Assembly: GCA_947476625.1 (NCBI GenBank)
Contig: CANJRA010000004.1
Span: 1 to 64,000 of the forward strand
DNA length: 64,000 nucleotides
Reading direction: 5' to 3'
Origin: Fidelibacterota bacterium
Lineage (GTDB): Bacteria > Pseudomonadota > Alphaproteobacteria > Rhodospirillales > Rhodospirillaceae
Part shown: positions 1 to 64,000 of the stretch, in pieces
Layout of the letters: each line of letters opens with the position of its first letter
How positions within the stretch are numbered: the stretch's first letter is position 1
The notes under the pieces: generated by a model
The model's database searches: none
Told to the model about the DNA's origin: nothing
What the model saw: only the letters and a program-made list of their open reading frames with translations
Translations under genes and position numbers: made by a program

Positions 1-79
1 CATCCGATACTGCCAAGCCACCTTCAACCTGGCGCAAAACACCCAAAATCTGTGAATCCGTAAATCTGCTCTTCCTCAT
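1..79 (-). CDS. IS3-family transposase OrfA, N-terminal 26 residues (partial)
   Basis: Reading the minus strand from the ATG at 79 gives MRKSRFTDSQILGVLRQVEG, the stereotyped N-terminus of IS3-family OrfA, the helix-turn-helix protein that binds the terminal repeats. An AGGAG ribosome site lies 7 bases upstream of the ATG (86-90). The gene continues off the left edge, so whether OrfB and the programmed frameshift are intact cannot be seen. It marks the boundary of the accessory region. Confidence 0.85.
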   Translation of the reverse strand, partial: MRKSRFTDSQILGVLRQVEGGLAVSD

Positions 80-150
80 CAGAATCTCCTCGATGCTATT
101 GCCGAGAAAATTCTACCTTCAAATACCGCTAGTCCAGGGGAGGATTACCA
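1..150 (-). mobile_element. IS3-family insertion sequence, left end (runs off the window)
   Basis: The minus strand carries the start of an IS3-type orfA (see next entry) preceded by a short leader. Read on the minus strand, the likely element terminus begins TGGTAATCCTCCCC at about position 150, matching the TG-start and C-rich tip usual for IS3 terminal repeats. The other end and the target duplication are outside the window, so the boundary is approximate. Confidence 0.55.
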
Positions 151-268
151 TATCATATTACGCATCGCGCGCAAATCATCAGCAGAGGCCACCCTTGCGT
201 TGATGGGGCAAAACCCCCTATACGCCCTAAGACATCGGCAGCACACTTGGGTGGAGACTGGCAAACGT

Positions 269-838
269 ATGGAAGCTTTTTTCATCTCGCTCGGCGTCGT
301 GGCGGTTTCTGAGATCGGCGATAAAACCCAACTGCTCGCTCTGTTACTTGCGGCGCGATTTCAGAAGCCCTGGCCGATCATCGCCGGGATTTTCGCGGCG
401 ACCGTTTTCAATCATGCCATTGCGGGTGCGTTGGGCGGCTGGATCGCCACGACGATTGACCCTGTGTATCTGAAATGGGGATTGGGCGTACTGTTTATCG
501 GCATGGGCCTTTGGGCGCTTGTGCCAGACAAACTCGACGACGAAGACGCGCGCATTGCCCACAGCACGTCGAACGCGGGCATTTTCTGGATCACGACTGT
601 GAGCTTCTTTATCGCCGAGATCGGCGATAAAACGCAGATCGCTACTGCCGCGTTGGCCGCGCGTCTCGATTCCGTGGTGCTGGTGGTCGCGGGCACGACG
701 GCCGGCATGCTGCTCGCAGACGTGCCGGCGGTTTACATCGGACGCTTTGCCACCGAAAAACTCCAGAGCCCTTGGGTGCGCTATGTTGCGGCGGCGATTT
801 TCGTGGGCATGGGGCTGTTCACCATTCTGGCGATGTGA
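269..838 (+). CDS. GDT1/TMEM165 (UPF0016) family cation transporter
   Basis: A 189-residue integral membrane protein of the GDT1/TMEM165 family, whose characterised members move Mn2+ or Ca2+ across membranes. The hallmark motif EIGDKTQ occurs twice, near residues 15-21 and 118-124, one in each half of a two-fold pseudo-repeat of three helices each. I chose the ATG at 269 because MEAFFISLGVVAVSEIGDKT is the usual start of the family; the open frame extends back to 200 with non-family residues. The next gene begins 11 bases after the stop. Most likely manganese export, but the ion cannot be read from sequence. Confidence 0.88.
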   Translation: MEAFFISLGVVAVSEIGDKTQLLALLLAARFQKPWPIIAGIFAATVFNHAIAGALGGWIATTIDPVYLKWGLGVLFIGMGLWALVPDKLDDEDARIAHSTSNAGIFWITTVSFFIAEIGDKTQIATAALAARLDSVVLVVAGTTAGMLLADVPAVYIGRFATEKLQSPWVRYVAAAIFVGMGLFTILAM

Positions 839-849
839 AAATCTAACGT

Positions 850-1350
850 ATGGATTTATGGACACTTGCCTGTCTCGCCGTGCTCGCCAGCGTTTTGATC
901 TGGCTGTCGGTGGTTGATCTGCGCACGGGCTATTTGCCTGATGTCGGACAGATCATCCTCGCGGTCGCTGGGCTGGCGGTGGCGATTATCGGCTCGCCGG
1001 TTGGCATCACGTGGCAGGCGGCGCTGATTGGTGCGCTCGTGAACGGCGGTGTCTTCTGGGGTTTGCGCTGGGCGGTCAGCCGCGTCAAAGGTCGCGAGGC
1101 CATGGGCTTCGGCGATGTGAAGTTGGTCGCCGCAGGCGGCTTGTGGCTGGGGCCTTGGGCTTTGGCCTACATTATGGCGGCGGGTGGCATTCTGACGCTA
1201 GTGGGCGCGTTCATCGCGGGCGCGGCGTTGCGCAAGCCGGTGTGGCAAGGCGAGATGCCGTTGGGGCCGGGCTTAGGCGCGGGCATCCTAGGTGTCTTCA
1301 TTGCCGGATTGATGCATGCATCGTGGCTGATGCTGGCGCCTATCCCCTAA
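850..1350 (+). CDS. Prepilin peptidase, A24 family, short form (GspO/PilD-like)
   Basis: A 166-residue polytopic inner-membrane aspartyl protease of the A24 family, which cleaves prepilin leaders before the hydrophobic stem. Both catalytic aspartate motifs are visible: VVDLRTGYLPD near residue 22 and the GxGD signature GFGDVK near residue 88. It lacks the N-terminal zinc/methyltransferase domain of classical GspO/PilD, so it may cleave without N-methylating, as CpaA/TadV-type peptidases do. It is the only prepilin peptidase in the window and so the natural processor of the five pseudopilins encoded at 20.5-22.6 and 31.5 kb. Its stop overlaps the stop of the convergent gene by 4 bases. Confidence 0.85.
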   Translation: MDLWTLACLAVLASVLIWLSVVDLRTGYLPDVGQIILAVAGLAVAIIGSPVGITWQAALIGALVNGGVFWGLRWAVSRVKGREAMGFGDVKLVAAGGLWLGPWALAYIMAAGGILTLVGAFIAGAALRKPVWQGEMPLGPGLGAGILGVFIAGLMHASWLMLAPIP

Positions 1351-2501
1351 ACGGGTACGCCGTAGAGTTCGTGCTGCCAGGCGATGTTGCGCGCGATGCC
1401 GTCTTCAAATGATACGAAATTAGTCTTTTTGAATTCCGCGCCATAGCACGTGAGGTCGAGTGAGACATCGCTGGGCGCGCCCGCGAGCTCATTCGCTTCC
1501 GTAGGTACTTTGACCGGCAAGCCGATGATGCGGCCGATAAGCGAGGCTAATTCCAGGATCGTGACCTGCGAGCGGCCGCCGACGTTATAAACCGCGTCCT
1601 TGCCGGTCAGCATGATCGACAGTAGCATTTCAACGGCATCGGTGATGTAGCCGTAGGTGCGTCGGGCGGCGCCTTGATCCATCAAGGTAATATGGCGTTC
1701 GAGCAGTACGCGGCGCATCAGGCTGTTGAGCACGCGTTGATCGTCGGTGCGGGTGCCGGGACCGTAAGCAAGCGCGAGACGCGCAGACGTTGCCGCGCGG
1801 CCTTGATGGCGGAAGGCATGGACGATGGCGTCGCGGAAGCCAAAGACGCCGATGTCGCCAAAGAGCACAACGACCCGTTCATCGCTTGCGAGCAGCGCTG
1901 AAATCGTCTGAACCAGTTGGCGGCGCATGCTCATGTGAGCGCCCCAAAAGCTCGGCCAGTTCGGCGGGCAGCCCTTGCCCTTGATGGTATGCGCAACGAT
2001 GCAGGTAATATTTTCGAGTTTGTGATGTGCGCCGAGGAGCGCTGCCTCCCACACGCTGCCTTCGTTGGCCTCGCCGTCGCCGATGAGGCAGAACGTGCGG
2101 GCCGACATCTTGCGGATGCGCTGGCCCATGGCCACGCCGACCGCTATGGGAAAGCCATGACCGAGCGAGCCGGTCGAAGCTTCGACACCGGGGACTATGG
2201 TTGAGTCGGGATGACTGCCGAGGATGCCGCCGTACTTGCCGAAGGTAACGAACGCTTCAGCGCCGAAAACGCCTTTGTGCGCGAGGACGGCATAAAGACC
2301 GAGCGAGGCGTGGCCTTTGCTGAGGATAAAACGGTCGCGGGTTTCGGCGGTAGGGTTCGCGGGATCAATGTTCATCAGACGATCGTAGAGCACCCACAGA
2401 ATATCGAGGATCGAGAAGGCGCTGGGCACATGACCCTCGCCCGCCTTAGCCGAGGCTTCAATGATATGGCGGCGCAGATCGCGGAGTTCGGCTGGCGGCA
2501 T
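1347..2501 (-). CDS. Chimeric remnant: transketolase N subunit + transketolase C subunit + NDP-sugar epimerase
   Basis: A 384-codon frame joining three proteins. Residues 1-169 are a transketolase N-terminal subunit with the first half of the TPP motif (GDGEANEGSVWEAA, 141-154). At about 169/170 it jumps to the subunit's tail (AHTIKGKG), losing roughly 65 residues including the second half of the TPP site. Residues 190-230 are the beginning of a transketolase C subunit. From about 235 on it is the C-terminal half of an extended SDR (ARLALAYGPGTR, YGYITDAVEML), without the Rossmann glycine motif and the YxxxK. No stop interrupts it. Neither activity can be complete, so I read it as an in-frame deletion product of a three-gene operon, last in a minus-strand operon. 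An intact transketolase pair lies at 43.7-45.5 kb. Confidence 0.8.
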   Translation of the reverse strand: MPPAELRDLRRHIIEASAKAGEGHVPSAFSILDILWVLYDRLMNIDPANPTAETRDRFILSKGHASLGLYAVLAHKGVFGAEAFVTFGKYGGILGSHPDSTIVPGVEASTGSLGHGFPIAVGVAMGQRIRKMSARTFCLIGDGEANEGSVWEAALLGAHHKLENITCIVAHTIKGKGCPPNWPSFWGAHMSMRRQLVQTISALLASDERVVVLFGDIGVFGFRDAIVHAFRHQGRAATSARLALAYGPGTRTDDQRVLNSLMRRVLLERHITLMDQGAARRTYGYITDAVEMLLSIMLTGKDAVYNVGGRSQVTILELASLIGRIIGLPVKVPTEANELAGAPSDVSLDLTCYGAEFKKTNFVSFEDGIARNIAWQHELYGVPV

Positions 2502-2503
2502 GA

Positions 2504-3439
2504 CTAATCAACCGGCGACCAGACGACCACGGAATAGCCGTCAATCAAGAAGCTGCCGATGCTGGTGCGGCGGGCTTCGAGAATTCTGATTCTGCCTTTC
2601 TGAGCCAGCGCACCCAGATAATCGACAAAGCCGGTGAGATAATTGCGCTGTTTGAAATACTGAAGCGACAAATAGTCGAGCAGATTGCTCTCATCGAGAA
2701 ACTCGCCCATCGGCTCGATATGCACGCAAATCTTCGGCTTTTGTGCGAGCAGGTATTCGATGAAGGGCTCAAAGCGGTTGCCGATCTGCTCGAGCGACGC
2801 GGCGGTATAGATGCAGGCGCCGTGCTTGAGGTCAAAGCTTGCGTCAGGCTCTACCAGATTGAAGCGGCGGCCAAAAATATTGTCGTCGCCGCCCAGTTCC
2901 TTGACCCGCGCAATCACCTGCTGCGAGGCTTCGGTCCAATCCAGGCCCCACAGTTCGGCGGTAGGATTAACGTCGCGGGCGCAGAACAGGTTGTGACCGG
3001 TGCCGCAGCCGAATTCATAAACGGCCGGCGCATCGCGGAAAAATTTATCGAACAGCCAGTCTTGAATAACCGAGAAGCTTTTATATTCGAAGTCGCGCGC
3101 GACCGGGGCGATGTATTCCTGCTGCCAGCGCACGATTGGATATTTACCGAAGTAGCCGGGGGTGATGGCCGAGATATCAAAGCCCTGTTCGAGATTCTTT
3201 AAATGCGCACCCCAACCGCTTTCCCATTGGCCAAGGCGGGCATCGCCGGCCTTTACAAGGTCTTGCGTGGTCAGCACTTCAACGACCTTGCGGATGCAGG
3301 AGTCACGTTCGTCGCTGCTGAGCATACGAAAATCGAATTCGTATTTTTCGATACGGTCGGCCAGATAGTCGCTGGGATCCGAGCCGAAGGCCGCGACGAA
3401 ATCCTGAGGGGTCAGGCGATGGGTGTCTTGGCTAGGCAC
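2504..3439 (-). CDS. Class I SAM-dependent methyltransferase
   Basis: A 311-residue protein with a central Rossmann methyltransferase domain. Motif I is YEFGCGTGHNLF near residue 140, followed by an acidic strand end (LWGLDWTEAS). The N-terminal third has no recognised domain. It starts with GTG at 3439, two bases after the stop of the upstream epimerase gene, and ends just before the ATG of the chimera, so the three are one operon. A sugar or glycolipid O/N-methylation role is inferred from the neighbours; the substrate is unknown. Confidence 0.8.
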   Translation of the reverse strand: MPSQDTHRLTPQDFVAAFGSDPSDYLADRIEKYEFDFRMLSSDERDSCIRKVVEVLTTQDLVKAGDARLGQWESGWGAHLKNLEQGFDISAITPGYFGKYPIVRWQQEYIAPVARDFEYKSFSVIQDWLFDKFFRDAPAVYEFGCGTGHNLFCARDVNPTAELWGLDWTEASQQVIARVKELGGDDNIFGRRFNLVEPDASFDLKHGACIYTAASLEQIGNRFEPFIEYLLAQKPKICVHIEPMGEFLDESNLLDYLSLQYFKQRNYLTGFVDYLGALAQKGRIRILEARRTSIGSFLIDGYSVVVWSPVD

Positions 3440-3441
3440 AA

Positions 3442-4377
3442 TCAGGATACCGCGTAAGCATCGGAGGTCGAGGGGCGATAGAAGCGATAGAGCTTCACCA
3501 GCTCTTGGATCGTCGTATCGAGATCAAGGGTATATTGGAAGCCAAGCGCTTTGATCTTCGCGAACGAGACATTGAAATTGCGCGCGTCATGGTCGGCGAG
3601 CTTGCTGGAGATGATGTCGCATTCAACGTATTTGCGAATGTTATTGGCAACATCTTCCTTGCTGAAATTCAGATCGCCGCTGCCGACGTTGTAGATCCCG
3701 CCGGACATTTCGGATTGCTTGTCGATCGCCAGCATGTAGCCGGTAACCGTGTCGTTGATATGCAAGAAGGTGCGCTTGGCGCGGCCGTCATAGAGAACCA
3801 GACTGCGGTCGACGATGGCGCGGTAGACGAAGTCGTTGACCAGCAAGTTGCTGCGCATACGCGGTGCTACACCCATGACGGTGGCAAGGCGCAGCGCGAT
3901 GGTGTTGGGGTGATCGTTGAGACAGATCAGCTCGCCTTCGCGCTTCGATTTTGTGTAGATGCCTTTCGGCGCGACCTTGGTGTTCTCGTCGACATCGCCG
4001 TCGGGCGCCACTTCGTAGAGCGCCGTGGTCGAGGCGAAAATCAGCAGCTGATCCTTGGACATCGCCTTGGCCAGTGTCGCCGTAGCTTCAACATTGACTG
4101 TCAGGGCAATGCTGGGATTAGCGGCGCAAGCCGGAAAGCCGCTGAGGCCCGCGAGGTGAATGACGGCGTCGTGTGTTGCCAGCAGCGGTTTCATGTCGTC
4201 GCGCACGTCCTGACGGACAATCGACAAATTAGGATTGGGCACGAGGTGCAGGATCGGCGCGTAGCCGAAATAGAACGTGTCGAGCACCGTGACTTTGTGG
4301 CCGCGCGCAAGCAGCGCTTCAGCGATTTTGATGCCTTTGTAGCCTGCACCACCGGTTACCAGCACGCGCGTAGACAT
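3442..4377 (-). CDS. NAD-dependent epimerase/dehydratase (extended SDR)
   Basis: A 311-residue extended SDR. The N-terminal NAD motif is GGAGYKG (residues 9-15), and the catalytic YxxxK is visible as YTKSK in the middle. The ATG at 4377 is preceded by AGGAGG with good spacing, so I prefer it to the first in-frame start at 4410. It heads a minus-strand operon with a methyltransferase and the transketolase/epimerase chimera. Its start resembles that of the SDR at 39.0 kb (both have GYKG), suggesting two related sugar clusters in the window. The nucleotide sugar is not identifiable. Confidence 0.85.
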   Translation of the reverse strand: MSTRVLVTGGAGYKGIKIAEALLARGHKVTVLDTFYFGYAPILHLVPNPNLSIVRQDVRDDMKPLLATHDAVIHLAGLSGFPACAANPSIALTVNVEATATLAKAMSKDQLLIFASTTALYEVAPDGDVDENTKVAPKGIYTKSKREGELICLNDHPNTIALRLATVMGVAPRMRSNLLVNDFVYRAIVDRSLVLYDGRAKRTFLHINDTVTGYMLAIDKQSEMSGGIYNVGSGDLNFSKEDVANNIRKYVECDIISSKLADHDARNFNVSFAKIKALGFQYTLDLDTTIQELVKLYRFYRPSTSDAYAVS

Positions 4378-4534
4378 AGCCCCTCCTGACGGGAAAAAGC
4401 CGCACGGCATTCATACGCCGCCGGCACCACCGACCCCTGCCCAATTGTAGGCCGCAAACGGGTAAAGGTCTGATTAATAAGCGCGATAAAGGCTTAGGCT
4501 TTCATCCAGAATTTAATGTGAGTACCTTGGCGGC

Positions 4535-5062
4535 ATGGTGAGTGAAGATAGGCAAATCCGCCCGGCGGTCTTTCTCGACCGCGACGGGGTCGTGAACCGG
4601 GATGTGGGCTATGCCCACCACCCGGACCAAATCGTTTGGGTCGACGGCGCCATGGAGGCCGTCAAGATCCTGAACGACGCGGGGTACTACGTCTTTGTGG
4701 TGACCAACCAATCGGGCGTGGCGCGGGGCTATTACACCGAAGACCATGTTCGGGATCTGCATACCTGGATGGGCGCCCAAATGGCCCTGCACGGCGCCCG
4801 TATCGATGCCTTCGCCTATTGTCCCGACCATCCCGAGGGCACGGTTCCGGCCTATACCAAGGCCTCGGACCGCCGCAAACCGGGCCCCGGCATGATCCTG
4901 GAGCTGTTGGCGGCCTGGCCCGTGGAAAAGGACCGCAGCTTCATGATCGGCGACAGAGATATCGATGTAGAAGCCGCCACGGCGGCGGGGATTGCCGGTT
5001 ATTTGTTCGCCGAGGCCAATCTTGCTGATTTCGTGCGCGCCCGCCTCGGATTGCCGGGCTAA
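4535..5062 (+). CDS. gmhB: D-glycero-D-manno-heptose 1,7-bisphosphate 7-phosphatase (GmhB)
   Basis: A 175-residue HAD-superfamily phosphatase that removes the 7-phosphate from heptose bisphosphate in ADP- or GDP-heptose synthesis. Visible motifs are the nucleophile FLDRDGVVN (about 11-19), the threonine motif VTNQSGVARG (about 56-65), and RRKPGPGM followed by FMIGDRDID. The family's zinc loop normally has several cysteines; here only the first, in CPDHPEG, remains, and the later Cys positions read A-S-D-R. It lies alone between divergent and downstream genes and belongs functionally with the heptose genes at 16.4-18.6 and 38.1 kb. Confidence 0.87.
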   Translation: MVSEDRQIRPAVFLDRDGVVNRDVGYAHHPDQIVWVDGAMEAVKILNDAGYYVFVVTNQSGVARGYYTEDHVRDLHTWMGAQMALHGARIDAFAYCPDHPEGTVPAYTKASDRRKPGPGMILELLAAWPVEKDRSFMIGDRDIDVEAATAAGIAGYLFAEANLADFVRARLGLPG

Positions 5063-5215
5063 TCGCGAGCAAATCTGCGGTTTTCGCGCAATCTTAAGAC
5101 TTTTTAACAAGCCAATGCCGGCGCCCTCCCCCATGGTGATAATGGAAAAGGCATCATCTAAATCAGTGTGTTAGATTGCCTGTGGCCCTCTAGGGGCACG
5201 AGGCAAATAAAACTG

Positions 5216-6946
5216 ATGAATGCGCCAGCAAAGACCACCGAAACTATCGTGCACCCGACGATCGGCCAGCTTCTGTTGAAGCGCGGCCTGATCAACGACG
5301 TCGACCTGTCGAAAGCTCTGACGTTCCAGGAAACCCTGGGCGGACGTTTAGGCGCGATTTTGATTCGCATTGGGTCGGTCTCCGAGGACAACGTTCTGGA
5401 GGCCCTGTCGCTGCAGCTTGGCCTCGAGATCGTCACCAGCGAGCATATGCCGCAGGATCCCGTCATCTTCATCGAAGCCATGAAGCTATCGGGTATCGAG
5501 GCTGAGTGGTGGGTCGATCAGGGCGCGATCATCTGGATGCCGGACGACGGCTCGGTGTGCTGTGTCAGCCGCGATCCGCTGTTGCCAAGTCTGCAGGAAG
5601 TCGTCTCAGACGCCTTCCAGGAGAAGCACATCATCTGGGGATTGGCGCGCAACCGCGACATCGACCTGATGCTGGATTTAGTGCGCCGCGCATTGGCCGA
5701 CGATGGCCGCGACATCACAGGCGACGTCGCCCTGCTGCGCGAGCTGGCGGAAGAAGCGCCGGTGGTGGAACTGGTGTCCAACGCCCTCGCGCAAGCCGTC
5801 AACGAAGGCGCTTCGGATATTCACGTCGAACCGCGCGAGCATGAATTCGATATTCGCTACCGCATCGACGGCGTGCTGCAAAACCGCGTCACGCTGCCGC
5901 GGTCCAGGTTCGACGCCGTGGCGTCGCGCATTAAACTGATTTCCGGTCTGGACATCGCCGAGCGCCGTCTGCCGCAAGACGGTCGTATCGGTCTGCGTAT
6001 CTCGGGCAAAGACCTCGACGTGCGCGTGTCGTGCTTGCCGGGGGTGTGGGGCGAGTCCATCGTCATGCGCCTTTTGCTCAAGGAACATAAGCAATTCTCG
6101 CTGGCCAAGATCGGCATGGCGGCGGATCAGCTGGCGCATTTTGAAGTTCTGGCCAACGAGCCTTACGGCATTATCCTTGTCACCGGCCCGACCGGTTCGG
6201 GTAAATCGACGACGCTGAAGGCGACGCTTGAGGCCATCAAGGACGGTAAGCGCAAGATCATCACCGTTGAAGATCCGGTCGAATACAACATTCCCGGTGT
6301 GACGCAGGTTCAGACCAAAGCCGAAATCGGCTACACTTTCGCCCGCGCCTTGCGTTCGATTTTGCGCCAGGACCCGGACACCATCATGATCGGGGAAATT
6401 CGCGACGCCGAGACCGCACAAATCGCCGTGCAGGCGTCGCTCACCGGTCACATGGTGTTCTCGACCCTGCACACCAACGATGCCCTCACCGCGTTTACAC
6501 GATTGATCGACATGGGCGTCGAGCCGTTCCTCGTGGCCTCTTCGGTCCGCGCCGTCATGGCCCAACGCCTCGTACGCCAGTTATGCCCGCACTGCCGCGC
6601 GCCGCACGAACCGTCCGCGAATGTCGTGCAGAAGTGCATGGACCTCCAGAAGCTATTCCCGACGCTTTTGACCGGATCGCCGCAATGGTTCAGCGCTAAG
6701 GGCTGCAAACAATGTCAGCACACAGGTTACCGCGGCCGCCTCGGCATCTACGAAATGGCGATCGTGACCAACGAACTGGCCGACATGGTGCTGCACCAGA
6801 GGACGATCCCCGATATGGTGCTGGTGGCCCGTAAATCCGGCTACCGCGATCTCCTGGAAGACGGCCTGATCAAGGCTTGGCAAGGCGCTACCAGCGTGGA
6901 AGAAGTATTGCGCGTTGCCGGTCAGACGGGCGTCGAAAGCGACTGA
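5216..6946 (+). CDS. gspE: Type II secretion ATPase GspE
   Basis: A 576-residue cytoplasmic secretion ATPase powering pseudopilus assembly. It has an N-terminal N1E/MshEN-like domain (IGQLLLKRGLI), then the AAA+ core with Walker A GPTGSGKST at about 323-331, an Asp box with FSTLHTND, and Walker B around IMIGEIRD at about 388. Near 456-501 is the four-cysteine zinc module (CPHC and CKQC) typical of GspE/PilB. The start at 5216 gives the normal N-terminus; a weak GAGG site lies upstream. It stands apart from the other gsp genes and is followed 41 bases later by three TPR-glycosyltransferase genes. Confidence 0.93.
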   Translation: MNAPAKTTETIVHPTIGQLLLKRGLINDVDLSKALTFQETLGGRLGAILIRIGSVSEDNVLEALSLQLGLEIVTSEHMPQDPVIFIEAMKLSGIEAEWWVDQGAIIWMPDDGSVCCVSRDPLLPSLQEVVSDAFQEKHIIWGLARNRDIDLMLDLVRRALADDGRDITGDVALLRELAEEAPVVELVSNALAQAVNEGASDIHVEPREHEFDIRYRIDGVLQNRVTLPRSRFDAVASRIKLISGLDIAERRLPQDGRIGLRISGKDLDVRVSCLPGVWGESIVMRLLLKEHKQFSLAKIGMAADQLAHFEVLANEPYGIILVTGPTGSGKSTTLKATLEAIKDGKRKIITVEDPVEYNIPGVTQVQTKAEIGYTFARALRSILRQDPDTIMIGEIRDAETAQIAVQASLTGHMVFSTLHTNDALTAFTRLIDMGVEPFLVASSVRAVMAQRLVRQLCPHCRAPHEPSANVVQKCMDLQKLFPTLLTGSPQWFSAKGCKQCQHTGYRGRLGIYEMAIVTNELADMVLHQRTIPDMVLVARKSGYRDLLEDGLIKAWQGATSVEEVLRVAGQTGVESD

Positions 6947-6987
6947 TGCCGCGCCCACGCCCGTCAGCAATATGATCCACCGCTTCC

Positions 6988-8799
6988 ATGTCTCATGAAA
7001 CACATTCGCCCGAAGCTATCGCCGCCTTGCTGAAAGCCGCGGTCGCGAACCATCGGGCGGGGGAAACCAAAGAAGCGGCCGCCCAATACAACGACCTCTT
7101 GGCCCGCGCGCCGGATCATCCCGAAGCTTTATATCTCTCAGGGTACCTTGCCTATCAGGGCGGTGCGCTGGACGAAGCGTTGGTCAAGCTCGAGCGTTCG
7201 CTGGCGTTGCGGCCCGGTCACATGCCCACGCTTGAAGCCCTCGGCGCTACGGCGTCTAAAGCCGGTAAATTTGAGCGGGCAGCCGAATGCTTCGCGGTCG
7301 TCGTTCAACATCAGCAAGATGCAACAACTTACTACCGGTTCGGATACGCGCTATTCCGGCTCGGCCGGTATGACGAGGCGCTAGACGCGTTCCGCAAAAC
7401 CCTCGCACTGAGTCCGCAGCATGGCGACGCCCTTTACATGCTGGCCACAATCTCACGCATCCAAGGGAAGTTGGCGCAAGCGGAGCCGTTATATGAACGG
7501 GCCATCGCAATTCAACCCAACAATACTTACGCCCTTGATGAATACGGCGGCGTTCTCTACGAACTCGACAAAATCGCCGCCGCGGACCCGATTATTCGCC
7601 GGGCCATTGCCGCCGCACCCCAACGCGCCAATCCCTATACCAACCTAGGGCGGCTTTATCAGACCGATCGCGCGCGCGCGGAAGAAGCCCTTGCGTTGCA
7701 TGACAAAGCGATTTCGCTCGCGCCCGACTATGGCGAGGCTCACAACAATCGCGGCGTAACGCTTTACACACTCGACCGATTAGATGAATCAATCGCGAGT
7801 TTCCGCCGGGCCATCGCGTTGAAGCCGGAGATGCCGGAATCCCATACCAACCTCGGCCATATTCTAATGATGAACGGGAACCTGGCCGAGGGCTGGACGG
7901 AATACGGATGGCGGTCGCTGTGCAAAGACGCGCCGTCGAAGCCGCGCCCGTTCACGCAGCCACGCTGGCAAGGCGAAGATCTGGGCGACGGAAAGTTATT
8001 GGTCTGGGGTGAGCAAGGCATCGGCGACGAAGTGCTTTACGGCTCTATGGCGGCCGATCTCGCGGAGCGTGGCGTGAATCTCGTTTGGGAATGCGACCCG
8101 CGTTTGGCGGAGATGGTACAACGATCCTATCCTGCGGTGACGGTCGTGGGACGAACAACACCGCCGCATCCATTGACCGCCGATGAAAATATTCTGGCAC
8201 AGATTTCGACCACCGACTTGGGACAGTATCTGCGCGCTTCTCTGGCGGCCTTTTCCAAGCGGCATGGTTATTTACGGGCCGATGCCGCACGCACGGCGGG
8301 TTATCGCGCGCGGCTGCTGCAAGGCGGCGGTAAACGGCGTGTGATTGGCATCTCTTGGAATAGTAAAAACCCCGATTTTAGCGCGTTGAAATCCAGCCAG
8401 CTTAAAGACTGGGCGTCGCTCTGGCAGGCGGCTGGACCCTCGACGCAATTCGTCGATCTGCAGTACGGCGACACCGCCGCCGAACGCGCTGCCGCCTTGG
8501 TCGATCTCGCACATCTGGACGACCTTGATCTCTATAACGATATCGACGGCGTCGCAGCGTTGATTGGCGCATGCGACTTGGTAATTACGGTTTCCAACTC
8601 AACCGCGCACCTCGCGGGCGCCACAGACATTCCGATGTATGTCATGGTGCCGGGCGGAACTGCACGGCTATGGTATTGGGGCGCGGGCGAAAGCGGTTCC
8701 CCGTGGTATCCGAAAGCGAAAGTATTCAAACAGCAGTCCGTGCACGATTGGAGCGCAATGATAGCCCGGATAGCCCGTCAACTGGCGGGGCCGTCGTGA
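6988..8799 (+). CDS. TPR protein with GT9-like glycosyltransferase domain (paralog 1)
   Basis: A 603-residue cytoplasmic protein. Residues 1-290 are a TPR array, a protein-binding solenoid. From about 300 there is a heptosyltransferase-like (GT9) GT-B domain with landmarks shared by all paralogs here: GWTEYGWR (302), WGEQGIGDE (340), FVDLQYGD, and the nucleotide-sugar motif SNSTAHLAG (536), equivalent to the DSxxxHLAAALG motif of WaaC/WaaF. TPR-fused transferases usually modify proteins, so I infer a protein glycosyltransferase with an NDP-heptose-type donor. The stop overlaps the GTG of the next paralog (GTGA). Confidence 0.82.
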   Translation: MSHETHSPEAIAALLKAAVANHRAGETKEAAAQYNDLLARAPDHPEALYLSGYLAYQGGALDEALVKLERSLALRPGHMPTLEALGATASKAGKFERAAECFAVVVQHQQDATTYYRFGYALFRLGRYDEALDAFRKTLALSPQHGDALYMLATISRIQGKLAQAEPLYERAIAIQPNNTYALDEYGGVLYELDKIAAADPIIRRAIAAAPQRANPYTNLGRLYQTDRARAEEALALHDKAISLAPDYGEAHNNRGVTLYTLDRLDESIASFRRAIALKPEMPESHTNLGHILMMNGNLAEGWTEYGWRSLCKDAPSKPRPFTQPRWQGEDLGDGKLLVWGEQGIGDEVLYGSMAADLAERGVNLVWECDPRLAEMVQRSYPAVTVVGRTTPPHPLTADENILAQISTTDLGQYLRASLAAFSKRHGYLRADAARTAGYRARLLQGGGKRRVIGISWNSKNPDFSALKSSQLKDWASLWQAAGPSTQFVDLQYGDTAAERAAALVDLAHLDDLDLYNDIDGVAALIGACDLVITVSNSTAHLAGATDIPMYVMVPGGTARLWYWGAGESGSPWYPKAKVFKQQSVHDWSAMIARIARQLAGPS

Positions 8800-10673
8800 G
8801 TACCTCTGCCGTTCAACAAAAGCTCGCGCAGGCCTTCGCTTTTCATAAAGCCGGCGAGGTTGCCAAGGCTGAACCGCTGTACCGCGAAATACTACAGGCG
8901 GAACCGAAGCACTTCGATGCCATGCATATGCTGGGCGTTGTCCACCTCCAAACCGGGCGCAATGATGAAGCCGTGCGGCTCATCACAAAGGCCGTGCGGC
9001 TCAATCCGTCGGCTGTAGTGCTGAACAATCAGGGCAACGCCCTGCAATCCTTAAATCGTTACGAAGATGCGCTCGCCAGCTACGATCAGGCGCTGGCGGC
9101 AAAACCAGATTACGACGAGGCCCGTAAGAACCGCGGCGCAGCACTTCAAGCGCTGCAACGCCATGAAGACGCATTGGCTGTCTTCAGCGAAATACTCTCG
9201 ACGCATGCCAACAATCCCGAGGTGCTCAACAATACCGGCGTCTCGCTTTTCGCTTTGGGGCGGTATGCCGATGCGCTGTCGAGCTGGGATAAAGCCCTGC
9301 GTTTGGCACCTGGTGTCGCGGCACTTTTTAATAATCGCGGCGATGCGTTGCGTCTGCTGGAACGTCCCGAAGAGGCCCTGGCCAGTTACGCGCAGGCTTT
9401 GGCAATTGATCCCGCCATGACTGAGGCCTTGCTCGGCAGCGGCGGGACACAACGTATTCTGCGGCGCTTCGACGACGCCTTGAAGACTTACGACCATATT
9501 TTGCGCGGCGACCCGAAGAACCTAGGGGCGCTGAGCAACAAGAGTGTCGTTCTGCGCGATCTGCTGCACTATGACGAAGCCCTTGTCTGTGTCGTGGCTG
9601 CGCTTGCGCTAAAACCCCATTATGTCGAAGCGCTCATTAATCGCGGCACGGTACTGCATGAAATGGGCCGCGATGATGCGGCGTTGGCAAGCTTCGACGC
9701 AGCCCTGAAATACGAGCCCGGCAACGCCGAGGCCCATTGGAATAAAGCGCTTTCATTGTTGAGCCTCGGCGATCTGGCGCGCGGCTGGACGGAATATGAA
9801 TGGCGCTGGCAGCGGCCCGGATTTAAATCCGCCGCGCGCGGTTTTACGCAGCCTCTTTGGCAGGGCGAAGAGCTCGACGGCGCGCTGCTGTTGTGGGGCG
9901 AACAGGGCGTGGGCGACGAACTGTTGTATGCCAGTATGGTCGGTGACCTTGTACAACGTGGCCTGCCGATTATCTGGGAAGCCGACAAACGGTTAGTGCC
10001 TTTATTTCAGCGATCATTGCCCCACACAAAGGTGATCGCGCGCATGACGCCGCCGGACCCGGTGACGGCCGACAAAATCATTCATGCACAGATTTCCAGC
10101 GCCAGCCTGGGACAGCACTTGCGCCGGACGGCAGCGGATTTTCCGGCGCGGTTGGGATATTTACGCGCCGACGAGACACGCGCGAAAGACTATCGCCAGC
10201 GGCTTCTGGGCGATAAAAAACGCCTCGTCGGCGTTTCCTGGGTCAGCAAGAACCCCGATTTCGGCGTTCATAAAAGCAGCCGCCTGAGCGATTGGGCACC
10301 TCTATGGCAGGCGGCCGGAGAACACACGCAGTTTGTCGATTTGCAATACGGCGATACCATTGCCGAACGTAACGCCGCTCCGGTCAGTCCGCATCACCTG
10401 GACGACCTTGATCTGTTCAACGACATCGACGGGCTGGCCGCGCTGATTGCCGCGTGCGATCTGGTGATCACGGTATCCAACACCACCGCGCATCTGGCGG
10501 GCGCGTTGGGTGTGCCGGTCTGGGTGCTGGTTCCGCCCGGCAACGGTAAACTCTGGTACTGGAACGATGCCGTCGACGCGCGGTGGTACAGCGCGGCGCG
10601 CGTGTTCAAGCAAGAGGCGGGTCGTGGCTGGCCGGGCGTTATAGGGCGTGTTGCGAGAGAGATGACCTCGTGA
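8796..10673 (+). CDS. TPR protein with GT9-like glycosyltransferase domain (paralog 2)
   Basis: A 625-residue relative of the preceding protein. TPR repeats fill about residues 1-325, then the GT9-like domain follows with GWTEYEWRW (330), WGEQGVGDE (368) and SNTTAHLAGALG (561). The start is GTG at 8796, overlapping the upstream stop as GTGA and preceded by GGCGGGG; frames reaching further upstream run inside the preceding gene. It is most similar to paralog 1 (both have DLDL-NDIDG and SKNPDF/NSKNPDF motifs), indicating a local tandem duplication. Translation is probably coupled to both neighbours. Acceptor and donor are unknown. Confidence 0.82.
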   Translation: MSTSAVQQKLAQAFAFHKAGEVAKAEPLYREILQAEPKHFDAMHMLGVVHLQTGRNDEAVRLITKAVRLNPSAVVLNNQGNALQSLNRYEDALASYDQALAAKPDYDEARKNRGAALQALQRHEDALAVFSEILSTHANNPEVLNNTGVSLFALGRYADALSSWDKALRLAPGVAALFNNRGDALRLLERPEEALASYAQALAIDPAMTEALLGSGGTQRILRRFDDALKTYDHILRGDPKNLGALSNKSVVLRDLLHYDEALVCVVAALALKPHYVEALINRGTVLHEMGRDDAALASFDAALKYEPGNAEAHWNKALSLLSLGDLARGWTEYEWRWQRPGFKSAARGFTQPLWQGEELDGALLLWGEQGVGDELLYASMVGDLVQRGLPIIWEADKRLVPLFQRSLPHTKVIARMTPPDPVTADKIIHAQISSASLGQHLRRTAADFPARLGYLRADETRAKDYRQRLLGDKKRLVGVSWVSKNPDFGVHKSSRLSDWAPLWQAAGEHTQFVDLQYGDTIAERNAAPVSPHHLDDLDLFNDIDGLAALIAACDLVITVSNTTAHLAGALGVPVWVLVPPGNGKLWYWNDAVDARWYSAARVFKQEAGRGWPGVIGRVAREMTS

Positions 10674-13594
10674 ATAATCCCAAGGTCACACGTCAATTAA
10701 GCGAGGCGGTCGCTTTTCATCAGAAGGGCGATGTTGAGAATGCCGAGAAATTGTATCGCACTATTCTAAAGCAAGCACCCCGGCATCCCGATGCCTTGCA
10801 CCTGTTAGGTCTTGCGCTGGAGGCGCGCGGCGCATTGGCGCAAGGCATCGCGACGGTACGCCAAGCATTGGCTGTGCAAAGCGCCTCTCCGGACGCGCAC
10901 TTTAATCTCGCGCGCATGTTGGCGACGACGGGCGATCTTGACGGTGCGAAAGCCCACTATGAACGCACCTTGGCGCAACAGCCCGGCCATGCCCCCGCAC
11001 ACAATGGCTTAGGTACATGGTACCGCGCGAAGCATGATTATCCTGAAGCGCGCGCGTCATTTGAGCGCGCGATCCGCTTTCAGCCGCGCCTGATGGATGC
11101 CTATGTCAATCTTTGCAATACCTGCCGGGATATGTGTGATGACGCAGGTCTTTTGCAGGCGGCAAACCGGGGATTAGCGATCGAGCCCAACAATGCGCAA
11201 CTGCACATTCTGCGTGCGGAGGCTTCGTTTGCGCGCGGCGCGCTGGCGGATGGATGGCGCGACTATGAATGGCGGTTTGCCTCAACCGACCGTCCCGTAG
11301 AAATTCACCGCTATCCCTTGCCGGTCTGGAAGGGCGAGGACATCAAGGACAAAAGCCTGCTGGTGTGGTGCGAGCAAGGCGTCGGCGACGAGATTCTCTA
11401 CGCCAATATGCTGAGCGGTGCGGTTCATCGCGCCAAGCGCGTTGTCTTGCATACGACGCCGCGCTTGGCGCCGCTGTTCGCGCGTTCTTTTCAGGACATA
11501 GACGTTCACGGCGGGACGGTGCCGGCCGATGTCATGAAAACGCTCCACGTACAATCGCCAATCGGCAGTCTCGGACAATGGATACGGCCGGACTTCGCGT
11601 CGTTTCCCACGCGCAGCGCCTATCTGAAAGCCGATCCGGCGCGGACGGAACGTTTGCGCGCGAAGCATGCCGCTGGGCGCGAGCGTTCGCTGATCGTGGG
11701 GCTATCGTGGCGCAGCGCCGGTGTGGTGAACAATCAAGCGGTGCATCACGCCGCCGAGAAGACCGTCGGCCTCAATCAATGGGGCGGAATCTTGGCCGTG
11801 CCCGGCGTGACATTCGTGAACTTGCAATACGGCGACACGGCCGCCGAGGTCGCGGCGGCGCGCCAGAATTTCGGAATCGATATCGTAACCGACACCGAGG
11901 TTAATTCGCTCTCCGATCTAGAAAGCTTTGCCGCGCAAGTAGCCGCCATGGACTTGGTGATTTCATCCAGCAATACCGCGGCGCATATGGCCGGTGCGTT
12001 GGGCGTGCCGACGTGGTGCATGGTGCCGCGCGCGCTGGGAAGTGGACGTCGGTGGTACTGGTTTGGCGACGGCGGTTATGCACCGTGGTACGCCGCCGTG
12101 CGTTTGTTCAGGCAAGCGCAGACCAACGTGTGGGCGCCGGTTCTGGCGGATATGGGGTTGGCGCTGGCGCAAGCGGCGGCGGCCGCTGGGGTGCTGATCC
12201 AACCGGCGGATTTTCTGATGAAGCTCGGCAAAGGTTATGCCGGCGCGTACCTCGTCGCAGCAGCCGAGACAGCATTCGAGCTGGCGGCAGCGTATGCGCC
12301 CTCGGGCGCATTGCTGGCGGAAGCCGCGCGACTGAAGGTTCAGCGCGGCGCAATTGAAGACGCGCTGCCGCTTTATAGACGCGCCCTACAACTGACGCCG
12401 GATCAGGCGGCGGTGCATCATAATTTCGGTACGGCTTTGCGGCGGCTGGGACAGAACACCGAAGCCTCGGAACACTATGCCGTCGCGCACACGCTACAGC
12501 CTGACCATCCCGCTATCTTGCTCAACCATGCGACGGCGCTGTTTGAAATAGACAAACTCGAGGAATCGCTCGCGGCCTTTGATCAGTTGATTGCGATGCA
12601 GCCGGATTTTGTTGATGCCCATTATAATCGTGCATCGGTGTTGATGGCGCTGGGCCGGTTCGACGAAGGCTGGCGCGCCTTCACCTGGCGATTGAAGCGC
12701 CAGCACGTCCACGTCCGCCACGAGGATTTTCCGCAGCCGGTATGGTCGGGTGAAGACTTGACCGATAAGCACGTTTTAGTTTGGACAGACCTAGGCTTAG
12801 GCGAGGAAATTCTGTTGGGCAGCATCGTGCCTGACGTCGCGGCGAAAGCGCGGCATGTAACGCTGCTGTGTTCGGAGCGACTTGTCGCTTTGTTCCGCGC
12901 ATCGTTTCCCGGCGTGACGGTCGAGACGCGCAAATTCCCGCTGCCGGCGGTGGCTACATCGAAAGACATAGATCTTCAAATGTCCCTGGTCGAACTTGGC
13001 ATGTTGTTCCGGCGCAGCTTTGACGACTTTCCTGCGCGCCAACATTATCTCTCGGTGGATGCCAAGCAACGCGACGCCTTGCGCCGTAAGTATCTCACGG
13101 GTCGAGAAGGCGATCTGCTGGTCGGGTTATCCTGGCGCAGCGTCAACCCGGAGATCGGCGGTCAAAAAAGCGTACCGCTAGAGCAGTGGCTGCCGATCTT
13201 GAAAACGCCAGGCGTTACTTTCGTGAACCTGCAGTACGGCGATTGCCGGGAAGAGCTGGAGGCGTTGCAGCGGGCACACGGCATCGACATCGTTAACGAC
13301 ACCAGTATCAATATGTTGGGCGACATGGCGCCGGTGGCGACACAAGTAGCCGCCATGGACAAGGTTATTTCGGTCAGCAATACGACTGTTCATCTGACCG
13401 GCGCGACAGGCGTTCAGGTGCAGGCATTGTTGCCCAAGGGTCATGCCCGGCTGTGGTACTGGTTCCGGGGCCGGACACGGGCGCCATGGTACCCAAGCGC
13501 CCAATTGCTGACATCGGTTCAGGAGGGCGACTGGGGCCAATTAATCGCGCTGTGCGCGGCTGATTTAAAGGCAGTGGTTGAGAAACGGCCCTGA
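10670..13594 (+). CDS. Double-unit TPR-GT9 protein (two TPR arrays, two catalytic domains)
   Basis: A 974-residue protein with two complete TPR-GT9 units in tandem. Unit 1 has TPRs at about 5-185 and a transferase at 190-505 (GWRDYEWRF 194, CEQGVGDE 233, SNTAAHMAG 433). Unit 2 has TPRs at about 520-660 and a transferase at 665-970 (GWRAFTWRL 667, DLGLGEE 707, SNTTVHLTG 903). In unit 2 the GEQGxGDE loop is changed to TDLGLGEE, so one domain may differ in donor or be regulatory. The GTG start at 10670 overlaps the previous stop as GTGA. I read it as a fusion of two neighbouring paralogs, useful for adding sugars in sequence, though function is inferred. Confidence 0.82.
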   Translation: MNNPKVTRQLSEAVAFHQKGDVENAEKLYRTILKQAPRHPDALHLLGLALEARGALAQGIATVRQALAVQSASPDAHFNLARMLATTGDLDGAKAHYERTLAQQPGHAPAHNGLGTWYRAKHDYPEARASFERAIRFQPRLMDAYVNLCNTCRDMCDDAGLLQAANRGLAIEPNNAQLHILRAEASFARGALADGWRDYEWRFASTDRPVEIHRYPLPVWKGEDIKDKSLLVWCEQGVGDEILYANMLSGAVHRAKRVVLHTTPRLAPLFARSFQDIDVHGGTVPADVMKTLHVQSPIGSLGQWIRPDFASFPTRSAYLKADPARTERLRAKHAAGRERSLIVGLSWRSAGVVNNQAVHHAAEKTVGLNQWGGILAVPGVTFVNLQYGDTAAEVAAARQNFGIDIVTDTEVNSLSDLESFAAQVAAMDLVISSSNTAAHMAGALGVPTWCMVPRALGSGRRWYWFGDGGYAPWYAAVRLFRQAQTNVWAPVLADMGLALAQAAAAAGVLIQPADFLMKLGKGYAGAYLVAAAETAFELAAAYAPSGALLAEAARLKVQRGAIEDALPLYRRALQLTPDQAAVHHNFGTALRRLGQNTEASEHYAVAHTLQPDHPAILLNHATALFEIDKLEESLAAFDQLIAMQPDFVDAHYNRASVLMALGRFDEGWRAFTWRLKRQHVHVRHEDFPQPVWSGEDLTDKHVLVWTDLGLGEEILLGSIVPDVAAKARHVTLLCSERLVALFRASFPGVTVETRKFPLPAVATSKDIDLQMSLVELGMLFRRSFDDFPARQHYLSVDAKQRDALRRKYLTGREGDLLVGLSWRSVNPEIGGQKSVPLEQWLPILKTPGVTFVNLQYGDCREELEALQRAHGIDIVNDTSINMLGDMAPVATQVAAMDKVISVSNTTVHLTGATGVQVQALLPKGHARLWYWFRGRTRAPWYPSAQLLTSVQEGDWGQLIALCAADLKAVVEKRP

Positions 13595-13613
13595 GGTCGG
13601 CTATAGAGGAACG

Positions 13614-14288
13614 ATGATTAAAGTCTTCATTGGCTACGATTCTCACGAAACCGTCGCGTTCCATGTGCTGGCGCACAGCATTCATGTGCGCGCATCCGCG
13701 CCGATAACGGTTGCGCCGCTGATGTTATCGCAGCTGACAAAGCTATTTACCCGCGTGCGCAATAACATTCAGTCGACGGATTTCTCGTTCTCGCGGTTTC
13801 TGGTGCCGTATCTATCGGGCTATGAAGGCTGGAGCATGTTCTGCGATTGCGACATGCTGATGCTGGACGATATCGCCAAGCTTTGGGCGTTGCGTGACGA
13901 TAGATTTGCGGTGCAGGTCGTCAAACACAATCATGTGCCGTGCGAGGACATTAAGTTCCTTAACCAGCCGCAAAGCAAATACGAGAAAAAGAACTGGTCG
14001 AGCGTGATTTTGTTCAACAACGCCAAATGTACCGCGCTGACACCTGATTACGTTAATTCCGCGACGGGCCTGCAGCTCCATCAATTCAAATGGCTAGGCG
14101 ATGACGGACTGATCGGGGAAATTCCGCACCGTTGGAATCATCTGGTGGATTTTGACCCGGCCAAACCATTGTCGGAGCTGTCGCTGATTCATTTCACCGA
14201 GGGCGGGCCGTATTTAGAGAATTACGAGAATTGTGGCTATGCGGATTTATGGTTCCGCGAGCGTGATGTAATGCTGTCGGCGGGTTAG
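13614..14288 (+). CDS. GT-A type glycosyltransferase (GT8-like)
   Basis: A 224-residue protein starting MIKVFIGYDSHE, typical of small GT-A transferases that use nucleotide sugars. The metal-binding DxD is visible as CDCDMLMLDD near residue 80. The ATG at 13614 has an AGAGGAA site just upstream; the open frame extends to 13578 without support. It follows the TPR-GT9 trio by 19 bases and probably belongs to the same transcript as gspE and the three TPR-GT9 genes. A role in extending the glycan begun by those enzymes is inference. Its stop overlaps the convergent gene's stop. Confidence 0.8.
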   Translation: MIKVFIGYDSHETVAFHVLAHSIHVRASAPITVAPLMLSQLTKLFTRVRNNIQSTDFSFSRFLVPYLSGYEGWSMFCDCDMLMLDDIAKLWALRDDRFAVQVVKHNHVPCEDIKFLNQPQSKYEKKNWSSVILFNNAKCTALTPDYVNSATGLQLHQFKWLGDDGLIGEIPHRWNHLVDFDPAKPLSELSLIHFTEGGPYLENYENCGYADLWFRERDVMLSAG

Positions 14289-16366
14289 ACCGCCGCCGCT
14301 TCCTTCAAACGTGCTGCGATATTTCCGAGCACGTCACACCATTCCCCTTGCCGCGCCTGGCGGAAAATCGAAACAATGGGATACCAAGGCGTTTGGGTGC
14401 CTTCGCGCATCCAATACCAGAGCGTTCCCGTAAAGGCGGGTACAAGCACCCAGGTCGGCGTACCAACTGCCGCGGCAAGATGCGCGGTTGTATTGCTGAC
14501 CGAAATGACAATATCACAGGCCGCCGCCAGCGCGGCGACACCATCGATATCCTCGCGCAGATTTAAATCGGGGATGTGTTGAATATGCACGCCGAGGGCG
14601 GCTTCAATCGCCTCACGTTCAGCGCTTGTGTTGCCGTATTGCAGGTCGACAAAACGCACGCCGGGAATTTGCAGGATCGGCGCCCATTGCTCCAGCGCCA
14701 GCGTTTTGTGGCGGCCGATATTGGGATTACTGCTGATCCATGAGATGCCGATCATCGGACCCGCACCTGCGGCTTCGAGATGGCGGCGGTACGCGCGTTT
14801 GCGGCCATCGTCGACCACGAGTGTTGCGCGATCCGCGGGAAAGCTGTTGCGATCCGGCCGCAGCCAGCGGCCGAGACTGCCAAGCGGGCTCTGCCACTTT
14901 ATATCCGCGCGCTGGGTCATGGGATGGGGTGGATTTTGACGTGCGACCGCCATCACACCCGGAAAAGACCGTTCGAGCAGAGTGACAAGCCGGGCATCGG
15001 TTTCCATCACTACGCCATGGCCGCGTGCGAGGAGATCGGGGATCATGCTGGCGTAAAGTAGGCGCTCGCCCAGGCCCTGCTCGCCCCAGACCAGCACAGA
15101 GCCGCCCGGCTCACCCTGCCATTGCGGCGTGGGAAAATCGCGCCAGCCGCTGCCGGCGGCATCGGTGCGCCACCGCCATTCGTAGGCATCCCAACCTTCT
15201 CTAAAAGCGCCGTTCGCGAGCAGCGTGAGGCCGGCATTGTGATGAGCTTCCGCGAAATTCGAATCGATGACTATAGCGCGGCGGAAAGATGCCAGAGCCT
15301 CCTCATCTCGCCCCAAGGTGTGCAGAACAACGCCTTTGCCGCTTTCGGCCGCCGCCGACGCATGAACCTTTGCGGCGTCCTCATATACATGCAACGCGCG
15401 CGCGAAATCGCCCAGCTTTTGCAGCACGACGCCCAGATTGATACGCGATGCGACAAAGTCTTTGTTAAGGCCGATCGCGGCGTCATAGGCCTCCGCCGCT
15501 TCGGCCAGCTTGTTTTGCACCTTCAATGCATTGCCGAGGTTATGGAACGCTTCCGCCGCATCGGGCTTCAAAGCTGTCGCATGACGAAGATAGCGTTCTG
15601 CTTCCGCCGGTTGTCCGGCTTCTACAAGCGCACCGCCCAGATTGGTACAAAGTGCCGTATCATCAGGCTTCAATGCTGCCGCCGCGCGTAAGTGTTCGAC
15701 GGCTTGCGGCAGTTGGCCTTCCTGCTTGTACAGGGAGCCGAGAGCGATATGCGCTTCGACAAGCTGAGGCGCCAGTTCCAACGCCCTGCACAGGCTGGTG
15801 ATAGCATCGGTGGGCTGACGGTCGTCTTTGAGGACAATGCCGAGATTGTAGTGTGCGCGGGCATGTGTGGGTTGATATTCCGTCGCGCGCCGATAGCTGG
15901 CGGCAGCTTCGGCCAATCGCCCGATAGTTTGATAGGCGTTTCCGATGTTGTTGTGCGCCGACGCGTTGTTAGGCTGCAAAGCCAACGCGTGCTGGTAGTG
16001 CGTGAGCGCATCTTCTTGCCGTCCCAAGCTGCGCAATGCGTTGCCGAGCGCAAAGTAGGCCGCGAATGTCGGTTCGCGCGCGGCGGCATCCTCTAACGTC
16101 GCAACGGCATCGGCGCTGCGACCCATCGAAGCAAGCGCAATTCCGAGATTAACCAAATAGGCGGCGTTGGGTCCGCCGAGCGCAAGGGCCTTCTGGATAT
16201 GCGCGACCGCTTCGGCCGCACGGCCTTGCTGCTGCGCGACCACGCCCAGGAGGTGCCAGGCATCGGTATGCGAGGGCTGCGTCTGCAGAACCGCCCGATA
16301 GCCCTGCTCGGCTTCAGCCAAACGTCCAGCGGTGTGTGCTTTGTAAGCCGCATCGAAGCCGGTCAC
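14285..16366 (-). CDS. TPR protein with GT9-like glycosyltransferase domain (paralog 4, longest TPR array)
   Basis: A 693-residue protein with about eleven TPRs over residues 1-385, many with the NxxLGxAL pattern of OGT-type superhelices. The GT9-like domain follows, with GWDAYEWRW (about 390), WGEQGLGERLLYAS (425) and SNTTAHLAAAVG (622). It starts with GTG at 16366. It is last in a minus-strand run after a nucleotidyltransferase and an HldE-like protein. It is strikingly similar along its whole length to the plus-strand paralog at 29.5 kb, so the two form an inverted pair flanking the central T2SS block. Likely a protein glycosyltransferase. Confidence 0.82.
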   Translation of the reverse strand: MTGFDAAYKAHTAGRLAEAEQGYRAVLQTQPSHTDAWHLLGVVAQQQGRAAEAVAHIQKALALGGPNAAYLVNLGIALASMGRSADAVATLEDAAAREPTFAAYFALGNALRSLGRQEDALTHYQHALALQPNNASAHNNIGNAYQTIGRLAEAAASYRRATEYQPTHARAHYNLGIVLKDDRQPTDAITSLCRALELAPQLVEAHIALGSLYKQEGQLPQAVEHLRAAAALKPDDTALCTNLGGALVEAGQPAEAERYLRHATALKPDAAEAFHNLGNALKVQNKLAEAAEAYDAAIGLNKDFVASRINLGVVLQKLGDFARALHVYEDAAKVHASAAAESGKGVVLHTLGRDEEALASFRRAIVIDSNFAEAHHNAGLTLLANGAFREGWDAYEWRWRTDAAGSGWRDFPTPQWQGEPGGSVLVWGEQGLGERLLYASMIPDLLARGHGVVMETDARLVTLLERSFPGVMAVARQNPPHPMTQRADIKWQSPLGSLGRWLRPDRNSFPADRATLVVDDGRKRAYRRHLEAAGAGPMIGISWISSNPNIGRHKTLALEQWAPILQIPGVRFVDLQYGNTSAEREAIEAALGVHIQHIPDLNLREDIDGVAALAAACDIVISVSNTTAHLAAAVGTPTWVLVPAFTGTLWYWMREGTQTPWYPIVSIFRQARQGEWCDVLGNIAARLKEAAAV

Positions 16367-16386
16367 GACGGTTTTATCCTTATCGT

Positions 16387-17121
16387 TCAGCCCAAGCCGA
16401 CGGACACCTTGGCGATGGCCATGACAGTTGGAAATTCCGAACGCGCAATCTCGAGGCTTTTCATGGAGCCGATATCGCGGTGATAAACTGTGTTCTCAAA
16501 TGTATTTATGCGCCAGAGATAACGCGGCAGCACCTCGGTACTGAAGTCGACCTCGGTCTTGCCCAGACTTTCGATGAAAGTCATGACCGCGGGCGCTAAA
16601 ATGTATACGGCGGCATTAGCGAGATTGCCTGGGGGATTCTTGACCTTCTCGTGGAAAGCCTGAACCACGCCGTTCCGATCGAGCTCGACAATTCCGCACG
16701 TCTCGGGTGCATCGGTGCGGAAGGTCATCATTGTGATATCGACTTGCGGCGGGCGGTTTTCAAAGGCCGCGACAAACGCGCGCGGATCGAAGAGTGACAG
16801 GTTGTCGGCATGAACGACCATGATGGGGCCGCCCTGAAAAAACGCCTTATTGTTGAGAATGGTGCCGCCGGTTCCCAGCAACTTGTCTTCGTAAACCGTG
16901 GTGATGTTGGCATCATAAGGCGACTGAGCGACATACTCCTTCACGCACTGCGGCAGGTAGTGAAGATTGACCAGGATATCCTTGAAACCGTTCTTGCCGA
17001 GAAGCTCAAGCCAGTAGCCAAGCAGCGGTCTGCCGTCGATTTCGACCAGGCATTTTGGAACCGTATTCGTGATCGGCGCCAGGCGCGTTCCCAGACCGGC
17101 GGCTAAAAGCAAAATCCGCAC
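16387..17121 (-). CDS. Sugar-1-phosphate nucleotidyltransferase (HddC/RmlA-type fold)
   Basis: A 244-residue NTP-transferase that should couple NTP to a sugar 1-phosphate. The signature ILLLAAGLGTRLAPITNTVPK occupies residues 3-23, with LLGTGGTI near 81 and an acidic metal site around VVHADN near 100. It lacks the C-terminal hexapeptide repeats of bifunctional forms. It begins with GTG two bases after the HldE-like gene. Beside that gene, a heptose-1-phosphate guanylyl- or similar transferase (HddC-like) is the best guess; a hexose substrate is possible. Confidence 0.82.
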   Translation of the reverse strand: MRILLLAAGLGTRLAPITNTVPKCLVEIDGRPLLGYWLELLGKNGFKDILVNLHYLPQCVKEYVAQSPYDANITTVYEDKLLGTGGTILNNKAFFQGGPIMVVHADNLSLFDPRAFVAAFENRPPQVDITMMTFRTDAPETCGIVELDRNGVVQAFHEKVKNPPGNLANAAVYILAPAVMTFIESLGKTEVDFSTEVLPRYLWRINTFENTVYHRDIGSMKSLEIARSEFPTVMAIAKVSVGLG

Positions 17122-17123
17122 GG

Positions 17124-18638
17124 CTACGCTTTCCGCGCTATATTGCTTTTGCTCATTTCCACGCGCAATTCATCGGCGCTGAGCGGCGTGTTGCCGATAC
17201 GCCCAACCTGACAAGCCGCCGCGAGCGAACCCAGATAGAGGCTTTCCCAGATCGTACGCCCCAGAGCCATGCTCATGGCGGCACAGACGAGCAAGCAGTC
17301 GCCGGCGCCTGCGGGGTCTTTCGGCGCGCTGTTGAGTGCATCGAGCCTATCGGTGTGCCATTGATCTGCTTGCGTGGCTTTGGCGTAGATGAGAATGCCC
17401 TCGGCCCCGAGCGTAATAATGATATTTTCGGCGTTGGCCTTATCGCGCAGCTTTCTGGCTACAATCACAAGCCCGTCTTCGTAATTTCCCAGAGCAATGC
17501 GCGCTTCGCGTTCCGTCGGCGTCAAAAGGGCCGCACCATTGAAACGCGAGACATCTCCCACCTGGGATGAGGACTGACTATCGGCGACCATCATAATGCC
17601 GCGCCTTTGACACTCGGCGGAAATTTGATCGACCAGCGGCTGCGTCAAAACACCATAATTAAAATCCGAGAACACGACCAAATCAACGTGAGCGAGAATC
17701 TTTTGGGCGCACTCGATGGCTTTCTGTTGCAAGGTTTCGCTGATTTTATGCTGACGCAGGTGGCTAACGCGCAGCAGCGTTTTATTTCCGGCGCGGTAGC
17801 GCTGCTTCAGCGTCGTAGGCCGGCTATCGTCGATGAGAAAGTGGGTTTTCAGACCGTAGGATGCCAATTTTCCAGCGGCGTATTCACCGGTGACGTCGTC
17901 ACCGATCACAGAAATAAAATCGACCGACTTCGCACCCAGACCGCTGGCGTGTGCGGCTACGATACCGGCACCACCGACAAATTTGTCGGTCATGATGGGC
18001 GTCACGACAATGGTGGGGTCTTCTTGAGACATGCCAAGCGGGTCGCATTGCACATACTCATCGACGATCGTATCGCCGATAACCAGCACCCTGAGGCCGG
18101 CCATCTGATCTAACACCGTCTGCATTGCATCGTCGCTGAAGCCGTGGCGCTGCATAAATTCGGTCGGCCTCTTAATGGCCGAATGGTTGACTATGTTTCT
18201 TTCATTTTGAATGAGTTCGAGCGAGGAAAAACTGGTATCGCCAGATCCAAACAGAAGTTGCCCGCCGTAGGACTCAATGGATTTAAATTCGGGATTTACG
18301 CTGGTTTTATATTCACTGCCTTTGACGACCACATCGGGACGCAATGCGGCGATGAAGCCCTCGGGGGCTTCCTCCATGATGAAGGCGTAATTGACCCAGC
18401 TGATGGCGTCCACGCCGGCCAGGCGCTCATTTTGCTTGAGGATCGCGCTCTCGGTGTTTTGGTCACCCAGAACACCGACGGCGAGATAGTCGCCGCATTC
18501 TGAGGCGAAGCGCAGAAGGCGCAGATGGCCCGGATGGACGATGTTAAAATTGCCGTAGACAAACACCAGCTTGCCGCCGCTAGGTGCGGCTGCCCGGATG
18601 GCTTTAATCACGGCGGCGCGGTCGTATTTTGAACTCAT
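17124..18638 (-). CDS. HldE/RfaE-like bifunctional protein with reversed domain order
   Basis: A 504-residue protein with both catalytic modules of HldE in swapped order. Residues 1-150 form a cytidylyltransferase-fold domain (GNFNIVHPGHLRLL near 29, with the HxGH site) like the HldE C-terminal adenylyltransferase. Residues 185-500 form a PfkB/ribokinase domain (VLVIGDTIVDEY; GGAGIVAAH; the anion hole DPAGAGD near 450). In the classical enzyme the kinase comes first. The ATG at 18638 was preferred over a TTG at 18671. Expected role: phosphorylate heptose 7-phosphate and make the NDP-heptose. The exact substrate is unproven. Confidence 0.83.
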   Translation of the reverse strand: MSSKYDRAAVIKAIRAAAPSGGKLVFVYGNFNIVHPGHLRLLRFASECGDYLAVGVLGDQNTESAILKQNERLAGVDAISWVNYAFIMEEAPEGFIAALRPDVVVKGSEYKTSVNPEFKSIESYGGQLLFGSGDTSFSSLELIQNERNIVNHSAIKRPTEFMQRHGFSDDAMQTVLDQMAGLRVLVIGDTIVDEYVQCDPLGMSQEDPTIVVTPIMTDKFVGGAGIVAAHASGLGAKSVDFISVIGDDVTGEYAAGKLASYGLKTHFLIDDSRPTTLKQRYRAGNKTLLRVSHLRQHKISETLQQKAIECAQKILAHVDLVVFSDFNYGVLTQPLVDQISAECQRRGIMMVADSQSSSQVGDVSRFNGAALLTPTEREARIALGNYEDGLVIVARKLRDKANAENIIITLGAEGILIYAKATQADQWHTDRLDALNSAPKDPAGAGDCLLVCAAMSMALGRTIWESLYLGSLAAACQVGRIGNTPLSADELRVEMSKSNIARKA

Positions 18639-18735
18639 GAATGTCGTCGAATTGATTGTCACACAGCGCAAAATTGCTTTCGAAACAGTATGGGCGGGCT
18701 CCGCCTATTGCAAGCCCAACCGACTCCAAATTCGA

Positions 18736-20466
18736 TTAGCCGCGAGGGCCAGCATGGCTGCACAGTTCTTCTAGATCCCCCGCAAGGCGGTCCATGAGTT
18801 CCTGGTTTTTTTCCTGTGTACGCCGGTAAATGCGCATCGAAGGGTACCAAGCGCTATTCTCGCTGTCCGAGAACCAATGCCACATGCCCGAGGCGCGGTG
18901 ACCTGGCACGAGATTCCAGACGGGCACGTTGAGAGCCCCTGCCATATGGACTACGGTGCTGCTGACAGAAATAATAAGGTCCATCGCCGCCGCTTGAGCG
19001 GCAACGTCATCCATATCGCCCGATGGATCGACTGTTTGATCGGTCTGAATGTCGATACCCATTGCGGCTGCAACCGCTACCGCCTCATCCCGTGCGGCAC
19101 CGTATTGGAGATTGACAAAGGTAACACCAGGCTGGCGAAGCAGCGGCGCGAATTCTGATAACGCCAAGGTCTTATCCATCCCCAGGTCGGCGTTATGGCT
19201 GGCCCAGGATAAACCTACAATCATATTCCCCGGCATATGTTCAGCGGAGGCGCGGGCGTACCTTTGACGCAGCGTGGAGACCTTCTCCGGGTCGGGCGTG
19301 AGGTAGCCTGTATGAAGCGGGAATTTAGCGCGGCGATCCCTGAATATGGCGCCAAGGTCGCCGGCGGCGATTTGGTAGTCTGCGACAACTGGTACCGGAC
19401 ATGCGCGGGTGGGATTGGTGCGGGGAATAATCGTTGCCACGGGGAAAGAGCGCGCAAAAAGCCTTACAAGCCGCGGTGAACACTCGACGGTAAGACACAA
19501 CGCCGACGCCAGAACCTCCAGTAACATGCCAGCCTGCAAGATCTCTTCACCCAATCCCAAGTCCGTCCAAACGAGCAGCGCCTTGCCGGCGAAAGGCTCG
19601 CCGTTCCAAACAGGAACTTGGAAACGCCCATGCGGCATCCTTTTGTATCCCGCGACCGCGTATCGGTCGCGATAGAGCCTCCAGGCTTCAGGTAAACGTT
19701 CCAATAAGAACAGGGTGGTCGTCTTGTGCGCCTTCGCTCGCTGCAAACCCGGCTTGGCTAATAAGGCCTCGTCGAATTTATCCAGCGCATCTTCAAGCCG
19801 CCCTTTGAAGAAATATATAACGCCGAGACTGTCTAAAGCTTCGGCAAAATCAGGGCGCAAGGCCGTAGCGGTCGAGAAAGCGCGCTCTGCGGCATCAAGA
19901 TCGCGCTCCTTTAAGGCATCGCCAAGATTATTATGCAATTCGGGAACGGACGGATTGATAGCAATACCTGCGTGGTAGGCCGCGATAGCTTCATCGCAGC
20001 GGCCCTGGTGCATGCGAACAAGCCCAAGATGGCATAACGCAATCTCGGAGCGCGGTTCGATGTTCAGTGCGCGGCTTATATGACGGTCGGCGCCGGCGCC
20101 ATCCTTGAGCGCTAGAAAAATAAGCCCTAGATCGTGATGGATGTGGAATGATTCAGGCAAATGCGTCAGCGCCATGCACAGGCATTCGCGCGCCTTTTCC
20201 AGCTCGCCAAGGGATTTCAGCAATTTTGCCCAATGACGCCAGCTGTCGGCCGCGTGAGGAGAAAGCTTTACCGCTGCGCGAAACGCGGACTGCGCATCGA
20301 TCGGCCGGTTGGCGTTCTGCAGGACTTTTCCGAGAAGTATGTGGCCGGATGCGTCATTTGGGGAGGCCGCTAGAATAACGCGGCACAGGCTTTCCGCGAC
20401 TTCCAAATCACCGCGATCAAAACAGGCGGTGGCTTTCTCGAGCGCGCTGGTCGAACTAGTTTCCAA
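18736..20466 (-). CDS. TPR protein with GT9-like glycosyltransferase domain (paralog 5, end of the gspF-J operon)
   Basis: About 576 residues: TPRs over 1-250, then the GT9-like domain with WRLYRDRY (259), DLGLGEE (302) and VSSTVVHMAGAL (499), where the usual TTAH is TVVH. There is no ATG at the front. I chose TTG at 20466, which overlaps gspJ by 11 bases with GGGG just upstream; GTG at 20478 and TTG at 20538 are alternatives. It is the last gene of the gspF-G-H-I-J transcript, so it is made together with the pseudopilins, the clearest sign linking these transferases to the secretion machine. Confidence 0.8.
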   Translation of the reverse strand: METSSTSALEKATACFDRGDLEVAESLCRVILAASPNDASGHILLGKVLQNANRPIDAQSAFRAAVKLSPHAADSWRHWAKLLKSLGELEKARECLCMALTHLPESFHIHHDLGLIFLALKDGAGADRHISRALNIEPRSEIALCHLGLVRMHQGRCDEAIAAYHAGIAINPSVPELHNNLGDALKERDLDAAERAFSTATALRPDFAEALDSLGVIYFFKGRLEDALDKFDEALLAKPGLQRAKAHKTTTLFLLERLPEAWRLYRDRYAVAGYKRMPHGRFQVPVWNGEPFAGKALLVWTDLGLGEEILQAGMLLEVLASALCLTVECSPRLVRLFARSFPVATIIPRTNPTRACPVPVVADYQIAAGDLGAIFRDRRAKFPLHTGYLTPDPEKVSTLRQRYARASAEHMPGNMIVGLSWASHNADLGMDKTLALSEFAPLLRQPGVTFVNLQYGAARDEAVAVAAAMGIDIQTDQTVDPSGDMDDVAAQAAAMDLIISVSSTVVHMAGALNVPVWNLVPGHRASGMWHWFSDSENSAWYPSMRIYRRTQEKNQELMDRLAGDLEELCSHAGPRG

Positions 20467-21073
20467 TGCGCCCCGCACTGCCGAACGGCGAATCTTCAAG
20501 CCGGGGGATGCGTGTGTGCGGTCCGGCCACCGATGCAATCAGCGGCGCAAGTGTAGGGCCTACATCAATCCATATGAGCCATGGCGTTTGCGATGCGCTT
20601 GAAGGCGGCGGCCAGGTCGATTGCCACGCGCCGTCGATGTCGCGATATTTGAACGTGGGTGCATTGCCGAACCACTGCGCGATTTCGACCTTCGGCCGGC
20701 CGGGTTCCTCATAGATAAGCACTGTCACGTCAAGGGCAGCATCGTAGTCAAGCGTCATTTTGAACGGCGTCGGCGCACCGGCCACAGATAGCAACGGCCG
20801 TAATGTTTGTCCATTAAGGTTGCGTGGCTGACCCTGAAATACATTGGGATTCTTTTCGTAGTCTGGCAGGACACCGCGCAGCGGATCTACGACGATATTC
20901 TGACTAAGAATAATTTCCTGCAAATTACCGATGGCATTGCTGACAGTAAGGCGCGTCGCCAATATCGCGCTAAAACCTTGCATAAGCACAGCACCCATGA
21001 GGCTCGTAATGACGATGACGACGAGTATCTCAAAAAGTGTAAATCCGGCCGTGTGGATCGGTTTTTCTGACAT
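20456..21073 (-). CDS. gspJ: Type II secretion minor pseudopilin GspJ
   Basis: A 205-residue minor pseudopilin. It has a short basic leader and the prepilin site GFTLFEILVVIVI with the conserved Glu at +5, then a roughly 20-residue hydrophobic stem and a soluble domain. The ATG at 21073 shares one base with the gspI stop (TAATG), whereas the longer frame to 21178 would add a non-prepilin extension. Fourth pseudopilin in the order G-H-I-J, matching the canonical gsp operon. Processed by the A24 peptidase at 0.85 kb, by inference. Confidence 0.85.
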   Translation of the reverse strand: MSEKPIHTAGFTLFEILVVIVITSLMGAVLMQGFSAILATRLTVSNAIGNLQEIILSQNIVVDPLRGVLPDYEKNPNVFQGQPRNLNGQTLRPLLSVAGAPTPFKMTLDYDAALDVTVLIYEEPGRPKVEIAQWFGNAPTFKYRDIDGAWQSTWPPPSSASQTPWLIWIDVGPTLAPLIASVAGPHTRIPRLEDSPFGSAGRIGN

Positions 21074-21591
21074 TACCTGTTGAGCCCCGGAGGCCCCGTC
21101 TGCGGCGACGCTGTGCCTGGCAACGAGTCGAGATTGATGCGGCGATACCCTACCTTGCGCATGACGAAGGAAAACCATTGACCTTGATTGCTGCGATCAA
21201 CCGAGACTGTTACGTTGTAGAAGCCGATTGCGAAGGACGCCAATCCGGTAGCCGAGCGTCGCGCAGAGTTGGGCTCAATCAAGGCTGCAGTCTGCCAGCG
21301 AATCAACAAATCTCCGATCTGTTCTTCACCTACAGGATTCTCGAGCGGATTGAGCGGCTCAAGAAGTTCGATGATAGATTGCTGCGCCAGATTTCGGGCA
21401 TTTGAATCTCCGGCACGACCAAGTCCGGTCACCATTTGTGAAATGAATGTAATAATCGGCACCAATGCTACGCCGACAATCGCGACCGCAACGATAGCTT
21501 CCAGCAGTGTGAAGCCCTTGCTAGCGGCACAATACCGACAAGATGCGTGTCTCCCAGTGATATGGCGAGCTATTTGAGTTGCGCCTGACAT
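21073..21591 (-). CDS. gspI: Type II secretion minor pseudopilin GspI
   Basis: A 172-residue minor pseudopilin with a 26-residue leader ending in KG and the class III signal GFTLLEAIVAVAIVG, Glu at +5, followed by the hydrophobic stem. The C-terminal part is a small soluble domain ending in a Pro/Gly-rich tail. Its start overlaps the end of gspH by about 22 bases and its stop overlaps the gspJ start by one base, so expression is coupled. GspI normally nucleates the pseudopilus tip with J and K. Confidence 0.87.
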   Translation of the reverse strand: MSGATQIARHITGRHASCRYCAASKGFTLLEAIVAVAIVGVALVPIITFISQMVTGLGRAGDSNARNLAQQSIIELLEPLNPLENPVGEEQIGDLLIRWQTAALIEPNSARRSATGLASFAIGFYNVTVSVDRSNQGQWFSFVMRKVGYRRINLDSLPGTASPQTGPPGLNR

Positions 21592-22103
21592 GTCGGCGCT
21601 TTCAGGCCGTAAATATAGAGTTGGCCGCCGATGGCGAGGTTAACTGTACCACCCGTGCAGAAGCCGGACGGCTGATAAACAATCGGTTCATCTACCGACA
21701 AAACCCACGTTTCCGGCAGATTCAATGCCGCATCGAGATAGGCGACGGGTTTGACAGTTCGCAGCTGACCAGGTTCGGAAAAGTCCGGCGCTGCAATTGA
21801 AACGTTTTCTTCAGCTGTAGTTGTATTTTCAGCAGGCCGGCGCGGATACTCGCCCGAGAGAACCACCGCACTGCCCTCCTTAAAGGCGACATAGCTCAGA
21901 CCATCCAATTCGCGTTCAAAGGACTCGCGATTCAGGTTGAAGGTCAGCCGGTCGCGAAGAATTGAGAACTGCGGCAGTGAAAACGCCGTCAACATTCCGA
22001 CGAGCACCAACACAACCAAAACTTCCAGAAGCGTGAAGCCACGCGAGATGCTGGAGACCTTATGGCTGGGTTTGGGTTTTTGGTAAGAAGCCGACATCCG
22101 CAT
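21570..22103 (-). CDS. gspH: Type II secretion minor pseudopilin GspH
   Basis: About 177 residues. After a leader of some 20 residues comes RGFTLLEVLVVLVLVG, the prepilin cleavage site and N-terminal helix with Glu +5. The globular domain carries FNLNRESFERELDGLSYVAF, as in GspH/FimT relatives, and two cysteines near the C-terminus (FCTGG, PTCQAQ). The start is uncertain: ATGs at 22103 and 22097 overlap the end of gspG by about 40 bases, while the open frame reaches to 22259. Third gene of the F-G-H-I-J operon. Confidence 0.83.
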   Translation of the reverse strand: MRMSASYQKPKPSHKVSSISRGFTLLEVLVVLVLVGMLTAFSLPQFSILRDRLTFNLNRESFERELDGLSYVAFKEGSAVVLSGEYPRRPAENTTTAEENVSIAAPDFSEPGQLRTVKPVAYLDAALNLPETWVLSVDEPIVYQPSGFCTGGTVNLAIGGQLYIYGLKAPTCQAQLK

Positions 22104-22581
22104 TGTTGCCTTCGCCGCCGGCTTTGCCGTCGGCGCCAAAACTGTAGAGGGTAATCGTTGAATCTGTGGCGGGTGCGTAAACATAGGAGTTTCCCCAAGG
22201 GTCGAGCGGCACGTCTTCGGAAAGATAGGGGCCGTGCCAGCGCCGCGCCAAGCGCTCATCCCCCGGCGCGGTATTCAGAAGTTCCGGACCCTCTTCCTTC
22301 GTGGGAAAGCGGCCGATATCGAGGCGCATAGTTTCCAACGACGTTTTCAGCATGCGTACCTGCGTGGAAGCGGCGGAGACTTTGGACGTGTCAACGCGGC
22401 CTAAAAGCTGAGGCCCGACCAAACCGGCGAGCAAACCCATGATCACGAGAACAACTAGCATTTCGAGCAGGGTGAAGCCAGTTTCATTCTTTTTCCGCTC
22501 AGTGTGCAAAGAAGCAAACACAGATAATTTGCGGTTAGCCACAAAAAGCGTAAGTCGATTTTGGTGTTTCATCTGAGACAT
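22060..22581 (-). CDS. gspG: Type II secretion major pseudopilin GspG
   Basis: The major pseudopilin, about 173 residues. The leader is longer than usual (about 33 residues) before ETGFTLLEMLVVLVIMGLLA. The soluble domain has the family pattern: GRFPTKEEG, WHGPYLSEDVPLDPWGN, and a final Gly/Asp-rich loop (FGADGKAGGEGNNAD) forming the calcium site typical of GspG. I chose ATG 22581, just after the gspF stop, with AGGG next to it; ATG 22572 is an alternative giving a slightly shorter leader. The polymer of this protein is the pseudopilus that pushes substrate through GspD. Confidence 0.92.
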   Translation of the reverse strand: MSQMKHQNRLTLFVANRKLSVFASLHTERKKNETGFTLLEMLVVLVIMGLLAGLVGPQLLGRVDTSKVSAASTQVRMLKTSLETMRLDIGRFPTKEEGPELLNTAPGDERLARRWHGPYLSEDVPLDPWGNSYVYAPATDSTITLYSFGADGKAGGEGNNADVGFLPKTQTQP

Positions 22582-22585
22582 AGCC

Positions 22586-23794
22586 CTACAATGCAACCTG
22601 ATTGATGCTGGTAATCGCGAGCATGATGGCCGCGACAATGCCTCCAACGACTATGCCGATGAAGAGTATCGCCGCCGGCTCCAGGAGGATCAGGAAGCGT
22701 TTCATGCGCTGACGACCTGAGTCGTCATATAGCTTGGCCAAAGACCGCAACATTTCATCGATATGACCGGATTCCTCGCCCACTTGAACGAGGCTGATAG
22801 CGGTATCATTAAAGGCCCGCTGTTCGGCCATAGCGGCTGAAAGGGATTTACCTGCCCGCACCATTTTGCTGACCTGATCAAGGCGTGTGCGCAAGCTGGG
22901 CAAGGAGATCGTATCGCGCGACAGATCGAGGGCTTTTGTCATTTCGACGCCATTGGCGAACATGGTTCCCAACATGAACGCCCAGCGTGCCAAGTCGGAT
23001 TCAAGCAGCCACGCGCCGAGTATCGGCATTTTCGCGGCGCGTTCGCGCAGCGCGGACATGAACTTCTTGTTACCCAATGCCCAAACGATGAGGGCGACGA
23101 TGGCAGCGGCGCCGATAAACACCAGCATGCGGTTCGCATTGAGGAACATTCCGGTATTGAGAACAACGGTCGATATCCAGGGCAAAGGCGACTTAGCCTG
23201 GGCGAGCATCGCTGAAAACCGCGGGACCACGACGATAAAAATGAAAATCACAGCAGTGAAGCCGGCACCGATCAGTACAGCCGGATAGGTCAGGGCATTG
23301 CGGATATCTTGGCGAATTTGGTGTTCGTAGGACATCTGCGTGACGGCATCCGCTAAGGCCTCACCCAGGCGACCGATGGCTTCGCCGGCGGCGGCCAACT
23401 GGGTCACATAGGACGGCAACATGGGCAGGGAAATGGGCAGCGAGTTGGTAAAGCCCTGTCCGCTGCGTAGGCGGCGCTCTAGATCGGCAAAACCGCTGGA
23501 GATGACCGGATGCAGCTTTTGCTGCTTCAAGGTCTCGATGGCACGAATCATCGGTACGCCTGAGGTCAGAAGGAGCGACAGCTGCTTGAGGGACAGGAGG
23601 ATTTCCTGAGTCTGCGGCGGCCGTTGAAAGAATTGCCGCGAGCGCACGGCGGGCTTGGATGGAAACACCAGCAGCGGCGCCAGCCCTTGCGCCTCAATAG
23701 CGCGTAACGCATGGCGTTCGCTCACAGCCACAACGCTGCCCTTGACGACGTGGCCGCCGATATCGAGAGCCTGATAGTCGAAGCTGTTAACCAT
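22586..23794 (-). CDS. gspF: Type II secretion inner-membrane platform protein GspF
   Basis: A 402-residue polytopic platform protein that contacts GspE. It contains two T2SSF domains, about 70-195 and 270-395, each ending in a hydrophobic segment (LIGAGFTAVIFIFIVVVPRF; ILFIGIVVGGIVAAIMLAI), plus a third helix pair in between. Motifs such as LLTSGVPMIRAIE and FANGVEMTKALDL are typical of GspF/PilC. It is the first gene of the minus-strand operon gspF-G-H-I-J-TPR-GT9. The promoter must lie in 23795-23930. Confidence 0.92.
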   Translation of the reverse strand: MVNSFDYQALDIGGHVVKGSVVAVSERHALRAIEAQGLAPLLVFPSKPAVRSRQFFQRPPQTQEILLSLKQLSLLLTSGVPMIRAIETLKQQKLHPVISSGFADLERRLRSGQGFTNSLPISLPMLPSYVTQLAAAGEAIGRLGEALADAVTQMSYEHQIRQDIRNALTYPAVLIGAGFTAVIFIFIVVVPRFSAMLAQAKSPLPWISTVVLNTGMFLNANRMLVFIGAAAIVALIVWALGNKKFMSALRERAAKMPILGAWLLESDLARWAFMLGTMFANGVEMTKALDLSRDTISLPSLRTRLDQVSKMVRAGKSLSAAMAEQRAFNDTAISLVQVGEESGHIDEMLRSLAKLYDDSGRQRMKRFLILLEPAAILFIGIVVGGIVAAIMLAITSINQVAL

Positions 23795-23931
23795 CGCCGC
23801 AGCGTCACATGGAAAGAGGTGAAATCGCTTGTAATTATTATCAGATCGACGCCAACACGACTTAAGAATGTGTCATGGGGCCGGTCTGGTAGTAAACCGG
23901 TGCCCCTTGCAACTTTGAAAAGTACTGAAAA

Positions 23932-23961
23932 CAAAAAAAGGGGGATGGAAAACCATCCCCC
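23932..23961 (-). terminator. Strong intrinsic terminator after the 499-residue exported protein gene
   Basis: On the minus strand the sequence reads GGGGGATGG, a TTTT loop, CCATCCCCC, then seven Ts. The nine-pair stem is perfect (23940-23948 with 23953-23961) and the T tract lies at 23932-23939. It begins about 30 bases after the stop codon at 23993. It isolates the exported-protein gene from the gspF operon downstream and fits a highly transcribed single gene. Confidence 0.92.
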
Positions 23962-23992
23962 TTCTCAGTCGACTTAGACTAGGTAGATAAGC

Positions 23993-25492
23993 TTATGGCG
24001 CGACCGTGCCTGAGCCATTGCGGAAGCCGGATTGATCGGTGAGCACACCGCTAATTGAGTTCCACACAACAGACTGGCCGTAGCCAGTGAACATAGTCGT
24101 CACATCGACACGGTACCCCGTATTGACGCTACCGCCGATAGCAGCTTCGAGTTCAGGAACGCTGATCATGAAGGTTGAGCCGGCCGGTACAACACCACCA
24201 GCCCCGAGGCGACCAGAAGCTATGGCAGCTGTCAAAGCGGAACTTACAACAGTAGAGCCGACCTTAACGCCAGTCACGTCGTTGTAGACATTGAATGTCG
24301 CAGTGCCTGCGATGCCGGAAGAGTTAGTAACCCGGATGAACGCTAGGTATTGGCTGCCCATAGCGCTCGGCAGAACCGAGTTGAAAGAAGTACTTAAACC
24401 ACCAGTCGAGATATGAGCCAAGTTGCCGGAAATCGAGACGGCACTGAAGGTCGGCGCTTCTGCAGTATTGGTGACAACAGCAGTGGCCGTTCCACTGGTG
24501 GTGTCGACAACCTTCGTACCATTGAACCTCACACTCACAACCGCATTATTTAAGCTTGAAGCCTCGATACTGAAAGTGACCGATCCGCTGACAACTACAG
24601 AACTGAGGAAGGAGGTACCGGCGACATTGAGGGACGCGAACGCGTCGTCAGATAAGACACCGTGAGTGATTTTAACTTCAGTTGTAGAAACCAATGAGCC
24701 AGCGAACAACACATGCGAAAGATCGGCAGCCATGGCGTTTGAAGTTGAATAGTTGATCGTGCCCAAGTCGACGGCGGACGAGGTGCTGTTTCCGGTGTAG
24801 GCCGGAGTAACGGTGGCGCTGATTGTCAGGCCAGTCGTCGCCGCGACGATGCTCGCCGTTTTCACCGCGCTCCGGCTGGTGATAAAAGCCGCCGGAGTGA
24901 TGGTATCGATAATAGAACCCGCGGAGTCCTTCAACGAACCGCCGAGCTCGATCGAAGTGCCCGCAACAGCCAGACCAGCTGCGCCGCTGAACGACAGACC
25001 GATGATGCCAATAGCATCAACAGACGATGCGCTGCCGGTTGTAGCGCAGCCACTAATAATAATCTTGGTGGAGGTCGGCTGAACCGTGCAACCGGACAGT
25101 GTCGCGCCACCAGCCACTGTATTGCTAGTATCAAGGTCATAGCCAACAACAATGGGGTTCGCCCCAGCAAACGTGGCGTTGCCGCTCGTGATGTCGAGGT
25201 CGACGCGGAATGGGTTAATTACAACTGGGAAGGTAAAAGCTACCAATAAACTATTATTTGCCGTGCTTGGGGTCCCGGTGCCGTTAGCAGCGACCGCACT
25301 ACTTCCGATGACGAGCGCGGCGTCGGCAGCAGCGGTACTACCGAATACTTCGGTAGCTAAAGGGCGAGCAGCCAGTGCTGTTGTTGCGGCGGCACCGGAG
25401 TAAGATTTCAACGTTGCGCCTTGGCTGATGCTCGTCAGCGCTGTCGAAGCAAGCAACGCGCCGCTCATCAAGTAAAGTGATTGTTTATTCAT
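23993..25492 (-). CDS. Exported Ser/Thr/Ala-rich protein, candidate surface layer or major T2SS substrate
   Basis: A 499-residue protein that I do not recognise by family. It begins with a Sec signal peptide (basic MNKQ, hydrophobic core, likely cut after SISQG near residue 25). The mature part is dominated by Ser, Thr, Ala, Gly and Val with very few charged residues, only two close Cys (LSGC, ISGC), and alternating beta-type segments, as in S-layer, adhesin or fibre proteins. An AAGGGG ribosome site lies 9 bases before the ATG. It has its own candidate promoter and a strong terminator and sits between the T2SS blocks and two TPR-GT9 genes, so it may be the abundant, glycosylated cargo of this locus. 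That role is inference. Confidence 0.72.
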   Translation of the reverse strand: MNKQSLYLMSGALLASTALTSISQGATLKSYSGAAATTALAARPLATEVFGSTAAADAALVIGSSAVAANGTGTPSTANNSLLVAFTFPVVINPFRVDLDITSGNATFAGANPIVVGYDLDTSNTVAGGATLSGCTVQPTSTKIIISGCATTGSASSVDAIGIIGLSFSGAAGLAVAGTSIELGGSLKDSAGSIIDTITPAAFITSRSAVKTASIVAATTGLTISATVTPAYTGNSTSSAVDLGTINYSTSNAMAADLSHVLFAGSLVSTTEVKITHGVLSDDAFASLNVAGTSFLSSVVVSGSVTFSIEASSLNNAVVSVRFNGTKVVDTTSGTATAVVTNTAEAPTFSAVSISGNLAHISTGGLSTSFNSVLPSAMGSQYLAFIRVTNSSGIAGTATFNVYNDVTGVKVGSTVVSSALTAAIASGRLGAGGVVPAGSTFMISVPELEAAIGGSVNTGYRVDVTTMFTGYGQSVVWNSISGVLTDQSGFRNGSGTVAP

Positions 25493-25579
25493 AGCTTAGG
25501 TTCCCCTTAAAAATTACAGATATCTGTTACTAAACTGTGCAGCATCAGGACAAGCACAGCTGCGCCCGTCAGCGCATTG

Positions 25580-25610
25580 GTATAAAGCAGCGGCCCGCAG
25601 CTAAAGTCAA
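25580..25610 (-). promoter_or_regulatory. Candidate sigma-70 promoter of the exported-protein gene
   Basis: The minus strand has TTGACT (25605-25610) and TTTATA (25581-25586) separated by 18 bases, close to the -35/-10 consensus. This would give a leader of roughly 80 bases before the ATG at 25492. Found by eye only. Confidence 0.4.
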
Positions 25611-25754
25611 GCTCATCTTTTCGGGAAGGGGTACTCAAGCCATTGATGAAAAGCCATCTTAAGCAAGCTGTTAACCTTTTCCGCATGGACAATTGAGCTA
25701 TGCGGAAAGGCTTCCCTTACGCAAACTCTAGGCGTCTTCCCCGCTTGAGCGCTG

Positions 25755-27680
25755 TCAAGGCTTGGCTTGGTGACGGCAATTATGCGCAACATCTGAAATA
25801 ACCTCTTTCCACCAAGGTCTTGGCGCATTTCCAGGCGCCCGCGCTGCGCGGAATATGCGCACAGATGGATACCAGGGGCTGTCGGTCCGGTTTTGCATCC
25901 AGTACCATAAGCCGGTTGGTTCGCCCGAAAGCATGAGCCAGGTCGGGACATTTAGGCTACCAGCCACGTGTACCGCTGTGTTCGACGTACTTATGACAAG
26001 GTCCATCGCCGCTACCTGGGCGCAAAAGTCGTCCATGTTACGCAGGGCATCGACCTCGGGATCCTGGAATATCTCGATACCTGTTTCGCGTTTGACGGCG
26101 GCGAGTTCTTCAGAACAGTCGCCGTATTGAAGATTGACGAACGTGATGCCCGGAACATTTAAAATCTCAGTCCACAGAGCAATATCTGCGCTTTTATTCG
26201 CGCCGTTTTCCGCACGTGTGCTGCGCCACGCCACACCGACAATGAGGTTGCCAGGCGCGCGCGCTGTATAGCACGCGCGCAGGAGCGCCGTTCGCGCGGG
26301 ATCGGCCTCTAGATATCCGTGATGACGCGGGAAACTGCCAATCGTTGGCCGCAGGAACTGACCGAGGCTTGCGGCTGAGATTTGGTAATCCACACCCGCC
26401 GCCGGGGTCGCTGGTTGGCCCGGCACCATGAAAGGCACAACCCCCGCACGCGGAAACGAACGCGCAAAGATGGGTGCCATACGGACTGAGCATTCCACTG
26501 TGCAATGTCCGGCCAGCGCAACGATGTCGGGGATTATGCTCGCGTACATAATCTCGTCGCCAACCCCCTGCTCAGTCCACACGACAATGTTTTTCGCCGT
26601 CAGGTCTTCGCCGCGCCAATATGCCGGCGGGGTCGCGCGGCGGCACGCATCATCCATTTTGTGCAAGCGATGGTCATAGTTCCTCCAGCCGTCCTTTAAA
26701 TTTCCACTGCCCAACTGGACTATGGAGAGTTTAAAGAGCAAATTCGACGATTGCGGTTCAAGTACGAGCGCCTGAAGAAGAGTTGCGATAGCGTCGTCAA
26801 AAAGCGCTTGATGTTCGTAGACTTTGGCGAGAGCTTCGTACGCCTCAATGAGTTGCGGATTGCTAGCGATGGCGCGCTGAAAGATGTCGCGGGCTTTGTT
26901 CAGACGTCCAGCTGCATGCAGCGCCGCACCATAGTTGTGCAGTATGCCGGCGTCATGAGGCATGATTGCCAAGGCCGCACGGTGCGCGGCGAGTGCGGCA
27001 TCCAAGTCCCCCGCGCGACGATACAATTCGCCAAGATTGCTGTGATATTTCGGGTCCGGCCTTAGACCAATGGCTTCGCGCGTATGATGAATGGCTTCGG
27101 CGACATGATTACCGCGGGTATATAACGCCGCCAGAGACACATGTGCATCGAGATAGCCCGGGTTCAAATCTAGCGCTCGCTTGAAACTCGCTTCGGCTTC
27201 GCTGTTCTGTGCAAGCCGCGCGAGACTTTGACCGAGATTGTAGGGCACACGGGCGTCTTTTGGTGTGAGGACTATCAGCCTTCGAAAGCAATCAACGGCT
27301 TTATCGGTCCGACCCACCCTGTCCAGCGTTACGCCCATATTCAGCAGCGTTGCGGCGTGATGAGGCGCCAGCTTTAATGCATGCGCATACGCTGCTAAAG
27401 CGGCATCAGTTTGGTTTGCAGATAACAGCAGATTCCCGAGGTTAAACCGATAGTCAGGCTCTGCGGGATCACCTTTGATCGCGCGTTCATAAAACGATTT
27501 GGCATGCGCAACCTCGCCGCGACTTTGCGCGATCACGCCCATAAGATTTAACGCATTAGCGTTGCGCGCATCAACTTTCAAAACTTTGGTATATAAATTT
27601 TCGGCTTTATCCAGACGCCCATTTTGATGATGTGCGACGGCCTCCTGCAGTATTTTGACAATGTTTGAAGGCGTGCTCAC
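25755..27680 (-). CDS. TPR protein with GT9-like glycosyltransferase domain (paralog 6)
   Basis: A 641-residue protein: TPR array over residues 5-325, then the GT9-like domain with GWRNYDHRL (330), WTEQGVGDE (367), FVNLQYGDCSEEL and SNTAVHVAGSLNVPTW (565). It starts with GTG at 27680, overlapping the stop of the upstream paralog as GTGA, so the two are translated together. It lies directly upstream of the exported Ser/Thr-rich protein gene on the same strand, 262 bases away. That adjacency makes it and its partner the best candidates to glycosylate that protein. Confidence 0.82.
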   Translation of the reverse strand: MSTPSNIVKILQEAVAHHQNGRLDKAENLYTKVLKVDARNANALNLMGVIAQSRGEVAHAKSFYERAIKGDPAEPDYRFNLGNLLLSANQTDAALAAYAHALKLAPHHAATLLNMGVTLDRVGRTDKAVDCFRRLIVLTPKDARVPYNLGQSLARLAQNSEAEASFKRALDLNPGYLDAHVSLAALYTRGNHVAEAIHHTREAIGLRPDPKYHSNLGELYRRAGDLDAALAAHRAALAIMPHDAGILHNYGAALHAAGRLNKARDIFQRAIASNPQLIEAYEALAKVYEHQALFDDAIATLLQALVLEPQSSNLLFKLSIVQLGSGNLKDGWRNYDHRLHKMDDACRRATPPAYWRGEDLTAKNIVVWTEQGVGDEIMYASIIPDIVALAGHCTVECSVRMAPIFARSFPRAGVVPFMVPGQPATPAAGVDYQISAASLGQFLRPTIGSFPRHHGYLEADPARTALLRACYTARAPGNLIVGVAWRSTRAENGANKSADIALWTEILNVPGITFVNLQYGDCSEELAAVKRETGIEIFQDPEVDALRNMDDFCAQVAAMDLVISTSNTAVHVAGSLNVPTWLMLSGEPTGLWYWMQNRTDSPWYPSVRIFRAARAPGNAPRPWWKEVISDVAHNCRHQAKP

Positions 27681-29338
27681 ACTGCCTGCTTCACATCACG
27701 CGAAAATGCCTGGCCGATTTGAGATATGCCTTTACGCCACCAAGCGCCTCCTTCAGCCCTGCTGCGAAAAATGCGTATCGACGGATACCATGGACTGTCG
27801 GTGCGATCGACAAACCAATACCAGAGCAAACCAGGAGAGCCCACGTTAAGCAAAAGATACGTCCGCACATTGAGGCTGCCGGCAACGTGGGCCGTTGTGT
27901 TGGAGGTGGTAATAACCATATCCATGGCTGCAACCTGAGCGAAAAAGTCATCCATGTTTCTTAGAGGATCAATTTCCGGATCATGAATGACATCCACACC
28001 CAAGGCTTGACGCACCGCCTTTAAGTCGGCCGCGCAGTCGCCGTATTGAAGATTGACGAAGGTTGCCCCCGGCACAGTCAACACTTCTGGCCAATCAAGA
28101 AGTCGCGCCGTTTTATCTTCGCCCGGAAGACCAACCTTTTTACTTCTCCACGATAAGCCGACAAGAAGATTGCCCGGGGCCACAGATTGGTAGCGCGCGC
28201 GCAACGCCGAGGCGCGAGCCGGATCTGCTTTAAGTAGGGCACCCTTACTGGGAAACCTATCAAACGTGGGCCGGAGATATTGGCCCAGGCTTGCAATCGA
28301 TATTTGGGTATCGATCACTTCGGGGGAAGTGATTCTCTGGTCAATCTTCTTGCGCCCGACGACTTTGATTTGAGGGAATGAGCGTGCGAAAATCGGCACC
28401 ATACGCGGTGAGCACTCGAGAATGCAGCGACCAGCTCGTGCAGCTATTTCTGGCACCATACTTCCGTATAGAATTTCATCGCCGAGACCCTGTTCCGTCC
28501 ATAACAAGATTGTCTTGCCGGCCAGATCTTCACCACTCCAGTAAGCTGGCGGCGCCGGATAGCGCGGCACGCGCTCTTCGTCGGCAAGGAAACGACTTTC
28601 ATAGTCTGACCAGCCGACATCAAGCTTTCCTAAACGTAAAGCTATCAGCGAACGCTTGAACCTCAATTCACCCGGCTGCGGCTCAAGCGCGATCGCCTTA
28701 TCCATCAGCGCAAGCGCATCGGCGTGGCGTGCGCGATCAACATAGACCGCAGCAAGGTTGCCGTAAGCGCGCGCCATCTGCGGCGCGAGCCGTATGGCCT
28801 CTTCGTAGGCCGCCGCCGCTTTATCACCCTCAAGCGCATGTTTGTGAGCATTTCCTATACCGAGATAGGCCGCGGCGTCGGACGGCATCAACGCGAGACT
28901 GGCTTCGAAGCAAGCGATTGCCTGCGGGTACTCTTTCATGTCGGTGAGCAGCTTTCCGAGATTGAAGTGTGCTATCGCTAGGTTAGGTTTGAGTTTGAGT
29001 GCGGCTTTGTAGGCATCGCGCGCATCGTCTTGTCGTCTGGCTTCCTGATAAGCCGAGCCGAGATTCACCAGTATCGTGGAATCACGCGGATCTTTACGAG
29101 CCGCACGCTTGAGCAGGCGAATGCTTTCGTCAAAAGCGCCTGACTGGAGTGCAACCACTCCCAGCATATGCAGCGCGTCGACGTTGTTGATGTCTAAGGT
29201 CAATACATGCCGGTAGCAGTTCTCGGCCAGCGCAAGTTGCCCGCGATTATGATATGACCTGCCCATCTGCAAGGCTTGCGCAATAGATGCGGCCTTTTGC
29301 GATGATGCCTGGGTGGGGAGGTGAACCTTGCGAAACAT
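27677..29338 (-). CDS. TPR protein with GT9-like glycosyltransferase domain (paralog 7)
   Basis: A 553-residue protein with TPRs over about 20-240 and a GT9-like domain with GWSDYESRF (242), WTEQGLGDEILYGS (280), FVNLQYGDC and SNTTAHVAGSLNV (477). The ATG at 29338 is supported by GAGAG upstream. It is the tandem partner of paralog 6 (shared motifs such as WTEQG, DALRNMDDF/DPLRNMDDF and WYWM/WYWF). It is divergently transcribed from paralog 8 across a 154-base intergenic region that probably carries both promoters. Confidence 0.82.
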   Translation of the reverse strand: MFRKVHLPTQASSQKAASIAQALQMGRSYHNRGQLALAENCYRHVLTLDINNVDALHMLGVVALQSGAFDESIRLLKRAARKDPRDSTILVNLGSAYQEARRQDDARDAYKAALKLKPNLAIAHFNLGKLLTDMKEYPQAIACFEASLALMPSDAAAYLGIGNAHKHALEGDKAAAAYEEAIRLAPQMARAYGNLAAVYVDRARHADALALMDKAIALEPQPGELRFKRSLIALRLGKLDVGWSDYESRFLADEERVPRYPAPPAYWSGEDLAGKTILLWTEQGLGDEILYGSMVPEIAARAGRCILECSPRMVPIFARSFPQIKVVGRKKIDQRITSPEVIDTQISIASLGQYLRPTFDRFPSKGALLKADPARASALRARYQSVAPGNLLVGLSWRSKKVGLPGEDKTARLLDWPEVLTVPGATFVNLQYGDCAADLKAVRQALGVDVIHDPEIDPLRNMDDFFAQVAAMDMVITTSNTTAHVAGSLNVRTYLLLNVGSPGLLWYWFVDRTDSPWYPSIRIFRSRAEGGAWWRKGISQIGQAFSRDVKQAV

Positions 29339-29492
29339 TGATCTGCTCTCATTCTCAACCGGAACCGCAGACGGGCTTTTGCTCTCGCGGCACGACCGAA
29401 GCCTATCTATTCTATATATCTCTGTTTCTTTTTCCCACGCTATACGTTTGAGAACGGATCAATGAACAGCTGCGACCATTGGCGGAAGTTGT

Positions 29493-31400
29493 ATGGCTAA
29501 GACTTCGACTATTTTTATGGCAGCGTTCGCGGCCCACGGCGCGGGCCGCTTCGCGGAGGCCGAGCAGGGCTATCGCGCGGTTTTAAAGGCCGAGCCGAAA
29601 CATGCGGACGCGTGGCATCTTTTGGGCGTTAGTGCCCACCAGCAAGGTCGCCCGGCCGAAGCCGCGGATTATATTCGCAAAGCTTTGAAATTTGCTGGTC
29701 CGAAGGGCGCCTATCTCACCAATTTAGGCGCATCGCTTCAGGCCTTGGGGCGCAGTCCGGAGGCACTCACCGCCCTGGAACAAGCCGTTACATTAGACCC
29801 CTCTTTTCCCGCGCACTTCGCGCTGGGAAATATATTGCGAATTCTAGGTCGCCTTGACGAAGCCCTGGCCCGCTATGAGAGGGCCCTGGCGCTGAAACCT
29901 ACCGAGCCGTCACTCCACAATAATATCGGGAATACTTATCAGGCGTTGGGACGCCTCAATGAGGCGGCCGCGAGTTATCGCAAGACAATTACTTATCAGC
30001 CGGGTCACGCCCGCGCGCACTACAATCTCGGGGTGGTTTCGAGGGACGGCGGCCAGCCCCTGGAGGCTATAGCGAGCCTACGTAAAGCGTTGGCGATCGT
30101 GCCCGATTTCGCCGAAGCCCACGTTAATTTGGGAGTTGTGCTGCACGATCAAGGACAAACAGAGGAAGCGCTTAGGCACATACGCCGCGCCATTGCGCTC
30201 AAGCCTGATGACGCCGCGGCCCATAACAATCTTGGCGCGATTTTGCGCGATCTGGGTCAATTCGATGAGGCTATGCAGAGTTACGATAGGGCGTTGGTTT
30301 TGCGGCCCAGTATGGCGGAAGTCCAACACAATCAAGGCGTCGCGCTTCAAGCCGTGGGACGGGATGACGAAGCTTTAGCGCGCTATCAACAGGCTCAAGG
30401 CGCCAAGCCGGAATTCGCAGATGCCAAACTCAACATCGCGCTTTTGACCTTGATGACGGGTAATTTCGAAACCGGCTGGGAAGCCTATGAATGCCGGTGG
30501 CGCCGCGACGTGCCAGGCTTAGGCTTGCGTCATTTTCCTTACCCGCAGTGGCAGGGTGAGGACGGCGGTGCTGTGCTGGTCTGGGGAGAGCAGGGCGTAG
30601 GAGATAGGGTGCTTTATGCCAGCATGATTCCAGACCTGCTAGCACGCGGACACAGCGTCGTGATGGAGACAAACCCCAGATTGATAAAGCTTTTTGAGCG
30701 TTCCTTTCCCGGCATTCAGGCCGTCGCGAAACAAGAGCCCCCTCACGATGCGACACAACGGCCCGACATTCGATGGCAAAGCGCCTTTGCCAGCTTGGGC
30801 CGGTGGCTACGACCCGACCTCGCAAGTTTCCCCGCACGCGACGCTTATTTGGTGGCTGACGACGCGCGGCAGCAGCATTACCGCGCGCAACTTGAAACCA
30901 ATCACGTTGGCCCGATCATCGGCATTTCCTGGATCAGTCGGGCCGTGAAGATCGGCCCACACAAGACCGCCCACTTAAAACAATGGGCACACGTCCTGCA
31001 AATACCGGGCGTGCGCTTCGTTGATTTACAATACGGCGAGACCGCTGATGAACGCGCCGACATTGAAGCCGAATTGGGTGTGAGAATCGAACACGTGCCT
31101 GACCTCGATTTGCACGAGGATATCGACGGCGTTGCCGCCCTAGCAGCAGCTTGCGATTTTATCATCTCGGTGAGCAATACGACCGCGCACCTTTCAGCTG
31201 CTCTGGGACGGCCGACATACGTGCTGGTTCCCGCCTCCGCTGGCAATTTGTGGTACTGGATGCGGGGTCATCAAACGCCCTGGTACCCCACTGCAACGAT
31301 ATTACGGCAATCGAAGCTCGGGCATTGGGATGATGTCATGGAGCAACTTCGCGCCGCACTAGCCATGAACGTGTCTGGGCCGTTACAGAGAATTAACTAA
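29493..31400 (+). CDS. TPR protein with GT9-like glycosyltransferase domain (paralog 8, head of the gspK-D block)
   Basis: A 635-residue protein: TPRs over 5-320, then GWEAYECRW (328), WGEQGVGDRVLYAS (365), FVDLQYGE and SNTTAHLSAALG (560). The ATG has GGAAG 5 bases upstream. It is nearly collinear with the minus-strand paralog at 14.3-16.4 kb, sharing for example HAREAHYNLG-type repeats, VVMET and LRED/LHEDIDGVAALAAACD, so one is a copy of the other. It is followed after 149 bases by gspK-L-M-C-D on the same strand. Confidence 0.82.
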   Translation: MAKTSTIFMAAFAAHGAGRFAEAEQGYRAVLKAEPKHADAWHLLGVSAHQQGRPAEAADYIRKALKFAGPKGAYLTNLGASLQALGRSPEALTALEQAVTLDPSFPAHFALGNILRILGRLDEALARYERALALKPTEPSLHNNIGNTYQALGRLNEAAASYRKTITYQPGHARAHYNLGVVSRDGGQPLEAIASLRKALAIVPDFAEAHVNLGVVLHDQGQTEEALRHIRRAIALKPDDAAAHNNLGAILRDLGQFDEAMQSYDRALVLRPSMAEVQHNQGVALQAVGRDDEALARYQQAQGAKPEFADAKLNIALLTLMTGNFETGWEAYECRWRRDVPGLGLRHFPYPQWQGEDGGAVLVWGEQGVGDRVLYASMIPDLLARGHSVVMETNPRLIKLFERSFPGIQAVAKQEPPHDATQRPDIRWQSAFASLGRWLRPDLASFPARDAYLVADDARQQHYRAQLETNHVGPIIGISWISRAVKIGPHKTAHLKQWAHVLQIPGVRFVDLQYGETADERADIEAELGVRIEHVPDLDLHEDIDGVAALAAACDFIISVSNTTAHLSAALGRPTYVLVPASAGNLWYWMRGHQTPWYPTATILRQSKLGHWDDVMEQLRAALAMNVSGPLQRIN

Positions 31401-31549
31401 TTAAATGAAAGTGATACACTTACGGTCCGCTCGAAATCAAGCGGCCGATAGCGGGGGGTCCAGGACGTGCCGTCCGGATGTCTTGCAAACGTGTAAAATC
31501 CCGCGACGATTTCTGGCATTATAAGCAGTCTTTAAATCGAGAGCTTTGG

Positions 31550-32698
31550 ATGTGCTATCGCCACGGTTGCGAAAGGCTGCAGCTTACCATCACGGCAACC
31601 ACGAGCGGCCGCGGTTTTATATTGCCTCTGACGTTATGGATGATCGCCATCATCGGACTGCTGGCCTCTACTATTAATGTATGGGTGGCACAGGCGGTCG
31701 CGAATTCACTGGCGCTTAATCAACGCACCCAACTTGAGCTGTCGCAAGTAAACCTACGCAACGAACTGGTGTATTTCATGGCTGCGCGCGGGACGAGCTA
31801 TCGCGGTCTGGAAATAGGTTCGCGTATCGGGAGCGCTAGCACCGGAGACTTCAATGCCGTTTTGGCGGGGCCATCCGATTCCGGCCGTGCACTCAAACTG
31901 GATGGCCGCACTTACACCTCAGAAAACGACCCGGATCTCATTCTTACAATTCAGGATGGCTCGGGCCTGTTCAATTTGAACACTTCTACAGCAAAGAATT
32001 TACGTCGCGCATTGACGGTGCAGAATGTCCGCGAAGCTGATATCAGCCGCATGATCGATACGCTTTTGGATTATATTGATGATGACGATCTGACGCGGCT
32101 CGCGGGCGCGGAAAAAGCCGAATACACCCGTTTAAATTACCCATTACCCGCGAACGGACCACTACTGACACCCTTCGAGGCGCAGAAGGTCCTGGGGTGG
32201 GACAAACTCACCAATTTGTGGGAGATCGACACACGGAGTCCGTTTTTGACCACCTGCAGTGCACCGGCCGGCTTCAATGTAAATACCGCGCCTGCCGCAG
32301 TTCTCAGCGCCAACATTACGGGACTCACACCCGACAAAGCCGAGCGGACCGTGGAAAAACGGGCAGAGAGGCCCTTTCGAAATATACGCGAGTTCGGAGC
32401 CGCGGCGGAGCTTCTGATCGCCGACGAGCCGTTCTTTTATACATTCACCCCCGGAAGGTGTGTCATCGTAGACGTGATCGACAAACATTCCGAGCAACAT
32501 GTGCGGTTTTCCCTGACACTCGAACCGACATCACAGACCCGACCATGGCGAGTTGATTATGCAATTAAAATCCCCTCTCAGTACCGCGCGGCACTGGATA
32601 ATCTCGACCCAGAAGCGGTTTTCCCAACCCCCGAAAGTGTTGATCTATCGACAAGATCAGCCGAACAGCGAAACGACGGAAATCTCGAGAGCCAATAG
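31550..32698 (+). CDS. gspK: Type II secretion minor pseudopilin GspK
   Basis: About 382 residues, the large minor pseudopilin that caps the pseudopilus tip. The prepilin-like N-terminus is GRGFILPLTLWMIAIIGLL, lacking the +5 glutamate as GspK proteins do. The large periplasmic domain has the family's helical SAM-like motifs: LFNLNTSTAKNLRRAL, IDTLLDYIDDDD and FNVNTAPAAVLSA. I favour ATG 31550, with GAGAG just upstream; an in-frame ATG at 31478 would add 24 residues. Its end overlaps the beginning of the GspL-like gene by about 146 bases. Confidence 0.85.
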   Translation: MCYRHGCERLQLTITATTSGRGFILPLTLWMIAIIGLLASTINVWVAQAVANSLALNQRTQLELSQVNLRNELVYFMAARGTSYRGLEIGSRIGSASTGDFNAVLAGPSDSGRALKLDGRTYTSENDPDLILTIQDGSGLFNLNTSTAKNLRRALTVQNVREADISRMIDTLLDYIDDDDLTRLAGAEKAEYTRLNYPLPANGPLLTPFEAQKVLGWDKLTNLWEIDTRSPFLTTCSAPAGFNVNTAPAAVLSANITGLTPDKAERTVEKRAERPFRNIREFGAAAELLIADEPFFYTFTPGRCVIVDVIDKHSEQHVRFSLTLEPTSQTRPWRVDYAIKIPSQYRAALDNLDPEAVFPTPESVDLSTRSAEQRNDGNLESQ

Positions 32699-33704
32699 CC
32701 GTTTTTTTTGGGTACTGAACCGACGCGCTACGCGACACAGCGTCTTTACGCTTCCGTCCGACATTCCTGAAAATAGGAAGAACGCGATCCTGCATATTCA
32801 AATTCGCCGCTGGGCCCCGTTTGCGCAGGCGGAGTACGCCGTGCAGTGGACCGGAAACCGCGCGAGCGTCTACGCCTGGAATGGCGAGGACGTAAAAAAA
32901 TCGATCACCGAGGCTGGCTATTCCGATAAGCGCTGCATTGTGGCACCCGAAGGGTTTATCCGCGAACCCTTTCAAACTGGCGTCAGACTGGTCGCGGCGA
33001 TTGAAGGCTTTGAGGCCCAGGCTTGGCAGGACGGCTTTTTGGCGTTCAGCCGCTGGTGGCCGCAAAAACCGGGCAAAGTCGAATGGGATCTGTTCCTGCG
33101 GTCGGCGGGCGTGGCTCTGACCGAGAGCGGCGGTCAAGTGCCCGACCCGGTCACACCGCCATTTTCAGATATGCCTTGGAACCGCCAGGCCGGGTATTTT
33201 GGTGCCACATGGCTGCTTAATGACCCGCGGTATGTCGCCGCAATCGCCGCGCTGATCGCCGCGCCGTTTATATACCTGAGTGTGGAATACGCATGGCTCG
33301 CAGCATCCCATGCCCGCGTCAGCAGCCGCCTCGAGCGTTTGACGACAGAAACCCAAGACTTACGTAAAATTCGTAGCGCGGCCATCGCCAATCTGGATGA
33401 AATCGAAGACTATCTGGGACTTGAAATTTACCCCAGTCAGTTCGAGATTTTGGCTTCCGCATTAAATTTGCTGCAGAATACAAATGTTAAACTGGTGGAA
33501 TGGACTTACGATGTCGGCACGCTTTCGTTCACGTTGCACTCCGACAAAGACATCGACGCCACAGCGCTGATTACGGCCTTTGAAAAAAGCGGCGCGTTTA
33601 GAAATGTCACAGCGGCGCGGGTGGGGCAGGAAGGTCAGGTGCGCGCGCGTATGGAAGTACTTCCAAAAAAGGCAAGGGCCGTGACGCAGGCGGCTAACCC
33701 ATGA
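32553..33704 (+). CDS. gspL: GspL-like inner-membrane assembly protein
   Basis: A 383-residue protein with a cytoplasmic N-terminal region of GspL/PilM type (ILHIQIRRWAPFAQAEYAVQW), one transmembrane segment near 230 (YVAAIAALIAAPFIYLSV), a coiled segment, and a ferredoxin-like periplasmic domain as in GspL/PilN. It is shorter than classical GspL, so the actin-like cytoplasmic part is reduced. The first ATG at 32553 lies 146 bases inside gspK; a GTG at 32637 is another possible start. It overlaps the next gene as ATGA. Position K-L-M supports the call. Confidence 0.72.
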   Translation: MIMQLKSPLSTARHWIISTQKRFSQPPKVLIYRQDQPNSETTEISRANSRFFWVLNRRATRHSVFTLPSDIPENRKNAILHIQIRRWAPFAQAEYAVQWTGNRASVYAWNGEDVKKSITEAGYSDKRCIVAPEGFIREPFQTGVRLVAAIEGFEAQAWQDGFLAFSRWWPQKPGKVEWDLFLRSAGVALTESGGQVPDPVTPPFSDMPWNRQAGYFGATWLLNDPRYVAAIAALIAAPFIYLSVEYAWLAASHARVSSRLERLTTETQDLRKIRSAAIANLDEIEDYLGLEIYPSQFEILASALNLLQNTNVKLVEWTYDVGTLSFTLHSDKDIDATALITAFEKSGAFRNVTAARVGQEGQVRARMEVLPKKARAVTQAANP

Positions 33705-34342
33705 AAATCCCCAGCGCCCTCACGCCGGTTGTGGATTATGTCCGGCGCCATATCAGCCACGAAATGGTCAGCAACGAGCGGTTTATCCTATTGCTTGTCG
33801 GCGCCGGCGTCGTGGTGCTGTTTTCAATTCTATTTGCGCTTTGGAATCTCACCGGCGACATGAGCCAACGCCTCATGACCGCGAAGAACAACTTAGCCCG
33901 CATGCAGGTGGAAGCCACAGGCGATGCTTGGCCGAAACGTCTTGAAACGACGCAAGCGCTCAAAGCCCAACTCGGTGTTCGTTTCTGGGATGCGCCGACC
34001 GCGGGCCTGGCGGAAGCTAGCTTTGAGAGCTGGATTCGCGGCCACTTTACCCGCAACGGCGGAGAGCCGCAGCAAATCCAAATTACACGCAGCTCCGCCG
34101 GAGCACGGGATGGAAAGACCCCAGCAACGCTGACGAGCGTGCAACGGATGACGGCAAAAGTTTTAGCGCCCTTCGATCAGGCCGTGGCCATGAAGGTTTT
34201 GGGCGATGCCGCCGAATCCGGCAAAATCGTCGTTATCGACCGGCTCATTGTCAGGGCCGGGGTTAATAGCAGGATGGAGATGGATATTTCGACATTCATC
34301 CGCACTGCCGAACCACAGGCCGGGGGGCGACCCAGGCCATGA
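33701..34342 (+). CDS. gspM: GspM-like inner-membrane protein
   Basis: A 213-residue bitopic protein. A cytoplasmic N-terminus of about 27 residues is followed by a transmembrane helix (LLLVGAGVVVLFSILFALWNL), a short coiled coil, and a periplasmic ferredoxin-like domain. Sequence identity to GspM is weak by eye; the call rests on topology, size and the gene order K-L-M-C-D. It overlaps GspL-like by ATGA at the front and the next gene by 4 bases at the end, so stoichiometry is probably set by translational coupling. Confidence 0.7.
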   Translation: MKIPSALTPVVDYVRRHISHEMVSNERFILLLVGAGVVVLFSILFALWNLTGDMSQRLMTAKNNLARMQVEATGDAWPKRLETTQALKAQLGVRFWDAPTAGLAEASFESWIRGHFTRNGGEPQQIQITRSSAGARDGKTPATLTSVQRMTAKVLAPFDQAVAMKVLGDAAESGKIVVIDRLIVRAGVNSRMEMDISTFIRTAEPQAGGRPRP

Positions 34343-34824
34343 TGCATGAGATATTATCCAGCGCACGCCCTTACATGCCGCGGTTAAAGCCCTATAAGCC
34401 GCACGCCGTGGCACTTTTATTCTTTGCCTTATTGGGCGGGCTGAGCGGCTTGCTTCAAGCGGTACGCCAACCTACCAATCCCAATGTGAAAGAAACGTGG
34501 GCCGTGCCAGACTGGTCGGTTTATCATGTCGGCGATCAACGTCAGCAGCTAGCCGAACTTGAAATCTGGGACGGCAAAAAAGTCGCGCTGAAGGTACCTG
34601 TTCAAGTCAAATCGACTTGGCAATTCGTCGGCACCGTGCGCAAAGGCAAGGTGTTCACGGCGGTGATAGAACTGGGTGGAGAGACCAAACGTATTCAACG
34701 CGCGGTCGCAGGCGACGTCTTGCCGAACGGTGAAAAAATATTAGCCGTTGAGAATGGTATGCTGCAGATCGACGCCAACGGCATCCAGCAAGATATTCGA
34801 TTATTCCAACAGGAAAAGAAGTAG
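34339..34824 (+). CDS. Minimal GspC-like protein (TM + HR domain, no PDZ)
   Basis: A 161-residue protein: a proline-rich cytoplasmic start, one transmembrane helix near 25-43 (AVALLFFALLGGLSGLL), then a periplasmic beta domain. The pattern WQFVGTV, then TAVIELGGE, then AGDVLPNGEKILAVENGML fits the homology region (HR) of GspC that binds the N0 domain of GspD. The C-terminal PDZ or coiled coil of classical GspC is absent. It lies immediately before gspD, the usual place for gspC. Confidence 0.65.
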   Translation: MMHEILSSARPYMPRLKPYKPHAVALLFFALLGGLSGLLQAVRQPTNPNVKETWAVPDWSVYHVGDQRQQLAELEIWDGKKVALKVPVQVKSTWQFVGTVRKGKVFTAVIELGGETKRIQRAVAGDVLPNGEKILAVENGMLQIDANGIQQDIRLFQQEKK

Positions 34825-34828
34825 ATCC

Positions 34829-37009
34829 ATGTCTAAGTCCGAAGCGAAAATTGCCCGCCTGAACCGACTGGGACGGGTATGCACCTTGGTGATGGCCTGC
34901 ACTGTTGCGAGTTGCGCGCATGAACCGGGCGGACCACGACTTCCCGAACCGTTGAAGCTGGAAAAGGCGGCGTCACCAGATCGACTGACGTTGATGCCCG
35001 CGAATACGTCCAACAAGCGTTCCGAAATGACCATAACCCCGGGGCCTGCTGTGCCGGAAGAACTCTATCTGGCAGATCCTATTTCCAATTCTGCACCGCC
35101 GAAGCTGACGGGTGAGAATCTCGGCGTAAACTTTGAGGGCATCAAACTGCCCACCTTCGTCAATACGGTTTTCGGCGAACTGCTGAAGGTCACGTTCGAA
35201 ATAGACAACTCGGTTCTTAAACAAGAACGTCTAGTTACATTGCGCACCTCCGAACCAATCCCGCCGAACCAATTTTATGAGCTCGTGGTTCAGACGCTTG
35301 CGAATTACAACCTGGCGGTCGCGTACCAAAACAATGTATACCGAATCATCGACGCGTCGACAGCGCGAAAGGATATCCCGCAGATTATCCGCAGCCGCAC
35401 ACTTCCGAATGTTCCCGGAGACCAACGGCCGGTTTTCTTTTTCACTGTGCTCAAAAACGTTCAATCTTCCAGTATGCAGGTTTGGCTGGAAATGGCCTTG
35501 AAGGATCGCGTCACGGTCAGCGGAATAGCAAATACCAATGGCATATTGCTGATCGGCAAGCGAGATGACATTAACGCCGCACTCGACACCATCGAGATTC
35601 TCGACCAGCCGGCAATGGCCGGCAGCCGCAGCCTAAAGTTGTCGCCTGCCTTTTGGGGCGCCATGAAACTGAGCGAACAATTGGTCAATATACTCAGCGC
35701 GGAAGGATATAGTGCCGGCATCGGAGCGAGCACGCTAGCCGCCATCAAATTCATTCCGATTGAGGCTCTCAACACGATTGTTGTTTTCTCGGTAAATGAT
35801 ACAACTTTGCAGCACGTGCTCCGTTGGGCTGGCGATCTGGATCAGCCATCGCAAGCGCTGACCGTCAACACACAAGGCATATATTATTATCAGGTTCAAA
35901 ATGCCTCGGCCAAAAAACTCGCCGATCTTATCGGCCAAATTCTAGGTGCAGACAGCGGAAACGGCGGCTCGCCCGTTAGTCAGCAGACAGCCTCGGGCAT
36001 CGCCACCGCGTCACAAACGTCGCAAACCAATCAGGCAACACAGCCAAAGCTCGTGACGGGTAGGCAACGGGTTCTGGTGGACGAAACTCGCAACGCTCTC
36101 ATTTTCCAAGGCAGCGCCGAGGAATATGCGCAGTTCCGCACGCTCGTAGAGAAAATGGACCTTGCGCCGCTTGAAGTGCTGATCGAAGCTACCGTCGCCG
36201 AGGTCACGCTAGATCAAAACGAAAACTTGGGCGTTATATTGGGTTACGACGACAGGGCGGCAACGGCAGCAAACAAAATGACGGTGCGCTCCGACACCGG
36301 ACTGATAGCAACCCTGCTGCGTAGCAACGGTAAAATCTCCGCAAGCCTAAACTCTTTGGCCAGCAATTCGCGTATCACCGTACTTTCCACACCGCGATTG
36401 GCAACCACCAGCGGCAACTCCGCGAGCATCCAAGTCGGCTCGCAGGTGCCTATCATCACAACGCAGCAAACCGCCGCCAATGGAGCCATAGGCGGCACCA
36501 GTAATATTTTGCAGGACGTTCAATACCGCAATACCGGTATCCTTCTGAACATCAAACCGACGATCAATTCCAGCCGACGCGTCGAGTTGACCATTTCACA
36601 GGAAGTGAGTACGGCGGTGGCTAACAACATCTCAAAGGTCGATAGCCCCGTCATCCAACAGCGCAGCATTCAGACCACGCTTTCTTTGAGCGATGGCGAG
36701 ACGGTTCTGTTGGGCGGGCTTATTACTGACAGCTTTAACTCCGGCGATTCTGGCATCCCTTACTTAAAGGACATTCCGCTGATCGGAAATCTCTTCAAGA
36801 ACCAGTCGAAGAGCCACACGCGTCAGGAATTGATCGTTCTGCTGACGCCTTACATTGTCGATGGACCCGAGGCATCGCGCGCCGTGCGTGATGCTTTCAA
36901 AATGCGGCTCGGCGAGTGGGCGCATACCGGCATTGGCGCAACCGCCAATGACAATGCCCGCGATGCTCCTATGCCGAATGCGGTCGCACCCACACCCCAA
37001 AGCCCTTGA
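34829..37009 (+). CDS. gspD: Type II secretion outer-membrane secretin GspD
   Basis: A 726-residue secretin. It has a lipoprotein-type signal (LVMACTVASC, Cys near 29), so outer-membrane targeting may be pilotin-independent. N0-N3 periplasmic domains cover about 80-420, with a Ser/Gln/Thr-rich linker near 390-410. The secretin pore domain at about 450-700 contains VGSQVPI, the VxYRNTGILLNIKP strand and the signature SDGETVLLGGLI, then GIPYLKDIPLIGNLF and LIVLLTPYIVD. The ATG at 34829 follows the GspC-like stop by 4 bases. Last core gene of the K-L-M-C-D block. Confidence 0.93.
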   Translation: MSKSEAKIARLNRLGRVCTLVMACTVASCAHEPGGPRLPEPLKLEKAASPDRLTLMPANTSNKRSEMTITPGPAVPEELYLADPISNSAPPKLTGENLGVNFEGIKLPTFVNTVFGELLKVTFEIDNSVLKQERLVTLRTSEPIPPNQFYELVVQTLANYNLAVAYQNNVYRIIDASTARKDIPQIIRSRTLPNVPGDQRPVFFFTVLKNVQSSSMQVWLEMALKDRVTVSGIANTNGILLIGKRDDINAALDTIEILDQPAMAGSRSLKLSPAFWGAMKLSEQLVNILSAEGYSAGIGASTLAAIKFIPIEALNTIVVFSVNDTTLQHVLRWAGDLDQPSQALTVNTQGIYYYQVQNASAKKLADLIGQILGADSGNGGSPVSQQTASGIATASQTSQTNQATQPKLVTGRQRVLVDETRNALIFQGSAEEYAQFRTLVEKMDLAPLEVLIEATVAEVTLDQNENLGVILGYDDRAATAANKMTVRSDTGLIATLLRSNGKISASLNSLASNSRITVLSTPRLATTSGNSASIQVGSQVPIITTQQTAANGAIGGTSNILQDVQYRNTGILLNIKPTINSSRRVELTISQEVSTAVANNISKVDSPVIQQRSIQTTLSLSDGETVLLGGLITDSFNSGDSGIPYLKDIPLIGNLFKNQSKSHTRQELIVLLTPYIVDGPEASRAVRDAFKMRLGEWAHTGIGATANDNARDAPMPNAVAPTPQSP

Positions 37010-37056
37010 CCGGCCCGCGATAGCGCGCCACCTACCATGCGATGCGATGGAAAATC

Positions 37057-37863
37057 ATGAAAATAACATTGTTAGCTTCCTTACTGACCACAGCGGGGCT
37101 CATGGCTGCACTGTCAACCGGTGCGTTAGGCGCTACGCAGCAGAAAATCAGGAAGCCGGAAATTAGTGGCAGCGCCGGCAATATGTGCCCGTCCGGCGTG
37201 CAGTCTTATAAGCCGCACATTGGCACCGCTTCCGATGCATTGAGCATCGAGGAGTTGGAGAAGCAAAGCGCGCGCGGCGAAGCAGACGCCATGATCGCTT
37301 TGGGACTGCGCTATATGCTGGCCAATGAAGGCCAAAACACCGACGTGCGGCCGTCACCCGATCCGACGAAAGCCTTAGAGCTCTTTAAAGCTGCCGCCGA
37401 GAAGGGCGACGGCTACGCGGAGTTTCTTGTTGGTGTCGCCTATATTAAAGGCGACGGCGTAGAAAGGAGCGATGCAGAGGCACTCGCATGGTTCATTCGG
37501 GCTGCAAAACATAAAATCGTTCCGGCACAGTTCTGGGTTGGAGAAATGACAGCCAAGGGCCGCAGCGTGGCGGCGGACTGGAAGGCGGCCTTGCCTTACT
37601 TCAAGCACGCTGCTGAGGGCGGCTGGGAGTTAGCTTATGTCGAATTAGGTTACGCCTATGAAAACGGATACGGCGTTAAGCAGGATTATCAGAAAGCTGC
37701 TTTTTGCTTTCGCCAACAGCGGACCTTGCAAGTGGCGCAATACAATTTGCGCCAACTTATCAAACAAGGCTATGTGAAGTGGCAAGACAACGACCCCATG
37801 CAGTGGCGCGGAATAGGTCCCGGCAGCGCGCTCGACCCGTCTAAAAAACAACTACCTGAATGA
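37057..37863 (+). CDS. Exported Sel1-like repeat protein
   Basis: A 268-residue protein with an N-terminal signal peptide (MKITLLASLLTTAGLMAAL, cut near ALGA) and four or so Sel1-like repeats, helical hairpins that act as protein adaptors. Examples are AAAEKGDGYAEFLVGVAYIKGDGV and HAAEGGWELAYVELGYAYENGYGV. I chose the ATG at 37057 because GGA lies just upstream and the signal peptide then begins properly. It is directly downstream of gspD and may be a periplasmic accessory of the secretion system, an inference from position. Confidence 0.78.
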   Translation: MKITLLASLLTTAGLMAALSTGALGATQQKIRKPEISGSAGNMCPSGVQSYKPHIGTASDALSIEELEKQSARGEADAMIALGLRYMLANEGQNTDVRPSPDPTKALELFKAAAEKGDGYAEFLVGVAYIKGDGVERSDAEALAWFIRAAKHKIVPAQFWVGEMTAKGRSVAADWKAALPYFKHAAEGGWELAYVELGYAYENGYGVKQDYQKAAFCFRQQRTLQVAQYNLRQLIKQGYVKWQDNDPMQWRGIGPGSALDPSKKQLPE

Positions 37864-37878
37864 ATGGGGCCGTATTCT

Positions 37879-38100
37879 ATGAGCTTATATGTTACCATCG
37901 GCGTGCTCTTACTTGAATTTCTAGTACTCGGCATTTGCATATGGCAAGACCGCAAACCTATCGATCCAAATAGACCGCGGCTTTTCCCCTATCGCTTGTT
38001 GATGATCACGATGGCGGTCTTCATCCTCGGAACGCTGGCGCACGTCATCTCGTTGCTGACGGGACAAACCGTGATGCCGCGCAACAAGATTTACAAATAG
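37879..38100 (+). CDS. Small two-helix inner-membrane protein
   Basis: About 73 residues with two predicted transmembrane segments (LYVTIGVLLLEFLVLGICIW and LLMITMAVFILGTLAHVISLL) separated by a short basic, proline-containing loop. ATG at 37879 follows GGGG; an ATG at 37864, abutting the Sel1 gene's stop, would add five residues. No family is recognised. It ends the gspK-D transcript and converges on the GmhA-like gene. Coding is supported by tight spacing and strong hydrophobic periodicity. Confidence 0.6.
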   Translation: MSLYVTIGVLLLEFLVLGICIWQDRKPIDPNRPRLFPYRLLMITMAVFILGTLAHVISLLTGQTVMPRNKIYK

Positions 38101-38114
38101 GCGGGTGTAAAGCC

Positions 38115-38726
38115 TTAACCGACTTTGCGCGTTGGTTGAACCGCGCCGCTGTCCTTGGTCCATCCCATGGCTGAGTCGAGGATGACGTGCAGGATCGCTT
38201 GATGCGCGATCTCAACAAATCCGTAGGCTTCGGCTTCGACATAGAAATTGATGTCGCCCAGGGTTCGCAGAATATTATCCGGCTTGAAGCCGCTGAGCGT
38301 GATGACAGCGCAGCCTTTGTCTCGCGCGGTTTTTACGGCGTTCAAAATGTTGGGCGATTGGCCCGATGATGAAATGGCGATGAGGATGTCGCCCTTCAGG
38401 CCCTGCATGTCCACCTGCTTCGCGAATACCTGATCGTAGCCAAGGTCATTGCCAAGGCACGTCAGAGACGATGCGTCGTTGAAGGTAATAGAACGCACTC
38501 CGCCGTTCTTAGCAAAATCGATGGCGGAATGACCAGCAATACCCGCCGATCCGCCGTTGCCGATAAACATCAGTTTGTTATGGCCACGCGTGATCTCCAC
38601 CAGCGTCTGGTGGATTTTCGCGAGCGTTTTGTCCATCTCCAGCGCACTTCCGTCAGGCGCGCTAACGCGCGTCGATTTGAAAGAGCGGTTGAGCTCGTCG
38701 GCATAGGCATCGAATACGTCAGACAT
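38115..38726 (-). CDS. SIS-domain sugar isomerase, GmhA (sedoheptulose 7-phosphate isomerase)-like
   Basis: A 203-residue SIS-domain protein of the phosphoheptose isomerase group. The phosphate-binding pattern is clear: FIGNGGSAGIAGH near 55 and ISSSGQSPNILNAV near 118, with a helix carrying GFVEIAHQAILH near the C-terminus as in GmhA. GmhA makes D-glycero-D-manno-heptose 7-phosphate, the first step toward ADP- or GDP-heptose. With gmhB, the HldE-like protein and the nucleotidyltransferase it would complete a heptose activation set. Variation around the usual GmhA HxxAE positions leaves another sugar phosphate possible. Confidence 0.8.
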   Translation of the reverse strand: MSDVFDAYADELNRSFKSTRVSAPDGSALEMDKTLAKIHQTLVEITRGHNKLMFIGNGGSAGIAGHSAIDFAKNGGVRSITFNDASSLTCLGNDLGYDQVFAKQVDMQGLKGDILIAISSSGQSPNILNAVKTARDKGCAVITLSGFKPDNILRTLGDINFYVEAEAYGFVEIAHQAILHVILDSAMGWTKDSGAVQPTRKVG

Positions 38727-39020
38727 TGCGCGTTAAGTCCTAAACGCGAGAGGTGGGGTTTATTTAGTAATACTAGTCGGTTTCACCGAGAAGCGCCACG
38801 CGCTGCTGCCACGGCTATATTGCGGGAAAGTAATCCCTCCATCCCGAGACAGGCGTGTCCGCCCAAAAGCCCGGCCCGCGTAGCAACAAACCTTGCAAAA
38901 CAGGACGTTTCCTCTTAGACGAAGGGGTGCCTCGGCAGCCTTTTTTGGTGTGAATCCTTAGGGTTTTCTGCGGAGATTAAGACGGCATCCGTACCGGACT
39001 CCGAGCGTGTGGAAGTGATT

Positions 39021-39962
39021 ATGAAAATACTCGTCACCGGCGCCTGCGGTTATAAAGGCAACGTTCTAGTCCCCAAACTACTGACCGTGGGACACCACGT
39101 CACGGCCGTCGACATCATGTGGTTTGGCAACGACCTGAAGCCGCATCCGAACCTCGAGGTCCGCAAGTTTGACGTGCGAGAACCCGAAAAACTCGACCTG
39201 GCCGGTTTTGAAGCCATCGTCCACCTCTCTTCCATCGCCAATGACCCCTGCGGCGATCTCGACCCAAAACTAACTTGGGAAACCTCCTGCTTGGCCACCA
39301 TGCGCTTGGCCGACAAGGCCGTGCGCCAAGGCGTGAAGCGCTTTGTTTATGCCTCGTCGGGCAGCGTTTACGGCCTCAAGGACGAAGAGAAGGTTAGCGA
39401 AGACCTTGAACTCGTGCCGCTGACGGAATACAACAAGACCAAAATGGTCGCCGAGCGTGTGCTGCTGAGCTATGCCGATCGAATGGTCGTGCAGATTGTG
39501 CGTCCCGCGACAGTGTGCGGGCTTTCGCCGCGTATGCGCCTGGACGTTGCGGTCAATATGCTGACGATGCAGGCGCTGACAAAAGGCAACATCACCGTTC
39601 TGGGCGGCGATCAGACGCGCCCGAATATCCACATCGACGACATCACTGACCTGTATCTTTTCCTGCTGGACCGGCCCGATGTCACCGGCATCTACAATGC
39701 CGGCTTTGAGAACCTCTCGATCCGCGAGATCGCCGAAATGATTGCCCAGCATGTGAAGACGGCCGTCGAGATCAAGCCCTCGAATGATCCACGTTCTTAT
39801 CGCGTCAATTCCGACAAACTGCTGGCGAAGGGTTTCAAACCCCGCAAAACCGTCAACGATGCCATTCTGGAAATCGCCGACGCTTACCGCAGCGGTGCGT
39901 TGAAGGATGAAGACCGTTTCTACTGTCTGAAGTGGATGACGCAACAGAAGATCGTGCAATGA
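39021..39962 (+). CDS. NAD-dependent epimerase/dehydratase (extended SDR)
   Basis: A 313-residue extended SDR starting MKILVTGACGYKG, with NAD-binding TGACGYKG, a Ser/Ser active-site strand (VYASSGSVYG near 112), catalytic YNKTK and a C-terminal sugar-binding half. The ATG at 39021 has GGAAG 6 bases upstream. It begins a plus-strand operon (SDR, zinc alcohol dehydrogenase, second SDR). It resembles the SDR at 3.4 kb. The 290-base region upstream holds a weak hairpin with TTTTTT near 38930-38955 and presumably the promoter. Confidence 0.85.
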   Translation: MKILVTGACGYKGNVLVPKLLTVGHHVTAVDIMWFGNDLKPHPNLEVRKFDVREPEKLDLAGFEAIVHLSSIANDPCGDLDPKLTWETSCLATMRLADKAVRQGVKRFVYASSGSVYGLKDEEKVSEDLELVPLTEYNKTKMVAERVLLSYADRMVVQIVRPATVCGLSPRMRLDVAVNMLTMQALTKGNITVLGGDQTRPNIHIDDITDLYLFLLDRPDVTGIYNAGFENLSIREIAEMIAQHVKTAVEIKPSNDPRSYRVNSDKLLAKGFKPRKTVNDAILEIADAYRSGALKDEDRFYCLKWMTQQKIVQ

Positions 39963-41017
39963 GTGACATGCCCACAACCGCTAAAGCGGCCATCCTTGTC
40001 GAGCAGAACAAGGATCTGGTCATCGGCGAAATCACCCTGCCCAAAACTTTGGACATTGGCCAAGTCTTGGTCAAAATTCGCTACAGCGGCATCTGCGGAT
40101 CGCAACTAGGCGAGATCGATGGCGTCAAAGGCCCCGATCCCTGGCTGCCGCATTTGCTGGGTCATGAAGGCTCGGGCCACGCGGTTGCCGTCGGCCCCGG
40201 CGTGAAGCATGTGAAGCCGGGCGATGCGGTTGTGCTGCATTGGCGGCCATCCAAGGGAATCGAAGCCACCCCGGCGAAATACAGCTGGAACGGCAAGGTC
40301 GTAAACGCCGGCTGGGTGACGACCTTCAACGACCATGCAGTGATCGCAGAAAACCGCCTGACGGCTATTCCCGCCGGTACCGATCTGAAAGCCGCGGCGC
40401 TGTATGGCTGCGCAGTGACCACAGGCTTCGGCGTCATCGACAACCGCGCCAAAATCAAACTCGGTGAGTCCGTTGTCGTGTTCGGCGCGGGCGGCATTGG
40501 CTTGAATATCGTGCAGGGTGCGGCGCTGGCCGGAGCGCGCACGATTGTCGCCGTCGACCGCTATGCCAACCGCCTGGAACTGGCCCGCCATTGCGGCGCG
40601 ACGGAAACCATCGACGGATCAAAGACCGACCCGTGGGAGCGCTTAAAGGAGCTTTTGCCTAACAACAGCCTTGATGTCTTCATCGATAACACCGGCAGCC
40701 CGGGCGTAATCGGGCGCGGCTATGAATTCATTTCCGGCAAAGGCCGCGTGATTTTGGTGGGCGTGCCCAAGAAGGGCGACAAAACCGAGCTTTACACACT
40801 GCCGATGCACTTCGGAAAGTCCATGACCGGCACCACCGGCGGTGAGGCCATCCCCCATGAAGATATCCCGCGTTACATGGCGCTGACGGCCTCGCGCGGC
40901 ATCGACCTGAACGACCTTATCACCGAGATCGCGCCCCTCACGGGCATCAACGATCTCATCCAGAAAATGCGCAACGGCACCTCCGCTGGCCGTTGCCTTG
41001 TCGATTTGGCTTCATAA
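39959..41017 (+). CDS. Zinc-type alcohol/sorbitol dehydrogenase family protein (MDR)
   Basis: A 352-residue medium-chain dehydrogenase. The catalytic zinc site is marked by GICGSQ (Cys near 40) and GHEGSGHAVAVGPGV (His/Glu near 69), and the NAD motif GAGGIGLN is near 180. The structural zinc lobe with four cysteines is absent. It overlaps the previous stop as ATGA. Between two sugar SDR genes it probably oxidises a sugar or amino-sugar nucleotide or a polyol side chain; the substrate is not identifiable. Confidence 0.83.
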   Translation: MSDMPTTAKAAILVEQNKDLVIGEITLPKTLDIGQVLVKIRYSGICGSQLGEIDGVKGPDPWLPHLLGHEGSGHAVAVGPGVKHVKPGDAVVLHWRPSKGIEATPAKYSWNGKVVNAGWVTTFNDHAVIAENRLTAIPAGTDLKAAALYGCAVTTGFGVIDNRAKIKLGESVVVFGAGGIGLNIVQGAALAGARTIVAVDRYANRLELARHCGATETIDGSKTDPWERLKELLPNNSLDVFIDNTGSPGVIGRGYEFISGKGRVILVGVPKKGDKTELYTLPMHFGKSMTGTTGGEAIPHEDIPRYMALTASRGIDLNDLITEIAPLTGINDLIQKMRNGTSAGRCLVDLAS

Positions 41018-41020
41018 CGC

Positions 41021-42010
41021 ATGAGTAAAGTTCTGGTTCTCGGCAGCAACTCGTTTTCGGGTTCGAGCTACGTCGCCTATTTAATGAAGAACGGCGTCGA
41101 TGTGTTCGCCGCGAGCCGCTCGGAAGAACCACGCCCGGTCATGCTGCCCTACCGCTGGAACATTCCAACCGGCAGCGTGAAGTTTCAGAAAATCGACATC
41201 AATCACGATCTCGACGCGCTCGAAAAGCTAGTGCGCGCGGAGCGCTTTAGCGTTATCGCCAACTTCGGCGCGCAAAGCATGGTCGGGGAAAGCTGGAACA
41301 AGCCCGAAGACTGGATAACCACCAACGTCGTCTCAGCATCAAAGCTGGCCGAGCGCCTGCGTCATATCGATTTCCTCGAAAAATACGTGCACATCACCAC
41401 GCCGGAAGCCTATGGCTCGACCGACGGCTGGATCACGGAAGACACACCCTTCAATCCCAGCACGCCCTATGCTGTCTCGCGCGCCGCTGGGGATATGATT
41501 TTTAAGATCTACCACGAGTCATTCAAACTGCCCGTGGTCTCTACCCGCGCGGCCAATGTGTATGGGCCGGGCCAGCAGATTTACCGCATTATTCCGCGCA
41601 CGATTTTCTTTGTACTGACGGGCAAGAAACTGCAGCTGCAGGGCGGTGGTCTTTCGACGCGCTCGTTCATACACATGGACGACGTCTCACATGCCACCGC
41701 GATGATTTCAAAGGACGGCGTCGTCGGTGAGACCTATCACATCTCTACCGACCGCGTGGTCTCGATCCGGGAACTGGTCGAGATGATCTGCAAAATGCTC
41801 GGCAAGCCGTTTGAAGACAGCGTCGAGATCGCGCCCGACCGCGTCGGCAAAGACAGCGCCTACTGGCTGAACAGCCAGAAGTTACGCAAAACGCTTGGCT
41901 GGCAGGACAAGATCAGTCTTGAAGAGGGTATTCAGCAGTGCGTCGGCTGGGTAAAAGACAATCTGGAAACCCTGAAGCAGCAGCCTCAGAACTATATCCA
42001 TAAGCCTTAA
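41021..42010 (+). CDS. Extended SDR, NDP-sugar 4,6-dehydratase-like, with altered active site
   Basis: A 329-residue protein with a [10 protein letters not shown] nucleotide motif and overall RmlB/GMD-like layout ([12 protein letters not shown] near 84, [10 protein letters not shown] near 178, [10 protein letters not shown]). Two key positions differ: the usual YxxxK reads YAVSR near 150, with the lysine replaced by arginine, and the usual TDEVYG strand reads TTPEAYG. Either a dehydratase with an adapted site or a related isomerase/epimerase. Third gene of its operon; its stop overlaps that of the convergent aminotransferase by 4 bases. Confidence 0.8.
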
Positions 42011-43134
42011 GCGTTCGTCTTGCTCCAGGCTTTCACGGCGTCCGCGACTTGCGCGATGGCCGAGGCCGGCATTTGCGGCCAGAACGGCAGGCTGAGGACT
42101 TCCTCCGCCAAGGCCTCAGCCACCGGGAACGTGCCGGCGACTTGGCCGAGATCTTTGTATGCCGGCTGAAGGTGCGGCGGACAGGGATAGTGGATCAAGG
42201 CATGGATGCCCCGTTCGCCGAGGAATTTGACGAGCGCGTCGCGTCCCTCGCGGACTCTGATCACATACAAATGCCAGACATGCTCGGCGGCGTTGGAAGG
42301 CGATGGCAACTCAATCCCGGTGAGGCCTTGCAACAGTTTGTTGTAGGTCGCGGCACAGTCCTGGCGTTGCTTGTTCCAGCCGTCGAGCTTGCGCAGTTTG
42401 ACCCGCAAGAGCGCTGCCTGTAGCTCATCGAGGCGCGAATTCGTTCCTGCCAGTTCGTGTTTATATTTCTGTTCCGAGCCGTAATTGCGGAGCTTGCGGA
42501 TGTGCGCCGCCAGGGCGTCATCATTCGTCACAACCGCACCGCCGTCGCCCAAAGCGCCGAGGTTCTTGGTTGGGTAGAAGCTGAAAGCCGCGAGCGTGCC
42601 CAGATTGCCGGTACGTTTGCCGTGCAAAGACGCGCCGTGCGCTTGGGCGGCATCTTCGAGCACAGCCAAGCCGTGCTTAGCGGCGATATCCATGATGGCG
42701 TCCATCGCCGCCGGATGACCGTAGAGGTGCACCGGCACAATCGCGCGCGTGCGCGGCGTAATGGCTTTTTCAATCGCCTGCGGATCGATGGTGTAGTCCC
42801 GCGTGCTGCATTCCACACCCACGGGCGTCGCGCCAACGGCGGTTACGGCCAGCCACGTTGCGATGAACGTGTGAGAAGGAACAATAACCTCGTCGCCCGC
42901 GCCGATACCCAGCGCCCGCAAAGACAACTGAAGGGCGGCCAGCCCATCGGACACACCGATGCAGTGGCGCGCACCACAGAAGGCGGCGAATTCTTGTTCA
43001 AAGAGTTCCAGCTCGGGGCCGAGGATGTAGTAGTGGCTCTTCAGCACCCGCTGCCAAGCGGCGTCTAGCTCGCCCGAGATCTCTGCTGTTGTGTCAGCGA
43101 GAGTGTAAAAGGGAATCTCACTTGTTTTTTCCAC
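42007..43134 (-). CDS. DegT/DnrJ/EryC1/StrS family sugar aminotransferase
   Basis: A 375-residue PLP enzyme that transaminates keto-sugar nucleotides. Visible landmarks: [13 protein letters not shown] near 58, EDAAQAHGA with the PLP-binding Asp/Gln near 157, and the Schiff-base lysine in [16 protein letters not shown] near 180. It starts with GTG, overlapping the end of the cupin gene by 17 bases, so it is coupled to it. The pair (3,4-ketoisomerase plus aminotransferase) is that of FdtA/FdtB or QdtA/QdtB, making dTDP-3-amino-3,6-dideoxy sugars. Confidence 0.9.
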
Positions 43135-43537
43135 TGCTCACCAGGCGCTTGAACTCATCGAAATCGCGGATGTAATCGGCCTCTAGATAGTGCTGCGAGG
43201 CGAGCACCAGGCAGCAAGCCCCTGAAGAGAAGTTTCCCAGACCGCGCCAGACCATGTTCTTCATGTAGAGGCCGTAGTAGGAGCGGTTGAGAGTCACAGT
43301 CTGCTGACGATGCCCGTCATCGAGTTCCAGGTCGAAGCTGCCGCTGGCGGCGATAACGACCTGCTCAAGATCCTTGTGAGCATGGCCCCCGCGATGGGCG
43401 CCGCCCGGCACGTCGTACAGGTAATAGACGCGTTTGATGTCGAAAGGCACGGTCTGTGCGCCTTCGATGAATGTCAGATTGCCCCGATCGTCCTTTACAA
43501 CGGGGAACTGAATTAGTGACCAAGAATCGTTTCTCAT
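43118..43537 (-). CDS. FdtA/QdtA-type cupin, dTDP-4-keto-6-deoxyglucose 3,4-ketoisomerase
   Basis: A 139-residue WxcM/FdtA-family cupin. The core is [34 protein letters not shown], then [20 protein letters not shown], the family's near-invariant C-terminus with the catalytic His/Tyr environment. It moves the keto group from C4 to C3 before transamination by the adjacent enzyme. FdtA and QdtA differ only in C4 stereochemistry, which I cannot decide. Its promoter lies in the 198-base divergent region before the transketolase genes. Confidence 0.9.
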
Positions 43538-43735
43538 GCGGAAATCCTTAAGAAACTGAGCCGGTTGCAGGACATCATATCCACCTTCCGCGCGCGAGAA
43601 GAAACGTAAAGTTGCACGTCCGCGCCAAACGCTTTATTTCATGGTATCAAGCTATTACCGTCAAGTAATGCGCGGATCCTTTCTTACGGGATAAATTGCG
43701 CCCAATTCAATGACGAAGCTTTAACCGAGAAGCTA

Positions 43736-44575
43736 ATGCACTCTGATCCCAAAGCAGTCGATCTTAAAACCCTTGAACAGCTTGCCCGGACGCTGCGTTA
43801 CCGGGTTATCAAAACGTCGCACCTTTCGGGCACACCACACCTGGGTTCGTGCCTATCGTGCCTGGACCTGCTGGTTTACTTCTATTGGCAGATCCTGAAG
43901 ATTGACCCCAAGGATGCCCGTGCCGCTGACCGCGACCGCTTTATTCTCAGCAAGGGACACGCCGCCCCTGCCCTGTTCCAGGTTCTGGCCGAGCGCGGCT
44001 TCTTTCCGGTCTCGGACCTTGAGAATTACGGCGACGACGGGTCGCTGTTCGGCGAGCACCCACCAACGCCGGGTTATCTGCCGGGCATCGAAGCCGCCAC
44101 CGGCTCGCTTGGTCATGGCCTGCCCATGGGCTTAGGCATGGCCCTGGCATCGCGCATCAGCGGCAAGCCCTATTCGGTCTACGCCGTGTTGAGCGACGGC
44201 GAATGCAACGAGGGCTCGGTCTGGGAAGCCGCGATGCTGGCCAGCGCCCAGAAGGTGTCTAACCTGACCATCGCCATCGACTACAACAAATGGCAGGCCA
44301 CCGGCCGCAGCAACGAAGTGCTGAACCTGGCGCCCTTGGGCGACAAATGGCGCGCCTTTGGCTGGTGCGTAAGCGAAATCAACGGCCACAGCTTCGAGGA
44401 AATGCAAAAAGCCATTTCCGACAACAAGGACGACCCGCGCCCCAAGGCGATTATCGCCAATACCATTAAGGGCCGCGGCGTGTCGTTCATGGAAGACGAC
44501 AACAACTGGCATTACCGCACGCCCAATGCCGAAGAACTGGAAAAAGCCGCCAAAGAACTCGGCATCGCCGCGTAA
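43736..44575 (+). CDS. Transketolase, N-terminal (TPP-binding) subunit
   Basis: A 279-residue split-transketolase N subunit that binds thiamine diphosphate. It has SKGHAAPALFQVL near 78, TGSLGHGLPMGLG near 122, and the TPP motif DGECNEGSVWEAAML followed by DYNKWQATG at correct spacing (about 157-190). The tail NTIKGRGVSFMEDDNNWH is complete. It is followed 9 bases later by the C subunit. Split transketolases in glycan clusters are thought to make or extend unusual sugars; here the product is unknown. The chimera at 1.3-2.5 kb is a wrecked relative. Confidence 0.9.
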   Translation: MHSDPKAVDLKTLEQLARTLRYRVIKTSHLSGTPHLGSCLSCLDLLVYFYWQILKIDPKDARAADRDRFILSKGHAAPALFQVLAERGFFPVSDLENYGDDGSLFGEHPPTPGYLPGIEAATGSLGHGLPMGLGMALASRISGKPYSVYAVLSDGECNEGSVWEAAMLASAQKVSNLTIAIDYNKWQATGRSNEVLNLAPLGDKWRAFGWCVSEINGHSFEEMQKAISDNKDDPRPKAIIANTIKGRGVSFMEDDNNWHYRTPNAEELEKAAKELGIAA

Positions 44576-44584
44576 GGTTGTGAC

Positions 44585-45523
44585 ATGAGAAATGCATTCG
44601 CCGACGAGATCACGAAAATGGCCGCGACCGACCCGCGGCTCGTGCTGCTATCGGGTGATATCGGCAACCGCCTCTTCGACAAGCTGCGCGCGCAGTCGCC
44701 CGAGCGGTTCATGAACTGCGGCGTGGCCGAAGCCAACATGATGGGCGTGGCCGCCGGTATGGCCTCCGCTGGTCTGAGACCGGTCGTCTATACCATCACG
44801 CCATTCACGACCACGCGTTGCCTTGAACAAATTCGTGTCGATGTGGCTTATCACAACCTTCCGGTCGTCATCGTCGGGACGGGTTCGGGCCTGTCCTACG
44901 CCAGCCTGGGCCCCACGCACCATTCGCTGGAAGATTTCGCCATCTTCCGCGCTATTCCGCACATGCAAATCGTGGCGCCTTATGATGCGCCGTCCTTGCG
45001 CGCCGTGCTGCGCGATGCACTAGCAGGCAAAAAGCCGACCTATATCCGCATCGGCAAAAAGGGCGAGAAAGACATTCTGCCGCCGGAGACGGCCGTAGGC
45101 ATCGGCAAATCCGTGGTCGCGCGCGAAGGCCGCGACATTTGCATTCTAGCTGTGGGCACGATTGCCAGCGAAGCGGTGAAAGCCGCCGACACGCTGAAGA
45201 AAAACCATGGCATTTCGCCGGAAGTTGTGTTGATCAACACCGTGAAACCGCTCGATACCGGGCTCTTGGACCGCTTGGCGGCCAAGTTCAAGACCGTTTT
45301 GACCGTGGAGGAGCATTCCAAGATCGGCGGCTTCGGCGAGCATGTTGCTTCGACTTTCGCGCAGAAGGGTATCCGCAATCAAATTATATGTATGGGCACG
45401 CGCGACGAATTCATGCACGTCGTTGGCTCGCAGGAATACGCGCGCACGGTCTATGAAATCGATGCTCCCAGCATCGTCAAAGCCGTGCAGCAGGCTATGA
45501 CCACCGCCTCCGCCGCCGAATGA
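44585..45523 (+). CDS. Transketolase, C-terminal subunit
   Basis: A 312-residue partner of the preceding subunit with the pyrimidine-binding domain (LLSGDIGNRLFDKLRAQSPERF, then GVAEANMMGVAAGMA with the catalytic Glu near 46) and the C-terminal transketolase domain (DICILAVGTIASEAVKAA; VLTVEEHSKIGGFGEHV). It is complete. It ends with an ATGA overlap to the HAD gene, so the TK pair, HAD and kinase-like genes form one operon. Confidence 0.9.
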   Translation: MRNAFADEITKMAATDPRLVLLSGDIGNRLFDKLRAQSPERFMNCGVAEANMMGVAAGMASAGLRPVVYTITPFTTTRCLEQIRVDVAYHNLPVVIVGTGSGLSYASLGPTHHSLEDFAIFRAIPHMQIVAPYDAPSLRAVLRDALAGKKPTYIRIGKKGEKDILPPETAVGIGKSVVAREGRDICILAVGTIASEAVKAADTLKKNHGISPEVVLINTVKPLDTGLLDRLAAKFKTVLTVEEHSKIGGFGEHVASTFAQKGIRNQIICMGTRDEFMHVVGSQEYARTVYEIDAPSIVKAVQQAMTTASAAE

Positions 45524-46119
45524 TCATCGGCCTGGACTTCGACAATACGATCGCTTGCTACGATCAAGTAATTGCGCGGCTGTCGAAGGAAAAATTCGAT
45601 CTGCCAGCCGATGTGGCTCCGACCAAGCTGGGCGTACGCGATTACTTACGCGCCGCCGGACGCGAGCCGGAATGGACCGAATTTCAGGGGCATCTTTACG
45701 GCCCCGGCATGGACTACGCGGAGCCGTTTTCTGCCGCCATCGAGACGATTGCCGCCCTGCAGGATCAGGGGCACACGACTTTTATTATTAGCCACCGCAC
45801 CAAGCATCCCTACGCCGGGCCGAAGTTCGATTTGCATGCCTCGGCCAAGGCGTGGGTGACAAGCAAGCTGGTGCTGGGATCCCGACACCTATTTGCCGCA
45901 GATCAGGTTTTCTTTAACGAAAGCCGCGACGAGAAGATCGCGCTTATCAAGACTCTCGCCTGCGACATTTTCCTCGACGACCTGTCGGATGTCCTGGGCG
46001 ACCCCAAGTTTCCAGCTTCGACTAAAAAGCTTTGGTTCTCGGAGCAAGCTCCACAGGCAAGCAGCGATATGGTCCAGATTAAACACTGGAACGAGGTCAT
46101 GGCTCATTGCGCACGCTAG
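45520..46119 (+). CDS. HAD-superfamily phosphatase-like protein
   Basis: A 199-residue HAD-fold protein with nucleophile motif LDFDNTIACYD (residues 4-14), motif II in FIISHRTK near 93, and a late acidic motif FLDDLSD near 150. It lacks the sequence features of GmhB and is otherwise unassigned. Overlaps the transketolase C stop as ATGA and the next gene by 13 bases. By position it may dephosphorylate a sugar phosphate produced by the transketolase. Confidence 0.75.
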   Translation: MIIGLDFDNTIACYDQVIARLSKEKFDLPADVAPTKLGVRDYLRAAGREPEWTEFQGHLYGPGMDYAEPFSAAIETIAALQDQGHTTFIISHRTKHPYAGPKFDLHASAKAWVTSKLVLGSRHLFAADQVFFNESRDEKIALIKTLACDIFLDDLSDVLGDPKFPASTKKLWFSEQAPQASSDMVQIKHWNEVMAHCAR

Positions 46120-47129
46120 ACGCCTTACCGCCGCAGATTCATGCCTGGGCGACGGCCTCCTTGGGCAAGGACGCCGCCACGGCGCAGTTCACGCAATTCC
46201 CCGGCGGCGCCAATAATCTGGTCTTCGGCTGTGACGCTCCGGGCCGCAAGGTCGTGGTGAAGGCCTATCCTCAGGCAGCCAATTTGTCCGCCGACCGCTT
46301 TCAGGCGGAAACTGATTTTCTGACCTATGCCAATCAAGTAGCCGCCGCGTATGTACCCCGGCTTTATGAAACCGATGCCTCTCAACGCGTATTGGTGATG
46401 GAATTTCTGGAAGGCACACGCTTCGAGACCGATGGCGACATTCAACGCGCGGATGTCGCGCAAGCAGCGGCCTTCCTTGGCGCGCTCAATGCCGATCCGG
46501 CCCGTGCGGCAACGCAGATCAAACTACCCGCAGCCGATGGCTTCCTGACGCTGTCGGCGCACATAAGCAATGTCGACAGCCGTGTGGGCGAGCTGGCCTA
46601 CACCCATCTGCCGCAAACCTTTCAGTACGCTGCCCAAGCGTTGATTACCGAGACCCGCAACCGGTGGGACAGCGTAAAACAGACAGTCGAAACCCACCTC
46701 GCCGCGCATGCAGATTCCGACGAACTGTCGGCGGGAGAACGTTGCGTATCGCCTTCGGATTTCGGCTTTCACAACGCCATGCGCTGCAAAGACGGTGTGA
46801 AATTCTACGATTTCGAGTTTGCCGGCTGGGACGACCCCGCCAAAACGGTTGCTGATTTTTTCCTGCAGCCGCGCATTTCAGCACCGCGTGCATTTCAACA
46901 GCTTTTCGAGCAAGCGCTTGTGCATAATATCTCAGAAGAGGAACTGACGCGGCGCATGGCCTTGCTCCGCCCGCTGCTTCAACTGAAATGGGTCACGATC
47001 GTCCTTGCGGTCCTAAGGCCAGCCCGGCTGCAAGCGATGCTTGCGGTAGCGGTCGATAAGAATGTATCCACGCTCATCGAAGAACGTTTCGGCCGCGCAC
47101 AGCGGCTTTTATCTCAAGGAACCGCTTAA
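46107..47129 (+). CDS. APH/choline-kinase-like phosphotransferase
   Basis: A 340-residue protein-kinase-like fold enzyme. A lysine follows the Gly-rich strand (FPGGANNLVFGC, then KVVVKAYP), the hinge is LVMEFLEGTRF, the catalytic region reads SPSDFGFHNAM near 214 (Asp and Asn of the HxDxxxxN type, with D-F-G-F-H-N here), and YDFEFAGWDDPAK near 232 supplies the metal Asp. Starts with TTG inside the previous gene; no nearby ATG fits. Probably phosphorylates a sugar or polyol headgroup in this pathway. Confidence 0.75.
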   Translation: MRTLDALPPQIHAWATASLGKDAATAQFTQFPGGANNLVFGCDAPGRKVVVKAYPQAANLSADRFQAETDFLTYANQVAAAYVPRLYETDASQRVLVMEFLEGTRFETDGDIQRADVAQAAAFLGALNADPARAATQIKLPAADGFLTLSAHISNVDSRVGELAYTHLPQTFQYAAQALITETRNRWDSVKQTVETHLAAHADSDELSAGERCVSPSDFGFHNAMRCKDGVKFYDFEFAGWDDPAKTVADFFLQPRISAPRAFQQLFEQALVHNISEEELTRRMALLRPLLQLKWVTIVLAVLRPARLQAMLAVAVDKNVSTLIEERFGRAQRLLSQGTA

Positions 47130-47797
47130 TGGCTTACGTTGATTTTATGTCGCCCCTGCACAAGGCCACGACCCGCGACTATCTGGCGCGCGTCAATGAT
47201 CCCGAATTCCCCAAGGCTGAGGCCGCGAAGCGCGCCAAGAGCTGGGACTTCGACTATTGGGATGGCGACCGGCGCATCAATTACGGCGGCTATAAGTACA
47301 TGGAAGGCCGCTGGGCAAAAGTGGCCAAGCTGATGGTCGAGCATTACGGTTTGAAGCCCGGCGACAAAGTGTTGGACGTCGGTTGCGGCAAGGGCTTTTT
47401 GATGTTCGATTTCACGCAAGTGCTGCCGGGCATCGAGGTGCACGGATTAGATGTTTCGAGTTACGCCATTGAAAATGCCAAGCCTGAGGTCAAGTCCCTG
47501 ATCGATCAAGGCAGCGCGACGAAGCTGCACTATAAAGATAAAGAGTTCGATCTCGCGATCTCGCTCAACGCCTTTCACAACTTGTACAATTACGAGTTGG
47601 AACCCGCACTTACGGAGTTCGAGCGCGTGGCAAAGAGGAAATATATCTGCGTCGAGTCATACCGCTCGGAAGAAGAAAAAGTAAATCTGCTGTACTGGCA
47701 GGTCACCTGCGAGCAGTTCAACACGCCCAAGGAATGGGAATGGTGGTTCGACAAAACCGGCTATACCGGCGACCATTCGTTCATTTATTTCGAGTAA
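47129..47797 (+). CDS. Class I SAM-dependent methyltransferase
   Basis: A 222-residue methyltransferase with motif I VLDVGCGKGFLMFDF near 82 and VHGLDVSSYAIENAKPEV as the acidic loop and following helix. The N-terminal 70 residues (DFDYWDGDRRINYGGYKYMEGR) are characteristic of a glycan-cluster subgroup. The ATG shares one base with the previous stop. It ends 3 bases before the stop of a convergent methyltransferase. Sugar O-methylation is likely; site unknown. Confidence 0.83.
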   Translation: MAYVDFMSPLHKATTRDYLARVNDPEFPKAEAAKRAKSWDFDYWDGDRRINYGGYKYMEGRWAKVAKLMVEHYGLKPGDKVLDVGCGKGFLMFDFTQVLPGIEVHGLDVSSYAIENAKPEVKSLIDQGSATKLHYKDKEFDLAISLNAFHNLYNYELEPALTEFERVAKRKYICVESYRSEEEKVNLLYWQVTCEQFNTPKEWEWWFDKTGYTGDHSFIYFE

Positions 47798-47800
47798 GAT

Positions 47801-48928
47801 TTAATTGAAGACGCTGGGAGCTACGAACTGCCCCACGCCCAAACGTCCGGTAACGGCGCGCGCGACGGCCGGAGCCAAGGGAACATAAACCTTTGCTCCA
47901 GGGGCGATGTTCGCGGCTCCCAACACCGGCAGACCCATGTGCTGGCGGCCGACACGGGTTTGATCTTCATCGACGAAGAAATCGACCTTCGCACCGGTCT
48001 GGAGCAGCTGTGCCGCAAGCCACGTACCGGCAATCGACGTGCCAAAAATCCCGAACGTCTGTTGGGCTGCTATGTCGCGCGCTTCCGCAATCATGCGGGT
48101 TAAGCGTGCTATGCCTTCAACCGCGGCGGCGCGGTCGTTGCCGTCATCATATATGCCTGAAACAGCTTCACCCGGCGTCGCAATGGCGGACAGTTCCTTG
48201 GCGATCCAGTTGTTGCTCAGACGTTCGACGGCGTATCCGGCAGCGCTGAGTGTCCGATGCAGAATCGTGCGTGAAAAGTGCGTCACGTGGTCGGCGATAA
48301 GGAGATCGAATGGATTTTGGTGAAGGTCGGGAACTTCGATCAGGAGCCGCCCTCCCTGCGCGAGGCGAGCTTTCAGCTTCGCGAGAAAGGCCACCGGCTC
48401 GGTAATGTGCTCGAGCGAGTGCAGCATGGTGATCAGATTGAAGGTACCCGGTATGTCATCGATGTCGCCAACATAAAGCGCCTCGACGCCCGGAATGGAT
48501 TCAATGGCTTTCTTGTGGGTGTCGGACATTTCCGAGCCAGCAAGACACCATTCAGGCAGTCGCGCCGCAAATGACTTCAGCAATCCGCCATTCCCGCAAC
48601 CAACATCCAACATCCGCCCTCGGGCCGCTGGCTGCAATGTCTCGAATGCACGCTTGAGAAGCGTCATCGAACGAGCTTCGCCGAGGCCGGCGGAAAATAC
48701 CGGCTGCTCTAACCCCGACGAAAGCTGATAGATTTCATAACCGCTATAGATCTTGCCGATCTCATCCAGAAACAGCGGATCGCAGGGCTTTTGTACGACA
48801 CCGCACGCATGGCAGGCGGCAATGCCCCCCCCTGCGGGCCACGGCCGGCAATCGGAGGTAACGCGGTGAAGCGCGGCATAACCGGACAGAGACTCAGGCT
48901 CACCCTCGCAGAACAGACATCGACTCAT
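47801..48928 (-). CDS. Zinc-ribbon/SAM methyltransferase with C-terminal domain (sugar C-methyltransferase-like)
   Basis: A 375-residue three-part protein: an N-terminal zinc-binding segment (CLFC ... CHAC), a SAM domain with LDVGCGNGGLLKSF near 103 and HSLEHITEPVAFLAKL near 174, and a C-terminal Rossmann-like domain (FGIFGTSIAGTWLAAQLL near 293, then VDFFVDEDQ). This architecture is that of methyltransf_13/14 enzymes that C-methylate keto deoxysugar nucleotides. Overlaps the RmlD-like gene by ATGA. A C-methyl branched sugar is the inferred product. Confidence 0.8.
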   Translation of the reverse strand: MSRCLFCEGEPESLSGYAALHRVTSDCRPWPAGGGIAACHACGVVQKPCDPLFLDEIGKIYSGYEIYQLSSGLEQPVFSAGLGEARSMTLLKRAFETLQPAARGRMLDVGCGNGGLLKSFAARLPEWCLAGSEMSDTHKKAIESIPGVEALYVGDIDDIPGTFNLITMLHSLEHITEPVAFLAKLKARLAQGGRLLIEVPDLHQNPFDLLIADHVTHFSRTILHRTLSAAGYAVERLSNNWIAKELSAIATPGEAVSGIYDDGNDRAAAVEGIARLTRMIAEARDIAAQQTFGIFGTSIAGTWLAAQLLQTGAKVDFFVDEDQTRVGRQHMGLPVLGAANIAPGAKVYVPLAPAVARAVTGRLGVGQFVAPSVFN

Positions 48929-49773
48929 GCGCGCATACTCTCCATCAATGCCGACGCGGAAGTGATCGGGCGCCAGTTCAACTCGGCGCAGGCTCGCGCG
49001 GTATCAAGTGACGTAAAGGGTGGACGTTCGGCGGATATAATATCATCGGACGGCGGTCTGGGTTGCACGAGCGTGCGCGATGCGACTACCGCATCAGCCA
49101 TGATATTGGCGGTATCAACGTAACTCACCTCATCGGTCGCTGATAGCTGGAAGATGCCAGGAGAACGCAGGTTTAACAAACGCGCCAGCGCAGCAATAAC
49201 GCGGTCGAGCGGAATGGGCGACATGACAATGCCTAAAAACGGCATCACCACTTCGCCGCGCTGCAAGCTGTCGCGCCAGTTCCGCAGCAAGGTAGTTTGC
49301 GGCGATACGATCTTGGTTAAACGCACGACCGCGCTGTGCGCGCCTAGCGCAATGATACCGTCTTCGAGATCCCTTTTCTGACGGCCGTATTCCGACTGGG
49401 GTTGCGGCGGATCGGTTGCCGCGCGCAGGGGCCGCTGTCCGTCAAACACTAGATTGGTTGACAAAGCGACGACAAACGTACCTTCCGCCGCCAACCTGCC
49501 GGCAAGCGCCAAAGACCCTTCGACGTTGATGGCCCGCGTTGCGTCCGGCGCAGAACGGCAGGCCGCCAGGGATGTCGCGCCCGCGCAGATCACAGCCGCA
49601 GAAGCAGGTGACAGAGTGGCTCTCTCCACAGTGGCAAGGTTCAAATGGATCAGATCACCGGACGCGCTTGGCGGACGGCGCGTCGAACCGATGACATCAA
49701 TATTCGCCTGCTTAAGATGGGCGTAGAGAGCCCTGCCGATCACGCCATCCGCGCCAACGACAAGAACGGTCAT
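48925..49773 (-). CDS. RmlD-like NDP-sugar reductase (SDR)
   Basis: A 282-residue SDR of the RmlD/atypical extended type. NAD(P) motif GADGVIGRAL near 8, a Thr/Asn strand VALSTNLVFDGQRP near 102, catalytic YGRQK near 129, and TDEVSYVDTANIMAD toward the end. It would reduce a 4-keto deoxysugar nucleotide after C-methylation by the coupled gene downstream. Starts with ATG at 49773, three bases after the stop of the upstream methyltransferase gene. Confidence 0.82.
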   Translation of the reverse strand: MTVLVVGADGVIGRALYAHLKQANIDVIGSTRRPPSASGDLIHLNLATVERATLSPASAAVICAGATSLAACRSAPDATRAINVEGSLALAGRLAAEGTFVVALSTNLVFDGQRPLRAATDPPQPQSEYGRQKRDLEDGIIALGAHSAVVRLTKIVSPQTTLLRNWRDSLQRGEVVMPFLGIVMSPIPLDRVIAALARLLNLRSPGIFQLSATDEVSYVDTANIMADAVVASRTLVQPRPPSDDIISAERPPFTSLDTARACAELNWRPITSASALMESMRA

Positions 49774-49776
49774 TCG

Positions 49777-50457
49777 CTAAGAAGACTTCTTGCTGGTGCA
49801 CAGGGCTAACAGATAGTGGGCCATTTTTGTGAATCCTGTGTGCACGACTTCATCGTTCATGGTGAAAAGGAAGACGTTTTCAAAGTGGCGCTCCATGGTT
49901 GCCTTGAAATCCGGACCGGTCTTGCAATTGATATGCCCAGCGCGGCTTGGCGGCGAAGCATAAGCCTGGGATTCCAGCGATGGCATGCCGACGATCAAGG
50001 CCGCCGATGCCGTCAAAGACCGCTTTATATTTTCAATGAAGCGGTTTTCATCTTCTTTTGGAATGTGCTCGAGAACATCGAGCGAATAGGCCGCGTCAAA
50101 GTCGCCGTCCAGCGGTCCAACTAGCATGTCGTGACACTTTGCGGTGATTTTCCAGGCGGGATCCTGGCGCGATTCCATGTCCTTGATGAACAGCGGATCG
50201 TAGTCTGTGCATGTCAGGGCCGCGACTTCCTGGCGAACAATGCGCGCACAGAAACCGTCGCCGCAGCCCAGCTCAAGCACGTTTTTGCGGCCGCTCAGCA
50301 TTTTCGAGACGAATTTATAGCGCGCCATGGTGAACACTAAGCGGCGCGGGTCTTCGTGCCAGACCTGATTGTTCATGATGCCCAAACGGGTCACGCCAAA
50401 TTTTTCCGCGATCTCCACCGTGACTTGATTTACCGGGTCGCGCGTTTTGTCGGCCAT
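49777..50457 (-). CDS. Class I SAM-dependent methyltransferase
   Basis: A 226-residue methyltransferase with motif I VLELGCGDGFCARIV near 59, acidic TDYDPLFIKDME, and motif II-like AAYSLDVLEHIPKED near 120. First or second gene of the minus-strand operon with the RmlD-like and C-methyltransferase genes. The conserved N-terminal block GVTRLGIMNNQVWHEDPRRL marks a subgroup common in O-antigen clusters. Acceptor unknown. Confidence 0.82.
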   Translation of the reverse strand: MADKTRDPVNQVTVEIAEKFGVTRLGIMNNQVWHEDPRRLVFTMARYKFVSKMLSGRKNVLELGCGDGFCARIVRQEVAALTCTDYDPLFIKDMESRQDPAWKITAKCHDMLVGPLDGDFDAAYSLDVLEHIPKEDENRFIENIKRSLTASAALIVGMPSLESQAYASPPSRAGHINCKTGPDFKATMERHFENVFLFTMNDEVVHTGFTKMAHYLLALCTSKKSS

Positions 50458-50487
50458 ATACTCGCTCGTTATGTCAGGAAGCCGCGA

Positions 50488-51408
50488 TTAGCGGAACATG
50501 ATGGTTGTTTCGAATGAAACGCGGCTTTCGGCGCCGAAATTCATAGAACCGACGTGCAACGTTTTATGATTAAAGAGAATAGGCTCGCCTATCTGGCCGA
50601 CATACTGGCGCAAGCCGATGGTGCGCCAATCGACATCGGACTCGAATATAACTTTGTTACCCTGCTTCTCGCTGCGGAAAGTAGCGTTCAGAAAATGAGA
50701 GCCCGGCGCAAGTCTTAGTCCCGCCGTCGCGGCATCACCATGCACAAGAGTCCAAAGTTTGACGCGATGCGTACCGGCCGGCCGGTTCAGGTTATAGAAT
50801 TTCCAAAACCAGTCGTCTGCATGCAAACGCCCGACATCTTCACGTTTGCCCGGGCGCACAAGCCGGAAACTAATTTCCTCTTGTCCAAATTCGTCTTCGT
50901 CGTAGAGATAAAAATCGCCGAAGGTTTCGCGGAGATGGTCGAAGGCCGACATCTTCATGATTTCTCGGGTTGCATCTAAGGATAGGACACGATTGCGCTT
51001 CGACAGCAACGCCCCATGATCGTAAGGCAATTTGATTTCATGCCAGCGTTCGAGTGGCAGCGCCGTGCAGACGTCGACGAGTTCCCGCGATTGTTCGCGC
51101 GCCGCCACCAATAGACGTTCTTTGATCAAGGTGGCGATACGGGCAATCTCAATAGCAGAAAATGGTTTCACGCGACGCAGGCCGGTCTCGCCGCCGAATT
51201 TTGTTTCGTCGCGTGCGCCGCCGAAAAGATTAGCCGCCGATGCCACATCGACGCCCGCCAAAGCGGGCACATTGGCGGTGGCATAATCGTCTTGAGCGGA
51301 AATGGGAAGCTTTATGCTCGCGCCTTGCAAATGCCTGTCTCCTACTGCCACCCAGACCTCGGTCTCAGGTTGGTAAAGCCGTGCTTTCAAAGTAGTCGAA
51401 GACCCCAA
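50488..51408 (-). CDS. Possible Fe(II)/2-oxoglutarate dioxygenase (PhyH-like)
   Basis: About 306 residues. I see a possible facial triad: H-x-D in LHADDWFW near 193, a distal His in NHKTLHVGSMN near 285, and an Arg in SRVSFET for 2-oxoglutarate. This spacing suits phytanoyl-CoA dioxygenase relatives, some of which hydroxylate sugars or lipids in glycan clusters. The start is doubtful: the frame opens with TTG at 51408 and no ATG is nearby. It precedes the methyltransferase gene on the same strand. Confidence 0.6.
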   Translation of the reverse strand: MGSSTTLKARLYQPETEVWVAVGDRHLQGASIKLPISAQDDYATANVPALAGVDVASAANLFGGARDETKFGGETGLRRVKPFSAIEIARIATLIKERLLVAAREQSRELVDVCTALPLERWHEIKLPYDHGALLSKRNRVLSLDATREIMKMSAFDHLRETFGDFYLYDEDEFGQEEISFRLVRPGKREDVGRLHADDWFWKFYNLNRPAGTHRVKLWTLVHGDAATAGLRLAPGSHFLNATFRSEKQGNKVIFESDVDWRTIGLRQYVGQIGEPILFNHKTLHVGSMNFGAESRVSFETTIMFR

Positions 51409-51488
51409 ACCTGTCCAGGTATGTCATTGATTTAATGGGTCATCAGATGTTTATGCCGCCGACGTTAGTCCCACATCTGAGGACCGAC

Positions 51489-52133
51489 TCACAAAGACAA
51501 CGGATAGATATCATGAACCACTGCCCGAGCTCCAAACCCCTCTTTCTGCTGGTGTAATCCCTCGTTCAGCACCTTACCCTTTTGCTCAGTAGAGACCCCA
51601 AAATTAAAAAATGAACGAGCCGAGAAAGTTTCTCCCAGCAAATGATCAATGAGTAGGTCAAGAGCGAATAGTTCGCGGCACGCCTGAGAAGTTGCCAGGT
51701 ACTGCGTATGCACAGTATGGCCGCAATCGAAGATGACGGCTCCCGCGAGCAATAAACCCGAACTCCGCGCCTCGAACAGGCGAATATTTAGTGGAAATCG
51801 CGCGAAAAGTAGCTGCAATTCGCTTAAGGAATGAACGGGCGTAACGCCATGTCTTTCAAGCACGCTACTCAAAAGAACATGAAAGTCCTGATAGTCACTA
51901 CTCTCAACTAACTGGATATCGCTACCTCGAGCTTTTTTTATCGACCACTTTCGACCCTTACTGTAGGGAATGCGCGAGTCGAGTTTGACCGCCGCTGACA
52001 CGTCGCGTTGTATAAGCGAGCCGCCGAGGCGAATGATCGCGTAGAGATCCTCCTCCACTGGCGAGCGATGAAACACGTGCGGCACAGGCTTGTACATGCG
52101 GCCTACCGCCACCAGCGCCAGAGGCGAGATCAC
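51489..52133 (-). pseudogene. 5'-truncated FemAB-like GNAT acetyltransferase
   Basis: About 214 codons with the central and C-terminal parts of a FemAB-like GNAT family found in sugar clusters: YKPVPHVFHRSPVEEDLYAI, RDVSAAVKLDSRIPYSKGRK, and the normal end GFGARAVVHDIYPLSL. The first ~100 residues of the family are missing. The frame is open only from GTG at 52133, and just upstream the plus strand becomes another broken gene. I read it as a fragment cut at about 52130. Confidence 0.72.
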
Positions 52134-52197
52134 CCCCGACGTTTTGCCGCGCGCTTTGCGCCGGGCGTTCTCGGCCGCCGTTCGAAAAGGCGTGGTT

Positions 52198-52584
52198 ATG
52201 GAACTGAACCTTCATCACATTGGCGGCCGCTGGGGCACCATTCCTCCGATAGACACCTGGGGGAAATTCTTCGGAATGCTCAATATTACCCTCTACGAGC
52301 CGGACGACCGCTCTTATCAACAGATCCAGAGGTTGGATATGAAAAAGACGCGGGGCTACAAATCCGTGGGGCTCGTACCCCTGTGCATAGGTAGTGAGGA
52401 CAGCGAAAGCAATCTTCACCTATGCTTTGACCGAAATGCTTCAAGTATTCACCTTGCTAGTTCGAAGGAAGAGTACTTCAAATATGCCAAGGCACTTTAT
52501 GCAGAGGGGCCTCGCCGCAAAGCTCAACGCGAGAAACTGCGCGCAATCACCACGGGCTCAATCTTATGCGACAATAAACTCTAG
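52198..52584 (+). pseudogene. FkbM-type methyltransferase fragment (N-terminal part only)
   Basis: From ATG 52198, about 128 residues: LHHIGGRWGTIPPI, LYEPDDRSYQQI and LVPLCIGSEDSESNLHL match the start of FkbM-family SAM methyltransferases (DVGGR-type motif I, EPD acidic turn, ALG-like strand). The protein stops at 52584 before the LD-containing C-terminal half, so it is truncated. Family-like residues continue upstream of the ATG to about 52140, where the GNAT fragment begins on the other strand, so both genes were cut at the same place. Confidence 0.68.
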
Positions 52585-52682
52585 ACGAATTTTATCCGAA
52601 AGGCGGTTAGAGTCACCGCGAATCCACCGCCCGAGCAGATAAAGCGCCTAACACTGGATTGACGCCTCTCTTTGAAAACAGC

Positions 52683-53255
52683 ATGACCGATTTACCGAGC
52701 ACCATACCTCAGTTCATCAAGCCCCAAGAGGTTGTCGGGAACAACCTTGTGTTCCGGGATGCGAATGTCGGGGACGCCGCTTTTATTTTGGAACTGAGGA
52801 CCGACGCGGACAAAGCGAAGTACATTTCTGAAACCTCCGCCGACATTCAAAAGCAGGTTGCGTGGCTGGAGAAATACGTCAGCGATCCTTCACAGATTTA
52901 TTTCATCATTCAGGATAAGGACCGGACGCCGGTCGGCACCGTGCGGCTTTACGACCAGCAAGGCGATTCGTTCTGCTGGGGCTCCTGGATCATGAAGGCG
53001 GGCGCGCCCAGCAGCTATTCGATTGAATCGGCGCTTATGATCTATCATTACGCGCGGGCATTGGGATTTACGAAGTCTCATTTCGATGTGCGCAAGGAGA
53101 ACACCTCGGTGTGGAAGTTCCACGAGCGGTTTGGCGCCAGGCGTATCAGCGAGACCGACATCGATTACTTCTTCGCGATCGACGCCGACGCTATCGCCGC
53201 ATCCCTGGACCGCTACGCGAAATTCTTGCCCAATGGCATCCGTATCGTCCCGTAA
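52683..53255 (+). CDS. GNAT-family N-acetyltransferase
   Basis: A 190-residue GNAT of the RimJ/RimL type. The acetyl-CoA core includes LVFRDANVGDAAFILELRTD, YFIIQDKDRTPVGTVRLYD and the late helix FDVRKENTSVWKFHERFGA. The ATG at 52683 is preferred over TTG 52659. With the cupin and aminotransferase at 42-43.5 kb it could N-acetylate a 3-amino sugar nucleotide, although it is distant from them. Confidence 0.82.
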   Translation: MTDLPSTIPQFIKPQEVVGNNLVFRDANVGDAAFILELRTDADKAKYISETSADIQKQVAWLEKYVSDPSQIYFIIQDKDRTPVGTVRLYDQQGDSFCWGSWIMKAGAPSSYSIESALMIYHYARALGFTKSHFDVRKENTSVWKFHERFGARRISETDIDYFFAIDADAIAASLDRYAKFLPNGIRIVP

Positions 53256-53375
53256 CGGGCCGGAAAAACGCGCTAATGCTGGATTTTCCACGCCGGCGGG
53301 GGACGTGACACCCCATCAACCCATTGATATATAGGTTTGAGACAAGCGGGCGGCGGCAAAGCTGGCCGTCACATT

Positions 53376-54674
53376 ATGTCGCCAGTCGAACCTGCATCTT
53401 CCTACCGCGATTTCCTTGCCCAGCCTAACGACGGCAGCTACTACCCGGGGCATGCGACCGTCATCGTGCGGGTCGCAGGTAAAGTCTACATCGTCGATCC
53501 GGTTCTGATGCGGCCGCTGTTGCGGGACTCATGGGTGTTCTATCCTGAGAATATCGTCGATCCGCTGCACTTTGAGGTCGACGGGGTTTTCATCAGTCAC
53601 TTCCATGAAGACCACTACGACCCGAACGCGCTGAAATTGATGCGGCCCGGCACACCGATCTATGTGACCAAGGGCCGCGCGGTGCTGGAAGAGCAATTGC
53701 GCGCAGGCGGCTTCAACGTTCAGCCTATCGAGCCGATGCAGCCCATGGAAATCGCGCCGGGCGTCACGGCTTTGGCAATGCCGTCCGAATACAATCAAAT
53801 CGACTCATCGTTCATCATCAAAGGCAATGGTTTCAGTGTCTATCAGGGTAATGATAACTTCCTGACCGAAGCAACACTGAGCCGCGCGCGCGAACTGATG
53901 GGCCGCATCAACCACGCGTATATCCCTTACGCCTATATCTGGTGGTACCCAATTTGTCTGGCGAGCATTTCCGCCGAAGAACGTCACCGGGAGCTGCACC
54001 GCTTGATGGACAAGCACCTAGAGATCGGCATCAGTCACGGCGAGATTCTCGGCGCGGATATGATTGTCCCGTGCGGCGGCAACCTCGTGTTCCACGACAA
54101 TGTCGATTCCGAGGTCAACAAGGCGGTCTACTCACCGTTGCAGTTCAAGGAATACGCCGAACGTACACATCCGGACATCGCCAAGAAAATTTTCCCGCTT
54201 TTTGCCGGTGACTACGCACACAACGTGGACGACCGGCCGAAAATCGTAACGGCCGGCTTGACCTCAGAGCAGCACCGCAAGGGCATGGCTGCGCGGCTTA
54301 AGGAGCATGCCGCGCAGGTAGGATACGTCGCCCCGCCCCCGCAAAAGGTCGGCGAGAAGGATTTGGACTTTTTGAAGCCGCGCCTGGCGGCTCTCGCCGC
54401 CGCCGACCTATCATACGATCTGCTATTCCAACGAGACGGCGATATGAGCCAGGGCATTCTGGTTCAGCTGCCGGAGAAAAAAGTCTCCGTCAGCAATCGC
54501 GTTACGGATACGCGCCCGTGGATCCGGTTCGAGGTCGACCCCCTGGTGTATGATGCCTGGACGGACGGCACGGAAAAGTTCGAGGTCATGTTGGAAACCT
54601 CGCGCTTCCGCGTCCACCGCCAGCCCGAGAAGCACGATCCGCGCATTTGGGAAGTTCTGCGCCTGGATTTGTGA
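53376..54674 (+). CDS. MBL-fold metallohydrolase
   Basis: A 432-residue protein with a metallo-beta-lactamase fold. The metal motif HFHEDHYD (HxHxDH) is near 72, after a strand VDGVFIS. Further metal-binding residues appear as YQGNDNF near 151. The C-terminal 130 residues form an extra domain (FLKPRLAALAA; WIRFEVDPLVYDAW). It resembles UlaG/CMAH-type lactonases or hydroxylases. Start at ATG 53376 rather than TTG 53337. Converges on the SDR at 54.7 kb with a 4-base gap. Confidence 0.75.
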   Translation: MSPVEPASSYRDFLAQPNDGSYYPGHATVIVRVAGKVYIVDPVLMRPLLRDSWVFYPENIVDPLHFEVDGVFISHFHEDHYDPNALKLMRPGTPIYVTKGRAVLEEQLRAGGFNVQPIEPMQPMEIAPGVTALAMPSEYNQIDSSFIIKGNGFSVYQGNDNFLTEATLSRARELMGRINHAYIPYAYIWWYPICLASISAEERHRELHRLMDKHLEIGISHGEILGADMIVPCGGNLVFHDNVDSEVNKAVYSPLQFKEYAERTHPDIAKKIFPLFAGDYAHNVDDRPKIVTAGLTSEQHRKGMAARLKEHAAQVGYVAPPPQKVGEKDLDFLKPRLAALAAADLSYDLLFQRDGDMSQGILVQLPEKKVSVSNRVTDTRPWIRFEVDPLVYDAWTDGTEKFEVMLETSRFRVHRQPEKHDPRIWEVLRLDL

Positions 54675-54678
54675 TCGG

Positions 54679-55608
54679 CTACGCGCGCAGGAAACTTTGA
54701 TATTCGGCCGCCAACCCCTGCTCCATGGTAGTTTGCGGCTTGAAGCCGATCTCCGCGCCTATTTTAGCGATGTCCAAGGCCAAGTCGTATTTCGGCTTTG
54801 TGCGGTCGCCATATTCGAGCGGTAAAGATTTTCCCGAGATCCGAATGACCATCTCGGCCATGGATTTTATGGAGAGCGGCTCGCCGCCACCGAGATTGAA
54901 AACACCAGGCCGCTTTTCTTCCAGTGATTTCAGGACGGCATCCGCCGCATCCTCTACATAGATATAGTCCCGCAAGTCGCTACCGTCGCCAGCGATGCGC
55001 AGCGATTTGCCTTCGATGGCGTTACGCAGAAAGACTGTGGATGCGCGGCGAATGGTTTCGCCGGGACCGTAAATGCTTGAACACCGTAAATGCGTTACAA
55101 CCGCCTTACGCTCCAGGGCGAAAACTTGCAGGAACTTCTCGCTCGCCAGCTTGCTGGCACCGTAATAGCTATCGGGTGCGGTTGGATGCGCTTCACTGAT
55201 AGGATAGGTGCGTGGGGCACCATAGACTTCCATAGAACTGACATTGACGATCTGTTCTAGGTTCTCGCGCAAGGCTCCCACCAGCGCGATCATCGTCAAG
55301 AGGTTGCCAGACAATTGGGCTTCAAGCGACGCCCCGTCGATTTGCGCTGCAAGATGTATCAGCTGGCGAAAGGGACCGAACTTCGAGATAGCCGCATTGA
55401 TAGTCTCCGGCTGCGTTAAATCGACGACCGCCGTAACTAAATGCGGCGACGCGACTTGCTCCATCAACCTCGCGAGCGCATCGGGTCGCCGGCCCAAAGC
55501 GCACGTCGGAATACCCCGTGCGGCGAGCTGGCGGATGACCGCCTGGCCTAAATGCCCGGTCGCGCCTGAAACCAAGACACGGTTCACGTCACGCGCTCCT
55601 TGAACCAT
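54679..55608 (-). CDS. NAD-dependent epimerase/dehydratase (extended SDR)
   Basis: A 309-residue extended SDR with GATGHLGQAV near 15, NVSSMEVYG near 119, catalytic YGASK near 149, YGPGETIRR and the late NLGGGEPLS. The ATG at 55608 overlaps the upstream SDR by 25 bases; a GTG at 55587 overlapping as GTGA gives a cleaner Rossmann start and is equally likely. Second of two SDR genes in tandem, probably a paralog pair acting on successive sugars. Confidence 0.83.
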   Translation of the reverse strand: MVQGARDVNRVLVSGATGHLGQAVIRQLAARGIPTCALGRRPDALARLMEQVASPHLVTAVVDLTQPETINAAISKFGPFRQLIHLAAQIDGASLEAQLSGNLLTMIALVGALRENLEQIVNVSSMEVYGAPRTYPISEAHPTAPDSYYGASKLASEKFLQVFALERKAVVTHLRCSSIYGPGETIRRASTVFLRNAIEGKSLRIAGDGSDLRDYIYVEDAADAVLKSLEEKRPGVFNLGGGEPLSIKSMAEMVIRISGKSLPLEYGDRTKPKYDLALDIAKIGAEIGFKPQTTMEQGLAAEYQSFLRA

Positions 55609-56522
55609 TGCACTTCAGACTCAAGGCCTTCTTCAAAAGAGACTTTCGGAACATATCCGAGTTCACGTCGCGCATTTGATACATCAAAAGCATATTGAAT
55701 CTGCTGCTTATTAGAACTGGTATTTGAAGGCGAAAGATCGGTCCCGCAGATTTCTTGAATAAGTCGCAGGGTTTCCCCGATCGAAACCGACCGCCCACCT
55801 GTGATGTTAAACACGCCCTCTGATTTTCTTTCCATAGCCAAGAAAACGGCGTAGCCCGCGTCATCGACGTGCACAAACTCTCGCAGATCCGCGCCGTCGT
55901 TGACGAGAGACGACGGCTTTCGTTGCAAGCTGTTCTGAATAAAGGTGGGAATGGCTTTGGCATATGTATCGCCGGGGCCATAAATTTGCGGTAACCGAAG
56001 AACTGCAAGCGGCACTGCGTTTTGTCTGCAGTGAATATCCAGAAAATATTCGAGCGTAAGCTTGGCGGCACCATAAACGTTAAAAGGATCGGTTGGGTGA
56101 GCCTCGTTGATTGGTAATTTTACGGGTAGTCCATAGGTTTCGATGGTGCTTGCAAGCACAACGCCGCCAATGGCGAGGCCTATATGCTTCATAAGCCTAA
56201 AGAGGCCGCCCACTTGCGTTTCTATTTCTGCAGCAACATCTGATGTGATGGCATTGGATGTGTGCACTTTACTGGCTAGGTGCACCAAATACAGCGAACC
56301 CGGGGCGACAGCCGCTAGGTTTAAGGAGTCCGGTGCGGAAAAATCACACTGGTGAAAACGCCAGTCGCCGCGCCGCACCAACGCCACCATATCCGGATCG
56401 GTTGGCGCCTTCAGATCCAGCAGAATACCGCGCAGACCGCGCGCGGATAAGAACTTGGCGACATTCTGGCCTAGAAAGCCGCTTGCGCCGGTTAAAATAA
56501 CAGTGGGATTGGAAGGGTTCAC
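55584..56522 (-). CDS. NAD-dependent epimerase/dehydratase (extended SDR)
   Basis: A 312-residue extended SDR with TGASGFLGQNV near 10, VLASTIETYGLP near 117 and catalytic YGAAK near 142, then YGPGDTYAK and FNITGGRSVSIGE. I chose GTG 56522, with GAGG 7 bases upstream, over a TTG at 56570 that adds unrelated residues. It is first in the operon with the SDR at 54.7 kb. Base use is a little more AT-rich than the flanking genes. Confidence 0.83.
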   Translation of the reverse strand: MNPSNPTVILTGASGFLGQNVAKFLSARGLRGILLDLKAPTDPDMVALVRRGDWRFHQCDFSAPDSLNLAAVAPGSLYLVHLASKVHTSNAITSDVAAEIETQVGGLFRLMKHIGLAIGGVVLASTIETYGLPVKLPINEAHPTDPFNVYGAAKLTLEYFLDIHCRQNAVPLAVLRLPQIYGPGDTYAKAIPTFIQNSLQRKPSSLVNDGADLREFVHVDDAGYAVFLAMERKSEGVFNITGGRSVSIGETLRLIQEICGTDLSPSNTSSNKQQIQYAFDVSNARRELGYVPKVSFEEGLESEVQWFKERVT

Positions 56523-56799
56523 GCACGCCTCATCATGGTTAGCAGTCTCATGAGACTCAATAAAATGCAAGGCGCGAGGCCGGGGATTTCAATGATCCAC
56601 CCGTTTCATACTGAAGATTGAATCCGCCCGGCAGAATCACCTCATATGGCTTTTGATAACAAGCGAGGGTTCGATAACTGCTAAAATGCGCTTTCTCCAT
56701 AAGCAATAATTGTGCCATCAATGTCAGCTTGGGCGTCTCGGAAGCCTTGTCTAGGAAGGCCCGGCAATCTGAAAATTTCAGTCGAAAGGGTAAATTCGT

Positions 56800-57567
56800 A
56801 TGCAGCCTGGGTTCCGGAAAGTTGAAGGAGAAATCACCGCTCGACCTGCCGGCGCGGAAGATCGGCACACCGAATTAATGAAGACCGCTCACGAACTGAT
56901 GCCCCGATTTGGGACCAACTGGCATAGGCACGGACTGGTCACACTGAAAGTCGAAGCATTGGCGCGGGTTATTTACTATCACAATCTCTACAAGGAAATC
57001 ATCAACGTACCCGGCGTCATCTGCGAATTCGGCTTACAGTGGGGCGCAACACTGGCCGAACTCATCAATCTTCGCACCATCTACGAACCTTTTAATCAGA
57101 GCCGCACTATATATGGCTTCGATACGTTTGAGGGCTTCCCCACGGTCAGCGCCGAAGATGGCGGCTTTTCGAAGAAGGGCGATTATTCTTCTCAAGACAA
57201 TTATGAGACCACACTTGATCGCATTCTTGAGCTTCACGAATCGTTCGCGCCGAACGGACATATAAAAAAGTTCGGATTAATTAAGGGAGCCGCTTCCAAA
57301 ACGATAGACGACTGGCTGAAGCAGAATCCCCACGCCATTATTTCCATGGCGATATTCGACATGGATCTTTACGAACCCACCAAAGTCGTCCTGCAAAAAA
57401 TCCTGCCGCGTTTGACCAAAGGCTCTTTACTCGTCTTTGACGAACTCAACTGCGCTATGTTTCCCGGAGAAACGTCTACACTGAGCGAAGTGCTCGGGTT
57501 TAATAAACTTCGCCTTCGCAGAACGCCGCTTCAACCGTATTGCGCTTGGGCGGTTTACGAAGGTTGA
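56800..57567 (+). CDS. Class I SAM methyltransferase, TylF/CmcI-like
   Basis: A 255-residue methyltransferase. The SAM site reads GVICEFGLQWGATLAELI near 65, followed by FDTFEGFP near 107, and a metal-binding Asp pair is possible in IFDMDLYEPTK near 186. That combination is typical of TylF/CmcI-type enzymes that O-methylate sugars. ATG 56800 has AAGGG upstream. The 277 bases before it contain nothing else I can identify. Followed 52 bases later by a GT41-like gene. Confidence 0.78.
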   Translation: MQPGFRKVEGEITARPAGAEDRHTELMKTAHELMPRFGTNWHRHGLVTLKVEALARVIYYHNLYKEIINVPGVICEFGLQWGATLAELINLRTIYEPFNQSRTIYGFDTFEGFPTVSAEDGGFSKKGDYSSQDNYETTLDRILELHESFAPNGHIKKFGLIKGAASKTIDDWLKQNPHAIISMAIFDMDLYEPTKVVLQKILPRLTKGSLLVFDELNCAMFPGETSTLSEVLGFNKLRLRRTPLQPYCAWAVYEG

Positions 57568-57619
57568 TGGCAAAGCCTCTTGATAACAATCAAAAAAAAG
57601 TCTGGGCCTAAATAAAATA

Positions 57620-59071
57620 ATGCAACCACTTTCTTATTATAACGAGTTGTTCACCGAATTCAGTGCATTTCAGAAAGGTGGAAATGTCGACTTAAATAAA
57701 GTTACGGCAATCGGGAAACGCTTAAAACTCGAAGGATTCAAGGCCGAGAGCGACTTCTGCTTTGAGATTTGCATTAAGGCCATCGAAAATTTCGCAGCCG
57801 CCGGCGCCGTCAACAATTGCCTGGCGATGGAAGGCATGATTTATGCCAGCTTCGTCAAGACGACGGAATCCGAAGAGCATTATTTCAGCGCCTTCAATCG
57901 ATGGAGCGGCCTGCTGCAGAATCTGGGGCGGAAACAGGCACGCCCATTCACCACAAAACGCAATCCCAAAAGTGTCTGTTTTATTCTAACGAACGGCGTA
58001 GTGCTGGGACACACTGAAGTGATGTTGGAAACCATCGACGGATGGAGGGCGCTCGGCTTTGATCATACGGTTTACGTTGCCGCGCTTAGTGCTCAGTGCG
58101 AACCCAAACTAAAGGCAATGCTAGATGCCCGCGGCGTGAAGCTGGTGATCTCGGGACAACTGGGCGGCACGCAGAGCCAAGCGCTGCTGCGGCTTCGCGA
58201 TCAGCTTGAAGAGTTGTCCGTTCAAACCGTTGTGTGGATGTCGGTTGCGACGATGGCTAGCTTCGCGCTGTCCATGAGACTTGCTCCCCGCCAAATTTTC
58301 TGGTCGCTGAAGCTGCACCCGGTTTTTATTCCAGAAGTGGATGTGCACATTTGTGCGGGCCACGAGACGGAAGATGTCAGGGTTTTTAATGGTCACACAT
58401 GGGTGGTATCGCCATTTCCACTGACAATCGCTTGTCGGCCGAACGACGCGCAGAGCATTGCCGCGTTCAAAAAAAGATTTCCCAGCGACGCCATTCTCGT
58501 GGGCTCGTTAGCCCGTGAAGAAAAATTGTGCTCAACGCCGTTTTTATCTGCTGTCTGCAATATCCTTATTTCCAATCCTCGCGCGCATTACCTCTGGACC
58601 GGCCGCGGACAGCCACCGGAAGTACTGAGCGCCTTCGCCAATTCTGGGGTGGCAGAGAGGTGCCACTTTATTGGTTGGGTGGATACGAACCTGATTGCTG
58701 AAGCACTTGATGTCTTCCTGGAGACTTTTCCGTTTGGCTGCGGAATCACGGGATACCAAGCGATGGGGCACGGCACCCCCGTCCTCTCGATACGCGCGCC
58801 CGATACTTTATATGGATCTTTACTGCGCAGCGCCGTTGAAAAGTCGGGCCATGCCCCATGCCGGCAGGAATTGGAGAAAATTGATATATTGACCGCAGAA
58901 AATATGCCTCACTATGTCGAGTTGGGACAAAAATTGATCGCTGATCTGTCGTTTAGAAGTGAGATTTCAGAGAGAGAAAAAGAATATTTTTCCCGGGAAA
59001 AGTTGGCGCTACCGCGCTATGCCGCACGCCTATGGCGGAACATGACGGGCCGAGTTATATCAGACCCTTGA
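57620..59071 (+). CDS. Glycosyltransferase with OGT/SPY-like (GT41-type) C-terminal domain
   Basis: A 483-residue GT-B protein. Residues 1-115 are an unassigned helical region, not TPRs. The N-terminal Rossmann part holds GHTEVMLETIDGWRALGF near 133. The donor half has VGSLAREEKL near 294, RCHFIGWVDTNLIAEALDVFLETFPFG and GYQAMGHGTPVLS near 380, matching OGT/SPINDLY catalytic motifs (nucleotide-binding loop before a G-T-P). ATG 57620 lacks a strong ribosome site. It may glycosylate a protein or glycan; the acceptor is unknown. Its stop lies two bases before a palindromic IS-end-like element. Confidence 0.72.
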   Translation: MQPLSYYNELFTEFSAFQKGGNVDLNKVTAIGKRLKLEGFKAESDFCFEICIKAIENFAAAGAVNNCLAMEGMIYASFVKTTESEEHYFSAFNRWSGLLQNLGRKQARPFTTKRNPKSVCFILTNGVVLGHTEVMLETIDGWRALGFDHTVYVAALSAQCEPKLKAMLDARGVKLVISGQLGGTQSQALLRLRDQLEELSVQTVVWMSVATMASFALSMRLAPRQIFWSLKLHPVFIPEVDVHICAGHETEDVRVFNGHTWVVSPFPLTIACRPNDAQSIAAFKKRFPSDAILVGSLAREEKLCSTPFLSAVCNILISNPRAHYLWTGRGQPPEVLSAFANSGVAERCHFIGWVDTNLIAEALDVFLETFPFGCGITGYQAMGHGTPVLSIRAPDTLYGSLLRSAVEKSGHAPCRQELEKIDILTAENMPHYVELGQKLIADLSFRSEISEREKEYFSREKLALPRYAARLWRNMTGRVISDP

Positions 59072-59072
59072 C

Positions 59073-59136
59073 TGATCTGCCCCCTTCCGAGTGGTCCATC
59101 GACTATTTTAGTCTGGACCCTGAAGGGGGCCGATCA
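59073..59136. repeat. 64-bp imperfect palindrome resembling paired IS3-type termini (miniature element)
   Basis: The left arm starts TGATCTGCCCCCTTC and the right arm, read on the other strand, starts TGATCGGCCCCCTTC; both then reach GGTCCA. Between them GACTATTTTAGTC is itself palindromic. The TGATC tips followed by a C-run are typical of IS3-type terminal repeats, so this looks like a solo pair of ends or a MITE. It begins two bases after a stop codon. No clear target duplication is seen. Confidence 0.65.
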
Positions 59137-59359
59137 CGATCACTGATACCTCTCTGTCACACCGTGACAGCGAACGTGCCTATCCAAATCAATATTCTTC
59201 GTCATATGAAATCCAAACGTATGATTTGCGACACGGGATCACAGAATCTTAATATTCCTGGACACTCGATTTCGCTACAAACCCTAACTCCGCTTAGAGC
59301 AATGCGCCAGTCTCTCACATAATTCGTGGCTCGAAACACCTGGGGCCGGTCACTCACCC

Positions 59360-60745
59360 CTAGGCCGGACGAGCCAAACGCTCAAAGAACCGCATCCATT
59401 CACCCGCGGTTCGAGCAGCGCCGCCAAGCGGCGACTCTAATAGGCGTCTGCGAATCTTCCGCCTCGTTTCGAGGTCGGACAATTTGCTTGAGTCGGCCAA
59501 AAGTCTATCAATCATCTCATGGTAGCCCTGAAGGGACGGGGCCACCCATTCCGTCAACCCCAATTCCTCTAAGGCGAGAGTGGCAATAAAGGTATTAGAT
59601 AACTCGTTACAGACAACATATGGACAGCCCATGAGTAGGGAGTCCATGCACGATATCCCGCCCTGTTCCGGCATCGCGCCCAAGTTGATGGTCACCTCGT
59701 TCAGCACCGAGAGGTAATTCTCCGTAGGCATTCTGGGAATAAAACGCACCCTGTCCGGGCAAACGCCGAATCCAGCAAATACCCTCTGAACTATGGCCTC
59801 GGATTTGGGATTGGATTGAATGAATGCGAACCACAACTGGGAGTTCGCGTGGCGTTGCAGAATCGCCGCCCATTCGCACACTACCGGCATACTTAGCTTC
59901 GCTGTGCGGCAAAACGCGCCGAAAATTACTGGTCCGCCGTGGGTGGCGACACGCCTTATTTCCGGATACTGCCGAACTTCGCTGGACTCCGGTATGAACA
60001 TCAGCGGACCACCAACTGAGTCAATTGGCCTAACCAGAAAACGCCTGAATTTGGAGAACGCCTTGGTAGCAAGCTGCGAATAGAAATAATTCACCCCTAA
60101 CCGCGGCGCTCCGTTTGGATCTACCGAAAAATATGGTGGCGCTAGACTCTTCGTTAGTTGGACGTAATTTCCATTTAAATCGACAATGAGTGATGGGCCG
60201 ACTTTACCTAGAATTTGATTAAAATCCTCCGGCGAACTGAAGTTTTCGCATCGAAAATATTTCGTGTACTTTTCTGAGAACCCGTTATCGGACAGCAAGA
60301 AAAAATCAAGGGAACTGGATAATTCTTTTAGTACCCCAAAAAAGAACTCTTGTGATGAAACGTAGTTCCCGAACTTAGAACTTAAAAATAAAACCTTTAA
60401 GGGACTTAAGTTAAGGACATCATCATTTTTAAAGCCATTCTCTTCGCTGAAAATTCCGCGGCGATCCAACAAAGAAAAAAGTGCCGAAGTGTCATGCAGG
60501 GTAAATAAGAAGCGTTCCAGTAATCGACCATTGACAATGGCAGCCCTGTCTCTCAACTCAGCAAACACAGCGGCCTCAAGCGGCTTGTTTACCCACGACA
60601 ACTCCTGCGGCAAAGCTATCAATTCAGAGGCAAGCGCCTCTAAAGCGGCGACATCGAGCTTCGAAACGTCTCGCGAAGCCGCTGCAAGTTGCTCCGCTTC
60701 AGAGATTGAAAGTTCGGAGATATTTTGCGTTCCGGCTCTAATCAT
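59360..60745 (-). CDS. Glycosyltransferase with OGT-like (GT41-type) catalytic domain and novel N-terminal region
   Basis: A 461-residue protein. Residues 1-120 are a helical, Ala/Glu/Leu-rich region with no TPR signature. From about 125 a GT-B fold: FGAFCRTAKLSMPVVCEWAAIL near 273, then DRVRFIPRMPTENYLSVLNEVTINLGAMPEQGGISCMDSLLMGCPYVV (about 321-370), which reproduces the OGT/SPINDLY catalytic region. ATG at 60745. Its base composition is clearly more AT-rich than the flanking genes, suggesting recent acquisition. Acceptor and donor unknown. Confidence 0.72.
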   Translation of the reverse strand: MIRAGTQNISELSISEAEQLAAASRDVSKLDVAALEALASELIALPQELSWVNKPLEAAVFAELRDRAAIVNGRLLERFLFTLHDTSALFSLLDRRGIFSEENGFKNDDVLNLSPLKVLFLSSKFGNYVSSQEFFFGVLKELSSSLDFFLLSDNGFSEKYTKYFRCENFSSPEDFNQILGKVGPSLIVDLNGNYVQLTKSLAPPYFSVDPNGAPRLGVNYFYSQLATKAFSKFRRFLVRPIDSVGGPLMFIPESSEVRQYPEIRRVATHGGPVIFGAFCRTAKLSMPVVCEWAAILQRHANSQLWFAFIQSNPKSEAIVQRVFAGFGVCPDRVRFIPRMPTENYLSVLNEVTINLGAMPEQGGISCMDSLLMGCPYVVCNELSNTFIATLALEELGLTEWVAPSLQGYHEMIDRLLADSSKLSDLETRRKIRRRLLESPLGGAARTAGEWMRFFERLARPA

Positions 60746-61198
60746 AAATCCATTGACCTGCGCTGTTCCTTCAGGCCGTCTTTAACAGACACGGCCTGTT
60801 TCATCGGACCAATTCTAACGTGAGAATTTAGCCCTATGTTCCTAATGTTGCTCCATCAGGAAAGGTTATGCAACGGGCTGGAGCGTTTAGTTGCCTAGTC
60901 TAACCTGGCCTATTTATCGTCCCATGTTTGCCGCCAAGATGCGCAAACAAGACCCGATCTCTGGGAGTGCGAAGAAGCCGATCCACGACTTCGGCGCGCT
61001 ACGCGACGCCAACGTGACCGAAGAGAAATCCGCATTGTGCTGTCAGGCTGCGCGGCGAGCACTCAATCTCTGGGAACCCAGCTGCGCTTCTTGCGCGTCC
61101 CCAAACTGGTCGCTCCGCGCCATCGCCACACCACCGTTTTGACGGCGTTATCCTTGCCCCGCTCTTGACGGCATGACGCTCACGGAGTACCAAAGACT
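60746..61198. other. Non-coding stretch before the SAM-II riboswitch
   Basis: No convincing gene is visible on either strand. A short hairpin (AGGCCGT at 60773-60779 with ACGGCCT at 60791-60797) lies upstream of the glycosyltransferase gene, without a good T tract. The promoter for the riboswitch-metZ transcript should be in the right half, but I do not see a clear consensus. Confidence 0.5.
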
Positions 61199-61252
61199 TC
61201 GTGGCGATTTGAGACCGGATTGCGGCCACGTTAAAAACCGCTAAAAAGGTCG
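61199..61252 (+). promoter_or_regulatory. SAM-II riboswitch aptamer
   Basis: The sequence follows the SAM-II (metA motif) consensus. Stem P1 is CGTGGC (61200-61205) with GCCACG (61225-61230). The loop carries GATTT and CCGGATTGCGG, and the 3' part is AAACCGCTAAAAAGG. The pseudoknot can form between GCGG (61222-61225) and CCGC (61238-61241). SAM-II is an alphaproteobacterial class that shuts off methionine genes when SAM is high. It lies 72 bases before metZ. Confidence 0.95.
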
Positions 61253-61260
61253 AGGGCGCT

Positions 61261-61296
61261 AGCCCCCGTGCCGTATCCGGTCGGGGGCTTTTTTAT
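61261..61296 (+). terminator. Intrinsic terminator/attenuator between the SAM-II aptamer and metZ
   Basis: AGCCCCCG (61261-61268) pairs perfectly with CGGGGGCT (61282-61289) around a 13-base loop, followed by a run of six Ts. Just upstream GGGCGCTAGCCC is a self-complementary alternative that shares the left arm, so SAM binding could choose between antiterminator and terminator. Many SAM-II elements act on translation instead; here the hairpin suggests transcriptional control. Confidence 0.85.
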
Positions 61297-61323
61297 TGCC
61301 CGAACAGGACCGAGGACGATCCC

Positions 61324-62517
61324 ATGACGACCGATTATGCAGACCAACGCCGCTGGAGCCTTGAGACGCAAATGGTGCGCGGCGCTACCGAGCGCAGCCA
61401 ATTCGACGAAACCAGCGAAGCGATTTTTCTCAGCTCCGGCTACGTTTACAAAACCGCCGAAGAAGCCGAGAAAGCGTTTAAGAACGAAATCGAACGCTAC
61501 GTTTATACGCGCTTTCGCAATCCTACCGTTTCCATGTTCGAGAAGCGCCTGGCACTCATCGAAGGCGCGGAGGAATGCCGTGCGATGTCGAGCGGCATGG
61601 CGGCCGTATTCGCGGCGCTGGCCTGTCAGCTGAATGCCGGCGACCGGCTTGTGGCAGGGCGCGCGCTTTTTGGCTCGTGCCAATACATCTGCGCCGAACT
61701 TCTGCCGCGTTTCGGAATTAAGACGGATTTTGTCGATGGCTCCGATTTGAAGCAGTGGGAGGCTGCATTGTCGAAACCGGCAAAGGCCGTATTTCTAGAA
61801 TCGCCTTCTAACCCCGGCCTCGAGATGATCGACCTGAAAGCGGTTTGCGACCTTGCGCACAAGGCCGGCGCGACCGTGGTCGTCGACAACGTCTTCGCAA
61901 CACCGATCCTGCAAAAACCGTTCAAGTTCGGTGCCGACGTCGTGGCGTATTCAGCGACCAAGCATATCGATGGCCAGGGCCGCTGCCTGGGCGGTGCGGT
62001 GCTGGCCTCGAAGGAATTCGTGATGGATAAGTTGACGCCGTTTATGCGCCACACAGGGCCCAGCCTTTCGCCATTCAATGCGTGGGTTCTATTGAAGGGT
62101 TTGGAGACGCTGGAACTGCGCGTGAATCGTCATTGCGACAACGCGTTGACGATCGCACAAGTCATGGAAAAACAGAAGGGCATCACGCGTCTACTTTATC
62201 CGTGGTTACCGAGTCATCCGCAGCATGCGCTCGCAAAGTCGCAGATGACGGCGGGCGGTTCAGTGATTTCCTTTGAATTAGCCGGCGGCAAGGAAGCCGC
62301 TTTCCGTTTCTTGAATGCGCTGAAGATCGTCGATATTTCCAACAACCTCGGCGATGCCAAAAGCTTGGCGTGCCATCCGGCCACCACCACGCACCAGCGG
62401 CTTTCGCCCGAGGACCGCGTGCACGTGGGTATTACCGATGGCTTTATACGCCTATCAATCGGTCTGGAAAATATCGACGATTTAATTGCAGATATTACGC
62501 AGGCCCTTCACGCTTAG
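61324..62517 (+). CDS. metZ: O-succinylhomoserine sulfhydrylase MetZ
   Basis: A 397-residue PLP enzyme of the Cys/Met metabolism family that makes homocysteine directly from O-succinylhomoserine and sulfide. Visible are the N-terminal VRGATERSQFDETSEAIFLSSGY, YTRFRNPT near 61, SSGMAAVFAAL, and the PLP lysine in YSATKHIDGQGR near 212. ATG 61324 sits just after the attenuator. It is controlled by the SAM-II riboswitch, so methionine synthesis falls when SAM is plentiful, which also matters for the many SAM-dependent methyltransferases in this window. Confidence 0.93.
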   Translation: MTTDYADQRRWSLETQMVRGATERSQFDETSEAIFLSSGYVYKTAEEAEKAFKNEIERYVYTRFRNPTVSMFEKRLALIEGAEECRAMSSGMAAVFAALACQLNAGDRLVAGRALFGSCQYICAELLPRFGIKTDFVDGSDLKQWEAALSKPAKAVFLESPSNPGLEMIDLKAVCDLAHKAGATVVVDNVFATPILQKPFKFGADVVAYSATKHIDGQGRCLGGAVLASKEFVMDKLTPFMRHTGPSLSPFNAWVLLKGLETLELRVNRHCDNALTIAQVMEKQKGITRLLYPWLPSHPQHALAKSQMTAGGSVISFELAGGKEAAFRFLNALKIVDISNNLGDAKSLACHPATTTHQRLSPEDRVHVGITDGFIRLSIGLENIDDLIADITQALHA

Positions 62518-62603
62518 GTGGCGATTTGACCGCGCGTCATACGCGCACTAAGTAATAGGCGCTGACCGACTGGATGCCGTAACCAAGGGACTGCGAGAAG
62601 CAC

Positions 62604-63785
62604 ATGACTCCATCCGAAAAATCCGTAGCAAAGCCATTTCTGGATTTTTACACCACGCATAATATCATCCCGACTCATCAGGACATTTCTGACATTGAGA
62701 GCCATGTCTTCCGCAGGAACTATCTGTACAGAACGCTGGGCTTACCCCCCTCCTTGCTCAAGAACAAACGGGCATTAGAATTTGGTCCGGGTACGGGCGA
62801 CAATGCCATTGCAACCAGCATGTACGGTCTGGATACGTATGATTTTGTCGACGGCAACCCCTCTAGCGTCCGCGAACTTCGCAGAAAACTAGACCTCGGA
62901 TTAATCAAAGCGAATACAACCAAGGTCGCGGAAACGAACGTCTATGATTACCGCGACCAGGTAAAGTACGACCTCGTTATTGCCGAGGGAATCATTCCTG
63001 GTCAGGACCGTCCCAAGGAGTTCCTTAATCACATAGCTTCCTTTTGCACATTAGGCGGCATCGCGGTTTTCACAACAACGTCCTACACATCGCTACTTGC
63101 CGAGATTTGTCGGAATGTTTTCCGACCTGCCATTGTCTCCGAGAAGAAATCGTTTGAACAACAGGTACAGATCGCATCCAATATCTTCAGAGATCATCTC
63201 TCGACGTTCAGCGTCTCAACGCGGTCGATTGAAGACTGGGTGACGGACAATATCCTCCACAATTGGCTGGTTTCTCATAGCCAAGTATTTTCCCTTGTGG
63301 ACGCTCTCGATACGTTCGGGGATCGATTTCAGTTTTACTCATCGTCCCCGCGCTTCTTGGTGGACTACAGGTGGTACAAATCCGTGCGGCGCGCGTCGCC
63401 GGATTTTAATGGTATCGTGCGAGAGCAATACCACAATTTTTCGGCGCTGCTCCTAGACTACCGAGTCAAACAGGAAACCATCCAACGCAGTCAAATTGAT
63501 AGGGAGTGGGCACTCAGGTTGGAAGAATTGTGCAAACAGGCCTTCGATATACATCTGATCATATGCCATGATCAAAATTTCAACAGCCTCATGAATTTTA
63601 TCGACACGCTGCACAGTATCTCGCACATACTGCCAGCCGAGATGGGCGAAACGAAGTCTGCCATTACCGATTACACGCATGGCATTCGTAAAATCGCCAG
63701 AGGCGAAATCGATCATCAATTTGGCGCGTTCCGGAGTTGGTGGGGCCGCGGACAACAATATGCAAGCTTTGTGCGTGAGGTGTGA
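62604..63785 (+). CDS. Class I SAM methyltransferase-like protein with large C-terminal region
   Basis: A 393-residue protein whose N-terminal 200 residues form a SAM-binding domain: ALEFGPGTGDNAIATSMYG near 57, FVDGNPSSVRELR near 82, and a strand VIAEGIIPG near 127. The remaining half is helical and not recognised. AT-richer than metZ. It lies between metZ and apaG, a pair commonly close together in related genomes, so it was probably inserted. Substrate unknown. Confidence 0.75.
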   Translation: MTPSEKSVAKPFLDFYTTHNIIPTHQDISDIESHVFRRNYLYRTLGLPPSLLKNKRALEFGPGTGDNAIATSMYGLDTYDFVDGNPSSVRELRRKLDLGLIKANTTKVAETNVYDYRDQVKYDLVIAEGIIPGQDRPKEFLNHIASFCTLGGIAVFTTTSYTSLLAEICRNVFRPAIVSEKKSFEQQVQIASNIFRDHLSTFSVSTRSIEDWVTDNILHNWLVSHSQVFSLVDALDTFGDRFQFYSSSPRFLVDYRWYKSVRRASPDFNGIVREQYHNFSALLLDYRVKQETIQRSQIDREWALRLEELCKQAFDIHLIICHDQNFNSLMNFIDTLHSISHILPAEMGETKSAITDYTHGIRKIARGEIDHQFGAFRSWWGRGQQYASFVREV

Positions 63786-63908
63786 TCTCGGCGCGAGTTG
63801 CACTGAAGGCCTTTTCAAAGTTTAGGTCTCGCTTATACGCTAGACAGCGGCAATGCTTTTACGCAAAAATCGCCGCTTCCCCGAAACCGATTTGAGCGTA
63901 TTTGGTTT

Positions 63909-64000
63909 ATGTACGAGAAAGTTACCCGTAATATCAGTGTCTCGGTGCGCCCGTTCTTTCTTGAGGAACAGTCGGAACCCGATGAGGACCACTTTGTCTG
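63909..64000 (+). CDS. apaG: ApaG (partial, N-terminal 30 residues)
   Basis: From ATG 63909 the frame reads MYEKVTRNISVSVRPFFLEE, the conserved N-terminus of ApaG, a small beta-sandwich protein linked to phosphate/cation stress. It runs off the right edge of the window. The 123 bases between the methyltransferase and this start hold no other gene. Confidence 0.85.
   Translation, partial: MYEKVTRNISVSVRPFFLEEQSEPDEDHFV

Follow-up and report, generated by a model that had tools for sequence, protein, structure and literature searches.

Autotransporters, two-partner adhesins and flagellins are known examples of proteins glycosylated ahead of their export. The enzyme FlmG of Caulobacter crescentus, described as a TPR and GT-B protein, acts on flagellin (PMC7591256). 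Like the enzymes considered here it is alphaproteobacterial and carries N-terminal TPRs and a C-terminal GT-B-like domain in one chain; its TPRs bind the protein acceptor and the soluble enzyme acts before export, as is also proposed below (PMC7591256). FlmG, however, is described as one enzyme working with flagellin, pseudaminic acid and flagellar export, whereas the present locus has a battery of enzymes, a type II secretion system (T2SS) and a Ser/Thr-rich protein. The likeness rests on domain architecture and on a gene context of flagellin and FlbT.

TibC, a GT-B-like enzyme with resemblance to WaaC and MurG, adds heptose to serine residues of secreted proteins and has a conserved Asp base and a sugar-binding Lys (PMC4358343), both with putative counterparts in the present enzymes. 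It differs in its N-terminal beta-barrel, iron-finger, dodecameric form and autotransporter acceptors (PMC4358343). The TibC-type beta-barrel is absent here, its place being taken by a TPR array (as the T7 model shows and as Pfam finds for each of the eight enzymes). An initial reading of the DNA from sequence alone (the sequence-only reading) had not seen GT9 described in a protein-modifying role and expanded within a T2SS locus; a heptosyltransferase with a WaaC-like GT-B acting on proteins, TibC, is already described, albeit in a paper that does not use the term GT9 (PMC4358343).

S-layer proteins encoded beside a T2SS have also been described, namely Slr4 (PMC7821379), NpdA (PMC10765051) and, as cited in those two papers, VapA of Aeromonas. 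They are secreted, have a Sec signal and are encoded beside a gsp cluster, features that are seen in or predicted for SubX, the Ser/Thr-rich protein of the present locus. The available text of the Slr4 and NpdA papers mentions no glycosyltransferase, the string 'glycosyl' giving no matches (PMC7821379, PMC10765051). A literature search on S-layer, T2SS and alphaproteobacteria found nothing.

Protein glycosylation by TPR-GT enzymes and the linkage of S-layers to T2SSs are each already known; what appears to be new is the way they are combined here, and also the cargo domain. Our suggestion, tentative and falling slightly short of an even call, is of an undescribed self-contained pathway. In it a T2SS would have its own tandem C-terminal cargo domain (3–45 matches in a genome) and its own heavily glycosylated coat protein, which roughly seven to eleven TPR-GT9 units, none able to replace another, would decorate in assembly-line fashion in the cytoplasm before export. 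If true, pre-export glycosylation would extend to the T2SS, a major outer-membrane route, with many position-specific enzymes serving one acceptor. The TPR-guided protein glycosyltransferases of the locus would also form a naturally occurring series in which site and sugar specificity could be compared.

Secretion genes and interleaved TPR-GT9 enzymes

The window, which is the whole 64,000-nucleotide stretch analysed, holds a type II secretion system, with GspD, E, F, G and H–K together. GspH, I and J are assigned by N-methyl motif and position, and GspL, M and C by position. The family-model scores of gspE, F and D are strong yet below cut-off, whilst GspG exceeds its curated cut-off.

5168..6946, + strand: GspE, T2SS ATPase (T2SSE 453 bits; TIGR02533 562.9 bits, under the 630 cut-off)
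20456..21178, - strand: GspJ-like pseudopilin (N_methyl 20.1 bits, just under the 21.2 cut-off; position)
21073..21591, - strand: GspI-like pseudopilin (N_methyl; position)
21570..22259, - strand: GspH-like pseudopilin (N_methyl; TIGR01708 under cut-off)
22060..22647, - strand: GspG, major pseudopilin (TIGR01710 161.6 bits, cut-off 88.85)
22586..23794, - strand: GspF, inner-membrane platform protein (PF00482 150.8 bits; TIGR02120 245.8 bits, under cut-off)
31478..32698, + strand: GspK (PF03934 44 bits)
32553..33704, + strand: GspL (position and size; no Pfam match; syntenic in relatives)
33701..34342, + strand: GspM (position and size; no Pfam match; syntenic in relatives)
34339..34824, + strand: GspC (position and size; no Pfam match; syntenic in relatives)
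34748..37009, + strand: GspD, secretin (Secretin 156 bits; TIGR02517 325 bits, under the 351 cut-off)
37042..37863, + strand: Sel1-repeat protein (PF08238; 3' of gspD here and in many loci)

The real start of GspE probably lies 3' of its first GTG. Interleaved with these genes are those of the TPR-GT9 enzymes, each with TPRs and a GT domain in the catalytic-domain alignment.

6988..8799, + strand: T1
8796..10673, + strand: T2, overlapping T1 by 4 bases
10670..13594, + strand: T3, a single protein with two TPR-GT units
14285..16366, - strand: T4, with Glu as the putative catalytic residue
18736..20538, - strand: T5, Glu-type, overlapping the end of gspJ
25755..27680, - strand: T6, placed in the tree
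27677..29338, - strand: T7, AlphaFold model
29493..31400, + strand: T8

All eight open reading frames listed in the sequence-only reading exist (for T2 and T3 the ORF listing also holds longer upstream starts) and, with T3 carrying two catalytic domains, the count of nine stands; the genome as a whole has 12 TPR-GT9 matches, nine of them here. Many TPRs score above the Pfam cut-offs in each of T1–T8, and the model of T7 is a TPR array joined to a GT-B fold (pLDDT 92.3). The gap between T8 and gspK, earlier given as 149 bases, measures 77 when the longest ORF for gspK is taken; 149 would fit a later start of that gene. The layout is kept in relatives, so the arrangement is not due to chance; in three genomes (G002, G003 and G004) the locus genes all lie on one strand.

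Pfam and NCBIfam scans are nearly silent on the catalytic domain. The match to Pfam GT9 (PF01075) is weak. Among the hmmscan matches listed (the best 25 each for T2, T4, T6 and T8) it appears for T5 only, at 18 bits where the cut-off is 22, and a genome scan with the same model gave 21 bits for T4 and 20 for T5. A paralogous TPR-GT on contig C30 of this genome (L150:1596-3269), which matches the window profile, does exceed the Pfam cut-off. Whole-chain Foldseek is dominated by GT41 proteins, O-GlcNAc transferase and SPINDLY, which share the TPR and GT-B architecture. Profile–profile comparison was therefore used, with profiles of 15 GT9 proteins and 8 GT41 domains whose frames matched the reported lengths (L172, L160 and L161 were left out, there being no frame of the reported length there). 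By hhalign the catalytic-domain profile matches GT9 at 94.7% (E 5.8e-8, 226 columns, spanning both Rossmann lobes) but GT41 at only 1.8% (E 0.028); nine unrelated decoy families reached at most 8.1%, in a profile run separate from that giving the 94.7%. By this comparison the catalytic domains are placed with the GT9 heptosyltransferases and not with GT41, in agreement with the original description of them as heptosyltransferase-like. A PDB sequence search with the catalytic-domain alignment was weak, finding LPS heptosyltransferase II at E 0.16; NAD synthetase, at E 0.043, was judged a chance match.

The three motifs first proposed as common to the enzymes are only partly general. LQYG occurs in 9/9 domains of the window but LQYGD in 6/9; the EQGxGDE block of WGEQGxGDE varies, reading DLGLGEE in the second domain of T3 (T3b) and in T5, EQGLGER in T4 and EQGVGDR in T8, whilst the SNTTAHLAG type is present as S[NS][ST]xxH in all nine. 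Across genomes, a putative catalytic acid follows the first strand (GxGD) in 96/96 domains (79 Asp and 17 Glu), and the second lobe carries a Lys in 95/96 and a His in 96/96. From the profile alignment these residues would be equivalent to those of WaaC. In a tree of domains above about 200 model columns, the enzymes group mostly by locus position and not by genome, indicating an old battery whose members have been kept separately; each half of T3 has orthologues in relatives of both layouts.

Distribution of the association

GspF served as the marker for secretion loci, 44 of the 51 GspF matches being examined. As computed, TPR-GT9 genes accompany 19/20 SubX loci and 1/24 other GspF loci, a count that recognised SubX only in ORFs of 150 aa or more and thereby hid two contig-edge SubX fragments. 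With these two loci assigned to SubX, the figures become 20/22 for SubX-type T2SS loci and 0/22 for the remaining GspF loci that these genomes contain. At one SubX locus (G035:C41) the ~7.5 kb side present has no TPR-GT9 and the other side is cut at the contig edge. The co-occurrence with gsp genes for which the sequence-only reading had proposed a search is therefore found elsewhere for SubX-type loci, all from one bacterial family, and not for the rest; since the other GspF loci lack TPR-GT9, a general coupling of these enzymes to T2SSs is ruled out.

SubX is limited to one alphaproteobacterial family within the sampled order (27/297 genomes, 6 genera) and was found in 0/384 other genomes sampled from the class, a confinement by which shared descent inflates every association reported here. 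The TPR-GT9 enzymes occur in 64/190 class genomes, many of them without SubX, and so are not specific to the present system. In some other lineages the same enzyme family lies beside flagellin genes and FlbT, as expected of FlmG-like protein O-glycosyltransferases.

These observations bear on whether the enzymes might instead build surface polysaccharide or LPS, the T2SS being a mere neighbour in a surface-structure island. Known GT9 enzymes are LPS heptosyltransferases by the Pfam description, the weak PDB match is to one of them, and an island of nucleotide-sugar and methyltransferase genes lies downstream (39009-49773). Against this, the interleaving is specific to SubX-type loci once the contig-edge cases are assigned, TPR arrays usually bind proteins, relatives of the enzymes lie at flagellin genes and the paralogues hold fixed positions across genomes, so that such a role appears improbable.

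SubX and its C-terminal domain

The protein proposed as the substrate of the enzymes, and its domain, are encoded next to gspF.

23993..25492, - strand: SubX, Ser/Thr-rich protein with a signal-peptide-like start, 27% S+T, adjoining gspF
23996..24415, - strand: SubX C-terminal domain (SubX-C), defined by alignment and by distribution across genomes

SubX adjoins gspF in 13/13 loci and in 9/9 more, that is, in 22/22 examined. Its serine plus threonine content is 24–30% over 21 ORFs (mean 27.6%), and none of 483 other ORFs matched to genes of the window is above 18.6%. Values over 19% do occur among ORFs that lack such a match, for example in one of 275 aa (30%, L127) and one of 238 aa (27%, L116). 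SubX, which the sequence-only reading had not mentioned, is the best candidate for both T2SS cargo and glycosylation acceptor. That reading had suggested glycoproteomics of pseudopilins as well as of secreted proteins. In favour of the pseudopilins or the secretion machinery as the target, T5 runs over the end of gspJ and T8 lies directly 5' of gspK, but GspG, H, I, J and K are of ordinary composition (mean S+T 12–15%) where SubX is extreme, and the pseudopilins, not favoured on composition as main acceptors, are a very improbable choice.

SubX has no Pfam family at E <= 1. It is rich in S, T, A, G and V and poor in K, R and E, a composition that S-layer proteins also show. This composition, the signal-peptide-like start and the T2SS linkage fit an S-layer protein. 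The structural model is all-beta but of low confidence (pLDDT 68.6), and Foldseek with it gave no convincing fold match; the matches obtained were weak and fell on beta proteins of unrelated kinds. As pilins and adhesins are among these many matches, SubX may alternatively be a pilus-like or matrix filament, the logic of its glycosylation being the same; we consider this unlikely, though worth keeping in mind, as the composition is also S-layer-like.

Secreted proteases and propellers carry the SubX-C domain as well, in tandem copies. The domain is present in 23/23 genomes with this T2SS and in 2/38 others, with 3–45 matches in each genome having any. In one genome (G020) further SubX-like matches lie away from the locus, on contigs C10 and C3. 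We propose, from this distribution, that SubX-C may be a cargo-recognition or surface-docking module of this T2SS. C-terminal modules tied to one secretion system are known from the type IX system (T9SS) and from the GlyGly-CTERM substrates of the T2SS. SubX-C is like these in its distribution on diverse exported proteins, but differs in being about 110 residues long and usually duplicated. No general T2SS export signal is known, and the recurrent domain may for that reason bear on cargo recognition by the T2SS, an open question.

The abundance of the domain also raises the prospect that several cargos are glycosylated, the enzymes reading SubX-C or unfolded cargo generally and SubX being merely the most abundant. 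The 21 tandem-domain proteins read have 15–22% S+T and the SubX-C region of SubX has 25%. The array itself, however, encodes no domain protein but SubX, the others listed lying outside it and nearly all on other contigs, and a multiple-cargo arrangement is a minority possibility.

Proposed route and donor sugar

Several sugar-related genes lie within or near the array.

13578..14288, + strand: GT8x, putative glycosyltransferase of small size and GT-A-like type (DxD-like motif, recognised by eye; no Pfam or NCBIfam match)
16387..17121, - strand: sugar-1-phosphate nucleotidyltransferase, HddC-like among others (PF00483 103 bits; NF049965 72.9 bits, far under the 300 cut-off)
17124..18671, - strand: HldE-like protein (TIGR02198 193 bits and TIGR02199 68 bits, both under cut-off)
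38115..38726, - strand: GmhA-like sugar-phosphate isomerase (SIS_2 52.8 bits; TIGR00441 98.6 bits, under cut-off)

On balance, and with moderate confidence, the locus is regarded as a dedicated export-and-glycosylation unit for SubX. The earlier suggestion of secretion-coupled protein glycosylation is retained as the best reading, given the GT9 family and the 20/22 linkage, with SubX in place of the pseudopilins as the likely acceptor. The proposed route would begin in the cytoplasm, where a fixed set of GT9-type GT-B enzymes would use their TPR arrays to bind newly made SubX, a protein with a predicted Sec signal and many Ser and Thr residues. The enzymes would move nucleotide-activated sugars onto these Ser and Thr residues, each being specific for a site or a sugar, and GT8x would probably add or extend a sugar. 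Glycosylated SubX would then cross the inner membrane by Sec, fold and pass the outer membrane through the co-encoded GspC–M, with SubX-C perhaps serving in recognition by, or surface docking after, the same T2SS. At the surface SubX would probably be the main coat or S-layer-like protein.

GT8x is found in the array at 10/13 loci, with 71–83% identity among SubX-type loci. It is not exclusive to the present system, being common on rhizobial plasmids, where some relatives are annotated 'glycosyltransferase' and others hypothetical.

The HldE-like protein has a cytidylyltransferase-like domain followed by a PfkB kinase, an order that is the reverse of the HldE model. Heptose-type genes lie near the locus in some genomes only, and since a close relative of the HldE-like protein (heptose-type kinase) is found in only 6/23 genomes with the system (6/61 genomes overall), heptose is not upheld as the general donor. 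In this strain it is a plausible one.

Enzymes of the locus and their family

Eight open reading frames of the window (T1 to T8, in order) encode long TPR arrays with C-terminal catalytic domains, one of them, the double protein T3, with two. These nine TPR-GT9 domains are 31–65% identical in pairs and represent 9 of the 12 domain matches in the 2.6-Mb genome. The genes are interleaved with gspE, gspJIHGF and gspKLMCD of a type II secretion system (T2SS), among which gspL, gspM and gspC were identified by position. The eight-gene, nine-domain set that the sequence-only reading had placed in or beside T2SS operons is confirmed. Other members of the cluster are:

23993-25492 (-), SubX, a Ser/Thr-rich protein of 499 aa between gspF and T6
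13578-14288 (+), GT8x, a small putative glycosyltransferase
further genes for a nucleotidyltransferase, an HldE-like enzyme and a GmhA-like isomerase

GT8x (~225 aa) has no match in Pfam or NCBIfam; proteins ~60% identical to it occur on many rhizobial plasmids (Sinorhizobium, Paracoccus and others). A tRNA-Thr called by ARAGORN on the opposite strand at 15961-16042, within the T4 coding sequence, is probably a false positive. A nucleotide-sugar island at 39009-49773 encodes an epimerase, a dehydratase, a DegT aminotransferase, a split transketolase pair, methyltransferases and an RmlD-like reductase. The regions 43736-45523 and 1347-2501 contain transketolase N- and C-halves as distinct genes and an N-half that is in-frame with an epimerase-like C-terminus.

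On the window proteins the Pfam GT9 model scores only weakly. In an hhalign comparison, a profile built from 170 catalytic domains (non-redundant at 60%) matched 15 GT9 proteins at 94.7% (E 5.8e-8, 226 columns) and eight GT41 domains at 1.8% (E 0.028); in a separate run nine unrelated families from the same loci gave at most 8.1%. In the GT9 alignment of that run the EQGxGDE block lies opposite TRIGDAVLS and the SNTxAHxAGALGVP block opposite NDSGLAHLSAAVGSP. A TPR-glycosyltransferase on contig C30 of the same genome both exceeds the Pfam GT9 cut-off and matches the window domain profile. By profile the best family is GT9, and the reading of these domains as glycosyltransferases stands. The model of T7 (pLDDT 92.3) is a TPR superhelix with a GT-B-like domain, and over its whole chain the most similar structures are SPY and OGT; the architecture is common to both groups, whereas the catalytic-domain profile differs. 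GT41 (SPY/OGT-like) matches number 7–31 rows per genome in 19 genomes of the genus, the window's included, where one protein can yield two rows, and the genus is rich in TPR glycosyltransferases from two families.

Among 96 domains from 13 loci, the putative catalytic acid is Asp in 79 and Glu in 17, Lys is retained in 95 and His in all 96; with the predicted active residues so retained, there is no sign of dead copies. In a tree of these domains, grouping mostly follows locus position rather than genome. The T6-position and T7-position clades each contain all eight genomes of the window type, both halves of the double protein fall in clades that span both locus layouts, and joint clades unite T1 with T2 and T4 with T8. 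Only 4 of the 96 domains have their nearest relative within their own genome, against 7.5 expected from shuffled labels. From the position-wise clades and the few own-genome relatives, the set is older than the divergence of these genomes, and its members have been maintained separately, as would be expected of enzymes with distinct sites or sugars.

For the donor sugar, heptose is no more than a fair guess in this strain. The kinase part of the HldE-like gene has a second, more distant match on another contig, which is probably the ordinary HldE. Close full-length relatives of the array's HldE-like gene (46–63%) occur in five other genomes of the 61 compared, all with this T2SS; one copy (G020) directly follows gspJ and another (G003) lies on the contig of the locus. 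Distant full-length relatives (27–33%) were found in 14 further genomes, five with this T2SS, so that such a gene is carried by 6, or at most 11, of the 23 genomes that have this T2SS. Some genomes have a GmhA-like gene after the locus.

Conservation of the T2SS-enzyme locus

The comparison covered the window's genome and 60 others from its genus, family and order. TPR-GT9 domains are found at E <= 1e-10 in 54 of the 61, with up to 21 per genome. The surroundings of 44 of the 51 GspF matches were compared. A SubX reading frame of at least 150 aa is present at 20 of these loci, with TPR-GT9 within ~10 kb at 19; at the exception (G035:C41) it is absent from the side present (~7.5 kb), the other side is cut, and the genome has 19 matches. 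Among the 24 loci without such a SubX frame, TPR-GT9 occurs at one (G020:C17). The association gives a Fisher value of 2.7e-10 on these raw counts, uncorrected for shared descent. At both G020:C17 and G012:C17 a partial SubX is cut off by the end of the contig; with these two loci counted as SubX type, TPR-GT9 is near 20 of 22 SubX loci versus none of 22 other GspF loci. The figure of 20 is likely to be 21, because the remainder of the G012 SubX lies at the end of contig C105, which has TPR-GT9 matches from base 3330 on. The co-occurrence of the enzymes with gsp genes elsewhere, proposed as a check, is seen, within one bacterial family.

The gspF gene adjoins SubX in 13 of 13 loci and in nine further SubX loci. 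In the window-type layout the strand changes within the locus; the other layout (G002, G003, and G004 as far as its contig extends) runs on one strand as gspE, TPR-GT9 genes, GT8x, TPR-GT9 genes, SubX, gspF-J and gspK-D. A domain-profile search of named genome contigs found a gsp gene at 28 of 71 loci and SubX alone at one more; these loci come from the best 80 matches of a longer list, several overlap on one contig, and many share genomes with the 61-genome set.

SubX and its C-terminal domain

In 15 SubX homologues aligned with the window protein, the signal-peptide-like start is kept and the C-terminus is conserved, and the part between them varies. The homologues are 28–44% identical to the window protein, compared with 47–88% for GspF of such loci. 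Ser and Thr make up 24–30% of 21 SubX reading frames (at least one gene counted twice, some frames cut) and at most 18.6% of 483 others matching window genes; a few frames without such a match, outside the 483, exceed 19%. The SubX model is all-beta and weak (pLDDT 68.6), and a fold search with it gave no useful match. Further SubX-like matches lie at G020:C10:126552-128015 and G020:C3:1578-2798, the T2SS locus of that genome being on other contigs.

Unexpectedly, the C-terminal domain (SubX-C, ~110 residues) also occurs as tandem pairs ending a subtilase and a trypsin-like protease of the same genome. Tandem copies, usually C-terminal, in secreted proteases or propellers are:

G000:C7:7845-8561 (stretch L145)
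G000:C3:65394-66083 (stretch L146)
fetched stretches L178-L197

No Pfam or NCBIfam model was found to cover the tandem region. Two or four copies are present in each of 21 proteins (from 20 stretches chosen among the matches, some cut at an edge) and one in SubX. Pfam partner domains in nine of ten scanned proteins are subtilase, reprolysin-like, virginiamycin-lyase-like propeller or BNR/sortilin repeats; these are largely proteins of the type exported by T2SS. SubX-C is found in 25 of the 61 genomes. These are the 23 holding this T2SS (G010 being included for its gspJ, gspC, gspK, gspL and gspM, with no SubX-type gspF found) and G017 and G018, two incomplete genomes from the same genus that gave no GspF match. 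The remaining 36 genomes gave no SubX-C match (Fisher 8e-15, uncorrected for descent). From this distribution SubX-C is read as a candidate cargo or surface-docking domain of this T2SS, and would be a new one.

TibC has a WaaC-like domain described as able to place heptose on a secreted protein (PMC4358343), and S-layer genes are reported beside T2SS clusters for Slr4 and NpdA, with Aeromonas also cited (PMC7821379, PMC10765051). Every single element thus has a precedent; no paper combining them was found among the open-access papers searched, most subscription journals lying outside the search. The refined proposal is a dedicated T2SS for a Ser/Thr-rich surface protein, which the TPR-GT9 enzymes probably glycosylate before export. 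The secretion-coupled protein glycosylation proposed from the sequence is thereby partly supported: neither gsp co-occurrence nor the glycosyltransferase family refuted it, and SubX was missing from its list.

Enzyme relatives outside the family

A profile search detected SubX or SubX-C in 27 of the 297 genomes searched from the order, every one a member of the window's family, and gave no match in 384 further genomes from the class. Beyond the family, TPR-GT9 enzymes are present in the absence of SubX; at E <= 1e-30 they occur in 64 of 190 class genomes, the window's included. Surroundings were inspected at 12 of the 71 named loci and in 12 stretches from 11 other genomes, the sets overlapping at least where G118, G110 and G103 repeat L035, L022 and L053. 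A Pfam flagellin lies near TPR-GT9 in L057 (with FlbT), L069, L199 and L208; FliD is encoded in L035, which is on the contig of L198 and L199, and a flagellar hook/rod-type protein in L053. Two further Ser/Thr-rich neighbours, in L022 and L044, gave no Pfam match, and elsewhere in the surroundings inspected no acceptor could be named.

Six reading frames in L198, one of them short, match the TPR-GT9 profile. On this contig (G118:C32, from a genome of another order) they stand beside FliD, flagellin and FlgK, as a parallel TPR-GT9 battery at a flagellin locus. L059 encodes, at 8578-12936 and ~4 kb from a TPR-GT9 gene, a 1452-aa protein with a repetitive start and 34% Ser+Thr.
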